DNA of 64,000 bases from Plazaster borealis (lineage: Eukaryota > Echinodermata > Asteroidea > Forcipulatida > Labidiasteridae), in assembly GCA_021014325.1 (NCBI GenBank), contig JAJGQC010000556.1:1-64000 (forward strand), read 5' to 3'. The position numbers and the translations under genes are program-made. Below are positions 1 through 64,000 of this stretch, piece after piece. Below the pieces are notes generated by a model, which searched no databases, had not been told where the DNA came from, and was given only the letters and a program-made list of their open reading frames with translations. Within the stretch, counting starts at the first letter, position 1, and every line of letters begins with the position of its first letter.

Positions 1-259
1 CAGATCTGAATGTAATCTTCCTCCTGCTCATATTCATCGCTATCTTCTATTGTCTCACAATACTCATCGTGTCTGTTCTGCAATTCCATGAAGGCAACCT
101 CAAATTTCCGGAATTCTTCTGTGAGCTCTTCTATGGAAGAATCTTGCTTTATGTGTTGTTCAAACACTTTCCTTTGTCGAGTAAATCTCGACTTGCTGGT
201 TCGTCATTTCGCTTTCTTTTCATCCATTTTGGCCTCAACTTGAAGAGTAAATTGAATTA
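1..259 (-). mobile_element. BEL/Pao 5' leader and start of gag, cut by window edge (arm A)
   Basis: This is the reverse complement of 25,146-25,400. It holds the untranslated leader and the first gag codons, read on the minus strand. The in-frame TGA eight codons after the gag ATG seen in arm U is present here too. The plus-strand open frame over this stretch is only an antisense shadow of gag and LTR. Confidence 0.8.
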
Positions 260-1154
260 TGGAAGGCCAGAGGATTTAAGAATGGAGTCGCACCCGGTTT
301 TAATGTATGAAGATTTTAATAATAAATCAGCATTCAATTCTGCAAAAACAAACAAAACCCAAGTACATGAATGAATGTACATTCCATATCTCAGAGTACC
401 AAGCAAACAGCCTTAACACGCAACAGCAAAGACACAGTTCAAACAACCGGCTAGCGAGTAATTTTAGAAACATAAATGATTTAAACGAAACATTAACTAC
501 TATTGCATCGACCAGCAGAAAGGTCAAGGGCCAGCAAACAAAGCCCGTCCAGCCAAACAGCATACAGTTCAGTATCAAAACGTAATCTCAAACAAAATAG
601 CGAAAACATCTCAAGAACCTGCTCATGTATACATTAGCTGATTCTGTGAACATAATGATATTATCATCTTAAACACAGATCGAGCATTGGCCCGATTTAC
701 AGTAAACAATCTTGAAGCTCCTTCAGACATACTTGCCGAATATTCATAAATTTCACATAGCAAGCAGCAATTGTAACTCAGAACCTTATAAACGGGATTT
801 GCAACATCCAAATATTTAACCTTTGAACTTGACGGCATCAAGTGCATGTATCAAATACACTCAGAACAACTTCTATGTATAGAAAAAAACGTTGGAATTA
901 TCTTTTTGAATACTACGATAAACTACTGGGAAGTCTCATCTGCAAAAATACACTTCATAATGACTCACCTCAAACATTTATCAGTAACTCCGTAAGCAGT
1001 CAGGCACACAATTTAGTTGTTTAGATAACCTTTTAACCAGTTGTAAATGCTACTGGCCTAAAAGTAGCCAAAGTTCCCGAAAGCGTTTATCGGAAAGCTG
1101 GCATAATAGCCTGCTTTACAGTTCATACAACAAAATACCTCGACGGGGCCAACA
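260..1154 (-). repeat. BEL/Pao 5' LTR (arm A copy)
   Basis: It matches the LTR at 24,242-25,145 in reverse orientation. It is about as long (about 895 bp) but noisy, with several small insertions. The outer edge near 1,154 is followed by TTGCC, where the other arms have TTGTT, the complement of the AACAA target duplication. Confidence 0.8.
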
Positions 1155-1438
1155 TTGCCAAAGACTCATCCTGTGCGCTATGACTCTGTTTTTTTCAGTT
1201 GGCTATCGACATTTCAATATTCTCATTCCTTTTCGTATTTTTCAGATTACAGTTGTAAATATTTGTTGTTAATTCTTTTGCGATACCTTTTGCGTAAAAA
1301 CACTGTTATATGTTTTTGGATTATAGTTAATGCTATTAACAAAATAAATGCACCCAGTGACCAGGGATAATAATGTGTTTGATCATTTCTGAAGCTGTAT
1401 GGTAATATAAGAGTCGCTATTATTTTCGCAATCGATAG
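1155..1438. other. Flank of the BEL insertion, probable intron (arm A)
   Basis: No gene is seen. This is the AT-rich host flank upstream of the next exon, equivalent to 23,984-24,241 and 50,788-51,046. It matches a dispersed-looking sequence containing AACAAAATAAATGGCCCAGTG. Confidence 0.5.
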
Positions 1439-1513
1439 AGATCGAGATGTGGAGTCTCAAAGCCATGGAGGTTGATCATTTAAAGAAGAGAGCAGAAAAA
1501 CTGAGGAAATTTG
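1439..1513 (+). CDS. Candidate exon, charged 23-residue peptide (arm A)
   Basis: Copy of the exon described at 23,914-23,983. An upstream AG (…ATCGATAG) and a downstream GGTGAGTT donor are retained. The peptide core KAMEVD and RAEKLRKFG is legible, but the middle is altered (DHLKK in place of DYEK). Confidence 0.5.
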
Positions 1514-1628
1514 GTGAGTTACACCAGTTTTTAACAAGCGCAGCAAAGCAGAAAGCAGGCCCACTTTTATTAGTTAAGCAATCAGCATTGTGCTTTTCAG
1601 CAGTGTATTCATCACACATCTCTTCCAG

Positions 1629-1700
1629 GGGTTTGTGACGAAGATTATTCTGAGTACGGCGCGCTGGACTATGAAGGCTGCTTGAATGTTACTGCATCAT
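1629..1700 (+). CDS. Candidate exon following a 115-bp intron (arm A)
   Basis: Copy of 23,741-23,808. The acceptor CTCTTCCAG is intact. The frame VCDED is followed by changes that break it. Confidence 0.4.
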
Positions 1701-2038
1701 GGTTGATACTCCCTGATGATGGCCGAAAAGAAGGTTAGACAAATGGAATAGATCTTCTCTGCATTGGCCACCATCGCATGGGGTCAAACAATGGAAACTT
1801 CGCTCAAAAAGAACGCACCACACACAACCCTCAGCCAACACGATGAAGTTCTTCATGCGTCTCTCAGTGAGGTCAAAGCTGTTTGTATTTTTGTGATGTC
1901 ATATGCCAGGGGTTTATTGCATTTTGTATAGCTTTGCTTAACAACTTCTGGTCCATACGATAATGCATTCAATTGCCAACCACAGAATATGAAGGCAATT
2001 GGGTCGGCCAGGAATTCTGAAAGGTTGTCGCACAGCAG

Positions 2039-2206
2039 TGGGAAGATTCGCAATGCCAAACACCTAAGGAGCACTCATTTGGCTTTTATACAAAAAAGGG
2101 TGCTTAAGTTTACAGAATGATTACAGAGAAACAAATACCAAGTGAACTTAATGATTTACACAATTAATCAACTACTTCTTGGATTATATATAAAGGAAAT
2201 TGTCAA
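2039..2206 (+). CDS. Candidate exon, degraded copy (arm A)
   Basis: Copy of the exon at 23,278-23,437. The CAG acceptor is kept, but several indels (for example extra bases around 2,090-2,200) break the frame. Confidence 0.35.
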
Positions 2207-2297
2207 TAAGAAATTTGTCAATAGCTTTCAGTCATGCTCTGTAAAATGAAATCTTTAAGGTAATAATGTAGAAAGCTTTGTAAAATTAACCTTTTAA

Positions 2298-2692
2298 AGG
2301 CACTGACACGCTTGTGTAATTACTCAAAATATATATGTTAGCATAAAACTTACTTTGGTAACGAGCTGTTAACGGAGAGCTGCTGATAGTAAGTAAAACA
2401 CGTGAGAAACACCCTCTGAAGTAACGCAGTTTCTTGAGAAAGAGGTAATTGCCACCAAGAAGATGAATCTAAAAAGATTTCAGCCCGAAGACTCTTTTCA
2501 GGCAGAGCTCTGAAAAGCACACAGCATTTGTGCAACAAGGATGTTTTTTTCTTCATTAGCTTTTCGCAGTAACTCAGATGACCAATTGATCCCAAAATTC
2601 TTCACAGGCTTGTTATTTTATGCATATTTTCTTTGGGATATATTCAAGTGAGATTACTTATCTTGACAAATTAACAAAATGCATCCATGCCC
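2298..2692. mobile_element. TTAA MITE, long form (arm A)
   Basis: TTAA at 2,294-2,297 precedes AGGCACTGACACG; the right end is degraded (GCCCTAA). The body matches the copies at 22,821-23,196 and 51,846-52,216. Confidence 0.65.
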
Positions 2693-2842
2693 TAACACAA
2701 ACCCTTTCTGTGTTGTTTGGAGGCAAAGTGTGCTTCACGCTTCGAAAGGGTGTTAACATCTGGGCATTCAGTGGTTGTATGGCATGGGTAAGCATTGGTA
2801 ACGAGAGGGTTCGAAATTGTTCTTGATATTCTCTCTCATCAG

Positions 2843-3115
2843 GAAGCCATCCGACGCCCCAGCTCAGCTGAAGAAGACGATGATCGATGAACGCCCAGTT
2901 GAAGTCAAAGTTGAGCACCTTGCGAGACAAGGTACGCTTCCACTGGTGATCTTATGGTCTTCACACCAACGGCGGCGTTATCGTTGAGTGTAGACCGAGT
3001 TCATGGCAGTATACCTACTGAGAGTCAAAAAAAGAAAAGATCCATTTGAAGCTGCCATGGACCACATCAGTAAGAGAGGGATTGACAGAAGGGATCAGCA
3101 ACCTGATCACAGAAG
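2843..3115 (+). CDS. CEP95-like CH exon, badly broken copy (arm A)
   Basis: Equivalent of 22,453-22,679 and 52,359-52,585. The acceptor CTCTCATCAG and the donor GAAG/GTGTGC are recognisable. The exon is 46 bases longer than the 227 bp of both other arms, owing to scattered insertions, and no long frame remains. Confidence 0.45.
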
Positions 3116-3634
3116 GTGTGCGCAGCAAGCTGCAAATGGATCATCGGGTATTGTCCCTGTTTTTTAACTTTTAAAACCACATTGCTCCAGCTCCAGGGTT
3201 ATATTTAAGTCTCTGAGTTCTAGTTAGGACATCTGGCTTGAAGAGAGAAGCATATTATGCGTGAGTTTGTTTCTATCGCCAAAGTACTGTGTTATAATGA
3301 CTGGCTAATATTTGAGCTCTTTGCTGAAGAATTGTCACAACAAGCCTTGATTTGCAGTAATTTCTGTCAGGACAACTCTTTAAAACTCCACAGTTGGCTT
3401 TCATGAAGTACTAACTTTTGGTGTTGGCTTCATTTCCTAATAGCTCCTCCAATTGTACAACCATATAGAAGAGAAGCACATTAAGGCAGTGAAAAGTGTT
3501 TCAAAATCATGCTTATAGTTGCTGTGATTCAAAAACCTTCATCTCCAATCACTTATGCCACTGAAGTCCGCACTCTGTTCACAAGCACTGTGAAATAATA
3601 ATGTGTACGCCTGTAGCTGTAATCCCAATCATAG

Positions 3635-3777
3635 ATGGCATCTGATCTCGATTCGACACAATGACGAGAGTCTTGATTCACGTATCTGCCATCACGGACG
3701 CTCTTTAGGAAGAGTTTGGACTCAGAGGTGAGGGAAAGACAATTATTACAGACCAACTCGTTAATGGTTATGAAAGG
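3635..3777 (+). CDS. Candidate exon, broken copy (arm A)
   Basis: Equivalent of 21,824-21,956. It follows AATCATAG. The stretch coding SAITD is legible, but indels break the rest. Confidence 0.35.
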
Positions 3778-4578
3778 CACGAAACATACTCTCATTTTAC
3801 GTTTATTTTCAATTCGCCTTGCAGAGTTGAAGTGAAGGAACATTTTTCTGATATCAATAATCTTTTGATTTACATATTATTAATTTTGTTCATTATTTAG
3901 TTTACAACAAAAACTTCCATAAAAGATTAAATGTACATAAAATAGTGCAAGCAGATTACAAATGTGGTAAGACATTAGTGTCCCCAACACACACGGCGGC
4001 TGCAGCAGAAGCCTATCCAGATGTAAATATGGTCAGCTTTGTTTAACAGTTAAAATAAATATTATAGCTACCACACTTCAGAGATAGTTTCCTCATTTGA
4101 CTGGTGGAATACGCCATTCACATGTCATACTTATTTTGCTTACGAGCATTGAGTTCTGACACTCCAAATTTTAATATATAGGAGTTCCTATATTGATAGT
4201 CATAGGATGCTTTTGGGACGCTTTTGCAGCTATGCTTCAAGACGATTTACTAATAGATTCTTACTGCATTGAGTATTTATTGGTGCCACGTGTTATTAGC
4301 GCATTTATAGCTTGCACATCATTGACACGCACACGAAGTTATGAATGCAGGAATCGTAAAGCTGAGCCAACTTGTCGTTAATAGGGTCATCCAGCTATGT
4401 CTTTTTATCAAATGCTTATCAACTTTATTGATGAAATAAATCAAAACACCTGTTCAAAACTTTCAGCCATTAGTTATTGTTGAAATAAGCTATGAATCGC
4501 ATGAGAAATATCATTGTCAGCTGGACGCTATGTGAGATATATAAACAAATATAGGATGCATTTCATCTTATACAATGT
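3778..4578. other. Intronic sequence, no gene seen (arm A)
   Basis: AT-rich, equivalent to 21,075-21,823 and 53,223-54,008. It contains the short palindrome around TATAGGAGTTCCTATA. No supported reading frame. Confidence 0.5.
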
Positions 4579-4680
4579 AGCAGAATATAATCACATAATC
4601 TGGGACTGTTCCATTTTGCTTGAGCCATTTCAAGAAATGGGAACAGTCCAGATTTTCATCCTCACTTGATTATATTCTAC
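4579..4680. repeat. Hairpin inverted repeat (arm A)
   Basis: Arms AGAATATAATCA and CTGGACTGTTCC face their complements around a short loop. Same element as 20,976-21,074 and 54,009-54,110. Confidence 0.7.
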
Positions 4681-5062
4681 TCATAGCGCATAACCAAAAT
4701 TTGTGTATTTAATTTGTAAAACATCTTCCAGCCTGGATCTCATTTTTGAATGTATTATTTGTAGAAAATATGCAAAAAAAGTTGCAGTCTGTCAAATGAT
4801 TTACATTTTGCTTTTCTAAATTTGCTTTCCTTGCCTGAAGAAAGTGTACAAGTAATTTAATATAATGGTTTTTTTGAAACACTGATGATGGTGGTTTGAA
4901 TCTACATGATTGCAAAAATTGGCAGTACTCTATTTATAGCTCACACCATTAGCTTACATAATCAAAACATCCTCGAGCAGCCTAAGTTTGTCAGCCAATC
5001 AGAAGGCAGTGACTTCACAGCTGAGCTCATCAAGCTTGGTACGAAAGACATCTATCCCGCCA

Positions 5063-5213
5063 TCACATCCCTCTCAACGGCACATTTCTCAACGAGTACA
5101 TTTTCAATCGAGACATTTCTCATCGAGATATCTGCCCACCCAGACGCTTCAAAGAGATCATCCATCAACGAGATTGTAACTAAGACATCCATCATTCAGA
5201 CATCCCTCGATTT
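5063..5213. repeat. 15-bp tandem repeat, degraded copy (arm A)
   Basis: Repeats of the type CAACGAGACATTTCT, complement of the array at 20,480-20,616; about ten units with errors. Confidence 0.6.
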
Positions 5214-6065
5214 AGACTTCCAACCTTTGTAGGTGAGGAGAAGAGTTCAGCTGCGGGCTCAAACTTGGTAGAATTCACAAGATGCAGCAAAGAGCTTGCG
5301 GCTCAAAATGTTTAACGGACCGAATTTAATTTTTACAAGACCAGAATTGAAATGGGGAAGAACTTTTGTACAAAGTTTTCTAGCAAGGTAAACAGTTTTC
5401 TGTTTGAACAATCAATGAAAGAGAAGATTTGATCTCTTACTGGTAAGTATACTTGATTGTCAACACAGAGTCAAAGATTTTACAAGATTCAACTGCAAAA
5501 TCAACATTTGAACATCATTTCTTTTAAATTAAAGATAGTGTACAGTGAGTGTATTATTATTCATTTGGAAGCAGCACAAGACAGGCCGTGGATGCTTGAA
5601 ACCGGGTCAGTGTTTTACTGGTCTCGACATGCTGTAAATGTCCACTGCCCCGACTCATGCGTCCAGTGTCACAATTCAAAACCATGTTAGCTCTTTCGGT
5701 CAGGAGTGGTATAGTTTGTCAAGCTTGTTCTCACCGCACACACTCTTTTGCTTGCTGGAGATGTAGAACAAAGCAGCCATTCCAACAAGCTTTTCTCTAC
5801 AAACTGCATCTCTTTGGAAATTTCTCGTTGCCTGGTTCATACTTCCCGCCCGTCCTAAAATCAGACTGTTCTAAGAGGATAATTTAAATTTACTTCCTCC
5901 CCTGAGTTATTTTCATCCTAATAATTCTTTTTTGTAGATATCTGGGTTACTAAGAGCTATCTTGCCCGATTTTCAGGCATATTTTGCTCTTCACACGCTT
6001 CATCTTTTGAGCTTTTTTCACTATCAACAATAATTTGTATCCATACCTCCATCCCATCTTTCCAG
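5214..6065. other. Intronic sequence, no gene seen (arm A)
   Basis: Equivalent to 19,671-20,479 and 54,623-55,428. The short open frames here are not conserved between arms. Confidence 0.5.
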
Positions 6066-6260
6066 GACCAATCTCCTCAAGACGCATCCCAGATGTCTGA
6101 GCCATCGTGTTGTTTCAGTTCAACACTCATAAATGACTCCTGGACGACAGACTATAGAAACTCCTTGTCATCAAGCCCCAAGCGCTTTCTCAGGGTGGTC
6201 GATCTCCAACCAGACTTAGATCCCTCAAGCAGACAGTAGGAAAGAGGATCTTACTTACAG
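6066..6260 (+). CDS. Candidate Gln/Ser-rich exon, broken copy (arm A)
   Basis: Equivalent of 19,497-19,670. Acceptor CCATCTTTCCAG and donor ACAG/GTAAAT are kept, but the exon is 21 bases longer and the frame is broken. Confidence 0.45.
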
Positions 6261-6879
6261 GTAAATTGATTCTGGTTCTTTGGTTGTGTAAGCAGAAGGG
6301 TGGCCACAACTTTTTCTGATACCCTGCAGAAAGCCCTGAAAATAAACTGCTCCAATCTTACTGGTAGATGGAAAATTTCGAAAGTCGCACCTGAGTTCTC
6401 TCCTACAGGTCGGTTTCTAATAGCGCAAGCCAGCTAGGGCGGAAAATTTACAGGTCATGAACCATCTGGAGGCTCCAACAAGCTGAGATTCTTCAAATTG
6501 GACCAGATTAGGGTCCGGTCACACAAAATATAGCGACCAAAGTGATAGGATATCACAGAGATGAAGATCAGAATAATTTAATTCAAACACAATAGAAATA
6601 CTGTAGTTTCAATTCCGCAGATAAGTCAAATCAAGCTTTAATTCAATCCTCATTAAACTCCTCAAATCATTATTTACAATATCCATTCTTCCATACTCAA
6701 CACCATTGTTTTCTGTTGTTTCCACAATAGATAGATTGTAGTTACACATTTATATGTGTACCTAGTTTTCACATTTGTCCAGTCTTGTAAACCATGAATA
6801 ATTTGCATGACAAACCGCTTCTTCTTCTTCGCAGAGGTATATACTTAATGACATAGGCACCATTTGTTCCTTGGCAATA

Positions 6880-7440
6880 TCCACTAACCTCTTAAACCAC
6901 ATAGCGGTATTGCGATTTGAGCTAACAACAATATCCACTTTAAAATCCACAAGCGATAATAGCGCCTTTTCGCCCTAAAAATACTGTCAACTCCCCAAAA
7001 TCCACAAGGTCAAACTGAGGTACCTTCGATCCCAAAAATATACGTGGTCAGAACGCTTAGAGTAGTCCTTCCTCTAATAAAGCCCATTGGGTAGGAGTAG
7101 TTAGTTGTGTAATACAAAAAACCATCCAGATCTCGATAGTTCTTTATGCTCCTCGGTCATAATCAGCTTCTGCAGATGATCATAACTCATTGCTGGCATT
7201 TCCTTGAGCAGCAATTTGGGTACTCCCGAGTAATATTCAAATTAACAGCTCCTCCAGTATTGAAATTTGCTCCCCGAGTACACAATTTACCCACACATTT
7301 CTCCAGTATTAAAAATTTGCCTCCTTCCCAGTAATAATTTAGCTCCTCAACTCACAAATATTAACTGTCTAGACATAGCCCATTAGCTCTCAAGTGTTTG
7401 GCTCCCAAATATAAATCTAGCTCTCCAGCAGCTGAGCTTC
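6880..7440. repeat. Two degraded minisatellites (arm A)
   Basis: The first part (to about 7,060) matches the 62-bp repeat at 18,795-18,980. The second matches the GGAGCTGTGGAGCTA repeat at 18,395-18,690. Both are shorter and noisier than in arm U. Confidence 0.5.
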
Positions 7441-7654
7441 AAATATACAATTGTTCTCACAAGTTTCAAAGAAAGGATGGGGAAAATCCACAGCAGAAGC
7501 AGTGATAATTGGTTTTATCCTCAAGAATGTAAACCAGTGAATAATTTCTGTAATATTTAGTATCATGCTCAATATCTCTCTGTTTTCTTGGATCAATAGT
7601 GAAATGACAATAACAATGCACTCTTGGGGCCTGAAGTCAGGCAACTGTATTGTC

Positions 7655-8495
7655 AGACTGGAATTCAGCTAATCAGTCAGAGAGTGTAGAAATCTCCAAA
7701 AAGTTAAAAATTATTGATATTAATCAAACCGCGCGCTTGACGACACAAAAACCACGCTAGAATTTAGGGTTGCACGCCCTGTAGTCAACATTGGCTGAAA
7801 TTAATCTCCACGTTCATGTTGAACACTGAAGCAAAAATCACATTTTATACAAGCCTACACTGGAGCAAATGAGCTAAATTACTTTCTAACATCTTCAGAC
7901 ATTGTAAGAATAACCATTATCCCATTAAAATGAAGTTACATTTGAAATGTGTGAATATGAGTTTAATCAGTTAACTCAAAAATTACTTCGTATGGGTAAG
8001 TCTCACTTCTACTTGCATCAAAAGATTAAAACTATACATTAAAAATAATGTAATTTACTTCATCACAAATAGTAAGCCAGGCTCACAATTCAGAGGCAAT
8101 ACCATTTACCAACACCTGATCCAATCATACAATCAACAATCCCTTACAAAAACACTCCTATAAGAATGTTATAGGAATCTTGTAGAATCGAGAAGTGACG
8201 AAAAATCTATAAGAATCCTATAGAACTCATCGAAATCATATAGGACTGTAAAAAAAATTCCCGCCCATAGATAGACTTTTTTTGTAAGGGACAACAACGG
8301 CAGATCGCCATCTTGGATTCTATTACATACATAGTTAGCCTGTGCTTGACATGTATTCACTATATGAACACGCGTGTGTTGGTAACAATAACATTACCAT
8401 CATGCAACAGTTTAGACATTTTTTCGAAAGAAGTGTATATTGCCACAGATAAACCCCCGGAGGAGAGGCGTGAAACTTAATCATCTAAAGAACCT
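7655..8495. repeat. Module copy 1 (arm A)
   Basis: From ATTCAGCTAATCAGTCAG to AATCATCTAAAGAA. It equals the reverse complement of 17,444-18,208 and the single copy at 56,795-57,560. Confidence 0.65.
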
Positions 8496-9189
8496 GACAT
8501 AAACAAATTTGAAAATCTCCCTGATTGCAGAAACTGTTTTCTTCATGTTTATTGTAATTTAAATATTTCCTGATTGCTTGCAAAGTCTTCTCCTGACGTT
8601 GCTAGATGCAATGTTGGCAGCTCTGTATAGCTCGGTCAAAGAAAACTTATCGACATGGCGGTGAAGTTTGTATAATTTTAAAACGATCAATGGCTTATTG
8701 TCACCAGTTTAAATGTAATTGTAATGGCTGGCCAGTTTAGTGGGCCAGGCGTTGTACATGTAATAGTGAAACAAATTCATTCCACTGGTACTAAATGTAG
8801 GTAGAGCACACAGCCATAAATGGTGTGGCAGCTACTGCACATATCACCACCAGTTTGAATGCAATCTGGCTGCAGAACAGATGCTTTATCACCAGTTTAA
8901 TGTGTACAACATCGTTCCAAATCCGGCGTGACATCTCGGCAAATGCTGCAGACAAAACTGCCAGAAGGTGGTACAAACAGTACAAAAGTACTTAACCCAA
9001 TATGATGTTAAAAATATTTGGGAGGAACTTGTTCAACAGAATAAAAAAACTTAGCTCAGTATAGGAAGGCAGAGGGAGAGCTAAAAACTGACAACCTTAC
9101 CATGACAGAAGCTACCCTCGAGGTTCCCTTTCGAGTCAATAAAGAAAATTGATAGGAGCCAAACACTGGCCTAATCCGAGTTAAAGCGG

Positions 9190-9715
9190 CTCAGTAACAA
9201 ATGATTGTCAATCTTACCTTTTTTCACAGCTCAGCCTTGCTGTTTTAAAAGGCTCAGCATAACACGAGCTGATCATGACGCGAGGTTTGAATGGAGCTAA
9301 AGTGAGTTCATAAATAAATGAGTCAATCTTATTTTACGGGCTCAGCAACTCAAGCCAAAAGTGGATCAGTAAACAATGAGCCAACTTTGCCTTCGACGGC
9401 TCTCAATCCGCAATGAAAAGCGGCTCAGCAACACAAATGAGCAAACTTATGCTTTTCTTCAACGCTCAACTGGGCCGACAGCCAAAAAGTACAGGCTTCA
9501 GTAAACAAATGAGTCAACTTTTACCGACCATCTGCCCATCAGCCTGAAGCCAAAGTGGCTCATGTAACAAAGTGGAGCTCACAACTTATGCCTTATCACG
9601 CTCAGCCTGAGCCAAATGGCTCAGTACTGAAAGTGAGCCACTTCATGGCTCACAACCTGAGCCAAAAGTAAGCTCAGTTAAACAAAAATGAGTTAATTAT
9701 GGCTCTGTCGGAGCT
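9190..9715. repeat. GAGCC/GGCTC minisatellite (arm A)
   Basis: About eight to nine degenerate units containing CTGAGCCAAAAGTGGCTCAG-type sequence. Mirror of 16,355-16,830; absent from arm W. Confidence 0.75.
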
Positions 9716-9744
9716 TATCTTTCCCCAGTGTATAATATTGTCAC

Positions 9745-10460
9745 CCAAATTCAGCTAATCAGTCAGAGTGGTGAAATCTCCAAAGTTGCACTATTTATAC
9801 TAATCAAACATGCGCGCCACGCACACAGTACCATGCTTAGAATTTAGGCCACACTTAAATAACATTGGCTAATTGTCTTCATACCGTTGAAAACAGTCAG
9901 AAAACCATATTTTTTTATGCCAAGTTATACCGTATAAATGAAAGCTAAATTATTCTTTTTAACATGGCTTCCGTAAAGCCAACATCACAAAGGAAAGACA
10001 GCTTAGCGTGAAATGCGAGTTTAACATAACGAATGTTCATTTTCATTGATAAAGATGTGTGATGTCATCTTACAATATGGTACATCAGCGTCCTCGACGA
10101 AGCAGACCTTATAAGCGCATCATTTTATACTTACCTCTTTCTTTTTACTGTCTTCACTTGTTCTTGCATCAAAGATTGTGTTATACATTATAAAATAACG
10201 CTTTGTGGCTCACAAATCAGATAATAATTATTTAATATCTGACTATCATAGCCAACAATATTGATCGCAGACTTTCTTACTCAGATTTTCTATAGCCTAA
10301 GAGTACTGTGCTTTGACATTACTCCACATTGTTGGTTTCCGTGTTGGTAACAACATCACCGTTATCGCGAATATTTAGACATCGCAGAAAAGAAGTTATT
10401 ATTGGTTATTCAATCCCCGGAAGGCATGCTGTAAAGCAATCATCTAAGAAGGGCATTATA
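9745..10460. repeat. Module copy 2 (arm A)
   Basis: Second direct copy of the module at 7,655-8,495, recognised by the same edge sequences ATTCAGCTAATCAGTC and AATCATCTAAGAA. Mirror of 15,592-16,342. Confidence 0.65.
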
Positions 10461-11542
10461 AAGGCAGATTGATCTAAAATGGGAATGGTGGAGAGTTTTT
10501 CGACACATTTTCTATGATTTTTGTTGTCCTCAGCAAATTTAAAATAACATTGAATTCTCACAAGTTAGCGTGCTACGTAGACATTGCAGCAATTATCTAT
10601 ATACATTTACATCAAATGCAGCATACAGATTGCACAATTATGAGCTTGCTAATGGGTCAAATAACATCACTAAATGTTTTGTCGATTTCAAATTGAAGAT
10701 TTGTCTTTATTTGAAATGTTTGTCTTTTTCAAGTCCAATTATGAATAAGATTAATATATATATTGGCAATATTACTATTCAATTACATTATTAATGTTTT
10801 GATTTCAGGCTTGTTATATTAAGTTAATTAAAAAGCACGTCAATAATTAGTCATAATTACTTCGTTTTCTTAGTTTTCAACTACCACGCCCAATCTATTT
10901 CGTATTTAGCTAGGTTTGGCATTAATGTACATAAATTTAGCATTAATTTAGAATAATACAATAATAAAGTATTTTGTCTTCATGGGAAAACTTCCTTTTT
11001 AACATGTTACAAGCTATTCGATTAAAATAAATGACTAAAAATGTACACTCAGCCTTGACTCGCCAAAGTCAAATCGCTTCATTAGCTTTATACATGTTCC
11101 ATACTGAGGCGCTGTGACACATTTGTCAACACTCTTTTCTCTATTTTATTTATTTGATATTCTCTTTCAGCTTCACTGATCATACTGCCAGATTGCCATG
11201 TCGCATAAGCCCTCTTTCGTCGCATGACTCCGACACCGTATTCTTCGGGTTACCTTCACCAATTCCAGTCTCATGAGCTTTCCGCTTCGATCAATTTCCA
11301 TTTGCTCTGTTGCCGCTTATCCTCGCCGCTACGTTATCACTATTCGCCTTCCTCCGGTCTTACTAAGCACCTTTCTCAGATTTTCGGCAGTTCTTCACTG
11401 ACCTCCTCCTCCGCTGGCCCGAGGCCACCAGGAGACGGCAGCTCCCGCAGCACGCCTCCTTCTCCTCCTCCAGTTGCCTGGGGAATTACCCACTTCAAGT
11501 CTGGCAGCTCGCGCTGGTTATGCCGCTGGGGTTACCAGCCGC
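10461..11542. other. No gene supported; repeat-derived flank of Gypsy (arm A)
   Basis: Equivalent to 14,399-15,591 and 57,561-58,745. It contains a CCTCCTCCTCC-rich stretch. The open frame at 11,224-11,571 is antisense to the frame at 14,434-14,679 and is not supported. Confidence 0.45.
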
Positions 11543-12821
11543 TGGTTTTATACACGCATGAGGACCATTGACATCGCCGAGCTTGTGTGCTGGTCTTGTA
11601 GAGTACTGCCGAGTTAATCACGATCATCTGCTTTCTGCGACATCTCCATTGTACCATTCACACATACAATAGCCGTTTCCGATAACAGGTGTTAGCAGAC
11701 ACAGTTGTCATACTTCGTTTTTCAAAGCGTTTCGTTTGTAATATATCAATTACTACAGTTGTCAGATTTACGCATCAAGTAATATTAACAATATTCTCGT
11801 ACAGTATTGGTTTCAGAAAGCGTAGCTCATTTGAGCTTGCCTTTCAGTATAAATTTTCAAATTGTTTTACATTGATTGATGACAACTAATATTAATAAAC
11901 AAAACCCTGTTTGCTTCTAAATTTTTCTTTTTACATATAAAACTTTCTACTACTAATATATTTTCCTACACCCATTCAGATTATAACATTGAAAAATAAA
12001 CTACATTCATTCATAGTCTAGTCCATTTTTAATGATTTCAATATTTGCAATATTTGCTTGCATTTTATTTGTTTGACATCCATTATTTAGATTAGTGGTT
12101 TATTGGTGTAAAGCCTGTTGTATGGTTTGTTACTGCCTGATTTGGTTAGCATATTGCTTCAGGTTGGTGGTTTGTTCTTCAGTACCAGGTGTATTTCGTT
12201 GGTTTCTATTTCACCTAATTGGGTCTTCCATTTGAAAGGGCTTTGCTCTGTCTTCAAGTCTTCGGCCAGCTTCAGAATACGATTCACCAGTTGTTCCCGA
12301 GCAATATCTGGTTTGTTACTCTTATCTACCATACCTAAGTTTTATCACATCTTGTTAAAATGCTTGACCTTTGCAAGGGGGTGGCATCCTCGCATCATAA
12401 AGTAGCTTTTCGTTGTTGCCTTAACTTTTACCACATTTGGTTTATCTCGGCCTTAGTAGTGCCGTCTTATACAGCAGAATTGTGTTTAGCAGTTGCACAG
12501 GTGATTACTCATACCTGATCGCGTGTTCCTTGCATCTAATGCCAGATTACATCTTCCCTGTCCTTTTTTGCCTTTTTACCAGTTGTTTCGTTATTCTCAT
12601 CGTTTCACTTTCCACGTTTTGTGGGTGCTTGCGACAAGTGTATAATTGAATACTTCTTACTGAAAGTTGCGAATGTTTCACTTGCATACAAGTTCATTAT
12701 TCGAAATCTTTTCTGATTCCCATGTTTAGCGAACAATTTATTGTCTTCTGGCTTGTGGTGGAGATCATCGATTGCTCAGTAACTGAAGAGATCACCACCA
12801 CAAATACTCGTTGTCCATCAA
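11543..12821 (-). mobile_element. Ty3/Gypsy 3' part, truncated at the turn (arm A)
   Basis: 3' LTR (about 11,543-11,700), then the 3' coding region on the minus strand, matching 58,746-60,144. It stops inside the integrase at the microhomology junction 12,815-12,821. Frames are broken. Confidence 0.75.
12755..12803. repeat. Imperfect hairpin beside the first turn
   Basis: GTGGTGGAGATC at the left faces GATCACCACCAC at the right with a loop of about 25 nt. In arm W the corresponding sequence (around 60,070-60,125) has no right-hand half, so the right half arose at or near the junction or is local sequence error. Confidence 0.5.
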
Positions 12822-14398
12822 AACCCACCAAGTATCAAAAAGCAAAAAGCCTCCTAGAGATATAATGTACTGGCCAGGCATGTCTGCTCAAATTACTTGC
12901 GCAGCAGAAACAGCTCAACCTGTAATGAATTTGCAAAACGAAACGCAAAAGAGCCTATGATGTCACATGAAACCAAGCAGAATATGGGAAAAGTGCTTAC
13001 ACAGCTTTGTTTGAGATTGATGGACAACAGTATTTATTAATTGTTGATTACTATTCCAGTTACTTGAACTTAATCGATTAGTCTCACTACAAGCCAGAAA
13101 GTTGTAGAATTGTGTAAAACAACATTTCGCTAGACATGGAATCCCAGAAGAAGTGATTTCAGATAATGGACCCCAGTATGCAAGTGAAACATTCACTAAC
13201 TTCAGTAAAGAGTGGAAATTCAATTATACACTCTGTATCACCAAGGTACTACAAAGCAAATGGAAAGGCTGAGAAAACAGTGATAGTAAAACAGCTAATC
13301 AAAAGGCAAAAAGGACGGAGAGACCTTAATCTAGCATTACCAGGATTACAGGAACACACCGATCCAAGGCATAGTAATCACCTGTACAAAACCACAAACA
13401 CAATTGCCAACAAGCAACACTACTAAAACCAGAGATCGTGAAATGGAAGCAAAAGTTAAAACAACAAACCGAAAAGCAAAAGAAATACTATGATGCAGGG
13501 ACAAAGAGCTGCCACCCTTACACAAAGGTCAAAGCATTTTAGTAAGATGTGATAAAACTTGGAAACCAGCTGTTGTAATAGATAAGAGTAACAAACCAAG
13601 ATCATATATTGTCAAGACAACAGTATCTAAAGTTCACAAGCAACCGAAGACTTGAAACAAACAAAAGCCACTCAAATGGAAGACCAATTAGATTAAATAG
13701 AACTAAACAAAATACACTGCATAATCAAACAAACCACCACAACCACAAACTCAATATGTAACCAATCAGGCAGGGTAAGCAAACCACCTGATGATACACA
13801 CCAATGTTTCTTACTAATCTAAATAATATGGATGTCAAACAAATAAATGCAAACAAATATTAAATATTTGAAATCCATTAAACAATGGACTAGACTATGA
13901 ATATGAATGCTGGATTTGACTTCTGGCGTTATAATGGATAGATTGTTAGAATATGTAGTAGTAGAAAGTTTATAGTGTAAATTAAAAATAAGTTGCTGGA
14001 AACCAAAACAAGTTTTGTTTATTAATATTAGTTGTCATCAAATCAATGTAAAACCAATTTTGAAAATTTATACTGAAGGCAAACTCAAATGAATACACAA
14101 CTCTGAAACCAATACTGCACCGAATATTTGTTATGTACTTGATTATATTAAATCCTGACAACTGTAGTAATTATTATATTACAAACAGAAACCTTGAAAA
14201 CAGGGAGATGTAACAGCTGTGTCATATAACACCTGGTTGTAGACGGTGTAGTTGTGTAATGTGACATGAGACAATGGAATGTCCACCAGGCTTGCCTCCT
14301 CAAAGATGGACTTATAATGAAGAAAGCAGGTACTGGGCAGACTGTGCCACACAAGTAACAGTGTCCAATGAGTCCCTCCATGCATTGTACATAAAACA
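12822..14398 (+). mobile_element. Ty3/Gypsy 3' part, integrase to 3' LTR (arm U)
   Basis: Degraded integrase region (13,000-13,430, with legible MDPSMQVK and NGKAEK motifs equivalent to the core near 59,900-60,000), integrase C-terminal region (13,500-13,800), a polypurine-like CAGGGAGA at 14,201-14,208, and the LTR at 14,209-14,398. The first roughly 200 bp (12,822-13,020) has no counterpart in arm A and forms the loop of the first palindrome. Confidence 0.8.
14209..14398 (+). repeat. Ty3/Gypsy 3' LTR (arm U)
   Basis: Begins TGTAACAGCTGTG directly after the purine run and ends GTACATAAAACA. This 190-bp LTR is the best preserved in the window. The flank that follows (CCAACGAGCACCAGAAAC) is part of a minisatellite also found at 63,421-63,560. 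Confidence 0.75.
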
Positions 14399-14433
14399 CC
14401 AACGAGCACCAGAAACAACCCCAACGAAAGCAA

Positions 14434-14679
14434 TTGGGTAGAACAAAACCCCAACCAGCACCGGAAACACCCAGACTTGAAATGGAAGCACCTCAAACAA
14501 CCCTAGAGGAGGAGGAGGAGGAACGGCTGCGGAGGCTGCCGTCTCCTAATGGCCTCCCGACTCCAGAGCTGGGAGGGGAGGATATCAATGAAAGAACCAC
14601 CGAAAGTCCTCGAGGGAAAAGGTTACTTAGTAAGACCAGAGGAGCGGCAATGAAAGTGATAGCAGCAACCACGGGATAA
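14434..14679 (+). CDS. Open frame of unknown identity, Glu/Arg/Pro-rich
   Basis: Not recognised. 81 residues: a short Pro-rich lead from the minisatellite, a polyglutamate run coded by GAGGAGGAG repeats, then LPSPNGLPTPELGG and a basic C-terminus. It follows the Gypsy 3' LTR directly. On the other side of the Gypsy insertion (arm W, minus strand, 63,312-63,590) the same minisatellite is also open, so this could be the downstream half of a repeat-encoded protein split by Gypsy. The TAAATAAATAAG-rich end near 14,836-14,875 would suit the tail of a non-LTR element. Low certainty. Confidence 0.25.
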   Translation: MGRTKPQPAPETPRLEMEAPQTTLEEEEEERLRRLPSPNGLPTPELGGEDINERTTESPRGKRLLSKTRGAAMKVIAATTG

Positions 14680-15591
14680 GCAACAACAAACCAAATGGAA
14701 ACTAATCAAAGTAGAGGAACCTATAAGGAATAAATTGGTGGTTGTAACCAAGAATACAGTGTCAAGTCATACTGACAAAAAGGAGGCTTGTACGGCATGA
14801 CGTCACAAAGCTGTGGGTCTATGATATCTGTTACTAAATAAGTGAGTGAATAAATAAATAAGTAAATAAGAAGAGTGTTATTAAATAATGTCTAGCACTA
14901 ATAGAAGACATGGTATAAAGTATCGCAGTTTGACTAGAGTCAAGGTTTGAGTACATTTTGAATCATTTATTTTAATCAGATAAACTTTGTAACATGTTGC
15001 AATGAAGTTTTCCCATGAGACAAAATACTTTGTGTTTATATTATTCCTAAATTAATACTAAATTTATGTACATTGAGAGAAAAGCAGTGACTCAAACCTA
15101 GCTAAGTACAGAAGTAGGATTGGACGGTATAATAACAATTAGCTGAAGAGCCAAGAAGAAAACAGAGTAGTTATGACTAATTATTGACTGAGTAGCAGTG
15201 GCTTAATAATGCTTCGAGTGAAACATTGTAAGTATAATTTAATAAAGTACATTGCAATATATATTAATCTTATTCATAATTATTGGACTTTGACTGAGGG
15301 AAAGAGACAAAACATTTCCAGTAAAAGGACGAATGTACAGACAGAGTCACAAACAATTTAATTGATGTTATTTGTTATTGTAAATATGGTGTACAGTGTA
15401 TGTACAGCCACTGCATACAGTGAATATGAATTTACTTGCAATATGCATACATACAGCACTTGCTAACTTGTGAATCTCCAGGTTATTTTTAAATTTGCTG
15501 GAGGACAGCAAAGTCTTAGGGAAGGCTGTGTGACGAAAATGCCACCGCTCAATCTCCCATTTCTCTCGCTAATCTTACCTTTATAATGCCC
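14680..15591. other. No gene seen (arm U)
   Basis: AT-rich sequence with a TAAATAAATAAG simple repeat at 14,836-14,875. Mirrors 57,561-58,400. Confidence 0.5.
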
Positions 15592-16342
15592 TTTCTTTAG
15601 ATGATTAACTTTGCAGCATATATTTCCCAGGGATTTAAGTGTAATAATAACTTTACGATGTCTAAAACTGTCTACGTGTAATGATGTTGCTACCAACACA
15701 CACGCAGTATATGTGGAATGCATGTCAAGCAGTCTATGTAGGCCCTATAGAATCCTAGATGGCGTCTGGCTATTATTGGCTCGCTATGATTAGTCAGATG
15801 TCTGTAAATTATTATCTAGTTTGTGAGCCACAAAACACCTTTACGTATGGTAAATTACATTATTTTATAATGTATAGCTTTAATCTTTGATGCAAATTAG
15901 AGTGAGACTTTTGAGTAAAGAAATTCATATAAAATGATGCACTTATCGCCTGCTTCATCAGGGATTGCCTGAGTCGTGTATATTAATTAGATGACATCAC
16001 ACATCTTTTTATCAATGAAAATGGTTTTGTTTACGTTATGATTAAACTCACTTATTTCACACACTTCAAGTAATAATCTCCTTTAATGAATGTTGTTTTA
16101 CAAATACATGTTAAAGAGTAATTTAGTTTGTTTATACAGTAAACTCAGGCAAATGTGATTTTCTGGAGCTGGTTTTCAACTTGAACATGAGATTAATTTA
16201 GCCAATGTTATTTAGGGTAAATAAATTTAAGCATGAGAACTTTTGAAAAGCGTAAGGGGCGCTTTGTGCCTGGATTAGTATAAATAGTGCAACTTTGGAG
16301 ATTTCTTACACCTGACTGATTAGCTGAATTTGAGTCTGACAA
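15592..16342. repeat. Module copy 1 (arm U)
   Basis: From TCTTTAGATGATTAACTTT to GAGTCTGACAATA. It is directly repeated at 17,444-18,208. The copies share landmarks such as GTTGCTACCAACACACACG, TTTGATGCAAATTAGAGTG and CTGACTGATTAGCTGAATTT, and differ by scattered small changes. No coding frame. Confidence 0.8.
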
Positions 16343-16354
16343 TATACACTGGGG

Positions 16355-16830
16355 AAAAATGGCTCAAACAGAGCCACAATTGGCTCATTTGTTTAACTGA
16401 GCCACTTTTGGCTCAGGTTGAGCCATGAAGTGGCTCACTGGTTACTTGGCCACTTTTGGCTCAGGCTGAGCCGTGATATGCTATGTTGGCTCACTTTGTT
16501 ACTGAGCCACTTTTGGCCCGGGCTGAGTCGTGACCAGGGGTAAAAGTTGACTCATTTGTTACTGGTTTCACTGGCCCCGGCTAAGGAGCCGCAAAAGGCA
16601 AAGTTGGCTCATTTTTTGTTACTGGAGCCACTTTTGGCTTGCTGACGTGTGAAAAGGCAAAAGTTGGCCCATTTTGTTACTGAGCCACTTTTGGCTCAGG
16701 CTGAGCCGTAAAAGGTAAGTTGACTCATTTGTTACTGAGCCACTTTTGGCCCAGGCTGAGCTGTGAAAAGGTAAGTTGGGATCTATTTGTTACTGTTTCA
16801 CTTTTGGTTCAGATTGAGCCGTGTTTGCCT
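16355..16830. repeat. GAGCC/GGCTC minisatellite
   Basis: About eight units of roughly 57-62 bp with core ACTGAGCCACTTTTGGCTCA followed by GGCTGAGCCGTGAAAAGGTA. Each unit contains TGGCTCAGGCTGAGCC, which is largely self-complementary. It lies between the two module copies. Confidence 0.85.
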
Positions 16831-17443
16831 ATTTTCTTTATTGACTCAAAGGAACCTCGAAGACGTCTCCATCAGTGTGTGCTGTGGCTTTTTTAGTTTC
16901 CTCTGCCTTTATAAAGGCTAAGTTTTTACCTTCTGTTGAACAAGTTCCTCCTAAATATTTTCATGTTATTGCTAAGTACTTTTGTACACCATTTGTACTA
17001 CCTTCTGGCAGTTTTGTTCGCAGCATTTGCCAGGATGTTTAATTGATTTAACTGATGGTAAACCACACATTAAACTGGTGACTTAAAGAAGTTCTGCAGC
17101 CCCAGTTGTATTCAAACTGGTGGTGTGCTGTGCAGTAGCTGCCATGTTTTATGGCTGTGCTCTGCCTACATTTATACCAGTAATGAATTTTACACACTAC
17201 ATGTACAACCCATGGCCAGCCAAGCCCAATTGCATTTAACCATATACTAAGCCATTGATCGTTTTAAAATTATACAAACTTCACCATGGATAAGTTTTTC
17301 TATATTTGGAGCTATACTAGAGCTGCCAACATTTGCATCTAGCAATCAGGAAGATTTTGTACAACAATCGGGAAATATTTAGAATTACATTGACATAGGA
17401 AAACAGTTTCTGCAATCAGGAGATTTTCAAATTTGTTCATCAG
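16831..17443. other. Spacer between minisatellite and second module
   Basis: No coding frame. Mirrors 8,500-9,190. It contains sequence found only in A and U, never in W. Confidence 0.55.
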
Positions 17444-18208
17444 TTCTTTAGATGATTAACTTTTGCAGCATATTTCCAGGGATTTAAGTGTAATAATAAC
17501 TTCTTTACGATGTCTAAACTGTTCACGTGTAATGTTGTTGTTACCAACACACACGTGTATATGTGAATTCATGTCAAGCAAAGTCTATGTATAGAATCCA
17601 AGACGCGTCTGCTGTTGTTATTGTTCGCTATGATTGGTCAGATGTTCGTAAATTATTATCTAGTTTGTGAGCCACAAAAACACCTTTATTTGTGATGGTA
17701 AAATTACATTATTTTAAATGTATAGCTTTAATCTTTTGATGCAAATTAGAGTGAGACTTTTGAGTAAAGAAATTAAGTATAAAAATGATGCACTTATCGT
17801 CTGCTTCATCAGGGATTGCCTAAGTCATTGCATATTAATTAGATGACATCACACATCTTTTATCAATGAAAATGGTTTTGTTTAGTTTATGATTAAACTC
17901 ACTTATTTCACACATTTCAAGTAATAACTTCCTTTAATGAATGGTTATTCTTACAAATAGAGAGAGTAAATGTTAAAGAGTATTTTAGCTCATTTATACA
18001 GTGGAAAACTTGTATAAAAATGTGATTTTTAGCTGGTTTTCAACTTGAACATGGAGATTAATTTAGCCAACGTTATTTAGGGCGTGGCCTAAATTCTAAG
18101 CATGAGAACTTTTGTGTGCGTAAGGCGCAGTAGTTTGATTAGTATAAATAGTGCAACTTTTAGAGATTTCTACACTCTGACTGATTAGCTGAATTTGAGT
18201 CTGACAAT
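17444..18208. repeat. Module copy 2 (arm U)
   Basis: Direct copy of 15,592-16,342 with the same start (TTCTTTAGATGATTAACTTT) and end (GAGTCTGACAATA). Arm W has a single copy, so the two copies plus spacer behave like a tandem duplication or an unequal-exchange product. Confidence 0.8.
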
Positions 18209-18394
18209 ACAGTTGCTGACCTCCAAACCCAAGAGTGCATTGTTATTGTCATTTCACTGTTGATCAAGAAGCCAGAGGGATATTGAGGTATGTTACTAAT
18301 ATTATAGGAAATTATTCCTAAAATTTAAATTCTTGAGGATAAAATGATCACTGCTTTGTGTGGATTTTCCCCATCTTTCTTTAACTTGTGAGAT

Positions 18395-18690
18395 GTAATT
18401 TGAGGAGCTGTGTGGAGCTAGATTTATATTTTGGGGAGCCAAACACTTGAGGAGCTGTGGAGCTATTCTAAGTTAATATTTGTGGAGTTGAGGAGCTAAA
18501 TTATTACTCGGGGAGCAAATTTAATACTGGAGGAGCTGTGGAGCTAAATTATTACTCGGGGAGTAAATTTAATACTGGAGGAGCTGTGGAGGTAGATTAT
18601 TACTCCGGGGAGCAAAATTAACACTCGGGGAGCTGTAGAGATAAGTTATGATCAGTAATACAAGAGGAGCTAGTTAGCCATTCGAGGAGC
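18395..18690. repeat. Minisatellite with GGAGCTGTGGAGCTA core
   Basis: About five units of roughly 55 bp: GGAGCTGTGGAGCTAAATTA, then TTACTCGGGGAGCAAATTTA, then ATACTGGA. Copies at about 7,140-7,440 (A) and 56,410-56,610 (W) have fewer units. Confidence 0.75.
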
Positions 18691-18794
18691 AATAAGGACT
18701 ATCGAGATCTGGATAGTTGCCATTACAAACTAGCTAATACTTTCCAGTAGGCTTTATTAAAGGTTTATTCTAGGGTTCACACATATATTTTAGG

Positions 18795-18980
18795 ACGAAA
18801 GGTGCCTAGTATCACTTGTGGATTTTAAGGAGTGGATATTGTTGTTCGCTCAAGGAGCGCAATATCACTTGTAAGGTTTTGAGAAGTGGGTATTGTTGTT
18901 AGCTCAAGGAGCGCAATACTACTTTGTGGTTTTAAATTAGTGGATATTGTAGGACGAAAGGTGCCTAGTATCATTTAGGT
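18795..18980. repeat. 62-bp tandem repeat, three units
   Basis: Units contain TAGTATCACTTGTGGATTTT and TAGTGGATATTG and alternate between GGACGAAAGGTGCC and CTCAAGGAGCGCAA. Mirrors 6,880-7,060 and 56,115-56,310. Confidence 0.7.
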
Positions 18981-19496
18981 ATATACCTCTGCAGGCGGTT
19001 TGTCAGCAAATTATTAATGGTTTACAAGACTGGAAAATATTAGAGAACTAGTACATATAAATGTGTAACTTCAATCTATCTATTGCAACGACTGAGGACA
19101 ATTGTTGGTATGGAAGAATGGATGTTGTAAATAATGATTTGAGGAGTTTGTGAGTTGAATTGAAATGATTTGATTATCTTGCAGAATTGAAACCATTCTG
19201 TGTTTGAATTAAACTATTCGTCTTCATCTCTGAATTATCCTATCACTGGGTCATATATTTTGACGACGGACCCTAGTCTACCAATTCGAGAATCTAAACC
19301 GGTGAGGCGGAACTCCGGTAATTTAGGCCTGTAAATTTTCCGCCTGGTGGCAGCGCTGTTGAAGACGACCTGTGAGAGAACTCAGGTACGACTCAAATTT
19401 CTGCCACAGTAAGATTGGTTTATTTTCAGGAACTTTCTGCAGAATCACAAAAAGTTGGCCACTCTGCTGTACAACCAAGAACCAAGAATCAGATAC
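18981..19496. other. Intronic sequence, no gene seen (arm U)
   Basis: Equivalent of 6,261-6,879 and 55,602-56,110. It contains the downstream intron edge of the Gln/Ser-rich exon. Confidence 0.5.
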
Positions 19497-19670
19497 CTGT
19501 AGAGTAAGATCCTCTTTCTGTCTGCTTTGAGGATCTAGTGGTTGAGTCGACCACCCCTGAAGCCTTGGGGCTTGATGACAAGGTATTTCCTGGTCTGTCG
19601 TCAGGTTCATGGTGGTAACTGAGCAACTTTGATGGCTGGACATCTGGGATGCCTCTTGGGGAGATTGCTC
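19497..19670 (-). CDS. Candidate internal exon, Gln/Ser-rich linker
   Basis: Not recognised. 174 bp, exactly 58 codons, open in phase 0 and bounded by CCATCTTCCAG/G and CTACAG/GTATCT. The peptide is hydrophilic, rich in Gln, Ser and Thr (SPQEASQMSSHQSCS, then SRQKEDLTLQ), without a domain signature; it looks like a disordered linker. The same exon is 173 bp in arm W with both splice sites kept, which supports splicing. It faces the same way as the other candidate exons, so it may be a downstream exon of the CEP95-like gene. Confidence 0.55.
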
Positions 19671-20479
19671 CTGGAAGATGGAATGGAGGTATGGATACAA
19701 ATTATTTTGATGTGAGAAAAAAACTCAAAAGATAAAACGTGTGAAACAAAATGTTGCCTGAAAATCGGGCAAGATAGCTCTTGGTATTAGGGGCTACAAA
19801 AAGATATTATTTAGGATGAAAATAACTCAGGGGAGCTGAAGGTAAGAATTTAAGTTCCTCTTAGAACAGTCTAGATTTTAGGACGGAGGGAAACATGAAC
19901 CAGGCAACGAGTTCCAAAGAGATGTAGTTGTGGGAAAAAAAGCTGTTAGAATGGCTCTTTGTTCTACATCTCAGCAAAGCAAAGAGTGTGTGGGTGAGAA
20001 CAAGCAGACAGCCTGCCCTTATGATGAGAACTATAAGGCTTGAATTTGACACTGGACCGCAGGTCCAAGGACAGTGATTTTAGCATCGGGCCAGTAAACT
20101 TATGACCGGACAAGTCCGGCTGTCTTGTGCTGCTCGAATGAATAATAATACCTCACTGTACAATATCTTTAATTTAAAGAAATGATGTTCAAATGTTGAT
20201 TTTGAGTTTGAGTCTTGTAAAATCTTTTAATTCTGTGTTCAGCATCAGAGTATACTTACCCATAAGAGATAAATCTTCTCTCTCATTGATTGTTCAAATG
20301 AAAACTGTTTACATGCTAAACTTTGTAGAAAAGTTCTTTCCCATTTCAATTCTGGTCTTGTAAAAAATTAAATTCCGGTCCGTTAAACATTTTGAGCCAC
20401 AAGCTCTTGCCGTCTTGTGGAATTCTACCAAAAGTTTGAGCCCGCAACTAGACTCTTCTCCTCACCTGAGGTTTGGAAG
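19671..20479. other. Intronic sequence, no gene seen (arm U)
   Basis: Open frames here (for example around 19,861-20,052) are not kept in the other arms. Confidence 0.5.
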
Positions 20480-20616
20480 CCTCGTCGAGGGATGTCTCGT
20501 TGATGGATGTCTCGTTGATAGATGTCTCTTTGAGAAACGTCTAGTTGAGGGATATCTCGATGAGAAATGTCTCATTGAGAAATGTCTCGTTGAGAAATGT
20601 CTCGTTGAGGGATGTA
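20480..20616. repeat. 15-bp tandem repeat
   Basis: About nine units of GATGTCTCGTTGAGG/AAATGTCTCGTTGAG. Because 15 is divisible by three, the plus strand stays open and codes a five-residue period (C-L-V-E-K/G) within 20,415-20,648. The complement array is at 54,478-54,622 and, more degraded, at 5,063-5,213. No start or context supports real translation. Confidence 0.8.
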
Positions 20617-20975
20617 CCGTGACGAGGCATCTTTCATACCAAGCTTGATGAGCTCAGCTGTGGAGTCACCTTCTGATTGGCTCTTAGGCTGGCTCAGGTG
20701 TTTTGATATGTCGCTAATGGTGTGACTATCGTAAGGTCTGCCAATTTTGAAATGTAGATTCAAACCACCATCATCATGTTTCACAAAAACTTTATTGTGT
20801 TAAATTACATGTACACTTTCTTCAGAACAGGAAAGCAAATTTAGAGAGAGAAAACAAAAATGTAAATATTTGACAGACTGCAACTTTTTTTCACCATATT
20901 TCCTCAAATACTACATTCAAAATGGTCAGATGGAGATATTTTACAAATTAATACACAAATTTTGGATGCATACGA

Positions 20976-21074
20976 GTAGAATATAATCATGAGGTGAAAT
21001 CTGGACTGTCCCATTTCTTGAGGCGAAGCAAAGTGAAATGGAACAGTCCAGATTATGTGATTATATTCTGCTAC
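20976..21074. repeat. Hairpin inverted repeat, possible small MITE
   Basis: AGTAGAATATAATCAT at the left and GATTATATTCTGCTAC at the right enclose CTGGACTG(T)CCCATTTC and its complement GAAATGGAACAGTCCAG around a loop with GAGGCGAAGCAAAGT. The outer GATGCAT/ATGCATC words extend the symmetry. Present in all three arms. Confidence 0.75.
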
Positions 21075-21823
21075 ATTGTATGAATGAAATGCATCCTATA
21101 TTTGTTTTATATATCTCACACATAGATCCGTGACAATTGATATTTCTCATACGATTCATAGCTTATTTCAACAATAACTAATACAAAGTTTTGAACAATT
21201 TATGATTTATTTCATCAATAAGTTATTAAACGGCTGATAAAAAGACATAGCTGGAGCTGTTTAAGAGCGGTTGGCTCAAGCACGTTCTGCATTCATAGCC
21301 ATGTGCGTGTTGATGTGCAAGCTTACATGCGCTAATAACACGTAACGCAATAAATACTCAAAGTAAAATCTATTAGTATGTGCGAAGCATAGCTGCAAGC
21401 GTCCCAAGCATCCTATATTTATCAATATAGGACTCCTATATTAAAATTTGGAGTGTCGAACAGTATACCGGGCAAAAAAAAGTATGACATGGCACGCGTG
21501 ATCCACCAAACAAAGGACAAATATCTCTAAGTGCGGTGTATAATATTTATTTGAACTGTACGCCTATATTTCTATGGATGAGCTGTGCAGCCGCCTGTGT
21601 GTATTGGGGTTACCAACAATGTTTTGCATTTGCTTAGATATCTGCTTGCACTATTTTTATTGCATTTTATCTTTTTATGGAAGTTTTGTTGTAAATAAAT
21701 AAACAAAATTACTAATATGTGAAATAAAAGATTTGTTGATGCTCAAGAAAAATGTTCCCTTCTTCATAACTTCCTTTTTCAATTGAATTGAAAAATAGTA
21801 AAAATGAAGTATGTATAACGTAC
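21075..21823. other. Intronic sequence, no gene seen (arm U)
   Basis: It includes the palindrome AATATAGGACTCCTATATT near 21,429-21,447. No supported coding. Confidence 0.5.
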
Positions 21824-21956
21824 CTTTCATATGCATTAGACGGTGGTCTGTAATAATTGTCTTTCCCACCTCTGAGTCCAAACTCTTCCCTCAAGACGTC
21901 CGTGATGGCAGATACCGTTCCTCTAGTCATTGTGTCCGGGTCTACGAGATCACCAT
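21824..21956 (-). CDS. Candidate internal exon, DNYYRPPSNAYE peptide
   Basis: 133 bp, bounded by GATCATAG/ATGG and GAAAG/GTACGT, open in one frame across its length (2 bases + 43 codons + 2 bases). The peptide begins GDLVDPDTMTRGTVSAITDV and ends DNYYRPPSNAYE. I do not recognise the family. Two other copies exist (53,086-53,222 and 3,635-3,777), each with indels. It lies about 0.5 kb after the CEP95-like exon on the same strand. Confidence 0.55.
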
Positions 21957-22452
21957 CTATGATCAATTATAATACAGACGTACATTATTTCACAGTCTTG
22001 TGACAGAGTGCTAGTTTCCAGTGGCATAAGTATTCGGAATGTAGGTTTTTGAATCCTGGCAACTATACAACGGTTTTGAAACACTTTTCACCTTAATGTG
22101 CTTCTCTTCATACAGTTGTACAATTGGAGGAGCTATTAAGGCTGAAGTAACACCAAAAGTTAGTAACTGAAGCAAAGACCAACTGTGGGTTTTTTAAAGA
22201 GTTGTCCTGACAAAATTACTGCATCAAGGTTAGTTGGCTTCGTCTTCAGCAAGAGGGCTCAAATTCTAGCCACGTCAGCCATTGTGCAATTGTTTTTGAG
22301 CGAGAACAAACTTAACCATAGTATGCTTCTCTTCAACCAGATGTACAACTGGGAACTCAAGAGGGCTTAAATAACCCCTGGAGCTGGAGCAATGTGGTTT
22401 TTTAAAAGTTAAAAACAAGGACAAACTGATGATCCATTTCGCCCCTGCACAC
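21957..22452. other. Intron between two candidate exons (arm U)
   Basis: Equivalent to 52,586-53,085. An open frame at 22,185-22,370 is shared by arm W in its 52,664-52,909 equivalent, but it runs antisense to the exons and has no recognisable domain. Confidence 0.5.
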
Positions 22453-22679
22453 CTTCAAAGTCGGTTGCTGATCCTTCACTGTCAATCCCTCTCATGATGT
22501 AGTCCATGACGCCCAGTAGGATCTCCAGTAGGTACTGCATGGCGACTCGATTCCCTTCAACGATAGCCCGCCGTTGGTGTGAGACAGATCACAGTGGAGT
22601 ACCTTGTCTGCCAGGTGCTTAACGACCAACTGGATGTTGTGGATCTCGTCTTCTTTAGTGACTGGGACGTAGGATATTC
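22453..22679 (-). CDS. Candidate exon resembling CEP95 CH-like domain
   Basis: 227 bp in both U and W, between CTCTCATCAG and TTTGAAG/GTGTGC. The conceptual peptide includes ISYVPVTKEDEIHN, then HLADKVLHCDLSHTNGG, then a segment with QYLLEILLGVMDYI. In U one base appears to be missing in a G run after HTNGG, so the second half is read in another frame. From memory this pattern (EDxxHNxQ…LSHxxG…LLEIxxGxxxYx) matches the calponin-homology-like N-terminus of centrosomal protein CEP95 (CCDC45), which binds at centrosomes. That assignment is tentative: neighbouring exons do not clearly match CEP95. Confidence 0.5.
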
Positions 22680-22820
22680 CTGATGAGAGAGAATATCAAG
22701 AACAATTTTGAACCCTCTCGTTACCAAATTCTTTTGACATAATACAACCACTGGTGCCCAGATTGTTTTACCACTCAAGCGTGAAGCACACATTCTCAAA
22801 CAACAGAAAGTTTGTGTTAA

Positions 22821-23196
22821 GGGCACTAGACACGTTTGGTAATTGTCAAAGACCAGTAATCTCACTTGGTGTATGCCAAAATATGCATAAAATAACAAGC
22901 CTGTGAAAATTTGGGATCAATTGGTCATCTAAGTTGCACGAAAATAATGAAAGAAAAAACATCCTTGTTGCACAAATGTGTGCTTTCAGAAGCCTGGAAA
23001 AAGGCTTCAGGCCTGAAGTCTTTTTTAGATTCAAATATCTTAGTGAGAAATTACCTCTTTCTCAAAAACTACGTTACTTCAGAGGGAGTCGTTTCTCACA
23101 ATGTTTTATACTATCAACAGCTCTCCGTTGCTAGTTACCAAGTAAGTTTTTATGCTAACATATATTTTGAGTAATTACCAAACGTGTCCAGTGCCT
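22821..23196. mobile_element. TTAA MITE, long form (arm U)
   Basis: Flanked by TTAA at 22,817-22,820 and 23,197-23,200. Ends GGGCACTAGACACG…CGTGTCCAGTGCCT are inverted repeats. Internal landmarks are ATTACCTCTTTCTCAAAAAC and CTTCAGGCCTGAAG. 376 bp, non-coding. The TTAA target is the preference of piggyBac-type transposases. The element lies in an intron between two candidate exons. Confidence 0.8.
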
Positions 23197-23277
23197 TTAA
23201 AAGGTTAATTTTACAAACTCTATTATTACCTTAAAGATTTCATTTTAGAGCATGACAAGTAATGACAAATTTCTTAC

Positions 23278-23437
23278 TCATTGAATTTCCTTTTATATAA
23301 TCCAAAAGTGATTGAGATTGGCCAATAAATGTTAAGTTCTTGGTATTTGTTTCCTCTGTGTGTTCTGTAAACCCAAACGCTTTTTTGTACAAAGCCAAAT
23401 GGTGCTCCTTAGGTGTTTGGCATTGCGGATCTTTCCA
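23278..23437 (-). CDS. Candidate exon, WKDPQCQTPKEHH peptide
   Basis: Open frame bounded by TATTGTGCAG/TGG and AATGA/GTAAG, coding WKDPQCQTPKEHHLALYK, then AFGFTEHTEETN and QSQSLLDYIKGNS. It looks like real protein and not repeat, but I do not recognise the family. The acceptor lacks a strong pyrimidine tract; an alternative acceptor at TCTGAAAG/GTTG would extend the exon. Arm W keeps 158 bp of it (51,607-51,764). Confidence 0.5.
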
Positions 23438-23740
23438 CTGCACAATAGCAACCTTTCAGAATTCCCTGGCCAGACCCAATTGCCTTCAATGTTTAACAAT
23501 TAATTAGTGCATTATCATTATGGACCAGAAGTTGTTAAGCAAACTATACAGAATGCAATAAACCCCCGCATATGACATCACAAGCCCCAAACTGCGCCTC
23601 ACTGAGGACAATGAAGACTTATCATTGGCTGAGAGTTGTGCGCGTGCGCATGCGGGCAAGTTTCCATTGTTTGACCCCAGCGATGGTGGCCAATGCAAGG
23701 GGTCTGTTCCATTTGTCTAGCCTTCGCGTCATCAAGGAAT

Positions 23741-23808
23741 TCAGTACTTCAAACAGCCTTCAGAATCATAGTCCAGCGCGCCGTATCGATAATCTTCGTC
23801 ACAAACCC
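23741..23808 (-). CDS. Candidate exon, possible C-terminal end
   Basis: Acceptor CTCTTCCAG, then codons VCDEDYRYGALDYDSEGCLKY and TGA at 23,741. Joining to the upstream exon preserves frame (…KFG then V). The stop is doubtful: arms A and W carry extra bases just before it (CTGGTTGA), which would keep a different frame open, so either the gene ends here or U has lost about a dozen bases. Confidence 0.45.
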
Positions 23809-23913
23809 CTGGAAGAGATGTGTGATGAATACTGCTGAAAGACAATGCTGATTGGCTAACCAAAAGTGACTGCTCTGCGCACACGCTTGTTAAAAACTGA
23901 ATTGGCAACTCAC

Positions 23914-23983
23914 CAAATTTCCTCAGTTTTTCTGCTCTCTTTTCGTAGTCAACCTCCATGGCTTTAAACTCCACATCTCGTCT
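23914..23983 (-). CDS. Candidate exon, charged helical 23-residue peptide
   Basis: 70 bp between CAATCGATAG and a perfect donor GGTGAGTT. It codes RDVEFKAMEVDYEKRAEKL and RKFG, a strongly charged stretch typical of an alpha helix or coiled coil. Family not recognised. It is the exon nearest the BEL insertion. Copies at 1,439-1,513 and 51,047-51,118 keep both splice sites. Confidence 0.55.
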
Positions 23984-24241
23984 CTATCGATTGCAGAAAA
24001 TAATAACGGCTCTTATATTGCACAACTTCAGAATTGATCAAACACATTATTATCCCTGGTCACTGGGCCATTTATTTTGTTAATAGCATTAACTATAATC
24101 CAAGCACTTATGTAGTGTTTTACACAAATGGTTTCACAAAAATTAACAACAAATGACACAACAATCAAAAATACAAAAGGAATGAGAATGAAATAAATTA
24201 GCCTAAGAAAAACAAGTCTTAAACAGGTGAGTCTTTAACAA

Positions 24242-25145
24242 TGTTTCGTCGAGTTTTGTTTATTATGAACTGTCGCTTGAGGGCGCTATACTTAGCGACC
24301 GCTTTCCGATAAACGCTTCAGAAACTGTACTTTTCGATAGCATTTAACTGGTTAAAAAGGTTATCTAAACAACTAAATTGTGTACTGATACTGCTTAGAG
24401 TTACTGATCGGCGTTTAGGGTGAGTGTTATAGAAGTGTATTTTTGAAAGAGACTTACAGTAGTTTCGTAGTATTAAAGATAATTCCAACGTTTTTTCTGC
24501 TCACTTGAGAAGTTGTTCTAGTGTATTTGATTCATGCACTTGATGCACGTCAAAGTTCAAAGGTTAAATGTTGGATGTTGTAAATCCGTTTTATAAGGTT
24601 TTAAGTTACAATTGCTGCTTTATGTAGAGCAAGTATCATCGAGGCCAGGATTTGTTTACTGTAAATCAGTTGTGCATGATCTTATTGATTTAAAGGTGAT
24701 TATTGTCATTGTAGTTTCAGGGTAAATCTAGTAAATGTAGTATATTACATGACAGGTTCCTGTATTTAGAATGTTTTCCTTATTTTTGTTTAGGGGATTA
24801 CCCTTTTTGATTACTGAACTGTATGCTGTTTAACTGGACTGAACTATTGTTGCTGTACTGTTACTTTTCTGCTAGTTGTATCCGGTCACAGTAGTAAGTT
24901 AATGTTTCCGTTTAAAAAATCATTTATGTTTCTAAAATTACTTTCACTTGCTTCAGTTGTTTGGACTGTAATAATCTTTCTGTTTACACGTGTTAAGACT
25001 GTTTAGCAGTACTCTGAGATATGGAATGTACATTCATTCATGTACTTGGGTTTTTTTTTTTTCAGAATTGAATGCTGATTTATTATTAAAATCTTCATAC
25101 ATTAAAACCGGGTGCGACTCCATTCTTAAATCCTCTGGCCTTCCA
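24242..25145 (+). repeat. BEL/Pao 5' LTR
   Basis: 904 bp, TG…CA edges. It contains the transcription start and poly(A) signals of the element by position, though I cannot pinpoint them. A homopolymer T run sits near 25,051-25,062. Confidence 0.88.
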
Positions 25146-25177
25146 TAATTCAATTTACTCTTCAAGTTGAGGCCAAT
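25146..25177 (+). other. BEL/Pao leader, primer-binding region
   Basis: Short leader between LTR and gag ATG. It should hold the tRNA primer-binding site, but I could not match it to a tRNA 3' end. Confidence 0.5.
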
Positions 25178-25747
25178 ATGGATGAAAAGAAAGCGAAATG
25201 ACGAACCAGCAAGACGAGATTTACTCAACAAAGGAAAGTGTTTGAACAACACATAAAGCAAGATTCTTCCATAGAAGAGCTCACAGAAGAATTCCGGAAA
25301 TTTGAGGTTGCCTTCATGGAATTGCAGAACAGACACGATGAGTATTGTGAGACAATAGAAGATAGCGATGAATATGAGCAGGAGGAAGATTACATTCAGA
25401 TTTGTATGGATGACTTCCAGCAGATAAAGCTGAAACTGAACCAGTTAAAAAAATCTCAACCAACAAAGTCGGCTGAAAATCCGCCTGAAAAAAGTGTTGC
25501 TGTATCAACTGACCATGATGCATCCCAAAGTACCGACTCCAACACTCAGCCAGAAATCGGCACTGATGAACTGCAAGCTGAGCAGTCGCCTTCCCCGCCG
25601 AAACCAGCGTTGGCTGAAGGAGAGCAGCAGCAGACACCAAAAACCAGTACTGCTTCATGCAAGTTGAGACCGAGGTTGGAGAGACCCAAGATGCCAACAT
25701 TCAATGGCGATGTCAGGGATTATCACACATTCAAAGATGACTTCTAG
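25178..25747 (+). CDS. BEL/Pao gag, N-terminal part
   Basis: ATG at 25,178 in frame with the rest, but codon 8 is TGA (25,199-25,201). The frame is then open to a TAG at 25,745. The protein is acidic and rich in Gln and Glu (coiled-coil-like EELTEEFRKFEVAFMELQN), followed by a Ser/Pro/Thr-rich linker, then RPKMPTFNGDVRDYHTFKDDF, the start of the DUF1759-type gag domain common in BEL elements. The same TGA occurs in arm A. Confidence 0.75.
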
Positions 25748-25824
25748 CTGATGATAGATCCGATGTACAGTCCGAGAGAGGCTGTCTCTATTCTGCGAAA
25801 CAGTTTAACTGGTAAGCCACTGAG

Positions 25825-26235
25825 TTGCTGAAGGGTATCGGAACTGATTATAGTGCATGTTGGGAGTACTTGGACATGTACTATGGTGATCCAAGGGTCA
25901 TTTCAGACACAGTGGCCCAGGATCTGACCAAGTTTAAAGCGCTTAGCGATGGAGAAGATGGGCGCTTTTGTGAGTTTGCTCAACTTGTTAGGCGCAGTTA
26001 CAACGTCCTGAAACAAGTAGGAAAGGAATCAGACATGAATAATAATCACATGTTGGCCATGATCGAGAAGAAACTGACTCCAGAGGACAGGAAAGTATAT
26101 GCCCGCATTGAACAGCAAAGCAGTGAACAGGCTAATCTTGAGGGACTTCTCAAATTCCTTGAGAACGAGACGAAAACCAGAAGACGGGTATCTGCCTCCA
26201 TCAGGAGTATGAATACAACACCTCAGCAAGCCTGA
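25825..26235 (+). CDS. BEL/Pao gag, central domain
   Basis: Continues the gag domain after a frameshift near 25,815. Motifs CWEYLDMYYGDPRVI and LLKFLENETKTRRR are of the kind seen in BEL gag (DUF1759). It ends at a TGA at 26,233, after which another frame shift leads to the zinc-knuckle segment. Confidence 0.75.
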   Translation: MLKGIGTDYSACWEYLDMYYGDPRVISDTVAQDLTKFKALSDGEDGRFCEFAQLVRRSYNVLKQVGKESDMNNNHMLAMIEKKLTPEDRKVYARIEQQSSEQANLEGLLKFLENETKTRRRVSASIRSMNTTPQQA

Positions 26236-26367
26236 GTGTATCTGACCGAAGGGCGACCAACCACATCAGTAAAGTGGAAAAGGTGCTGGGGGTGTGAAAC
26301 TGATAGTCACTGGCCTGATTAGTGTCCCGCCATACTGAAACTGACTCCTGAAGAGAGGTGGCGAAAG

Positions 26368-27087
26368 GTGAAAGATAAGCGTGCATGTTTTTCCTGCATG
26401 AAGCGGGCCGGCAAAGGACACAATATGAGTACCTGTAACAGAAAAAGGAAGTGCCCACAGTGTGATTCCCAGCATCACCATCTCCTACACAAAGGGAAAG
26501 CCCAATTTTCAGCGGCACCCACTGCTCACGTGATGGCGTGCAACTGCAAGTCAGAATTTACTGATGTTGCACTACCCCTGCTGACGACTGAAATTGGGGC
26601 CCTTCACAAGAAAATAACTGGAAACATTGTGTTTGACTGTTGTGCAAGTGTAACCCTGGTCCGATGGCAAACTGTACAAAGACTTGGGTTACAAGGCAAA
26701 AGCAAACCAATCAGCATGGACATCACCACTTTGGGTGGCAGGACCGAAACCCATGTCACCAGGCTGCATGAGATCAAAGTCTACCGTGGAGAAAAGATAT
26801 ATAAGGTGTCAGCAGTAGAAGTTCCCGAAATAACTACAGTGCCTCCACTACCTGAGCAGTGCAGAGAAAAGGTCGAGAGCCATTTGGGAACAACAATTAG
26901 ATGTGGTTGTGGACAGGTTGATATACTTCTAGGTGTTGATCATCCTGCTATGCATGGCGGTAAGACAGAGAAAGTAGATGACTATATCTTGAGAGATTCT
27001 CCAATTGGCTGGGTAATTCTCGGATCATCTAGTGAGGCGACAGCAAGAACGTCCACTGTGCTACACAAAGGTCACCGACAAGACTGA
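26368..27087 (+). CDS. BEL/Pao zinc knuckles and aspartic protease
   Basis: First knuckle CFSCMKRAGKGHNMSTC, second CPQCDSQHHHLLHKG; HHxLLH is a BEL/Pao hallmark. The protease region follows with VFDCCASVTLVRWQT, where the usual D-S/T-G is replaced by DCC; this may be a sequence error or a dead site. DILLGVDHPAMHGG follows, as in other BEL polyproteins. A frameshift near 27,060 separates it from RT. Confidence 0.82.
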   Translation: MKDKRACFSCMKRAGKGHNMSTCNRKRKCPQCDSQHHHLLHKGKAQFSAAPTAHVMACNCKSEFTDVALPLLTTEIGALHKKITGNIVFDCCASVTLVRWQTVQRLGLQGKSKPISMDITTLGGRTETHVTRLHEIKVYRGEKIYKVSAVEVPEITTVPPLPEQCREKVESHLGTTIRCGCGQVDILLGVDHPAMHGGKTEKVDDYILRDSPIGWVILGSSSEATARTSTVLHKGHRQD

Positions 27088-27784
27088 CCTCAGTGAGTTT
27101 TGGTCTACTGAGGCTATGGGGGTGAGGCTCAAGAACTGTAACTGTAAGCAATCAACTGACAAGCTGTTGACCCCGAATGACCAACGCCAGTTTGACAAGA
27201 TTTGGGAGTCCTGTGAGAAAGTGGACAACCGATGGCTAGTTCCCTACCAATGGAAAAGGGACCCAAATGAGCTCGCCGACAACAAGAGGCAGGCAATGGC
27301 GAAGTTATTGTCCATAGAGAAGAAGCTACAGAGAGAAGGGAACAACGCTCAACTGTATGATGATCAGATGAAAGAAATGGAGAAAAAGAGATTTTCGAGA
27401 AAGCTAACCACCGAAGAAATGAAGAAGTATGACGGTCTGGTCCATTACATCTCCCACCACCCAGTAATTCGTCTTGAGAAAAAGAGCACACCTGTTCGCA
27501 TCGTCTTCAATGCCTCTGCTAGCTTCAATGGCCATCGACTGAATGATTACTGGGAAAAAGGACCTGATCTCCTCAATGATCTCTTTGGGGTCTTATTCCG
27601 TTTCAGACAGTTTCAGATTGCTGTGTCAGGGGACATAGCCAAAATGTATCACCAAATCAGAATCCCTGAGCGTGATAAACATGTACATAGGTTCCTTTGG
27701 AGGAGCTATGAAGACCGAGAACCTGATGTCTATGTCAAGGAGGTGGTAACTTTGGTGACATGCCAGCACCAGCTATGGCATTGA
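27032..27784 (+). CDS. BEL/Pao reverse transcriptase, fingers and palm part 1
   Basis: Contains a basic linker, HPVIRLEKKSTPVRIVFNAS, then LNDLFGVLFRFRQFQIAVSG and DIAKMYHQIRI, the conserved RT blocks leading to the first catalytic Asp. A one-base lesion near 27,750 shifts the frame. Arm W has three T where U has two at this point and stays in frame, so the lesion in U is probably a homopolymer error. Confidence 0.85.
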   Translation: MRRQQERPLCYTKVTDKTDLSEFWSTEAMGVRLKNCNCKQSTDKLLTPNDQRQFDKIWESCEKVDNRWLVPYQWKRDPNELADNKRQAMAKLLSIEKKLQREGNNAQLYDDQMKEMEKKRFSRKLTTEEMKKYDGLVHYISHHPVIRLEKKSTPVRIVFNASASFNGHRLNDYWEKGPDLLNDLFGVLFRFRQFQIAVSGDIAKMYHQIRIPERDKHVHRFLWRSYEDREPDVYVKEVVTLVTCQHQLWH

Positions 27785-28614
27785 CTGCATTGAAGAGAAC
27801 AGCTGCCGAAGGAGCCAGAGACTACCCTGAGGCATCTAGAGTTTTGGACCATGACACATACATGGACGACATATGTACCTCTACAAGATCCGTTGAGAAA
27901 GCTACACGTCTGACTAGCCAAATTGATGCAGTCCTAAATGCAGGTGGTTTCAAAGTAAAAGAGTGGGTGTCGAATACAGATTTGGCAGTTGAGATGCCTG
28001 AAGAGAGACCAATCGTCGGACACACATCTACAGAAGAGCAGAAAGTTTTGGGCGTTGTATGGAACCCCGAGACAGACAGACTGAAATATCAAGTTAAAGC
28101 AGTTGCCCTGAAAGAAAGAGACGTCATGACCAAGCGAATGATTCTGAGTGAACTGGCCGAGGTATTTGATCCCATTGGGTTTACTGGTGCCTTCCTGATC
28201 CGAGGAAAGATCCTGATGCAGAAGCTGTGGCAAATGGGTGTTGATTGGGATGACGACTTGCCTCCAGAACCAAAGGCTAAATGGAGGAACTTCTTCACAG
28301 AACTGCAAAGCTTGAATGGAGTTTCATTTGATCGATGCATGATGCCAAAGCCAGACTTTCCTGTGGAGTTAATAGTGTTTTGCGATGCATCCGAAGATGC
28401 GTTTGGCACAGTTGCCTACACCAGATCAAAGAATGAGAACGGTTCGTTTGATGTGAGATTTGTGGCTGCAAAATCAAGGGTAGCTCCACTGAAGGCCCTG
28501 ACGATTCCGAGATTGGAGCTACAGGCAGCACTGTTGGCTACTAGACTCTATGCATCAGTAGTCAGGAAACATCAATTGAGTTTGAAAGAGCCATATTCCT
28601 GTCAGACAGTGTAA
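27760..28614 (+). CDS. BEL/Pao reverse transcriptase catalytic part and RNase H start
   Basis: MPAPAMALTALKRTA, then the catalytic YMDD (27,859-27,870), then VLGVVWNPETD, EVFDPIGFTGAFLIRGKILM and the RNase H segment VFCDASEDAFGTVAYTRS with IPRLELQAALLATRL, the last being typical of BEL/Pao. A frameshift near 28,600 ends the frame. Confidence 0.88.
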   Translation: MPAPAMALTALKRTAAEGARDYPEASRVLDHDTYMDDICTSTRSVEKATRLTSQIDAVLNAGGFKVKEWVSNTDLAVEMPEERPIVGHTSTEEQKVLGVVWNPETDRLKYQVKAVALKERDVMTKRMILSELAEVFDPIGFTGAFLIRGKILMQKLWQMGVDWDDDLPPEPKAKWRNFFTELQSLNGVSFDRCMMPKPDFPVELIVFCDASEDAFGTVAYTRSKNENGSFDVRFVAAKSRVAPLKALTIPRLELQAALLATRLYASVVRKHQLSLKEPYSCQTV

Positions 28615-28811
28615 TTGTCCTATCATGGATACGTGGACAATCACGACAGTACAAGTCCTTTGTTGCAAACAGAGTGGCGGAAATTCAGAGCCAAACCGAT
28701 CCTTCCGACTGGAGGCATGTCCCAGGAGAGCATAATGTTGCGGATAAGATTTCAAGAGGGTCAAAGTCGAACAATTACAAGGCACCTGGAAGGACAGGCC
28801 AGGATTCTTAA
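28602..28811 (+). CDS. BEL/Pao RNase H end and linker
   Basis: 70 codons in a shifted frame: SDSVIVLSWIRGQSRQYKSF, then WRHVPGEHNVADKISRG. The W.HVP..N.AD..SRG block is a standard BEL/Pao marker between RNase H and integrase. Too short for most ORF scans. Confidence 0.75.
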   Translation, partial: SDSVIVLSWIRGQSRQYKSFVANRVAEIQSQTDPSDWRHVPGEHNVADKISRGSKSNNYKAPGRTGQDS

Positions 28812-29046
28812 GAGAACCGGAAGAGAATTGGCCAAAATCACTCCCAAAGGCTGAAGAAAAGGAAATAAACAGAGAAAAGAAGGAGAAAACTGTGCTAATG
28901 GTGAAGGAAGCGGAAGATGCAATAGACTACAACAAGTTCTCCAGCTGGAGAAAGTTGATCCGTGTGACTGCATACGCCTTCCGTTTCATCTCGCATCTGA
29001 AATCGAAGCAGAGAGAGACCATGACGGTCCGTTAACAGTTGAAGAA
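28812..29046 (+). pseudogene. BEL/Pao RNase H-integrase linker, broken frames
   Basis: Charged Lys/Glu-rich coding remnant (EKEINREKKEKTVL-like frame) in more than one frame. No domain. Confidence 0.5.
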
Positions 29047-29535
29047 TTGACCTCTGCTGAAAACCACTGGCTGGTTGAGGCCCAGAAATCACTCCATGGG
29101 CGACTTGAGAAAGGAGAGTTTAAGTCACTTAGTCCATTTGTGAAAGACGGAATGACCTTTGTTGGAGGAAGGGGTCATCTTGGGAAACTTTCTTATGACA
29201 GACAACACCCGGTGCTACTCCCCAGAAGCCACCACATATCATACCTGATCACGAAGAATGTCCATGAGCGAGGGCACTACGGAGTGGCGCGACTTACAGC
29301 AACCAAGGTCAGAAGCAAGTACTGGGTAACCGGCGGAACAAGCTTGGCAAAGAGTGTGAAATTCAGGTGTGTCATGTGCCGGGTTTTGAGCAAAACAGAA
29401 ACACAGTATATGGCCAGTCTGCCTTGTGAGAGGATGGCACCATTTACACCGCCATTCTACTACACATCTTGCGACTACTTTGGACCGTTTGTTGTGAAAG
29501 TAGGCCAAACAAAGCAGCAAAGCACTACGGGGTAA
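29047..29535 (+). CDS. BEL/Pao integrase, zinc-binding N-terminus
   Basis: HISYLITKNVHERGHYGVAR with histidines and KFRCVMCRV with cysteines form the HHCC zinc site. MAPFTPPFYYTSCDYFGPF gives the first catalytic Asp. The C-terminal end is in a wrong frame after 29,515. Confidence 0.85.
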   Translation: MTSAENHWLVEAQKSLHGRLEKGEFKSLSPFVKDGMTFVGGRGHLGKLSYDRQHPVLLPRSHHISYLITKNVHERGHYGVARLTATKVRSKYWVTGGTSLAKSVKFRCVMCRVLSKTETQYMASLPCERMAPFTPPFYYTSCDYFGPFVVKVGQTKQQSTTG

Positions 29536-30356
29536 TTTTACCTGTCTAAATACGCTGAGCCAGCATCTTGAAGTTCCTGTTGATTGTTCAATGATGGAAT
29601 TTCTTCAAGTCCTTAGAAAATTTCTTGCTGTACGAGGTCACCTGAAACTGATTCAGAGTGACAATGGAACCCAGTTTGTAGGGGCAGAAAGACAGTTGAG
29701 AGAGATGGTAAAGGGTGGAATGTAACCAAGTTGAAGGACTTTTGTGCTGAGAGACAAATATGCTGGAAATTCACGACACCTCTTGCTCCACATCAGAATG
29801 GATGTGCCGAGCCTTAGTGAAGAGCTGTAAGCGAGCTCTTAAGAAGGCTATTGAGAGAACAACGGTTGACCCCATTTGAGTTTCAGACGTGTCTGCAAGA
29901 AGTGGCGAATCTTGTCAATGAAAGGCCTATTGGCAGGCATCCAACTGATCCTGATGATGGCAGCTACATCTGTCCGAATGATATTCTGCTTGGTCGAGCA
30001 TCAAACAGGGTACCCCAGGGCCATTCCGCACTAGCAGGAATCCAAGAGAGAGAGTTGAGTTTGTTCAACAAATTGTGACGCCCTTCTGGAAAAACTGGAT
30101 AAGGGATGTTCATCCAGCTCTTGTTCCAAGGAAGAAGTGGTGTGTCCACAGACGAAATGTGTGTGTTGATGACGTTGTTATTCTTGCCGAGCCGAATCTT
30201 ATTCGAGGAAAATGGAACATTGGAAGAGTAACTGAGGTCTACCCAGGACAAGACGGACATGTGCGCAATGTCAAGGTAGCCACAGCTCATGGAGATTACC
30301 GTAGACCAATAACAAAGATTGCGGTTATTTACCCGGTTGAAGGATATGAGAACTGA
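29536..30356 (+). CDS. BEL/Pao integrase core and C-terminus, frameshifted
   Basis: LKLIQSDNGTQFVGAERQLR gives the second Asp; the PHQNGCAE block at about 29,790-29,815 gives the Glu. Then QEVANLVNERPIGRHPTDPD and DILLGRASNRVPQGH (29,851-30,078), and RDVHPALVPRKKW with LIRGKWNIGRVTEVYPGQDG (30,075-30,356), the BEL integrase C-terminal DUF5641-type region. TGA at 30,354 looks like the true end. At least three frame breaks. Confidence 0.85.
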
Positions 30357-30399
30357 TGAACTGGTCTGTGACTTCAACCTGTTTGTTATGCGACTTCGC

Positions 30400-30413
30400 A
30401 TAGGTGGGGAGGA
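30400..30413 (+). other. BEL/Pao polypurine tract
   Basis: AGGTGGGGAGGA directly precedes the 3' LTR, the expected primer site for plus-strand synthesis. Conserved in arm W (complement at 46,623-46,634). Confidence 0.8.
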
Positions 30414-31333
30414 TGTTTCGTTGAGTTTTATTATGCACTGTCGCTTGAGGGCGCTATACTTAGCGACCGCTTTCCAATAAACGCTCAGAAACTGTACTTT
30501 TCGATAGCATTTAACTGGTTAAAAGGTTATCTAAACAACTAAATTGTGTACTGATACTGCTTAGAGTTACTGATCGGCGTTTAGGTGAGTGTTATAGAAG
30601 TGTATTTTTGGATGAGACTTACAGTAGTTTCGTAGTATTAAAGATAATTCCAACGTTTTTTCTGCTCACTTGAGAAGTTGTTCTAGTGTATTTGATTCAT
30701 GCACTTGATGCACGTCAAAGTTCAAACGTTAAATGTTGGATGTTGTAAATCCGTTTTATAAGGTTTTAAGTTACAATTGCTGCTTTATGTAAGAATTTAA
30801 GAATATTCTAGAGCAAGTATCATCGAGGCCAGGATTTGTTTACTGTAAATCAGTTGTGCATGATCTTATTGATTTAAAGGTGATTATTGTCATTGTAGTT
30901 TCAGGGTAAATCTAGTAAATGTAGTATATTACATGACAGGTTCCTGTATTTAGAATGTTTTCCTTATTTTTGTTTAGGGGATTACCGTTTTTGATTACTG
31001 AACTGTATGCTGTTTAACTGGACTGAACTATTGTTGCTGTACTGTTACTTTTCTGCTAGTTGTATCCGGTCACACTAGTAAGTTAATGTTTCCGTTTAAA
31101 AAATCATTTATGTTTCTAAAATTACTTTCACTTGCTTCAGTTGTTTGGACTGTAATAATTTTCTGTTTACACGTGTTAAGACTGTTTAGCAGTACTCTGA
31201 GATATGGAATGTACATTCATTCATGTACTTGGGTTTTTTTTTTTTTTTTTCAGAATTGAATGCTGATTTATTATTAAAATCTTCATACATTAAAACCGGG
31301 TGCGACGCCATTCTTAAATCCTCTGGCCTTCCA
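30414..31333 (+). repeat. BEL/Pao 3' LTR
   Basis: 920 bp, same edges as the 5' LTR. Length difference is due to small indels, including a longer T run near 31,235-31,250 and a short insertion near 30,790. Confidence 0.88.
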
Positions 31334-31338
31334 AACAA

Positions 31339-31464
31339 TGTTTTGAATTCAGTAAGAGAAATGGCATGACGTAACCATCTCAGCTCCCCGTTATGTATTG
31401 TTTAGAAACGATCATGACGTATGGAAATAAATGCGAGTTTGAATTGAATTGAATTGAATTGAAT
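31339..31464 (+). repeat. 3' end of a dispersed repeat with (TTGAA)n tail
   Basis: The host side of the insertion reads AATTCAGTAAGAGAAATGGC and ends in four to five TTGAA units (31,438-31,464). The cleaner arm W version is open on the minus strand (within 45,824-46,102). A short pentamer tail after such a frame is usual for the 3' end of non-LTR retrotransposons, so BEL may have inserted into one. Weak evidence. Confidence 0.35.
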
Positions 31465-32121
31465 ACACAACACCTGTGTTCAAAGTGCAGATGCAGTGTA
31501 AAAAAACAGTGTTTCAAGTGTTTCTGCAGTACGACACCTGTGCTCTGCCTCAAAGTGTAGATGCACTTTGTACACACTTGTGGTCCAAATAGGAATAATA
31601 ATATACACTTTTAAATATATGCACACTTCTCCAGAAAATTGGTCAAGAAAACAGAGGAGGGAGTGTACAATTGTACATGCAGCAGATAATTTTAAAATCT
31701 TGTGGTCCAAGTTTTCAAAATGTTGCAAACTAAACCACACTGTGATTTCCAAACGATGATGTTATCTAAAGGAATTCATATATAACCAGGCCTAAATAAA
31801 GTTTTTTTAATTGAATAGATTTTTACCGAGGTAATGGAGGCTGTTACGTCCATGCCCCTTGAAATGTTCCAGTAGAAATATAAATTTCCCTCATAGAGGT
31901 TCTCTTCACCAAGGGACCATGGATAAATTACGAACGCATTCCCACGCGTGGCTGCACGGAGTCATCACAAAATTGTCAGGGCCCCGTGCAACCATTGGAT
32001 TTGCGCTCCAGTGATTATAAGGTTCCCTCATTATCGCACTCTATTGTTGGTGCCTTTTGGAGAAATGAATCTGGCCCGTATAAAAACATTGTGCTGTGGC
32101 TGGTAACCACCGGATACTCAC
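31465..32121. other. No gene seen (arm U)
   Basis: Non-coding flank, mirror of 45,132-45,820. Confidence 0.5.
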
Positions 32122-32217
32122 ATAAAGTAAGGACCCTGTCCAAGGTCTCCTTAAGTTTCTTTCTCTTGTCTTTGATGACCTTCTTGTTCAGTTCTGTCAG
32201 TGTCTCAAGGTTCAACT
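32122..32217 (-). CDS. Candidate exon, Lys-rich helical peptide (arm U)
   Basis: Bounded by TTTCTCCATCCAG and TTAT/GTGAGT. It codes ELNLETLTELNKKVIKDK and RKKLKETLDRVL, a Lys/Leu/Glu-rich amphipathic helix, probably coiled coil. Family not recognised. U has lost bases near the donor; arm W (45,034-45,131, 98 bp) keeps the frame to the splice site. Confidence 0.55.
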
Positions 32218-33420
32218 CTGGATGGAGAAAGATAAACAAAGATCCAAGGGAATAGTAATGGCAATGTAGCGGTGATCACATAGCGATTGCTGTACTAACC
32301 CAAAATATAACACAGTGCACTAAAAGATACTGTATATCAATAAACTATGCTGTGTAGCAACACTGATTATCGATATGCTCACTTCCTGACCACAAATACT
32401 ACTCAGCATATACCCCAAGGCAATTCTACTCTCTGCCCTCTGACTGACCAGTAGGAATTAGACATTCCACACAGTGAGGCATTAAGTTGTAGCATAGTGT
32501 ATGAAACAATGGCTTAAACCATGGAGCTATAAACTAATACAGGTACATAGGAAAGGTTTGACCACAGCAATCAAAATAATGTGTTTCTTACCAATAATGT
32601 TCCAACTTAACCAATCAATGAGAATTAAATAATAGAGGTAAAGAAGTTCTAAAAGCCAACAGTTAATAAATGAATAAGCACTTTCTTATATCTTAAGGCT
32701 TCTATAGTCAAGTAATTAAGCAAAACCTTACTTTAAATGATAGCAAATCTAAACCCAGCAATCAAAAGTAACTTAAACTTCCTGGAAATATACAATGAAT
32801 GAAGTATTGAGAATAACCAATAGAGACCAACTTCTTAAGAAATGTGGAAATAGCCATATATTGTGACTTCCATTGAGCTAACAATCAGTGATGTCAAGTA
32901 CACAACTGATGGTGGATAAACTTATTAAATACCTCAATAATTATGAAAACCAATTAAACAAAGTATGAATCAAAGAACAGGTAAACAAGTACTCACCCCT
33001 TGCAATAAAACTCCCCTGGCTTAAATATAGATCACCTTAATTTCTCGATGAATATGATGAGATGGAGGAACAGTGTATGACCTCACCCAAGTGAGTGTTA
33101 GCTGGCAAGTGGTCTGGTATATTGTGCAATGCATGCAACCCCCTGCAGTGCTGGTCACTCCTTACCAAGATTGTATCCACTCGTGGTTAAAGGCATGATC
33201 TGCTTTAAGTTATTAAATTATTCAAAGTCTTAAACAACACAACTGTATATAAAATAATTAAAGCAATTCTTATTTAAAGAATAACCTAAAAGGCATCTTT
33301 AACACTTGTTTGCCAACAGCACTCCCAGAATGGCGTCCCGCTGACCTCCACATTAATTTCACGTATTTGCACTGCGTGTGGGTTCAGTTCTCTATCTTGC
33401 GCCGTATTCCCATTCATAAA
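32218..33420. other. No gene seen; possible upstream region (arm U)
   Basis: AT-rich, mirror of 43,830-45,033. A TATA-like TATATTTAAG occurs at its W counterpart (44,222), about 40 bp before GCAAGGTGTGAGTAC, a donor-like site. This could be a first non-coding exon, but there is no direct evidence. Confidence 0.35.
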
Positions 33421-33479
33421 TGCCCTTTAGTTAAAAAGTAAGCCTATTATAGACAATCTGTGACAATCTGTTTGATAAA

Positions 33480-34100
33480 TTTTCGTAGTTTGTACATTTT
33501 CATAAACTTTTGTAAATTCTGTTTTGTGTGCGTTGGTTTGTGTGTACGCGCGCGTGTACAAAAAGATTACGCGCGGGTATACTAATAGCTTTGTACTGTG
33601 TTCCGCGTAAGTAAATTGGCCTAAATGAGCGTACGCACCCATCACGCGAAGCCAGCCAGCCATGTTTAAACCAATCACAATAGCGTAATCTGTCTGGGGT
33701 ATAAGAGTGGCGACGAAAGTTGGATATGGAACGCAGACGCGCTATATTTTTCCGTATTCCACGAGCGCGCCGTGATAACGTATTTATCTTCAAGCAAACT
33801 TGATGCGCAGTTAGAACACACAATACGCAGGGTGTGATATGGGCCGTGCAATATAAGTTTTTATATAACAAGCAGATCCTTGCCATTTGATTGGAGGATT
33901 GTCCGTCACGTGATAGCAAATAAACGTACCATTGCACGCTACGTCATTCACCGTGCATTTTTGCACGGAGCGTACCACATCATTGCGTGCGCGTGTCTTT
34001 GATAATGCAGCAGTACTGCAAGGCACATGGCACCCGTGTGTCTCAAAATAGCAGTACAGAACGCACTTAGTCACTGTTGAATCCAAACAAGCCGAACCAA
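33480..34100. promoter_or_regulatory. CpG-rich stretch, candidate promoter or MITE remnant (arm U)
   Basis: Many CG dinucleotides (TACGCGCGCGTGTAC, ACGCGCGGG, ACGAGCGCGCCG) in otherwise AT-rich DNA, with GGGGTATAAGAG, a CCAAT box in complement and a CACGTGA E-box. Arm W (43,200-43,830) carries about 55 bp more. Function unproven. Confidence 0.35.
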
Positions 34101-34118
34101 AAGAAATGGGTCTAATGC

Positions 34119-34145
34119 ATTGATCTCAATATAATAGAGATCAAT
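34119..34145. repeat. Short perfect palindrome (arm U)
   Basis: ATTGATCTC, a 9-base AT loop, GAGATCAAT; flanked by direct TCTAATG words. Also at 43,074-43,100. Confidence 0.7.
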
Positions 34146-36480
34146 GGTCTAATGTCACAATTAAATATTGTACGCTTTGTTTGTTTTGAAAGTTGTATCC
34201 TCCAATCAAAATGACAAAGATCTACTTGGATGTTATGCTCCGCCTCGTTGAAAAGAACATTCCATCTTTCAACTCATGAAAATATTCGCACCATGCACTA
34301 ATAAACATTCATTACTTGTATAATATCACACTCCTTGTTGCTATGGATCGAGTATTCAGGCCTGCTTGAAGATAATATTCAACATTCCGTACCTTCAGTA
34401 AAACAACAGTTGGTGGGTTATGGATAGAACTTCACGTCACACTGCAGTGGTCGGTATGAAGACAAAATAATGTCATACATTCTGATATTACGAAATAAGT
34501 GCCAAATGTGGAATAAGAAAATTAGTAATTATTTATCTGATTCTTCTAATGCTCTAGAATTTACACACTTGTAACTCGAAAAAGCTTGACTGGCATTGGA
34601 TACAATTCCTATAAACGGGTCATAAAGTTGAATTTACTAATGCTCAATAGAATAATGTTCAGTGTTAACTAGATGCCATCTTCAACATTATGAAACAATT
34701 ACTGCCACATTTTTCTAGCATTTTACTAAAAATATCCTGCCGGGAATTTGAGGCAGTGAATCCTTTACGGGAGTGCCCGCTTTTAACAATTCAAATATTA
34801 ACAAAATTTACGGCAATTGAATATTAAACATTGAATTTACACTGCAGTGTTTCAGAAGGTTTGTTACAATAATGATTTTCTACATCACCAAATCATCACT
34901 TGAACGCTATACTGTTTAACAGCCGGTTGAATTAATAGTTTGTCCCCAGAAATTGCAACGTATACAAACTAATTTGGCTGAACTTAACAAATTAAGGAAA
35001 AGGAACCATAACTTTTCCCTACAGTCACCTCTCGCCTTGACTGCAAATGCAGGAATGAACCCAAATTCCAGAAAAGGGAGTAGGCCTACATGTATTGCTA
35101 ATTGACCGCAGGTATTTCAGCTATGACGTCCAGTCATATTCAAATGTTTGTGCCTATTGGGTCACCGTGCTCAGGAATTTACCTTACCAATTAAATGAAT
35201 ATTCTCCCCAGTGGATTTATTATCTAACACATTCCAACTCGGTATTTAATTTACGGGTGTGGCATTAAGGAATAACTTAAAATACTTTCTAGTACCAGTA
35301 CGTGATCATTGACCGACATTTCTAGGTCAGCTGGTTACACAAATGACTGGGCCCAGAGCTAGTTTTTGTATGAGGATTAGCCTAAAGTCTGTTTGTAAAC
35401 AAATTGTATTTACTCTGCCCCAATTTTTTAAATAATATTAATACAATTGTTTCAAAAATTCAAAGTTCCTAAAGCAATTACACTGGGTTGATCCTTAGGA
35501 CAAAGTATATTCAACTCTGTTACGCTTGTTCACTTAGATTGTAACTGATCCATACCCACCACCCAGTTATGAAATTGACCCTGAATTCACACCATGACAG
35601 GAACAACACATTTTGACTCTATCTGTGCCCTAACCCAACGGCGCATCAAGGGGGTTGACCCAAGAAGGTCCCGAAAAAAAATGGGGGAAAGAAAGGCGAA
35701 AATTGTAGATGTGTGTGCAATATGTGATGGTCACCTTCACCAAAGACTTCTTTGTTTTTTTACCACGGTCAAAATTGGCCATTGGTGTTAATTATACCAA
35801 CTTGTGCCTCTACCCTCGTGTAAAGATGTACGTGCAGACAATTGGTCCATAACTCCTACAACATGATATCCTATAAAGAAATAAGAAGAATGTATATTTG
35901 AAATAATTGGTTTCTTTGTTGACAGTAATATCTCTATTAAGGGGTAAAATACGTTTAGGCCTATGAACTTGTTCGGAAGTGCCATCAGTTTCTCAATGAG
36001 TTCACTTCAATTATCATATGATATGTATAAATAACCATTATTTATGACCATTATTCATTTGTTTTAATAATATCCACTGTGTGTAATAAGTTATGGTAAG
36101 ATGTGTTCCTGATGCTGCAGCATAGAAAAACACAAATTTGGCTTTGGATCCAAGAACTAACAGAAAACTGCTAACTAACCTGCAGCTTTTATTTATAAGG
36201 CGTTTTTAAATTAGTTTCAAGGTTGCCTCCTAAAATTTAGATAGATAATTATTATTCTTTATCTCCAGATGCAAATGATTACATCTATTAAATTACTCTT
36301 TATTGTTTTAGATCTTCTCAACAAATCTGGAATTCTAAGTTTACTTTGAGAAAGTTATAAAACTGAAGTCTCTGAAAGAAACAGTTGTTCAACATAATAT
36401 TTTTAAAATGTTTTGAGAATTTCAACTGAAAAATTATAGGAATTTAAATACATTGTCATTCCCAATTTCAACACATTTAA
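34146..36480. other. No gene seen (arm U)
   Basis: Non-coding, AT-rich, mirror of 40,745-43,073. The open frame at 35,594-35,791 is not kept in the mirror copy. Confidence 0.5.
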
Positions 36481-36746
36481 GGCACTGAACACGAAAGTAT
36501 GAAAGAAAAAAACACCCTTGTCTGTACAAATTTAAGTGCTTTCCAGATGCCTGAAAAAGGGCTTCAGGCCAGAAGTCTTTTATCATTTTAGTGAGAAATT
36601 ACCTCTTCTCAAAACTACTGTTAGCATTTCAGAGGAGTCATTTCACACCATGTTTTATACCATCAACAGCTCTCCGTTGCTCGTTACCAAGTAAAATTTT
36701 AGCTACTATATATTCTGAGTAATTACCAAACGTGTACAGTGCCTTT
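36481..36746. mobile_element. TTAA MITE, short form (arm U)
   Basis: 266 bp with flanking TTAA (36,477-36,480 and 36,747-36,750) and ends GGCACTGAACACG and CGTGTACAGTGCCT. It is an internally deleted relative of the long form: about 110 bp between the left end and ATGAAAGAAAAAAACACC is missing. Confidence 0.75.
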
Positions 36747-36878
36747 TTAAATGATCCTTAATTGTCTTGATAATTTTGGTTTAGCAAGAGCATCAATCAA
36801 GAGAATTTTGAAGGAAGCAAACTGGTATACCTAAACAAACGGCTCTCACACTTAGAATTGGAAAGTTAAAATGGGAGC

Positions 36879-37124
36879 GTGTCATGGCCATAGTGCCGCC
36901 TTACAGCATCAACCAGGGTTTCTGATGGTCCGCGTCATCAGAGCGTGGGTTTGAATCCCAGCTCATGACACTTGGGCACATCAATAACTATCATTGCTTC
37001 TCATAACCCAGTGGTAAATGGGTACCTGCATAGAGATTGTTGTTTTGAATGAGTAGCAACGTGTGCAAATTCATTTGGTTGCCGGTGCTGTATACTCCAA
37101 GGAGTTGAGATGGGTGTCAAGTGC
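36879..37124 (+). mobile_element. tRNA-derived SINE (arm U)
   Basis: tRNA-like head at 36,879-36,971 with acceptor stem GTGTCATG/CATGACAC (8 bp), T-arm TGGGTTTGAATCCCA and a variable-arm hairpin around CTGATG/CATCAG. The extra arm suggests a class II tRNA (Leu or Ser) ancestor. A body of about 150 bp follows (CCCAGTGGTAAATGGGTACC). It lies between the short and long TTAA MITEs. Confidence 0.7.
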
Positions 37125-37128
37125 TTAA

Positions 37129-37494
37129 AAGGCACTAGACACGCTTTGGTAATTGTCAAACACCAGTATTCTCACTTAGTGTATCCCAATGTACATGCAA
37201 TGCTAAAATAACAAGCCTGTGAAAATTTGGGCTCACCTGGTCATTGAAGTTGCAAGAAAATGATGAAAGAAAAAACACCTTTGTTGTACAAATTTGTGTG
37301 CTTTCAGATAGAATAAAAGGCTTCAGGCCTGAAGTCTTTATTTAATATTTTAGTGAAAAATTGCCTCTTTCTCAAAAAACTATTGCTACTTCCTTTTTCA
37401 CAATGTTTTATACTATCAAGCAAGCCCCCGCTGCTCAAGCACAAGTAAGTTTTTATGCTAATATATTTGGAGTTATCACCAACGTGTCCAGTGC
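37129..37494. mobile_element. TTAA MITE, long form (arm U)
   Basis: Left TTAA at 37,125-37,128, start AAGGCACTAGACACG, end ACGTGTCCAGTGC. The right TTAA has lost bases here but is intact in the mirror copy at 39,749-40,111. Confidence 0.75.
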
Positions 37495-38249
37495 TAAGGC
37501 CCAATGTACAGCATTGCAAAAGCATAAAGGTGCTTTGATACAAAATTTGAGTTATCCCCAACAAATTTCCTGCCTAATAGTATTGATCTCCTGAAAACTT
37601 TACAGGAAATTTTTTTCTGAATGTGTCAAGAAGTAGTGTGCTCAAATTACTTTTCTTGTCTCATACAAAACCAACTCTCATAAATGGACACAAATACATA
37701 ACATTTAAATTTAAATTCTTGGTTTTCATTAATGACGTGTCATATCAATGCTTCTTTAAAGATTCTTATCAAAACTTTCATATTTGATTGTAAAAATCTA
37801 CTCCTAGCTTCTAGATTGTCAACAATAGCCTCCCGAACAATAGTTTCAGTCGGAAATGCTGTTGTTTGTGTTTCTGAATTTAGTATTCAAATATTATTTC
37901 TTTAATTTTGCAAGACTAGATACAGGCTTTCTTCAAGTCAGAGTTCGCGTTAAAAAAAGCACCTTAAGTCGTGCGTAACCCATTCTCACCCCTTTGAGAA
38001 AATAAAAATAGCAGCTTCTCGCCGAATTTTGATAGTTAAGGCGACTCATCAAGAGCAAACAGAGAACTTTGTTCGAGCTGAAAAACCCACGTAAAGCATA
38101 TATTGAGGAATAAATCATGTTCGAAAGGTATTCTCTGTTTTTAATCATAAATGGCTGGGCGATGAGATGTCAATCATCTAATTTGACAGATAAAATACAT
38201 TTACACATACAAGATAGCTTAACAACTATGATATGGATAAGCAAGTCCG
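37495..38249. other. No gene seen (arm U)
   Basis: Mirror of 39,000-39,748 and close to it in sequence. Confidence 0.5.
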
Positions 38250-39000
38250 TCAAATTTTAGACTGTAAAATTTCCGCACCAGCACCGAAACTCCACCAGGA
38301 TACTCACTCGCTGCAGAAAGCTGCTGTCAAGGGGAGCACCCTGAAGTCATTCGATTTAATTCATATAATGGCTGTTAGAACTGCCCTCGTGAAAAATAAT
38401 GTGTTTCATATGATAGATCAGAAGAAAGAGGGTTATTCTGAAGAAAGAATGTAAATGCTGCTGTAACTGTTGGGTACAATATTGTATCACGTTGATAAAA
38501 CGACAATTTTCATTTACCACTCTGTGTAAAATAAGGAGCACAGGTAGCATACTCAAACAGCATAACACCGAGGTTCAAAATCACCAAAAACTGGTTTTAC
38601 CTACTGGAGTGAACCCGGTGTTATGCTATTTGGGTACTGCACCTGTGTACTTTATTTTACAATAAGTGAGGTTAAAACAAAATTGTCAAGCTTTATCCAA
38701 TATTGACCAAATGTTAGCACAATATTTGTACCCAACAGTTTTACACAGCAACATTTTATTACTTTAGAGTGTACCTCTTTCTTCTGATCTATCATATAAA
38801 AACCTGACTATTTTTTCTGAACTTTTATCAGTTCCTAATAATTTATATTATATACAATTAAATCAAACTCCTGGCTTCAAAAACAAGTCACTTCTGTTAA
38901 GCATTAGCATGTGTACACATGACGCTAACTCTGCAGCAGGTTGTTCAATCACAAGTGGGGTTTCAGTGTTGAGTATGCGAAATTTGTACAGTCTAAAATT
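38250..39000. repeat. Diverged inverted repeat at the second turn
   Basis: Innermost stem GCATAACACCG/AGGTTC (38,535-38,576) pairs with GAACCCGGTGTTATGC (38,611-38,651) around a 34-nt loop. Farther out, blocks such as TTGATAGATCAGAAGAAAG and TGTTGGGTACAATATTG pair with complements, but the arms differ by roughly a fifth to a third, far more than the few per cent seen beyond about 38,240 and 39,000. Confidence 0.75.
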
Positions 39001-39748
39001 TCCATGGATTGCTTATCCATATCATAGTTGTTGCTATCTTGTATGTGTAAATGTATTTTATCTGTCAAATTAGATGAATGACATCTCATCACCCAACCAT
39101 TTATGATTAAAAAGAGAGAATACCTTTCAGACAATGATTTGGCTTCTCAATTTATGCTTACATGGGTTTTTTTCCTTCAAACAAAGTTCTCTTTTTTGCT
39201 CTTGATGAATCCTTAACTGTCAAAATTCCTCGAGAAACATATTTTTATTTTCTCAAAAGGGTGAAATGGTTACACACCATTTAAGTTGCTTTTTTTAACG
39301 TGAACTCTGACTTGAAGAAAAGCCTGTATCTAGTCTTGCAAAATTAAAGAAATAATATTTGAATACTAAATTCATAAACACAAACAACAGCATTTCGATA
39401 GAACTGGGCTTGTTCAGGGAATATTGTTGACAATCTAGAAGCTGTGGTAAATTTTTTACAATCAAATATGAAAGTTTTGATAAGAATCTTTAAAAGCGTT
39501 ATTATGACATGTCATTAATGAAAAACCAAGAATTTAAATTTAAATGCTATGTATTTGTGTCCATTTTATGGAGAGTTAGTTTTGTATGAGGCAAGAAGTA
39601 ATTTGAAACACACTGTACTTTGGACATTCAGAAAAATTTCCTGTAAGGTTTTCAGGAGATCAATACTAATAGGCATTTATTGGGGTCTTTCTTAAATTTT
39701 GTATCAAAGCACCTTATACTTTTGCTATCCCTGTACATTGGGCCTTAA
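39001..39748. other. No gene seen (arm W)
   Basis: Mirror of 37,495-38,249. Confidence 0.5.
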
Positions 39749-40111
39749 AGGCACTGGACACGTTTTATGATAACTCCAAATATATATTAGCATAAAACTT
39801 ACTTGGTAACGAGCAACGGGAGCTGTTGATAGTATAAAACATTGTGAAAAAAGAAGTAACGTAGTTTTTGAGAAAGAGGCAATTTTTCACTAAATATTAA
39901 ATAAAAGACTTCAGGCCTGAAGCCTTTTATTCCTATCTGAAAGCACACAAATTTGTACAACAAAGGTGTTTTTCTTTCATCATTTTCTTGCAACTTCAAA
40001 CACCAAATGAGCCCAAATAATCACAGGCTTGATATTTTATCCAAGCATGTACATTGGGATACACTAAGTGAGAATACTGGTGTTTGACACTACTAAACGT
40101 GTCTAGTGCCT
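39749..40111. mobile_element. TTAA MITE, long form (arm W)
   Basis: 363 bp, TTAA on both sides (39,745-39,748 and 40,112-40,115), ends AGGCACTGGACACG and CGTGTCTAGTGCCT. The clearest example of the target duplication. Confidence 0.85.
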
Positions 40112-40115
40112 TTAA

Positions 40116-40361
40116 GCACTCCCTGACACCATCTCAACTCCTTGGAGTATGCAGCACCGGCAACCAAATGGTGCACACGTTGCTACTCATTCAAAACAAC
40201 AATCTCTATGCAGGTACCCATTTACCACTGGGTTATGAGAAGCAATGATAGTTATTAGTGTCTTGCCCAAGTGTCATGACTGGGATTCAAACCCACGCTC
40301 TGATGACGCGGCCATCAGAACCTAGTTCGATGCTGTAGACGGCTTGCTATGGCCATGACAC
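40116..40361 (-). mobile_element. tRNA-derived SINE (arm W)
   Basis: Mirror of 36,879-37,124. tRNA-like head 40,271-40,361 with a perfect 8-bp acceptor stem and T-arm GTGGGTTTGAATCCCA. Confidence 0.7.
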
Positions 40362-40486
40362 TTTCATTTTAACTTACTACTCTATGTGGGAGACGCTTTG
40401 TTTAGGTATACCAGTTTGCTTCCTTCAAAATTTTGATTGATGCTCTTGTTAAACCAAAATTATCAAGATAATTAAGGATCATTTAA

Positions 40487-40744
40487 AGGCACTGTACACG
40501 TTTGGTAATTACTCAAATATATAGTAGCTAAAATTTACTTGGTAACGAAAGCAACGGAGAGCTGTTGATGGTATAAAACATTGTGAGAAATGACTCCTCT
40601 GAAGTAACGTAGTTTTTGAGAAAGAGGTAATTTCTCACTAAAATATTAAAAGACTTCTGGCCTGAAGCCTTTTCAGGCATCTGAAAGCACTTAAATTTGT
40701 ACAACAAGGGTGTTTTTTCTTTCATAATTTTCGTGTTCAGTGCC
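40487..40744. mobile_element. TTAA MITE, short form (arm W)
   Basis: 258 bp, TTAA at 40,483-40,486 and 40,745-40,748; mirror of 36,481-36,746. Confidence 0.8.
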
Positions 40745-43199
40745 TTAAATGTGTTGAAGTTGAGATGACAATGTATTTAAATTCCTATAATTTTTCAGTT
40801 GAAATTCTCAAAACATTTTAAAAATATTATGTTGAAACTGTTTCTTTCAGAGACTTCAGTTTTATAACTTTTCAAAGTAAACTTAGAATTCCAGATTTGT
40901 TGAGAAGATCTAAAACAATAAAGAGTAATTTAATAGATGTAATCATTTGCATCTGGGATAAAGAATAATAATTATCTATCTAAATTTTAGGAGGCAACCT
41001 TGAAACTAATTTAAAAACGCCTTATAAATAAAAAGCTGTGGTTAGTTAGCAAGTTTCTGTTGGATTGATCCTAAATAAAGATTTGTGTTTTTCTATACTG
41101 CAGCATCAGGAACACATCTTACCATAACTTATTACACACAGTGGATATTATTTAAAAACAAATGAATAATGGTCATAAATAATGGTTATTTATACATATC
41201 ATATGATAGTGAAGTGGGCCTATTGAGAAACTGATGTACTTCCGAACAAGTTCATAGCCTAAACGTATTTTAATTTCGCTAGAATGTTACTGTCAATAAA
41301 AGTAATTATTTCAAATACATTCTTCTTATTTCTTTATAGGATATCATGTTGTAGAGTTATGGACCAATGCATGCACGTACATCTTAACACGGGTAGGGCA
41401 CAAGTTGAGATAATTAACACCAAAGCCAATTTTGACCGTGGTAAAAACAAAGAGAAGTGTTTGGTGAAGGTGACCATCACATATTGCACACACATCTACA
41501 ATTTTCGCCTTTCTTTCCCCCATTTTTCGGGACCTCTGGGGCCTGAGCCCCTTGGGTGCGCCAAGGTTAGGGCACAGATAGAGTCAAAATGTGTTGTTCC
41601 TGTCATGGTGCCTTGAAATCAGGGTCAATTTCATAACCAGGTGGTGGGTATGGATCGCATAATCTAAGTGAACAAAACGTAACAGAGTTGAATATACATA
41701 GACCTAAGGATCAACCCAGTGTAATTTGCTTTAGGAACTTTGAATTTTTGAAAACAATTGTATTAATATTATTTTAAAAATTGGGGCGGAGTAAATACAA
41801 TTTGTTTACAAACAGACTTAGGCTAATCCTCATACAAAAACTAGCTCTGGGCCCAGTCATTGTGTAACCAGCTGACCTAGAAATGTCGGTCATTGATCAC
41901 GTACTGGTACTAGAAAGTATTTTAAGTTATTCCTTAATGCCACACCCGTAAATTAAATACCGAGTTGGAATGTGTTAGATAATAAATCCACTGGGAGAAT
42001 ATTCATTTAATTGGTAAGGTAAATTCCTGAGCACGGTGACCCAATAGGCACAAACATTTGAATATGACTGGACGTCATAGCTGAAATACCTGCGGTCAAT
42101 TAGCAATACATGTAGGCCTACTCCCTTTCTGGAATTTGGGTTCATTCCTGCATTTGCAGTCAAGACGAGAGGTTGACTGTAGGAAAAGTTATGGTTCCTT
42201 TTCCTTAATTTGTTAAGTTCAGCCAAATTAGTTTGTATACGCTGCAATTTCTGGGGACAAACTATTAATTCAACCGGCTGTTAAACAGTATGGCGTTCAA
42301 GTGATGAATTGGTGATGTAGAAAATCATTATTGTAACAAACCTTCTGAAACACTGCAGTGTAAATTCAATGTGTAATGTTCAATTGCCGAATTTTGTTAA
42401 TATTTGAATTGTTAAAACGGTTACTCCCGAAGGATTCACTGCCTCAAATTCCCGGCAGGATATTTTAGTAAAAATGCTAGAAAAATGTGGCAGTAATTGT
42501 TTCATAATGTTGAAGATGGCATCTAGTTAACACTGAACATTATTCTATTGTGCATTCGTAAATTCAACTTTATGACCCGATTATAGGAATTGTATCCAAT
42601 GCCAGTCAAGCTTTTTCGAGTTACAAGTGTGTAAATTCTAGAGCATTAGAAGAATCAGATAAATAATTACTAATTTTCTTATTCCACATTTGGCACTTAT
42701 TTCGCAATATCAGAATGTATGACATTATTTTGTCTTCATACCGACTCACTGCAGTGTGACGTGAAGTTCTATCTATAACCCACCAACGCTTTGATACTGT
42801 TGTTTTACTGAAGGTACGGAATGTTGAATATTATCTTCAAGCAGGCCTGAATACTCGATTCTGATTGGTCGATCCATAGCAACAAGGAGTGTGATATTAT
42901 ACAAATAATGAATGTTTATGAGTGCATGGTGCGAATATTTTCATGAGTTGAAAGATGGAATGTTCTTTTCAACGAGGCGGAGCATAACATCCAAGTAGAT
43001 CTTTGTCATTTTGATTGAGGATACAACTTTCAAAACAAACAAAGCGCATAATATTTAATTGTGACATTAGACCATTGATCTCTATTATATTGAGATCAAT
43101 GCATTAGACCCATTTCTTTTGGTTCGGCTTGTTTGATTCAACAGTGACTAAGTGCATTCTGTACTGCTATTTTGAGACACACGGGTGCCTTGCAGTAAT
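40745..43199. other. No gene seen (arm W)
   Basis: Non-coding mirror of 34,146-36,480, with the short palindrome at 43,074-43,100. The open frame at 41,284-41,616 is not preserved in U. Confidence 0.5.
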
Positions 43200-43830
43200 G
43201 CTGCATTATCAAAGACACGCGCACGCAATGATGTGGTACGCCCTGCAAAAATGCACGGTGAATGACGAGCGTGCAATGGTACGCTTATTTGCTATCACGT
43301 GATGGACAATCCTCCAATCAAATGGCAAGGATCTGTATAAAACTTGTATTGCACGGCCCATATCACACCCTGCGATTGTGTGTTCTAACTGCGCATCAAG
43401 TTTGCTTGAAGATAAATACGTTATCACACGCGCGTCGTGGAATACGGAAAATATAGCGCGTGTGGTTCCATATCCAACTCGCCGCCACTCTTATACCCCA
43501 GACAGATTCGCTATTCTGATTGGTCGAGAGCACGTCACGTGGGGTGTTTAAAGGACGATAATCACCGGCTAGAATTGTTTAAACATGGCTGGCTTCTGCG
43601 TGATGGGTGCGTACGCCATTTACGCCAATTTACTTACGCTGAACACAGTACAAAGCTATTAGTATACCCGCGCGTAATCTTTTTGTACACGCGCGTACAC
43701 ACAAACCAACGCGCACAAAACAGAATTTTACAAAAGTTTATGAAAATGTACAAACTACGAAAATTTGCTCAAACAGATTGTCACAGATTGTTCATAATAG
43801 GCTTACTTTTAACTAAAGGGCATTTATGAA
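43200..43830. promoter_or_regulatory. CpG-rich stretch, candidate promoter or MITE remnant (arm W)
   Basis: Fuller version of 33,480-34,100. It includes TCTGATTGGTCGAGAGCACG, GTCACGTGGGG and CGCGCGTACAC. About 55 bp here (around 43,520-43,575) is missing from U between two TTTAAAC words. Confidence 0.35.
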
Positions 43831-45033
43831 TGGGAATACGGCGCAAGATAGAGAACTGAACCCACACGCAGTGCAAATACGTGAAATTAATGTGGAGGTC
43901 ATGACGCCATTCTGGGGTCGCCTGTTGGCAAACAAGTGTGACAGATGTCTTTAGGTTATTCTTTAAATAAGTTGCTTTAATTATTTTATATACAGTTGTG
44001 TTGTTTAAGACTTTGAATAATTTAATAACTTAAAGCAGACTGCCCTTTAACCACGAGTGGATACAATCTTGGTAAGGAGTGGCTAGTGGCAGGCAGGCAC
44101 TGCACTGCAGGGGTTGCATGCATTGCACAATATACCAGACCACTTGCCAGCTAACACTCACTTGGATGAGGTCATACACTGTTCCTCCATCTCATCATAT
44201 TCATCAAGAAATTAAGGTGATCTATATTTAAGCCAGGGGAGTTTTATTGCAAGGTGTGAGTACTTGTTTACCTGTTCTTTGATTCATACTTTGTTTAATT
44301 GGTTTTCATAATTATTGAGGTATTTAATAAGTTTAACCACCATCAGTTGTGTACTTGACATCACTGATTGTTAGCTCAATGGAAGTCACAATATATGACT
44401 ATTTCCACATTTCTTAAGAAGTTGTCTCTATTGGTTATTCTCAATACTTCATTCCTTGTATATTTCCAGGAAGTTTAAGTTACTTTTGATTGCTGGGTTT
44501 AGATTTGCTATCATTTAAAGTAAGGTTTTGCTTAATTACTTGACTAGAAGCCTTAAGATATAAGAAAGTGCTTATTCATTTATTAACTGTTGGCTTTTAG
44601 AACTTCTTTTACCTCTATTATTTAATTTCATTGATTGGTTAAGTTGAAACATTATTGGTAAGAAACACATTATTTTGAGTGCTATGGTCAAACCTTTCCT
44701 ATGTACCTGTATTAGTTTATAGCTCCATGGTTTAAGCCATTGTTTCATACACCATGCTACAACTTATTAATGCCTCACTGTGTGGAATGTCTAATTCCTA
44801 CTGGTCAGTCAGAGGGCAAAGAGTAGAATTGCCTTGGGGTATATGCTGAGTAGTATTTGTGGTCAGGAAGTGAGCATATCGATAATCAGTGTTGCTGCAC
44901 AGCATAGTTTATCGATATACAGTATCTTTTAGTGCACTGTGTTATATTCCGGGTTAGTACAGCAATCGCTATGTGATCACCGCTACATTGCCATTACTAT
45001 TCCTTGGATCTTTGTTTATCTTTCTCCATCCAG
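43831..45033. other. No gene seen; upstream of first exon (arm W)
   Basis: Mirror of 32,218-33,420. TATA-like TATATTTAAG at 44,222 and a donor-like AAGGTGTGAGTAC at about 44,250. Confidence 0.35.
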
Positions 45034-45131
45034 AGTTGAACCTTGAGACAGTGACAGAACTGAACGAGAAGGTCATCAAAGACAAGAGAAAGAAACTTAA
45101 GGAGACCTTGGACAGGGTCCTTAAACTTTAT
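45034..45131 (+). CDS. Candidate exon, Lys-rich helical peptide (arm W)
   Basis: 98 bp (2 bases + 32 codons) between TTTCTCCATCCAG and TTTAT/GTGAGT. Peptide ELNLETVTELNEKVIKDK then RKKLKETLDRVLKLY. Best copy of this exon; it is about 6 kb upstream of the next candidate exon because BEL lies between. Confidence 0.6.
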
Positions 45132-45938
45132 GTGAGTATCCGGTGGTTACCGCCACAGCACAATGTTTTCATACGGGCCAGATCATGGAGGAAGAATCTT
45201 CTCCATGGCCAGATTCATTTCTCCAAAAGGCACCTACATTGTGTGATAATGAGGGAACCTTATAATCACTGGAGCGCAAATCCAATGGTTGCACGGGCCC
45301 TGACAATTTTGTGATGACTCTGCAGCCACGCGTGGGAATTCGTTCGTAATTTATCCATGGTCCCTTTGTGAAGAGAACCTCTATGAGGGAAATTTATATT
45401 TCTACTGAACATTTCAAGCATGGACGCAACAGCCCTCCATTACCTCGGTAAAATTCTATTCAATTAAAAACTTTGTTTAGGCCTGGTTATATATGAATTC
45501 CTTTTAGATAACATCATCGCTTGGAAATCACAGTGTGGTTTAGTTTGCAACATTTTGAAAACTTGGACCACAAGATTTTAAAATTATCTGCTGCATGTAC
45601 AATTGTACACTCCTCCTCCGTTTTCTTGACCAATTTTCTGGAGAAGTGTGCATATATTTAAAAGTGTATATTATTATTCCTATTTGGACCACAAGTGTGT
45701 ACAAAGTGCATCTACACTTTGAGGCAGAGCACAGGTGTCGTACTGCAGAAACACTTGTAACACTGTTTTTTTACACTGCATTTGCACTTTGAACACAGGT
45801 GTTAATTGTGTATTCAGTTCAATTCAATTCAATTTAAACTCACATTTATTTCCATACGCCATGATCAAGCTTCTAAACAATACATAACGGGAGCTGAGAT
45901 GGTTACGCCATGCCATTTCTCTTACTGAATTCAAAACA
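45132..45938. other. Intronic flank with (TTCAA)n (arm W)
   Basis: Mirror of 31,339-32,121. No gene; a TTCAA pentamer repeat lies near 45,815-45,835. Confidence 0.45.
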
Positions 45939-45943
45939 TTGTT

Positions 45944-46622
45944 TGAAAGGCCAGAGGATTTAAGAATGGAGTCGCACCCGGTTTTAATGTATGAAGATTT
46001 TAATAATAAATTAGCATTCAATTCTGCAAAAACAAACAAAACCCAAGTACATGAATGAATGTACATTCCATATCTCAGAGTACTGCTAAACAGTCTTAAC
46101 ACTCATGTATACTACATTTACTAGATTTACCCTGAAACTACAATGACAATAATCACCTTTAAATCAATAAGATCATGCACAACTGATTTACAGTAAACAA
46201 ATCCTGGCCTCGATGATACTTGCTCTAGAATATTCATAAATTCTTACATAAAGCAGCAATTGTAACTTAGAACCTTATAAAACGGATTTACAACATCCAA
46301 CATTTAACCTTTGAACTTTGACGTGCATCAAGTGCATGAATCAAATACACTAGAACAACTTCTCATGTGAGCAGAAAAACGTTGGAATTATCTTTAATAC
46401 TACGAAACTACTGTAAGTCTCATCCAAAATACACTTCTATAACACTCACCCTAAACGCCGATCAGTAACTCTAAGCAGTATCAGTACACAATTTAGTTGT
46501 TTAGATAACCTTTTAACCAGTTAAATGCTATCGAAAAGTACAGTTTCTGAAGCGCATCGGAAAGCGGTCGCTAAGTATAGCGCCTTCACGACAGTTCATA
46601 ATAAACAAAACTCGACGAAACA
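45944..46622 (-). repeat. BEL/Pao 3' LTR with about 240-bp deletion (arm W)
   Basis: 679 bp. The deletion lies near 46,105, where CTTAACAC joins TCATGTATACTAC; it removes sequence equal to about 30,925-31,165. Confidence 0.8.
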
Positions 46623-46681
46623 TCCTCCCCACCTATGCGAGGAAGTCGATAACAAACAGGTTGAAATCACAGACCAGTTTA

Positions 46682-47480
46682 TCAGTTCTCATATCCTTCA
46701 ACCGGGTAAATAACCGCACCCTTTGTTATTGGTCTACGGTAATCTCCATGAGCTGTGGCTACCTTGACATTGCGCACATGTCCGCCTTGTCCTGGGTGGA
46801 CCTCAGTTACTCTTCCAATGTTCCATTTTCCTCGAATAAGATTCGCCCGCAAGAATAACAACGCCATCAACACACACATTTCGCCTGTGGACACACCACT
46901 TCTTCCTTGGAACAAGAGCTGATGAACATCCCTTATCCAGGTTTTCCAGAAGGACGCCACAATTTGTTGAACAAACTCAACTCTCTCTCTTGGATTCCTG
47001 CTAGTGCGGAATGGCCCCTGGGGTACCCTGTTTGATGCTCGACTAAGCAGAATATCATTCGACAGATGTAGCTGCCATCATCAGGATCAGTTGGATGCCT
47101 GCCAATAGGCCTTTCATTGACAAGATTCGCCACTTCTTGCAGACTCGTCTGAAGCTCAAATGGGGTCAACCGCTGTTCTCTAATAGCCTTCTTAAGAGCC
47201 GCTACAGCTCTTCACTAAGGCTTCGCACATCCATTCTGATGTGGAGCAAGAGGTGTCGTGAATTTCCAGCATATTTGTCTCTCAGCACAAAAGTCCTTCA
47301 ACCTGGTTACATTCCACCCTTTCACCATCTCTCTCAACTGTCTTTCTGCCCCTACAAACTGGGTTCCATTGTCACCTGAATCAGTTTCAGGTGACCTCGT
47401 ACAGCAAGAAATCTTCTAAGGACTTGAAGAAATTCCATCGTTGAACAATCAACAGCAACTTCAAGATGCACGGCTCACGT
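46682..47480 (-). CDS. BEL/Pao integrase core and C-terminus (arm W)
   Basis: Same blocks as 29,536-30,356 (NERPIGRHPTDPDDG, GKWNIGRVTEVHPGQGG) in two frames. Frame breaks at different points from U. Confidence 0.8.
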
Positions 47481-47983
47481 ATTTAGACAGGTAAAATTAC
47501 CCCGTGAGTGCTTTGCTGCTTTGTTTCGGCCTACTTTCACAACAAACGGTCCAAAGTAGTCGCAAGATGTGTAGTAGAATGGCGGTGTAAACGGTGCCAT
47601 CCTCTCACAAGGCAGACTGGCCATGTACTGTGTTTCTGTTTTGTGCTCAAAACCCGGCACATGACACACCTGAATTTCACACTCTTGCCAAGCTTGTTCC
47701 GCCAAGTTACCCAGTACTTGCTTCTGACCTTGGTTGCTGTCGCCGCCACCCGTAGTGCCCTCGCTCATGGACATTCTTCGTGATCAGGTATGATATGTGG
47801 TGGCTTCTGGGAGTAGCACCTGGTGTTGTCTGTCATAAGAAAGTTTTCCAAGATGACCCTTCCTCCAACAAAGGTCATTCCGTCTTTCACAAATGGACTA
47901 AGTGACTTAAACTCTCCTTTCTCAAGTCGCCCATGAAGTGATTTCTGGGCCTCAACCAGCCAGTGGTTTTCAGCAGAGGTCAA
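47475..47983 (-). CDS. BEL/Pao integrase N-terminus (arm W)
   Basis: SAENHWLVEAQKSLHGRLEK through KFRCVMCRV, YYTSCDYFGPFVVKVG. Split by a frameshift near 47,750. Confidence 0.8.
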
Positions 47984-48067
47984 TTCTTCAACTGTAAACG
48001 GACTGCCATGGTCTCTCTGCTTCGATTTCAGATGCGAGATGAAACGAAGACGATGCAGTCACACGGA

Positions 48068-48860
48068 TCAACTTTCTCCAGCTGAGAACTTGTTGTAGTC
48101 TATTGCATCTTCCGCTTCCTTCACCGATAGCACAGTTTTCTCCTTCTTTTCTCTGTTTATTTCCTTTTCTTCAGCCTTTGGGAGTGATTTTGGCCAATTC
48201 TCTTCCGGTTCTCTTAAGAATCCTGGCCCGTCCTTCCAGGTGCCTTGTAATTGTCTTCGACTTTGACCCTCTTGAAATCTTATCCGCACATTATGCCTCC
48301 TGGGACATGCCTCCAGTCGGAAGGATCGTTTGGCTCTGAACTTCAGCCACTCTGTTTGCAACAAAGGATCTTGTACTGTCGTGATTGTCCACGATCCATG
48401 ATAGGACAATTACACTGTCTGACAGGAATATGGCCCTTCAAACTCAATTGATGTTTCTGACTACTGATGCATAGAGTCTAGTAGCCAACAGTGCTGCCTG
48501 TAGCTCCAATCTCGAATCGCCAGGGCCTTCAGTGGAGCTACCCTTGATTTTGCAGCCACAAATTCCACATCAAACGAACTGCTCTCATTCTTTGATCTGG
48601 TGTAGGCAACTGTGCCAAACGCATCTTCGGATGCATCGCAAAACACTATTAACTCCACAGGAAAGTCTGGCTTTGGCATCATGCATCGATCAAATGAAAC
48701 TCCATTCAAGCTTGCAGTTCTGTGAAGAAGTTCTCCATTTAGCCTTTGGTTCTGGAGGCAAGTCGTCATCCCAATCAACACCCATTTGCCACAGCTTCTG
48801 TATCAGGATCTTTCCTGATCAGGAAGGCACCAGTAAACCCAGTGATCAAATACCTTGACC
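48068..48860 (-). CDS. BEL/Pao RNase H and linker (arm W)
   Basis: VELIVFCDASEDAFGTVAYT in one frame, the RFQEGQSRRQLQGTWKDG linker in another. Broken frames. Confidence 0.75.
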
Positions 48861-49640
48861 AGTTCACTCAGAATCATTCGCTTGGTCATGACGCTCTTTC
48901 TTTCAGGGCAACTGCTTTAACTTGATATTTCAGTCTGTCTGTCTCTGGGTTCCTTACAATGCCCAAAACTTTCTGCTCTTCTGTAGATGTGTGTCCGACG
49001 ATTGGTCTCTCTTCAGGCTTCTCAACTGCCAAATCTGTATTTGACACCCACTTTACTTTGAAACCACCTGCATTTAGACTGCATCAATTTACTAGTTAGA
49101 CGGTAGCTTTCAACGGATCTTGTAGAGGTACATATGTCGCCCATGTATGTGTCATGGTCCAAAACTCTAGATGCCTCAGGGTAGTCTCTGGCTCCTTCGC
49201 AGCTGTTCTCTTCAATGCAGTCAATGCCATAGCTGGTGCTGGTATGTCGCCAAAGGTTACCACCTCCTTGACATAGACATCAGGTTCTCGGTCTTCATAG
49301 CTCCTCCGAAGGAACCTATGTACGTGTTTATCACGCCAGGGATTCTGATTTGGTGATACATTTTGGCCATGTCTCCTGACACAGCAATCGGAAACTGTCT
49401 GAAACGGAATAAGACCCCAAAGAGATCATTGAGGAGATCAGGTCCTTCCCAGTAATCATTCAGTCGATGGCCATTGAATAGCAGAGGCATTGAAGACGAT
49501 GCGAACAGGTGTGCTCTTTTTCTCAGGACGAATTACTGGGTGGTGGGAGATGTAATGACCGACCGCCATACTTCTTCATTTCTTCGGTGGTTAGCTTTCT
49601 CGAAAATCTCTTTTCTCCATTTCTTTCATATCTGATCATC
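48861..49640 (-). CDS. BEL/Pao reverse transcriptase (arm W)
   Basis: LLNDLFGVLFRFRQFPIAVS and DMAKMYHQIRIPG on the minus strand at 49,257-49,490. The region near 49,250 that is shifted in U reads through here (TTTGG in place of TTGG). The YMDD codons are at about 49,142-49,153 in complement. Confidence 0.8.
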
Positions 49641-50495
49641 ATACAGTTGAGCGTTGTTCCCTTCTCTCTGTAGCTTCTTCTATGGACAATAGCTTCGCCA
49701 TTGCCTGCCTCTTGTTGTCGGGGAGCTCATTTGGGTCCCTTTTCCATTGGTAGGAACTAGCCATCAAGTTGTCCACTTTCTCACAGGACTCCCAAATCTT
49801 GTCAAACTGGCGTTGGTCATTCGGGGTCAACAGCTTGTCAGTTGATTGCTTACAGTTACAGTTCGTGAGCCTCACCCCCATAGCCTCAGTAGACCAAAAC
49901 TCACTGAGGTCAGTCTTGTCGGTGACCTTTATGTGTAGCACAGTGGACATTCTTGCTGTCGCCTCACTAGATGATCCGAGAATTACCCAGCCAATTGGAG
50001 AATCTCTCAAGATGTAGTCATCTACTTTCTCTGTCTTACCGCCATGCATAGCAGGATGATCAACACCTAGAAGTATATCAACCTGTCCACAACCACGCCT
50101 AATTGTTGTTCCCAAATGGCTCTCGACCTTCTCTCTGTACTGCTCAGGTAGTGGAGGCACTGTAGTTATTTCTGGGAACTTCTACCGCTGACACCTTATA
50201 TATCTTTTCTCCACGGTAGACTTTGATCTCATGTCTATGACATGGGTTTCGGTCCCCACCCAAAGTGGTGATGTCGATGCTGATTGGTTTGCTTTTGCCT
50301 TGTAACCCAAGTCTTTGTACAGTTGCTCGGACACTTGCACAACAGTCAAATACAATGTTTCCAGTTATTTTCTTGTGAAGGGCTCCACTTCAGTCACAGC
50401 AGGGATAGTGCAACATCAGTAAATTCTGACTTGAGGTGCACGCCATCACGTGAGCAGTGGGTGCCGCTAAAATTTGGCTTTCCCTTTGTGTAGAG
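49641..50495 (-). CDS. BEL/Pao protease end to RT start (arm W)
   Basis: DILLGVDHPAMHGGKTEK onward to KRDPNELPDNKRQAMAKL. The upstream protease part (50,160-50,495) is in broken frames. Sequence stops at the deletion junction, before the zinc knuckles. Confidence 0.8.
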
Positions 50496-50787
50496 ATGCA
50501 TGTATCAAATACACTAGAACAACTTCTCAAGTGACCAGAAAAACGTTGGAATTATCTTTAATACTACGAAACTACTGTAAGTCTCTGCATCCAAAAATAC
50601 ACTTCTATAACACTCACCCTAAACGCCGATCAGTAACTCTACAGTATCAGTACACAATTTAGTTGTTTAGATAACCTTTTTAACCAGTTAAATGCTATCG
50701 AAAGTACAGTTTCTGAAGCGCATCGAAAGCTGTCACAGATAGCGCCCTCAAGCTTACAGTTCATAATAAACAAAACTCGACGAAACA
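50496..50787 (-). repeat. Residual BEL/Pao 5' LTR (arm W)
   Basis: About 290 bp of the LTR outer end; it joins protease-side sequence at about 50,496 (…GTGTAG/AGATGCATG). Confidence 0.8.
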
Positions 50788-51046
50788 TTGTTAAAGACTC
50801 ACCTGTTTAAGACTTGTTTTTCTTAGGCTAATTTATTTCATTCTCATTCCTTTTGTATTTTTGATTGTTGTGTCATTTGTTGTTAATTTTTGTGATACCT
50901 TTTGCGTAAAAAACACTACATAAGTGCTTGGATTATAGTTAATGCTATTAACAAAATAAATGGCCCAGTGACCAGGGATAATAATGTGTTTGATCATTTC
51001 TGAAGTTGTGCAATATAAGAGCCATATTATTTTCTGCAATCGATAG

Positions 51047-51118
51047 AGACGAGATGTGGAGTTCAAAGCCATGGAGGTTGACTACGAAAAGAAGAGAGCA
51101 GAAAACTGAGGAAATTTG
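51047..51118 (+). CDS. Candidate exon, charged helical peptide (arm W)
   Basis: Copy of 23,914-23,983 with splice sites kept. Two extra A/G bases in the middle and one missing A break the frame. Confidence 0.5.
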
Positions 51119-51222
51119 GTGAGTTGCCAATTCAGTTTTTAACAAGCGTGCAAGAGAGCAGTCACTTTTGGTTAGCCAATCAGCATTGTCTTTCAGCAGT
51201 ATTCATCACACATCTCTTCCAG

Positions 51223-51290
51223 GGGTTTGTGACTAAGATTATCGATACGGCGCTGGACTATGATTCTGAAGGCTGTTTAAAGTACTGCTG
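51223..51290 (+). CDS. Candidate exon after TCTTCCAG (arm W)
   Basis: Copy of 23,741-23,808. A frame remains open through 51,540, but partly in a different reading (GFVTKIIDTALDYDSEGCLK), because one base differs near the start. The end of the exon cannot be fixed. Confidence 0.4.
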
Positions 51291-51606
51291 GTTGAATTCC
51301 TTGATGATGCGCGAAGGCTACACAAATGGAATAGACCCCTTGCATTGGCCACCATCGCATGGGGTCAAACAATGGAAACTTGCCCGCATGAATGCACTGG
51401 CACAACTCTCAGCCAATGATAAGTCTTCATTGTCCTCAGTGAGGGCGCTGTTTGGGGATTGTGATGTCATATGCGAGGGTGTTTATTGCATTCTGTATAG
51501 TTTGCTTAACAACTTCTGGTCCATAATGATAATGCACTAATTAATTGTTAAACATTGAAGGCAATTGGGTCTGGCCAGGGAATTCTGAAAGGTTGCTATT
51601 GTGCAG

Positions 51607-51764
51607 TGGAAAGATCCGCAATGCCAAACACCTAAGGAGCACCATTTGGCTTTGTACAAAAAGCGCTTGGGTTTACAGAACACACAGAGGAAACAAATAC
51701 CAAGAACTTAACATTTATTGGCCAATCTCAATCACTTTGGATTATATAAAAGGAAATTCAATAA
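51607..51764 (+). CDS. Candidate exon, WKDPQCQTPKEHH peptide (arm W)
   Basis: Copy of 23,278-23,437, 158 bp, same CAG acceptor and GTAAG donor. Small losses in homopolymers break the frame. Confidence 0.45.
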
Positions 51765-51845
51765 GTAAGAAATTTGTCATTACTTGTCATGCTCTAAAAT
51801 GAAATCTTTAAGGTAATAATAGAGTTTGTAAAATTAACCTTTTAA

Positions 51846-52216
51846 AGGCACTGGACACGCTTGGTAATTACTCAAAATATATGTTAGCATAAAACTTACT
51901 TGTAATGAGCAACGGAGAGCTGTTGATAGATAAAACATTGTGAGAAACGACTCTCTGAAGTAACGTAGTTTTTGAGAAAGAGGTAATTTCTCACTAAGAT
52001 ATTTGAATCTAAAAAGACTTCAGGCCTGAAGACTTTTCAGACATCTGAAAGCACACACATTTGTGCAACAAGGATGTTTTTTCTTTCATTATTTTCGTGC
52101 AACTTAGATGACCAATTGATCCCAAATGTTCACAGGCTTGTTATTTTATGCATATTTTGGGATACACCAAGTGAGATTACTGGTCTTTGACAATTACCAA
52201 ACGTGTCTAGGTGCCC
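51846..52216. mobile_element. TTAA MITE, long form (arm W)
   Basis: 371 bp, TTAA at 51,842-51,845 and 52,217-52,220, inverted ends AGGCACTGGACACG and ACGTGTCTAGGTGCCC. Confidence 0.8.
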
Positions 52217-52358
52217 TTAACACAAACTTTCTGTTGTTTGAGAAAGTGTGCTTCACGCTTGAGTGGTAAAACAATCTGGGCACCAGTGGTTGTATTATGT
52301 CAAAAGAATTTGGTAACTAGAGGGTCTCAAAATTGTTCTTGATATTCTCTCTCTTCAG

Positions 52359-52585
52359 GAATATCCTACGTCCCAGTCACTAAAGAAGACGAGATCCACA
52401 ACGCCCAGTTGGTCGTTGAGCACCTGGCAGACAAGGTACTCCACTGTGATCTGTCTCACACCAACGGCGCCTATCGCTGAAGGGGGACCGAGTCGCCATG
52501 CAGTACCTACTGAGATCCTACTGGGCGCCATGGACTACATCATGAGAGGGATTGACAGTGAAGGATCAGCAAACCCACTTTGAAG
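52359..52585 (+). CDS. CEP95-like CH exon (arm W)
   Basis: 227 bp, same length as in U, acceptor CTCTCTTCAG and donor TTTGAAG/GTGCAG. Reads ISYVPVTKEDEIHNAQLVVE in the first half. The G run after HTNG is shifted relative to U and further small differences follow. See 22,453-22,679 for the tentative family assignment. Confidence 0.5.
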
Positions 52586-53085
52586 GTGCAGGGGCGAAAT
52601 GGATCATCAGTTTGTCCTTGTTTTTAACTTTTAAAACCACATTGCTCCAGCTCCAGGGGTTATTTAAGCCCTCGTGAGTTCCCAGTTGTACATCTGGTTG
52701 AAGAGAAGCATACTATGGTTAAGTTTGTTCTCGCTCAAAAGCAATTGCACAATGGCTGACGTGGCTAGAATTTGAGCCCTCTTGCTGAAGACGAAGCCAA
52801 CAAACCTTGATGCAGTAATTTTGTCAGGACAACTCTTTAAAAACCCACAGTTGGTCTTTGCTTCAGTTACGAACTTTGGTGTTACTTTCAGCCTTAATAG
52901 TTTCTCCAATTGTACAAACTATATGAAGAGAAGGCACACATTAAGGTGGAAAAGTGTTTCAAAACCGCTATATAGTTGCCAGGGATTCAAAAATCCTTCA
53001 TTCCGAATACTTATGCTACTGAAACTAGCACTCTGTCACAAGACCACTGTGAAATAATGTACGTCTGTATTGTAATTGATCATAG
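52586..53085. other. Intron between two candidate exons (arm W)
   Basis: Mirror of 21,957-22,452. No gene. Confidence 0.5.
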
Positions 53086-53222
53086 ATGGTGATCTCGTGA
53101 GACCCGGACACAATGACTAGAGGAACGGCATCTGCCATCACGGACGGTCTTGAGGGAAGAGTTTGGACTTCCAGAGGTGGGAAAGACAATATTACAGACC
53201 ACCATTTCAATGCATATGAAAG
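53086..53222 (+). CDS. Candidate internal exon (arm W)
   Basis: Copy of 21,824-21,956 after GATCATAG. Four extra bases break the frame, and the donor reads GGCAACG instead of GGTACG. Confidence 0.4.
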
Positions 53223-54008
53223 GCAACGAGAAACATACTTCATTTTACTATTTTTCAATTCAATGGGTAAAAATAGAAGTTATGAAGAAGGAACATTTTT
53301 CTTGAGCATCAAATAAATTTTTCTTTTATTTTTCACATATTATTAATTTTGTTTATTTATTTACAAACAAACTTGCATAAAAAGCATAAATGCAATAAAA
53401 ATAAAAAGCAGATATTCAAGCAAATGCAAACATTGCTGGTAAACTCAACACACAATGGCTGGCTGTACAGCTCATCCAGAGAAATATGAAGCGTGACAGT
53501 TCAAATAAATATTATACACCGCACTTAGAGATATTTGTCATTTGATTGGTGGAACACGCCGCTGCCATGTCATACTTATATTTTGCCATGTGTATACCTG
53601 CTCTGACACTCCAAATTTTAATATAGGAGTCCATATTGAGGTAAATGCTTAGGATGCTTGGGGATCGCTATGCAGCTATAAGCCACACATACTAATAGAT
53701 TTTACTTTGAGATGACATTTATTAAGTTACGTGTTATTAGCGCATGTAAGCTTGGCACACCAACACGCACATGGCTATGAATGCAGAACGTGCTTGAGCC
53801 AATCTGCTCCTTAAATAGCCCAGCTATGTCTTTTTATCAGCCGCTTAATAACTTATTGATGAAAATAAATCAAAAATTGTTCAAAACTCTTGTATTAAGT
53901 ATTGCTGAAATAAGCTATGAATCAGATGGAGAAATATCAATTGTCAGCGGATCTATGTGTGAGATATATAAAACAAAATATAGGATGCATTTCATTCATA
54001 CAATGTAA
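53223..54008. other. Intronic sequence, no gene seen (arm W)
   Basis: Mirror of 21,075-21,823. Confidence 0.5.
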
Positions 54009-54110
54009 GCAGAATATAATCACATACATTCTGGACTGTTCCATTTCACTTTGCTTCGCCTTCAAGAAATGGAACAGTCCAGATTTCTCATCTCATGATT
54101 ATATTCTACT
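54009..54110. repeat. Hairpin inverted repeat (arm W)
   Basis: GCAGAATATAATCA…TGATTATATTCTACT with inner CTGGACTGTTCCATTTC and its complement. Same element as 20,976-21,074. Confidence 0.75.
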
Positions 54111-54477
54111 CATATGCATCAAAAATTTGTGTATTAATTTGTAAAACATCTCCATCTGACCATTTTGAATGTATTATTTGAGAAAATATGGTGAAAAAGG
54201 TAGTCTGTCAAAGATTTACATTTTTGTTTTCTCTCTCTAAATTCTAGTTTTCCTGTTCTGAAGAAAGTGTACAAGTAATTTAACATAATGAAGTTTTTTT
54301 GAAACACTGGATGATGGTGGTTTGAATCTACATTTCAAAATTAAGATCTTAATGATAGTCACACCATTAGCGACATATCAAAACACCTGAGCCAGCTTCT
54401 AACAGCCAATCAGAAGGTGACTTCACAGCTGAGCTCATCAAGCTTGGTAACGAAAGATGCCTCGCCACGGTTGATTA

Positions 54478-54622
54478 TCCCTCCCTCAACGATTCAACGA
54501 GACATTTCTCAACGAGACATTTCCTCATCGAGATATCCTCAACGAGACGTTTCTCAAAGAGACATCCATCAACGACATTTCTCAACGAGACATCCATCAA
54601 CGAGACATCCTTTCTCGACGAG
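54478..54622. repeat. 15-bp tandem repeat (arm W)
   Basis: CAACGAGACATTTCT units, about nine, complement of 20,480-20,616. Confidence 0.75.
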
Positions 54623-55428
54623 ACTTCCAAACCTCAGTGAGTGAGAAGAGTCTAGCTGCGGGCCCAAACTTTTGGTAGAATTCCACAAGATGGCAAGAGC
54701 TTGTGGCTCAAAAATGTTTAACGGACCTCTGAATTTAATTTTTTACAAGACCAGAATTGAAATGGGAAAGAACTTTTGTACAAAGTTTAGCATGTAAACA
54801 GTTTTCATTTGAACAATCAATGAAAGAGAAGATTTATCTCTTATGGGTAAGTATACTCTGATGCCGAACACAGAATTAAAAGATTTTACAAGATTCGAAC
54901 TCAAAATCAAACATTTGAACATCATTTCTTTAAATTAAAGATAGTGTACAGTGAGGTATTATTATTCATTTGAGCAGCACAAGACAGCCGGACTTGTCCG
55001 GTCATAAAGTTTACTGGCCCGATGCTAAAATCACTGTCCTTGGACCTGTGGTCCAGTGTCAAATTCAAACCATATAGTTCTCATCATAAGGGCAGGCTGT
55101 CTGGGTTTGTTCCTCACCCACACACTCTTTGCTTTGCTGAGATGTAGAACAAAGAGCCATTCCAACAGCTTTTTTCCACAAACTGCATCTCTTGGAACTC
55201 GTTGCCTGGTTCATGTTTCCTCTGTCCTAAAATCTAGACTGTTCTAAGAGGAATTTAAATTTTGCCTTCAGCTCCTGAGTTATTTTCATCCTAAATAATT
55301 TCTTTTGTAGCCTGTTAAGAGCTATCTTGCCGGATTTTCAGGCAACATTTTGTTTCACACGTTTTATCTTTTGAGTTTTTTTCTAACATCAAAATAATTT
55401 GTATCCATACCTCCATTCCATCTTCCAG
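54623..55428. other. Intronic sequence, no gene seen (arm W)
   Basis: Mirror of 19,671-20,479. Confidence 0.5.
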
Positions 55429-55601
55429 GAGCAATCTCCTCAAGACGCATCCCAGATGTCCAGCCATCAAAGTTGCTCAGCTACCACCATGACCCTGACG
55501 ACAGACCAGGAAAAACCTTGTCATCAAGCCCCAAGGCTTCAGGGGTGGTCGACTCAACCACTAGATCCCCAAGCAGACAGAAAGAGGATCTTACTCTACA
55601 G
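55429..55601 (+). CDS. Candidate Gln/Ser-rich exon (arm W)
   Basis: 173 bp between CCATCTTCCAG and CTACAG/GTATCT, one base shorter than in U because of a homopolymer loss, so its last third is shifted. First two thirds read QSPQDASQMSSHQSCSATTM. Confidence 0.5.
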
Positions 55602-56114
55602 GTATCTGATTCTTGGTTCTTGGTTGTACAGCAGGGTGGCCAACTTTTTCTGATTCTGCTGCAGAAAGTTCCCTGAAAATAAACCAATCTTACTGTGGCG
55701 GAAATTTGAGTCATACCTGAGTTCTCTCACAGGTCGTCTTCAATAGCGCTGCCACCAGACGGAAAATTTACAGGCCTAAACCACCGGAGTTCCGCCGTTT
55801 AGATTCTCGAATTGGTAGACTAGGGTCCGTCGTCAAAATATATGACCAAGTGATAGGATAATTCAGAGATGAAGACGAATAATTTAGTTCAAACACAGAA
55901 TGGTTTCAATTCTGCAAGATAGTCAAATCGTTTTAATTCAACTCACAAACTCCTCAAATCATTATTTACAACATCCATTCTTCCATACCAACAATTGTTT
56001 TCAGTCGTTGCAATAGATAGATTGTAGTTACACATTTATATGTACTAGTTCTCTAATATTTTCCAGTCTTGTAAACCATTAATAATTTGATGGCAAACTG
56101 CCTGCAAAGGTAAA
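55602..56114. other. Intronic sequence, no gene seen (arm W)
   Basis: Mirror of 18,981-19,496. Confidence 0.5.
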
Positions 56115-56610
56115 TATACTTAAATGATACTAGGCACCATTTGTCCTACAATATCCACTAATTTAAAACCACAAAGTAGTATTGCGCCCTTGAGCTAACA
56201 ACAATATCCACTCCTTAAAATCCACAAGTGATACTAGGCGCCTTCGTCCTATAAAATATCAACTCCTTAAAATTCACAAGTGAAACTAGGCACCTTTCGT
56301 CCTAAAATATACGTGTGAACCCTAGAGTAAACCTTAATAAAGCCTACTGGAAAGTATTAGCTAGTTTGTAATGGCAACTATCCAGATCTCGATAGTCCTT
56401 ATTGCTCCTCAATGGCTAACTAGCTCCTCCCGTATTACTGATCATAACTTATCTCTACAGCTCCTGAGTGTTAATTTTACTCCCGAGTAACAATCTAGCT
56501 CCACAGCCCCTCCAGTCAACTCCACAAATATTAACTTAGAATAGCTCCACAGCTCCTCAAGTGTTTGGCTCCCCAAAATATAAATCTAGCTCCACAGCTC
56601 CTCAAATTAC
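56115..56610. repeat. Two minisatellites, contracted (arm W)
   Basis: 62-bp repeat (56,115-56,310) then the AGCTCCACAGCTCC repeat (56,410-56,610), complement of 18,795-18,980 and 18,395-18,690 with fewer units. Confidence 0.65.
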
Positions 56611-56794
56611 ATCTCACAAGTTAAAGAAAGATGGGGAAAATCCACACAAAGCAGTGATAATTTTATCCTCAAGAATGTAAATTCTAGGAATAATTTCCTG
56701 TAATATTTAGTAACATACCTCAATATCCCTCTGGCTTGATCAACAGTGAAATGACACAATAATGCACTCTTGGTTTGAAGTCAGCAACTGTATT

Positions 56795-57560
56795 GTCAGA
56801 CTCAAATTCAGCTAATCAGTCAGAGTGTAGAAATCTCCAAAGTTGCACTATTTATACTAATCAAACCGCGCCTTACGCACACAAAAAGTTATCATGCTTA
56901 GAATTTAGGCCACACCCCTAAATAATGTTGGCTAAATTAATCTCCATGTTCAAGTTGAAAACCAGCTCAGAAAATCACATTTTTATACAAGTTTACACTG
57001 TATAAAATGAGCAAATTACTCTTTAACATCTATTTGTAAAATAACTATTCATTAAAGGAAGTTATTACTTGAAGTGTGTGAAATAAGTGAGTTTAATCAT
57101 AAACGTAAACAAAACCATTTTCATTGATAAAAAGATGTGTGATGTCATCTAATTAATATGCACGACTCAGGCAATCCCTGATGAAGCAGACGATAAGTGC
57201 ATCATTTTTATACTTAATTTCTTTACTCAAAAGTCTCACTCTAATTTGCATCAAAAGATTAAAGCTATACATTATAAAATAATGTAATTTTACCATCACA
57301 AATAAAGGTGTTTTTTGTGGCTCACAAACCAGATAATAATTTACGAACATCTGACTAATCATAGCGAACAATAATAACGGCAGACGCCATCTAGGATTCT
57401 ATAGGGCCTACATAGACTGTGCTTGACATGCATTCACATATACACGTGTGTGTTGGTAACAACGCCATTACACGTGAACAGTTTAGACATCGAAAGAAGT
57501 TATTATTACACTTAAATCCCTGGAAATATATGCTGTAAAAGTTAATCATCTAAAGAAGGG
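56795..57560. repeat. Module, single copy (arm W)
   Basis: Continuous from ATTCAGCTAATCAGTCAGAG to AATCATCTAAAGAAGGG. The minisatellite and second copy present in A and U are absent. Confidence 0.8.
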
Positions 57561-58745
57561 CATTATAAAGGTAAGATTGACGAAATGGGAATTGAACGGT
57601 GGCATTTTGTCACACAGCCTTCCTCTAAGACTTTGCTGTCCTCAGCAAATTTAAAATAACACAAATTCACAAGTTAGCAAGTGCTGTATGTATGCATATT
57701 GCAAGTAAATTCATATTCACTATATACAGTTTACACCAAATGTACATACACTGTACACCATATTTACAATAACAATTAACATCAATTAAATTGTTTTGGC
57801 CTGACTCTGTCTGTACATTCGCCCTTTTACTGGAAATGTTTGTCTTTTCCTCAGTCAAGTTCAATAATTATGAATAAGATTAATATATATTACAATATTA
57901 CTTATTCAATTATAAACACAATGTTTCACTCAGGCTTGTTATTGCCACTGTTACTCAGTCAATAATTAGTCATAACTACTCTGTTTTCTTCTTAGCTCTT
58001 CAACTAATTATTATTATACACGTCCAATCCTACTTCTGTACTTAGGTAGGTTTGAGTCACTGGCACTTTCTCTCAATGTACATAAATTTAGTATTAATTT
58101 AGGAATAACATACACACAAAGTATTTTGTCTCATGGGAAAACTTCCTTTTAACATGTTACAAAGTTTATCTGATTAAAATAAATGATTCAAAATGTACAC
58201 TCAAACCTTGACTCACAGTCAAACTGCTGATACTTTATACATGTCTTTATACTGAGTGCTAGACATTATTTAATAACACTCTTCTTATTTACTTATTTAT
58301 TTATTCCTCCTTATTTAATTGGATATCATAGACCTCGCTTTGTGACGCCATGCCGCATAAGCCTCCCCTGTTTGTCGTATGACTTGACACTGTATTCTTC
58401 TGGTTACCTTCACCAATTTATTCCTTATGAGTTCCTCTACTTTGATTGGTTTCATTTGGTTTGTTGTTGCTTATCCCCGTCGCTGCTGCTATCACTTTCA
58501 TTGCCGCTCTCCTCTGGTCTTACTAAGTAACCTTTTCCTCGAGGGACTTTCGGTGGTTCTTTCATTGACCTCCTCCTCCAGCTCTAGGTCGGAGGCCATT
58601 AGGAGACGGCAGCCTCCGCAGCACGTTCCTCCTCCTCCTCCTCTAGGGTTGTTTGGGGAATTACTTCCATTTCAAGTCTGGGTGTTTCCGGTGCTGGTTG
58701 GGGGTTTGTTTCTGTGCCTGCTGGGGGCTGGTGCCTGCTGGTGGC
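57561..58745. other. No gene supported; repeat-derived flank of Gypsy (arm W)
   Basis: Mirror of 14,399-15,591, including TTATTTATTTATTC and CCTCCTCCTCCTC runs. The last 60 bp is the minisatellite (GTGCTGGTTGGGGGTTTG) into which Gypsy inserted. Confidence 0.45.
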
Positions 58746-58927
58746 TTATGTACAATGCATGAGGGACTCATTGACACTGTTACTTGTGTGGTGGTCTGTA
58801 GAGTACTGCTTTATTAATCACTGATCATCTTTGAGGAGGCAAGCTTCCTGGGTGATGATTCCATTGTCTCATATCACATTACACAACTACTGCCTACAAC
58901 ATGTGTTATATGACACAGCTTGTTACA
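58746..58927 (-). repeat. Ty3/Gypsy 3' LTR (arm W)
   Basis: 182 bp; begins (minus strand) TGTAACA after the purine run CAGGGAGA and ends GTACATAA, a few bases short of the TACATAAAACA end seen in U. Confidence 0.75.
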
Positions 58928-59323
58928 TCTCCCTGTTTTTCAAAGGTTTCTGTTTGTAATTTAATAATTACTACAGTTGACAGGATTTAATATAATCAAG
59001 TACATAACAAATATTCCGGTACAGTATTGGTTTCAGAGTTGTGTATTCATTTGAGTTTGCCTTCAGTATAAATTTTCAAAATTGGTTTTACATTGATTTG
59101 ATGACAACTAATATTAATAAACAAAACTTGTTTGGTTTCAGCAACTTATTTTTAATTTTACATATAAACTTTCTACTACTACATATTCTAACAATCTATC
59201 CGTATTATAACATGAAAGTCAAATCCAGCATTCATATTCATAGTCTAGTCCATTGTTTTAATGGATTTCAAATATTTGCAATATTTGTTTGCATTTATTT
59301 GTTTGACATCCATATTATTTAGA
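58928..59323 (-). other. Gypsy 3' untranslated region
   Basis: No coding frame between the integrase stop and the LTR. Contains the TATTAATATTAGTTGTCATC stretch shared with arms A and U. Confidence 0.6.
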
Positions 59324-59641
59324 TTAGTGGCTTATTGGTGTGTATCTGTCAGGTGGTTTGCTTACCCTGCCTGATTTGGTTACATATTGAGTTTGTGGTT
59401 GGTGGTTTGTTTCGATTATACCAGGTGTATTTTGTTGGTTTTCTATTTCCCAATCTAATTGGTCTTCCATTTGAGTGGCTTTTGTTTGTTTCAAGTCTCT
59501 TCGGTTGCTTGTAAACACTGATCCACCTGTTGTCTTGACAATATATGATCTTGGTTTGTTACTATTATCTATTACAACAGCTGGTTTCCAAGTTTTATCA
59601 CATCTTACTAAAATGCTTTGACCTTTGTGTAAGGGTGGCAA
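59324..59641 (-). CDS. Ty3/Gypsy integrase C-terminus
   Basis: 105 residues: LPPLHKGQSILVRCDKTWKP-type block followed by SYIVKTTGGSVFTSNRRDLK, the chromatin- or DNA-binding tail typical of Gypsy integrases, and a Gln/Pro-rich end with RVSKPPDRY. Stop at the element's 3' side. Confidence 0.8.
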   Translation of the reverse strand: MPPLHKGQSILVRCDKTWKPAVVIDNSNKPRSYIVKTTGGSVFTSNRRDLKQTKATQMEDQLDWEIENQQNTPGIIETNHQPQTQYVTKSGRVSKPPDRYTPISH

Positions 59642-59824
59642 CTCTTTTGTCCCTGCATCATAGTATTTCTTTTGCTTTTCGGTTTTGTTGTTTTAACTTT
59701 TGCTTCACACATTTTACGATCTCTGGTTTTAGTAGTGTTGCTTTTGTTGGCAGAATTGTGTTTAGCAGTTGTACAGGTGATTTACCTATACCTTGGATCG
59801 GTGTGTTCCTGTAATCTAGTAATG
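59642..59824 (-). pseudogene. Gypsy integrase, shifted linking segment
   Basis: Coding continues here in other frames (PIQGIGKSPVQLLNTILPTK-type reading) between the core and the C-terminal block. Confidence 0.5.
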
Positions 59825-60298
59825 CTAGATTAAGGTCTCTCCTGGCCTTTTGCCTTTGATTAGCTGTTTTGCTATCCCCACTGCTTTCTCAGCCTTTCCA
59901 TTGCTTTGTGGGTACCTTGGTGATACAAGTGTATAATTGAATTTCCACTCTTTACTGAAGTTAGTGAATGTTTCACTTGCATACTGGGGTCCATTATCTG
60001 AAATCACTTCTTCTGGGATTCCATGTCTAGCGAAATGTTGTTTACACAATTCTACAACTTTCTGGCTTGTGGTGGAGACTAATCGATTAAGTTCAAAGTA
60101 ACTGGAATAGTAATCAACAATTAATAAATACTGTTGTCCATCAATCTCAAACAAAGCTGTGCCAACCTTTTCCCATGGTCTGCTTGGTTTGTCATGTGAC
60201 ATCATAGGCTCTTTTATGCTTCGTTTTGCAAATTCATTACAGGTTGAGCACCTTTCTACTGCCTCGTGAATTTGAGCAGACATGCCTGGCCAGTACAT
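59825..60298 (-). CDS. Ty3/Gypsy integrase, zinc and catalytic core
   Basis: YWPGMSAQIHEAVERCSTCN is the end of the HHCC zinc domain. [20 protein letters not shown] and PQSNGKAEKAV carry the catalytic D, D and E. Well preserved for 157 residues; also partly present at 12,840-13,430 in U. Confidence 0.9.
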   Translation of the reverse strand: MYWPGMSAQIHEAVERCSTCNEFAKRSIKEPMMSHDKPSRPWEKVGTALFEIDGQQYLLIVDYYSSYFELNRLVSTTSQKVVELCKQHFARHGIPEEVISDNGPQYASETFTNFSKEWKFNYTLVSPRYPQSNGKAEKAVGIAKQLIKGKRPGETLI

Positions 60299-60457
60299 TA
60301 TATTCTAGCGAGGCTTTTGCTTTTTTCGATACCTTGGTGGGTTTGATGGATTTTCTTTATCATTTCATTTCTCATTGAATTTGGTATTATTACTCTATTG
60401 CTTCTGAATACCAGGTGGTCTTCTACTGTTATTTCTTCTCTGAACGACCAGTATACT

Positions 60458-61066
60458 CTAATACTTGAGTGCACATCTTGTTTTGTCTCTGGCCATCCTG
60501 AGTGTATTACCTCTTTTAAGAGACTGTAATTCTTGGTCTTTGTTTGTCTCTCCTTTGAGTTCAGTTAATTTATCACTTGACATTGGTAAACATTCTACCA
60601 TGCATATTGGTATGTCAAGATCTCTTGTGTGATCACACAGTGGTACAAAATTTCTACTTAGTGCATCAGCTACATGCAACTGTGTGCCTTTTACATACTT
60701 GACTTTCAGATTATACTTTTGCAAGTTTAGTAGCATATCTTTGTAGTCGCATTGGTGCAGTGTGCAATGGTTTCTTAAATATTGTCTCCAATGGTTTGTG
60801 GTCAGTTTCACTTCAACATCCCGTCCAAAAATATATGGGTGAAATCTTTCACATCCAAATACTATGGCTGCTAGCTCTTTTCAATTTGCGCCCAGTTTTG
60901 TTGCGTTTTGTGAATGCCTTTGAGGCGTACGCTACTGGCAAATTTTCTTGTAGTAGCACTGCTCCAGTCCCTAGACTGCTTGCATCACAACTCAGAACGA
61001 GTGCTTTGTCACATTATAATACTGCAAGATTGGAGCTTTTGTTAGCATATTCTTGAGCTTTTGGAA
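60458..61066 (-). CDS. Ty3/Gypsy RNase H
   Basis: Two frames: a first half around 60,880-61,060 with the LVLSCDASS-type start, and KLTTNHWRQYLRN…LNLQKYNLKVKYVKGTQLHVADALSR, whose V-x-G-x-x-x-x-V-A-D-A-L-S-R end is diagnostic. Confidence 0.8.
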
Positions 61067-61122
61067 ACTTTTGTCATGTTCACTATGCCATTGCCACAGC
61101 GTCTCTTTCTCTGTTAGTTTTC

Positions 61123-61677
61123 TCAACGGGCTGTTACATCTGACAAATTCCTTATGAACTTTGCAAGATAGGTCACCATACCTAAGAATTGCATCACTTC
61201 TTGTTTGTTCGTAGGTTTTTTCCTTTGTTTGATCGCTTCAATTTTGGCAGGATCTGGCTTTAGGCCATCCTTTGATAGGATATGTCCCATGTATTTTACT
61301 TCACTTTGTCTGAACTTACATTTCTCTTTGTTCAGTGTGATATTCAGTTCTTTACATTTTTTGAGAACTTTCTCTAATCTTTCATTATGAGTGTTTTCAT
61401 CACTCGCAAAGATTACTATGTCATCCATGATAACTTCTACTCCGTCCATATCTACGAAATACTCATTCATCAGTCGCTGGTATATTTCTGGTGCCACTTT
61501 ATTCCAAAAGGTAATCTCAGAAACTTGAATCTACCCTGTCCTGTATTAAAAGTGCATAATTTTGAGCTTTCTTCGTCAAGTTGGACTTGCCAATACCCCG
61601 CATTTGCATCCAACGCTGTGAATATGGTCGCTGTTGGCAGTTTATCAGTAATCTGTTCGATCGCTTTCATAGGGTAG
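61123..61677 (-). CDS. Ty3/Gypsy reverse transcriptase
   Basis: TIFTALDANAGYWQVQLDEE carries the first catalytic Asp; FKFLRLPFGIK follows; after a frameshift near 61,490, VEVIMDDIVIFASDENTHNE has the MDD catalytic pair with Ile in place of the usual Tyr. VKYMGHILSKDGLKPDPAKI and QEVMQFLGMVTYLAKF complete the palm/thumb. Upstream RT blocks (61,678-62,110) are in several broken frames. Confidence 0.88.
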
Positions 61678-62117
61678 TATTTATGCTCTAGAGCATTGTT
61701 TAAGTTTAGTGGATCGATACAGATTCTTACATTTTTCTGTTTGGTTTGACTATAGTCACCAGGAGCTTACCCACCTGCATGGTCCCGTGACTCTTCTATC
61801 ACGCCCAATTTCTCCATTCTCTTTAATTCTTCTCTGACTTGTTTTCTTAGGGCTACCGCACTCTTCTTGGTGCGTGCACTACTGGTTTAGCATTTTCTTT
61901 ACTTTTAGATGCTGTTTTCCTGGCATACATCCATGACCCTGAAATACTTCTTTGTATTTATCTTCTACATTTTGATTCAGCATATCTACTTGCTTGATCA
62001 GATTGAGATCTTTACATGTTTGTAGACCTCGGAGTTACTTTTCCTTCCACTACTAACATTTCTACATTTTGGAATTTTCCTTTATGCTCACATGTTAAGA
62101 CACATTTCCTTTAGGTA
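61678..62117 (-). pseudogene. Gypsy protease-RT linker and RT start, broken frames
   Basis: Coding traces on the minus strand (LGVIEES-like, then LNNALEHKYYP) in more than one frame. Confidence 0.5.
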
Positions 62118-62474
62118 TTATGTATGACCACTGTATGTAGTCAGTCTTACCTTAGATTTTGTCAGGTCTTTTGATGTACATATTTGCTTAAACATACTTT
62201 CGGGCATAACATTACATTGGGCTCCAGTGTCCAGTTTAAACTTAATTGTCCCTTTCTTTCTAGCGTTCATCAGTGTTAGGTTTACGTACTCATGCATTTC
62301 CTGACTGAGTGAGTTCTTCAACGACAGTTCATCTTCATCTGTGTCCGATTGTTCAAACTGTAGGTGCAGTTCCTCCATTTTCTGTTTGGTTCTCCTTCTT
62401 GCTGTCTTTCTTGGTCCGCTTGATGCTGTTTTCTCCTCTCGACTGCGTGGTGGAGTGGTAGTTGCTCTGCACAT
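62118..62474 (-). CDS. Ty3/Gypsy aspartic protease
   Basis: KFKLDTGAQCNVMPESMFK contains the D-T-G-A active site. The preceding Arg/Lys-rich segment links to gag. Confidence 0.85.
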   Translation of the reverse strand: MCRATTTPPRSREEKTASSGPRKTARRRTKQKMEELHLQFEQSDTDEDELSLKNSLSQEMHEYVNLTLMNARKKGTIKFKLDTGAQCNVMPESMFKQICTSKDLTKSKVRLTTYSGHT

Positions 62475-63196
62475 CTTGGCGAAGTGATTTTGCTTCCTAC
62501 AGGTGCTGCACTCTTTGCCGTGATGCTGACTTTGTCATCGGCCATGTTCTCGCCCACATCTTCTGCAGTCAAATGGCTTGTCATCTCCTTTTGCTGAGGA
62601 CTGTTTCTTACTGTCACGCCTGTGTTTCATTTTAACAGCGTTTACAGTTGGATTCTGTCCACTGATGACTCCCATTTGTGTTTGTGATTGCTCTGCAGCT
62701 CTGCATGTATCTATTGCTTTGGGCAAATCCAAATTTGTTTCTCGGAGGAGTTTTGCTCTGACTGAATCTTTCTTCATGCCTACTACCAATCTGTCTTTGA
62801 TCAAGCTGTCTGTGAGCTCACCAAATTTCACATACATGTAGCTATCTATGGATTGTCCATCTTCTGTGACGTGGTGTTGAAAACATGCCGCTCATATGTG
62901 ATGTTTTGCTTGGGTAGATAGTATCCATCCAGTTTCTTTATGAGGAGCTTGAGGTCCGTCGCGCCTTCACTGTCGGTATGTTCCAGTATTTCATGGACGC
63001 TCTATTAGTTCTGCTCCAGCTACATGTAAGAATACGCCACTTGTACATCTTTATCTTTGTGTTCAAGTCCTGTTGCTTTCGTGATAGAGGCCGAACGCTT
63101 TCTTCCATTTTTCCATTGTGTAGCCGGTGTGGTTCCTGGCGTGAACGACTCTGGTGGTTTTAATCCATCCACTCTTTTCTTACTCGCTTCAGCCAT
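62475..63196 (-). CDS. Ty3/Gypsy gag
   Basis: ATG at 63,196. N-terminus MAEASKKRVDGLKPPES, then a capsid-like region with frameshifts, then ELTDSLIKDRLVVGMKKDSV and LLRETNLDLPKAIDTCRAAE, a conserved Gypsy gag block. CRRCGREHGR begins the zinc knuckle, which continues in another frame toward 62,470. Confidence 0.82.
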
Positions 63197-63220
63197 TTTC
63201 AGAACTTGTTAAATTTTATC

Positions 63221-63233
63221 CCTTCTGACACCA
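63221..63233 (-). other. Gypsy primer-binding site, tRNA-Leu type
   Basis: Minus strand TGGTGTCAGAAGG directly after the 5' LTR, complementary to the CCTTCTGACACCA 3' end expected of a leucine tRNA. Confidence 0.75.
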
Positions 63234-63371
63234 TGTTTTATGTACAATGCATGGAGGGACTCATTGGACACTGTTACTTGTGTGCTGGTCTGTAGAGAAC
63301 TGCTTTATTAATCACTGATCATCTTTGAAGAAGCAAGCTTCCTGGGTGACTTTCCATTGTCTCTTATTACA
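63234..63371 (-). repeat. Ty3/Gypsy 5' LTR, internally shortened
   Basis: 138 bp against 182-190 bp for the 3' LTRs. About 50-60 bp of the start-proximal part is missing near 63,363, where CATTGTCTC runs straight into TTATTACA. Confidence 0.7.
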
Positions 63372-63420
63372 TCTTCCACCCTTACCCTCTACACCAGGGG
63401 TCTGATGACACCGCTTGTTA

Positions 63421-63560
63421 CTGTTGGGGTGGTTGTTTCTGGTGCTCGTTGGGGTGTTTCTGGTGCCAGTTGGGGGTTGTTTCTGGTGCCAGTTGGGGGT
63501 TGTTTCTGGTGCCTGCTGGGGGTTGTTTCTGGTGCTCGCTGGGGGTTGTTTCCTTCGCCT
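63421..63560. repeat. Minisatellite flanking Gypsy (arm W)
   Basis: About six units of GTTTCTGGTGCCAGTTGGGG (22-24 bp). The same repeat flanks the other side of the element (58,680-58,745; 14,399-14,470), so the element sits inside it. The minus strand is open across it, coding Pro/Gln/Asn/Thr-rich protein. Confidence 0.8.
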
Positions 63561-63599
63561 TCTCCTCTTCCATATCTTCTTTCTCTTCATTTCTCTTCA

Positions 63600-63835
63600 T
63601 TTCTGGCGACACCTGTTCCACCTGGGGTTGAGTCCGTACCCTCCTCCATCCTATTTGGATGTTCAGCTTGGTAATGACGCTCAGGGCGAAACGTCGCAGA
63701 TAGGTCTGGGGACACCTATGTCCCGGTATTCCATGTGTGTCATCCTGTGTCGGTCGGTTGAATCTCTTTCCGAATTTCTTTCCACATTCTGTGCATGTGA
63801 AGCTTCGCCTCTCGTTTAGGATTTCCTTTAAATCC
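63600..63835 (-). CDS. Possible zinc-finger-like coding fragment
   Basis: Minus strand reads SFTCTECGKKFGKRFN, then GHRCP, resembling a C2H2 finger in which the first histidine position is Gln. It lies upstream of the Pro/Gln-rich minisatellite frame in the same direction. Could be the N-terminal part of a mobile-element or host protein; the frame is not continuous. Confidence 0.3.
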
Positions 63836-64000
63836 TGGAGTTCTACTCCATTGGGAAGTCCATGTCTCTGTACATTACAGAAAAAAACACATCATTAGTA
63901 TCTCTTACAAACTTGACTGAGATTTGATTCTGGTCTTGTAAACAAATTGTAGTCCAGTTAAAACTTTGAGCTACAAGCCTTGCTCTTGTGGATTTCCTCC
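63836..64000. other. Right edge of window, no gene seen
   Basis: AT-rich. The last 60 bases resemble, in shared words, the sequence at 20,330-20,420 and 54,660-54,760 (GGTCTTGTAAACAA, CTACAAGCCTTGCTCTTGTG), another dispersed repeat copy. Confidence 0.4.

Follow-up and report, generated by a model that had tools for sequence, protein, structure and literature searches.

Gene content and layout of the folded contig end

The window analysed here, a stretch of 64,000 nucleotides, is the first 64 kb of Plazaster borealis contig C463 (1,137,548 bp). Thirty open reading frames of the segment give Pfam matches above the cut-off to RVT_1, rve, DUF5641 and DUF1759, and below it to gag-asp_proteas, Integrase_H2C2, Zn_ribbon_15, zf-C2H2_15 and DUF4218. 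A host gene was rejected as a candidate for the segment, the 30 frames having yielded these matches only. Comparison of one frame with solved structures gave no convincing match (best E 0.042), a tRNA search found none, and no Rfam family matched at the gathering threshold. The BEL frames in arms B and C are split into shorter pieces, and the copy in contig C612 carries an open frame of 851 aa. The window consists of the following parts, with the turns positioned against unfolded copies:

1..12818, plus strand: arm A, a noisy, raw-read-like group-2 unit from the BEL edge to the Gypsy edge, at the outermost end of C463
12814..12821, no strand: turn 1, where the strand changes, with C463:298,137 on the side of A and C463:298,344 on that of B, offset 207 nt
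12815..17253, minus strand: outer end of arm B, a noisy flank of group-2 type with the Gypsy edge and a 58-bp minisatellite
17254..35300, minus strand: clean middle of arm B, with the group-1 core, a BEL-type LTR element and the inner flank (its upper limit is approximate, placed where markers and noise change)
35300..38600, minus strand: inner end of arm B, where the noise returns and the markers lean to group 2
38594..38610, no strand: turn 2, between the end of B at C463:272,474 and the start of C at C463:272,491, offset 17 nt
38610..60350, plus strand: arm C, a group-2 unit with two structural features in common with contig C464
60350..64000, plus strand: ordinary contig sequence past the fold; a minus-strand element of Gypsy type, beginning in arm C, extends into it

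In a self-BLAST of the window, positions 1–7,982 of arm A match 25,404–17,877 of arm B in inverted orientation at 79.6%, and further A–B matches at 72–78% reach 12,265 in A and 13,644 in B. Arm B is paired with arm C in the same manner, 33,670–38,295 matching 38,955–43,524 inverted at 91.2%, and these matches continue at 89.6–95.3% out to 12,814 in B and 60,350 in C. The main matches between A and C are direct (73.5–80%). The longest self-matches, of 1–8 kb, are far above chance, and the two anti-diagonals that an earlier note had claimed near 12.8 and 38.6 kb are both present, turning at ~12,818 and ~38,600. The third arm, described there as extending to 64 kb, is shorter: matching stops at 60,350, beyond which a single short stretch (63,234–63,421, 197 bp) recurs elsewhere in the window among matches of at least 150 bp. 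This outer part contains RVT_1 at 61,123–61,530, and a match to gag-asp_proteas that stays under the cut-off lies at 62,118–62,534.

Copies in the genome and noise in the arms

The core of the locus is found at 18 further places in the genome, with at least 91% identity over 4.7–5.9 kb, and these places double as yardsticks for the arms. Clean copies are 98.9–99.7% alike at the Gypsy edge, the group-2 cores compared differ by 0.4–1.1% substitutions, and nine clean same-group pairs show 0.07–1.65% substitutions and 0.06–1.6% indels per tile. Because the folded part ends at 60.35 kb and the family is itself multi-copy, the inflation of gene and repeat counts expected in the earlier note holds locally, in the folded tail of C463, but not for the family as such.

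Arm A follows the order of the clean copy C463:285,572–298,137 at 71–86% identity per tile, with a total error of 14–29% per tile. Across 11 tiles it shows 3–7% substitutions against 12–24% indel bases, indels being 1.8–8.8 times commoner. Eight tiles at 0.9–8.5 kb carry 3.4–5.8% substitutions, 9.7–15.8% insertions and 3.0–8.1% deletions; in seven tiles at 9.8–12.7 kb, beside turn 1, deletions amount to 10.8–18.2%. The error peaks towards turn 1 and is lowest over the first kb, where identity is 85.5%. The spectrum of this error is the raw-read type expected of an unsupported arm. A copy at the end of contig C364 provides an independent control for raw-read-like contig ends, with noise similar to that of arm A: identity falls from 96.5% to ~85–86% towards the last base of C364, and indels climb to 4–6 times substitutions, with insertions prevailing. 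Unlike C364, however, arm A shows no simple rise of error to the contig end, which weighs against an artefact.

The two ends of arm B carry 6–16% error up to 38.3 kb. The outer end is 84–94% identical to a clean group-2 copy (10 tiles of the main match), with indels dominating, and the inner end has 9–12% error to 38.3 kb and worse over the last 0.2 kb. The middle of B matches C612 at 97.1–99.9% in 18 bins between 17 and 35 kb; the C612 reference for these 1-kb bins lacks 1,192 bp near an LTR, and the tile comparisons are independent of it. In arm C, tiled without 43.6–49.1 kb, error is 6.6% in the first kb at turn 2, 2–4% in most further tiles, 6–10% at 53–55 kb and 0.6–1.2% at 59–61.6 kb. 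The earlier statement that the arms differ mainly by small indels therefore applies to A, both ends of B and most tiles of C, but not to the clean middle of B. Raw-read-like, indel-dominated noise occurs in arm A and in B beside both turns; among the other copies examined, only C364 has it. The error gradient across the arms, the indel-led spectrum of A and the C364 control count for an artefact.

Ancient inverted duplications that had drifted to 80% and 93% identity would also give unequal arms, and the identities of 72–80% and 90–95% do resemble two ages. Such old natural divergence was rejected and has a practically negligible probability: indels in A exceed substitutions several-fold, the clean Gypsy edges and group-2 cores are as alike as given above, and the marker count of A (89/96 for group 2) indicates a recent group-2 copy with added noise. 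Real palindromes of ampliconic regions, such as those of sex chromosomes, likewise place large inverted arms within multi-copy sequence. Their arms are expected to be clean, closely similar and to differ chiefly by substitutions, whereas arm A, at 71–86% identity per tile through raw-type errors, falls short of this.

Copy-group markers and the mosaic of arm B

Arms A and C carry group-2 states at 89/96 and 91/96 markers, respectively, and the middle of B carries group-1 states at 95/96. The outer end of B is of group-2 type. Calls at the inner end are unclean, with 11 group 2, 5 group 1 and 3 other on a group-2 reference and 9, 9 and 2 on a group-1 reference, and they weigh against an artefact. 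The call for A depends in part on the reference: on the group-1 reference, which is arm B itself, a first count gave 59 group-2 and 21 group-1 calls of 95, and the simulation comparison gave 65 and 17 of 95. Noisy copies simulated from each group (six per group and reference) reproduce this bias, the group-2 copies giving 51–61 group-2 and 18–26 group-1 calls of 95 on the group-1 reference and 86–90/96 on the group-2 reference, where A scores 89; the group-2 call for A thus stands.

Homology with the group-1 copies starts at 17,254 in all seven of them, which is where the clean block of B begins. Of the Gypsy-edge matches listed, none lies beside a group-1 copy among the core places. The resulting mosaic of arm B (noisy, clean group 1, noisy), with its clean block from 17,254, counts for an artefact.

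Arm C lacks the BEL part found in B at 24,538–26,479, and also one copy of a 0.77-kb repeat with an adjoining stretch. Arm A contains that repeat copy, together with as much of the BEL piece as it reaches. The clean contig C464 lacks the same BEL piece and repeat copy as C, so the structure of C is that of a genuine copy.

Together with the 18 further core places, these differences leave the claim of one locus read three times unsupported as printed. Alternatively, a single molecule could have been read through two missed adapters or fold-backs to give A, B and C, with consensus later replacing parts of B and C. The three consecutive alternating passes across one stretch and the noise tied to the turns speak for this; A and the outer end of B are of group-2 type, and the inner end of B leans that way. 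Excerpts of PMC6218980 describe raw reads of A–B–C shape from a missed SMRTbell adapter, and reads with up to 15 palindromes in amplified Arabidopsis libraries. As printed, however, A, B and C are not one molecule: A and C are group 2 and the middle of B is group 1. Since A has sequence that is absent from C, a single read through the three arms would need the consensus of C to be overwritten, and C464 shares both absences. On the markers and the missing segments, one molecule as printed is not accepted; a single-molecule origin before correction, a special case counted within the main reading below, is possible but doubtful.

The turns and the origin of the fold

At turn 2, the offset of 17 nt lies within the published default for fold-backs, a second arm on the opposite strand within 200 bp. 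At turn 1, the offset of 207 nt, taken from alignment ends in noisy sequence, slightly exceeds it. The near-symmetric turn 2, like fold-back reads in the excerpted PMC12870357, counts for an artefact; turn 1 is less symmetric than a perfect fold-back and weighs against one. All seven other copies fetched at turn 1 cross that point without a break, as does arm C, and the three copies read at turn 2 (L042, L043 and L044) do so there, these being other copies and not reads of the C463 locus. The straight course at both turns again argues for an artefact, and together with the noise it supports the fold-back chimera or assembly error that the earlier note had favoured.

With 40 of 79 candidates scored, 12 of 14 other places containing ~0.8–1.0 kb of the arm show a single arm at the C463-turn sequence. 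C612 shows two arms there, but its junction lies ~390–500 bp deeper than the C463 turn. The C612 stretch examined (46,174 bp) contains a palindrome of the segment shared with the C463 arms, with arms of at least 23 kb and 98.8% identity. Inverted pairs may therefore really exist in this family, which weighs against an artefact.

A real inverted array would consist of three paralogous units placed head-to-head and tail-to-tail (group 2, a group-1/group-2 recombinant and group 2) at a contig end where coverage is merely poor. The 18 further core places, the C612 palindrome and the marks of different copies in the three arms speak for it. True inverted duplications also lower nanopore base-calling accuracy according to excerpts of PMC7229812, and this loss could account for the noisy sequence near the turns and for the many deletions adjoining turn 1. 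In such nanopore reads, as in C463, low-quality sequence begins at the inversion junction, and the 3 kb of A next to turn 1 are rich in deletions; farther out, in contrast, A is insertion-rich and still noisy, and the other copies read have no junction at these points. Reads from two directions at normal depth should moreover have cleaned A, which keeps its 14–29% error. The absence of the turns from the copies read through them (7/7 and 3/3), the deeper junction in C612 and the coincidence of the group switch in B with the change in noise at 17,254 also make the array very improbable. A nested inverted triplication, in which B would be a gene-conversion mosaic of groups 1 and 2, the palindrome would defeat sequencing and polishing, and C612 would be a second palindrome, is highly improbable.

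In fold-back artefacts of long reads (excerpts of PMC12870357 and PMC6218980), the opposite strand is continued from an almost identical position; any spacer is short, and an adapter cannot be recognised. The C463 case is similar, but it is known from an assembled contig and not from reads, contains two turns in succession, lies in a multi-copy segment and has one arm partly printed as the other copy group. Where a SMRTbell adapter is missed or the polymerase jumps strands (excerpts of PMC6977585 and PMC6218980), alternating passes over a single insert likewise come out in forward–reverse–forward order; C463 differs in lacking a standout adapter remnant and in printed arms that are not one molecule. 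In a scan for the PacBio SMRTbell adapter, the turns were not among the ten best hits and the best window scored 30, against 28 in one shuffle. An adapter at the turns was therefore rejected, and the lack of a standout remnant weighs against an artefact. So does the statement, in the excerpted PMC12870357, that PacBio HiFi data hold virtually no fold-backs.

At roughly 87% probability, the left ~38.6 kb of C463 are an artefact of assembly, in which a contig end with poor support folds back twice. The true contig probably starts near 38.6 kb with arm C as its left part. To the left of this point, palindromic sequence from fold-back long reads may have led the assembler onto the opposite strand, giving arm B, and near 12.8 kb the path may have turned back again, giving arm A, which would have been left almost unpolished. 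We infer fold-back reads as the cause of the turns; candidate sources are a missed PacBio adapter, a nanopore fold-back or an amplification palindrome, in one multi-turn read or several. The group-1 middle of B would have arisen either through replacement by group-1 reads during correction or polishing, or when the assembly path crossed a group-1 copy. The noise, the marker types, the mosaic of B and the straight reading of the other copies are direct observations.

Since this end is most likely an artefact, and since frames are cut up and copies overcounted there, we advise trimming or masking the first ~38 kb of C463, which should not be read as a giant natural palindrome. For a folded multi-copy locus of this kind, copies from the same assembly serve to gauge error and also supply marker sites, a reusable approach that helps to separate artefacts from natural palindromes when no reads are at hand. 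In conclusion, the folded end of C463 is a warning and not a natural structure to believe: judged from the assembled sequence, it is most likely an unpolished fold-back end stitched from paralogous copies, in a genome that really carries the segment in many copies.

Folds in the window and the course of unfolded copies

In the self-alignment, the window resolves into arms that match as inverted A/B, inverted B/C and direct A/C, which bears out the alternating arms read from the sequence alone in an earlier note. The match of the third, forward arm ends at 60,350 and not at 64,000; over 60,350-64,000, one short alignment of 197 bp is all that links the sequence to the rest of the window. These 64 kb open contig C463, which is 1,137,548 bp long and belongs to an assembly of 717 contigs totalling 560.6 Mb. 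The positions of the turns are measured against unfolded copies, that is, further genomic occurrences of the segment.

Arms and turns of the window
1-12.8 kb, plus strand: arm A
~12,818: turn 1, strand switch A/B
12.8-38.6 kb, minus strand: arm B
18,600-24,500: core
~38,600: turn 2, strand switch B/C
38.6-60.35 kb, plus strand: arm C

At turn 1, arm A ends at C463:298,137 and arm B restarts on the opposite strand at C463:298,344. This point is crossed unbroken by arm C and by all seven other fetched copies, taken from 11 places outside the window among the matches listed. At turn 2, arm B ends at C463:272,474 and arm C begins at C463:272,491; the three copies read there (C463:272k, C488 and C672) all run straight, mutually alike for ~2 kb across and beyond the point. 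With the best 40 of 79 candidates scored, ~0.8-1.0 kb of the arm lies at no fewer than 14 places outside the window, single in 12 and double in C612.

The double occurrence belongs to another palindrome built from this segment (C612:140,868-187,039). Each of its arms spans 23 kb or more, at 98.8% identity; its central 8.5 kb is noisier, at 97.1%, and its junction, at 163,912, lies deeper than the turn in the window by ~390-500 bp. Samples of 1 kb at mirror positions ~63 kb out give no match. This palindrome may exist in the genome or may itself be a product of assembly. Past the turn-2 point (C488:28,782-32,660; C463:267,632-272,268), inverted repeats of ~0.9 kb (91%) flank a tandem array whose unit is 130 bp long and occurs 13.5 times in C488. 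The structure resembles a fold-back element that encloses tandem repeats, and the C612 junction lies inside one of these inverted repeats.

Copy groups and the origin of the arms

The 5.9-kb core recurs, arms B and C not counted, at 18 or more further genomic places at ≥91% over 4.7-5.9 kb, a lower bound because the best 40 of 18,807 candidates were scored. Three lie on C463 itself (286, 537 and 727 kb) in arm C's orientation. C463 thereby holds four same-orientation cores, at 50.5, 286.5, 537.0 and 727.3 kb, and their ~190-250 kb spacing suggests a large amplified array; more copies sit on small contigs and at C22:13.41 Mb.

Copy groups, defined by comparing same-strand core pairs
Group 1: C488, C672, both C612 copies, C652:161k, C562:68k, C562:303k
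Group 2: C464, C342, C463:286k, C463:537k, C463:727k, C332
Third group: C650, C22, C652:124k; C562:110k, placed by its distances

Substitutions amount to 0.2-1.1% among compared pairs inside groups 1 and 2 and to ~2-2.5% between them. The eighteenth copy, on C364, carries group-1 markers at 89 of 95 sites but is noisy.

Ninety-six core sites distinguish group 1 (seven copies) from group 2 (six copies). On a group-2 reference, arm A has 89 group-2, 1 group-1 and 6 other calls, arm B 95 group-1 and 1 other, and arm C 91 group-2, 2 group-1 and 3 other. In copies with simulated noise, group-2 sources yield 86-90 group-2 calls of 96 and group-1 sources 14-26. On a group-1 reference, arm A has 65 group-2 and 17 group-1 calls of 95, biased like those of simulated group-2 controls.

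Arm B is a mosaic, and its clean part starts where group-1 homology starts: the match begins at 17,254 in 7/7 group-1 copies, and the sequence to the left is a noisy group-2 flank carrying the unit's Gypsy edge. The noisy end beside turn 2 leans towards group 2 (19 sites on the group-2 reference: 11 group 2, 5 group 1, 3 other; on the group-1 reference: 9, 9 and 2). Past the noise border, group 1 is called at 13 of 15 sites and group 2 at none.

Arm C is without the BEL piece at 24,538-26,479 and without one repeat copy and its adjoining stretch. Both absences are common to C464, which matches arm C over 57,974-49,066 in one piece. Arm A tracks C463:285,572-294,335 in one piece and then on to 298,137; it has the repeat copy missing from arm C and the BEL piece as far as it reaches (25,404). 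Arms A and C, as printed, are thus different copies. The alternating pattern is there, but the reading of one locus read three times is too simple, since A and C differ and the middle of B is group 1.

C464:129,628-152,000 is close to arm C in structure, stops ~0.8 kb short of turn 2, and may correspond to the C463 start, either as the same locus or as an allele. A BEL/Pao-like LTR element (24,241-31,333 and 46,108-50,788; DUF1759, DUF5641; LTR pair 95.6%) is common to copies of groups 1 and 2, and its 1.9-kb deletion to C464, C342, C463:727k and arm C. A short repeat of ~260-390 bp, several per unit (22,814-23,200, 36,490-36,746, 37,121-37,494 and counterparts), also lies at many chromosomal places at 92-95% and is probably a MITE- or SINE-like element.

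Error spectrum of the arms

Against clean group-2 copies, arm A shows 3-7% substitutions and 12-24% indel bases (11 tiles). Insertions (9.7-15.8%) exceed deletions (3.0-8.1%) at 0.9-8.5 kb (8 tiles), deletions predominate at 9.8-12.7 kb (7/7 tiles, 10.8-18.2%), and the error peaks towards turn 1, not base 1. For nine clean same-group pairs, substitutions per tile are 0.07-1.65% and indels 0.06-1.6%, with an indel-to-substitution ratio of 0.4-3.0 (15 tiles); one cross-group pair has 3.2% and 1.8%. Indels several-fold above substitutions at arm A's level mark uncorrected long reads, not evolution.

Arm B is noisy at its outer end (12.8-17.25 kb, 6-16% error) and inner end (35.6-38.3 kb, 9-12%), falling to 77.5% identity in its final aligned piece (38,404-38,594); its middle matches C612 at 97.1-99.9% in 18 bins over 17-35 kb. 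In a tiling without 43.6-49.1 kb, arm C has 6.6% error in its first kb and 2-4% in most later tiles; the error is 10% and 6% at 53-55 kb but no more than 0.6-1.2% at 59-61.6 kb.

The C364 copy (111,601-118,330 of 118,330) reaches its contig's final bases. Against the clean group-1 C612 copy, its identity declines towards the end, from 96.5% to 85-86%, while indels go from 0.9 to 4-6 times the substitutions and insertions predominate in the last 3/7 tiles. A raw-like, unpolished contig end is therefore present elsewhere in the assembly, although the C364 noise grows towards the last base whereas that of arm A is worst near turn 1. Judging by this insertion-rich noise, such ends may be more widespread.

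A probable assembly artefact at the contig start

Three features agree with an assembly artefact: noise at the contig end, two turns through which other copies run straight, and a middle arm of mosaic make-up. The earlier note's suspicion of a fold-back chimera or assembly error is well supported by them. Fold-back long-read sequence would lie at the contig end, inside a multi-copy segment; its correction would have stayed incomplete, and sequence of paralogous copies would have become mixed into it. One report puts fold-back reads at ~0.55-0.6% of nanopore genomic DNA reads, typically fewer than half with >11 bp between arms, and reports practically none in the PacBio HiFi data that it examined (PMC12870357). 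The same shape is described as arising from missed SMRTbell adapters (PMC6218980). An assembly study counts adapters that were missed, strand jumps and chimeric reads among the artefacts needing correction, and reports chimeric breaks within large repeats that were at first overlooked (PMC6977585). No adapter remnant stands out, so no particular library artefact is singled out.

A point in favour of the rival reading, a real inverted structure, is that nanopore accuracy is reported to be reduced at true inverted duplications too (PMC7229812); at normal depth, however, such a structure should presumably have been cleaned by the other read direction. In conclusion, with the assembly artefact as the reading that fits, the C463 tail is to be trimmed at ~38.6 kb.
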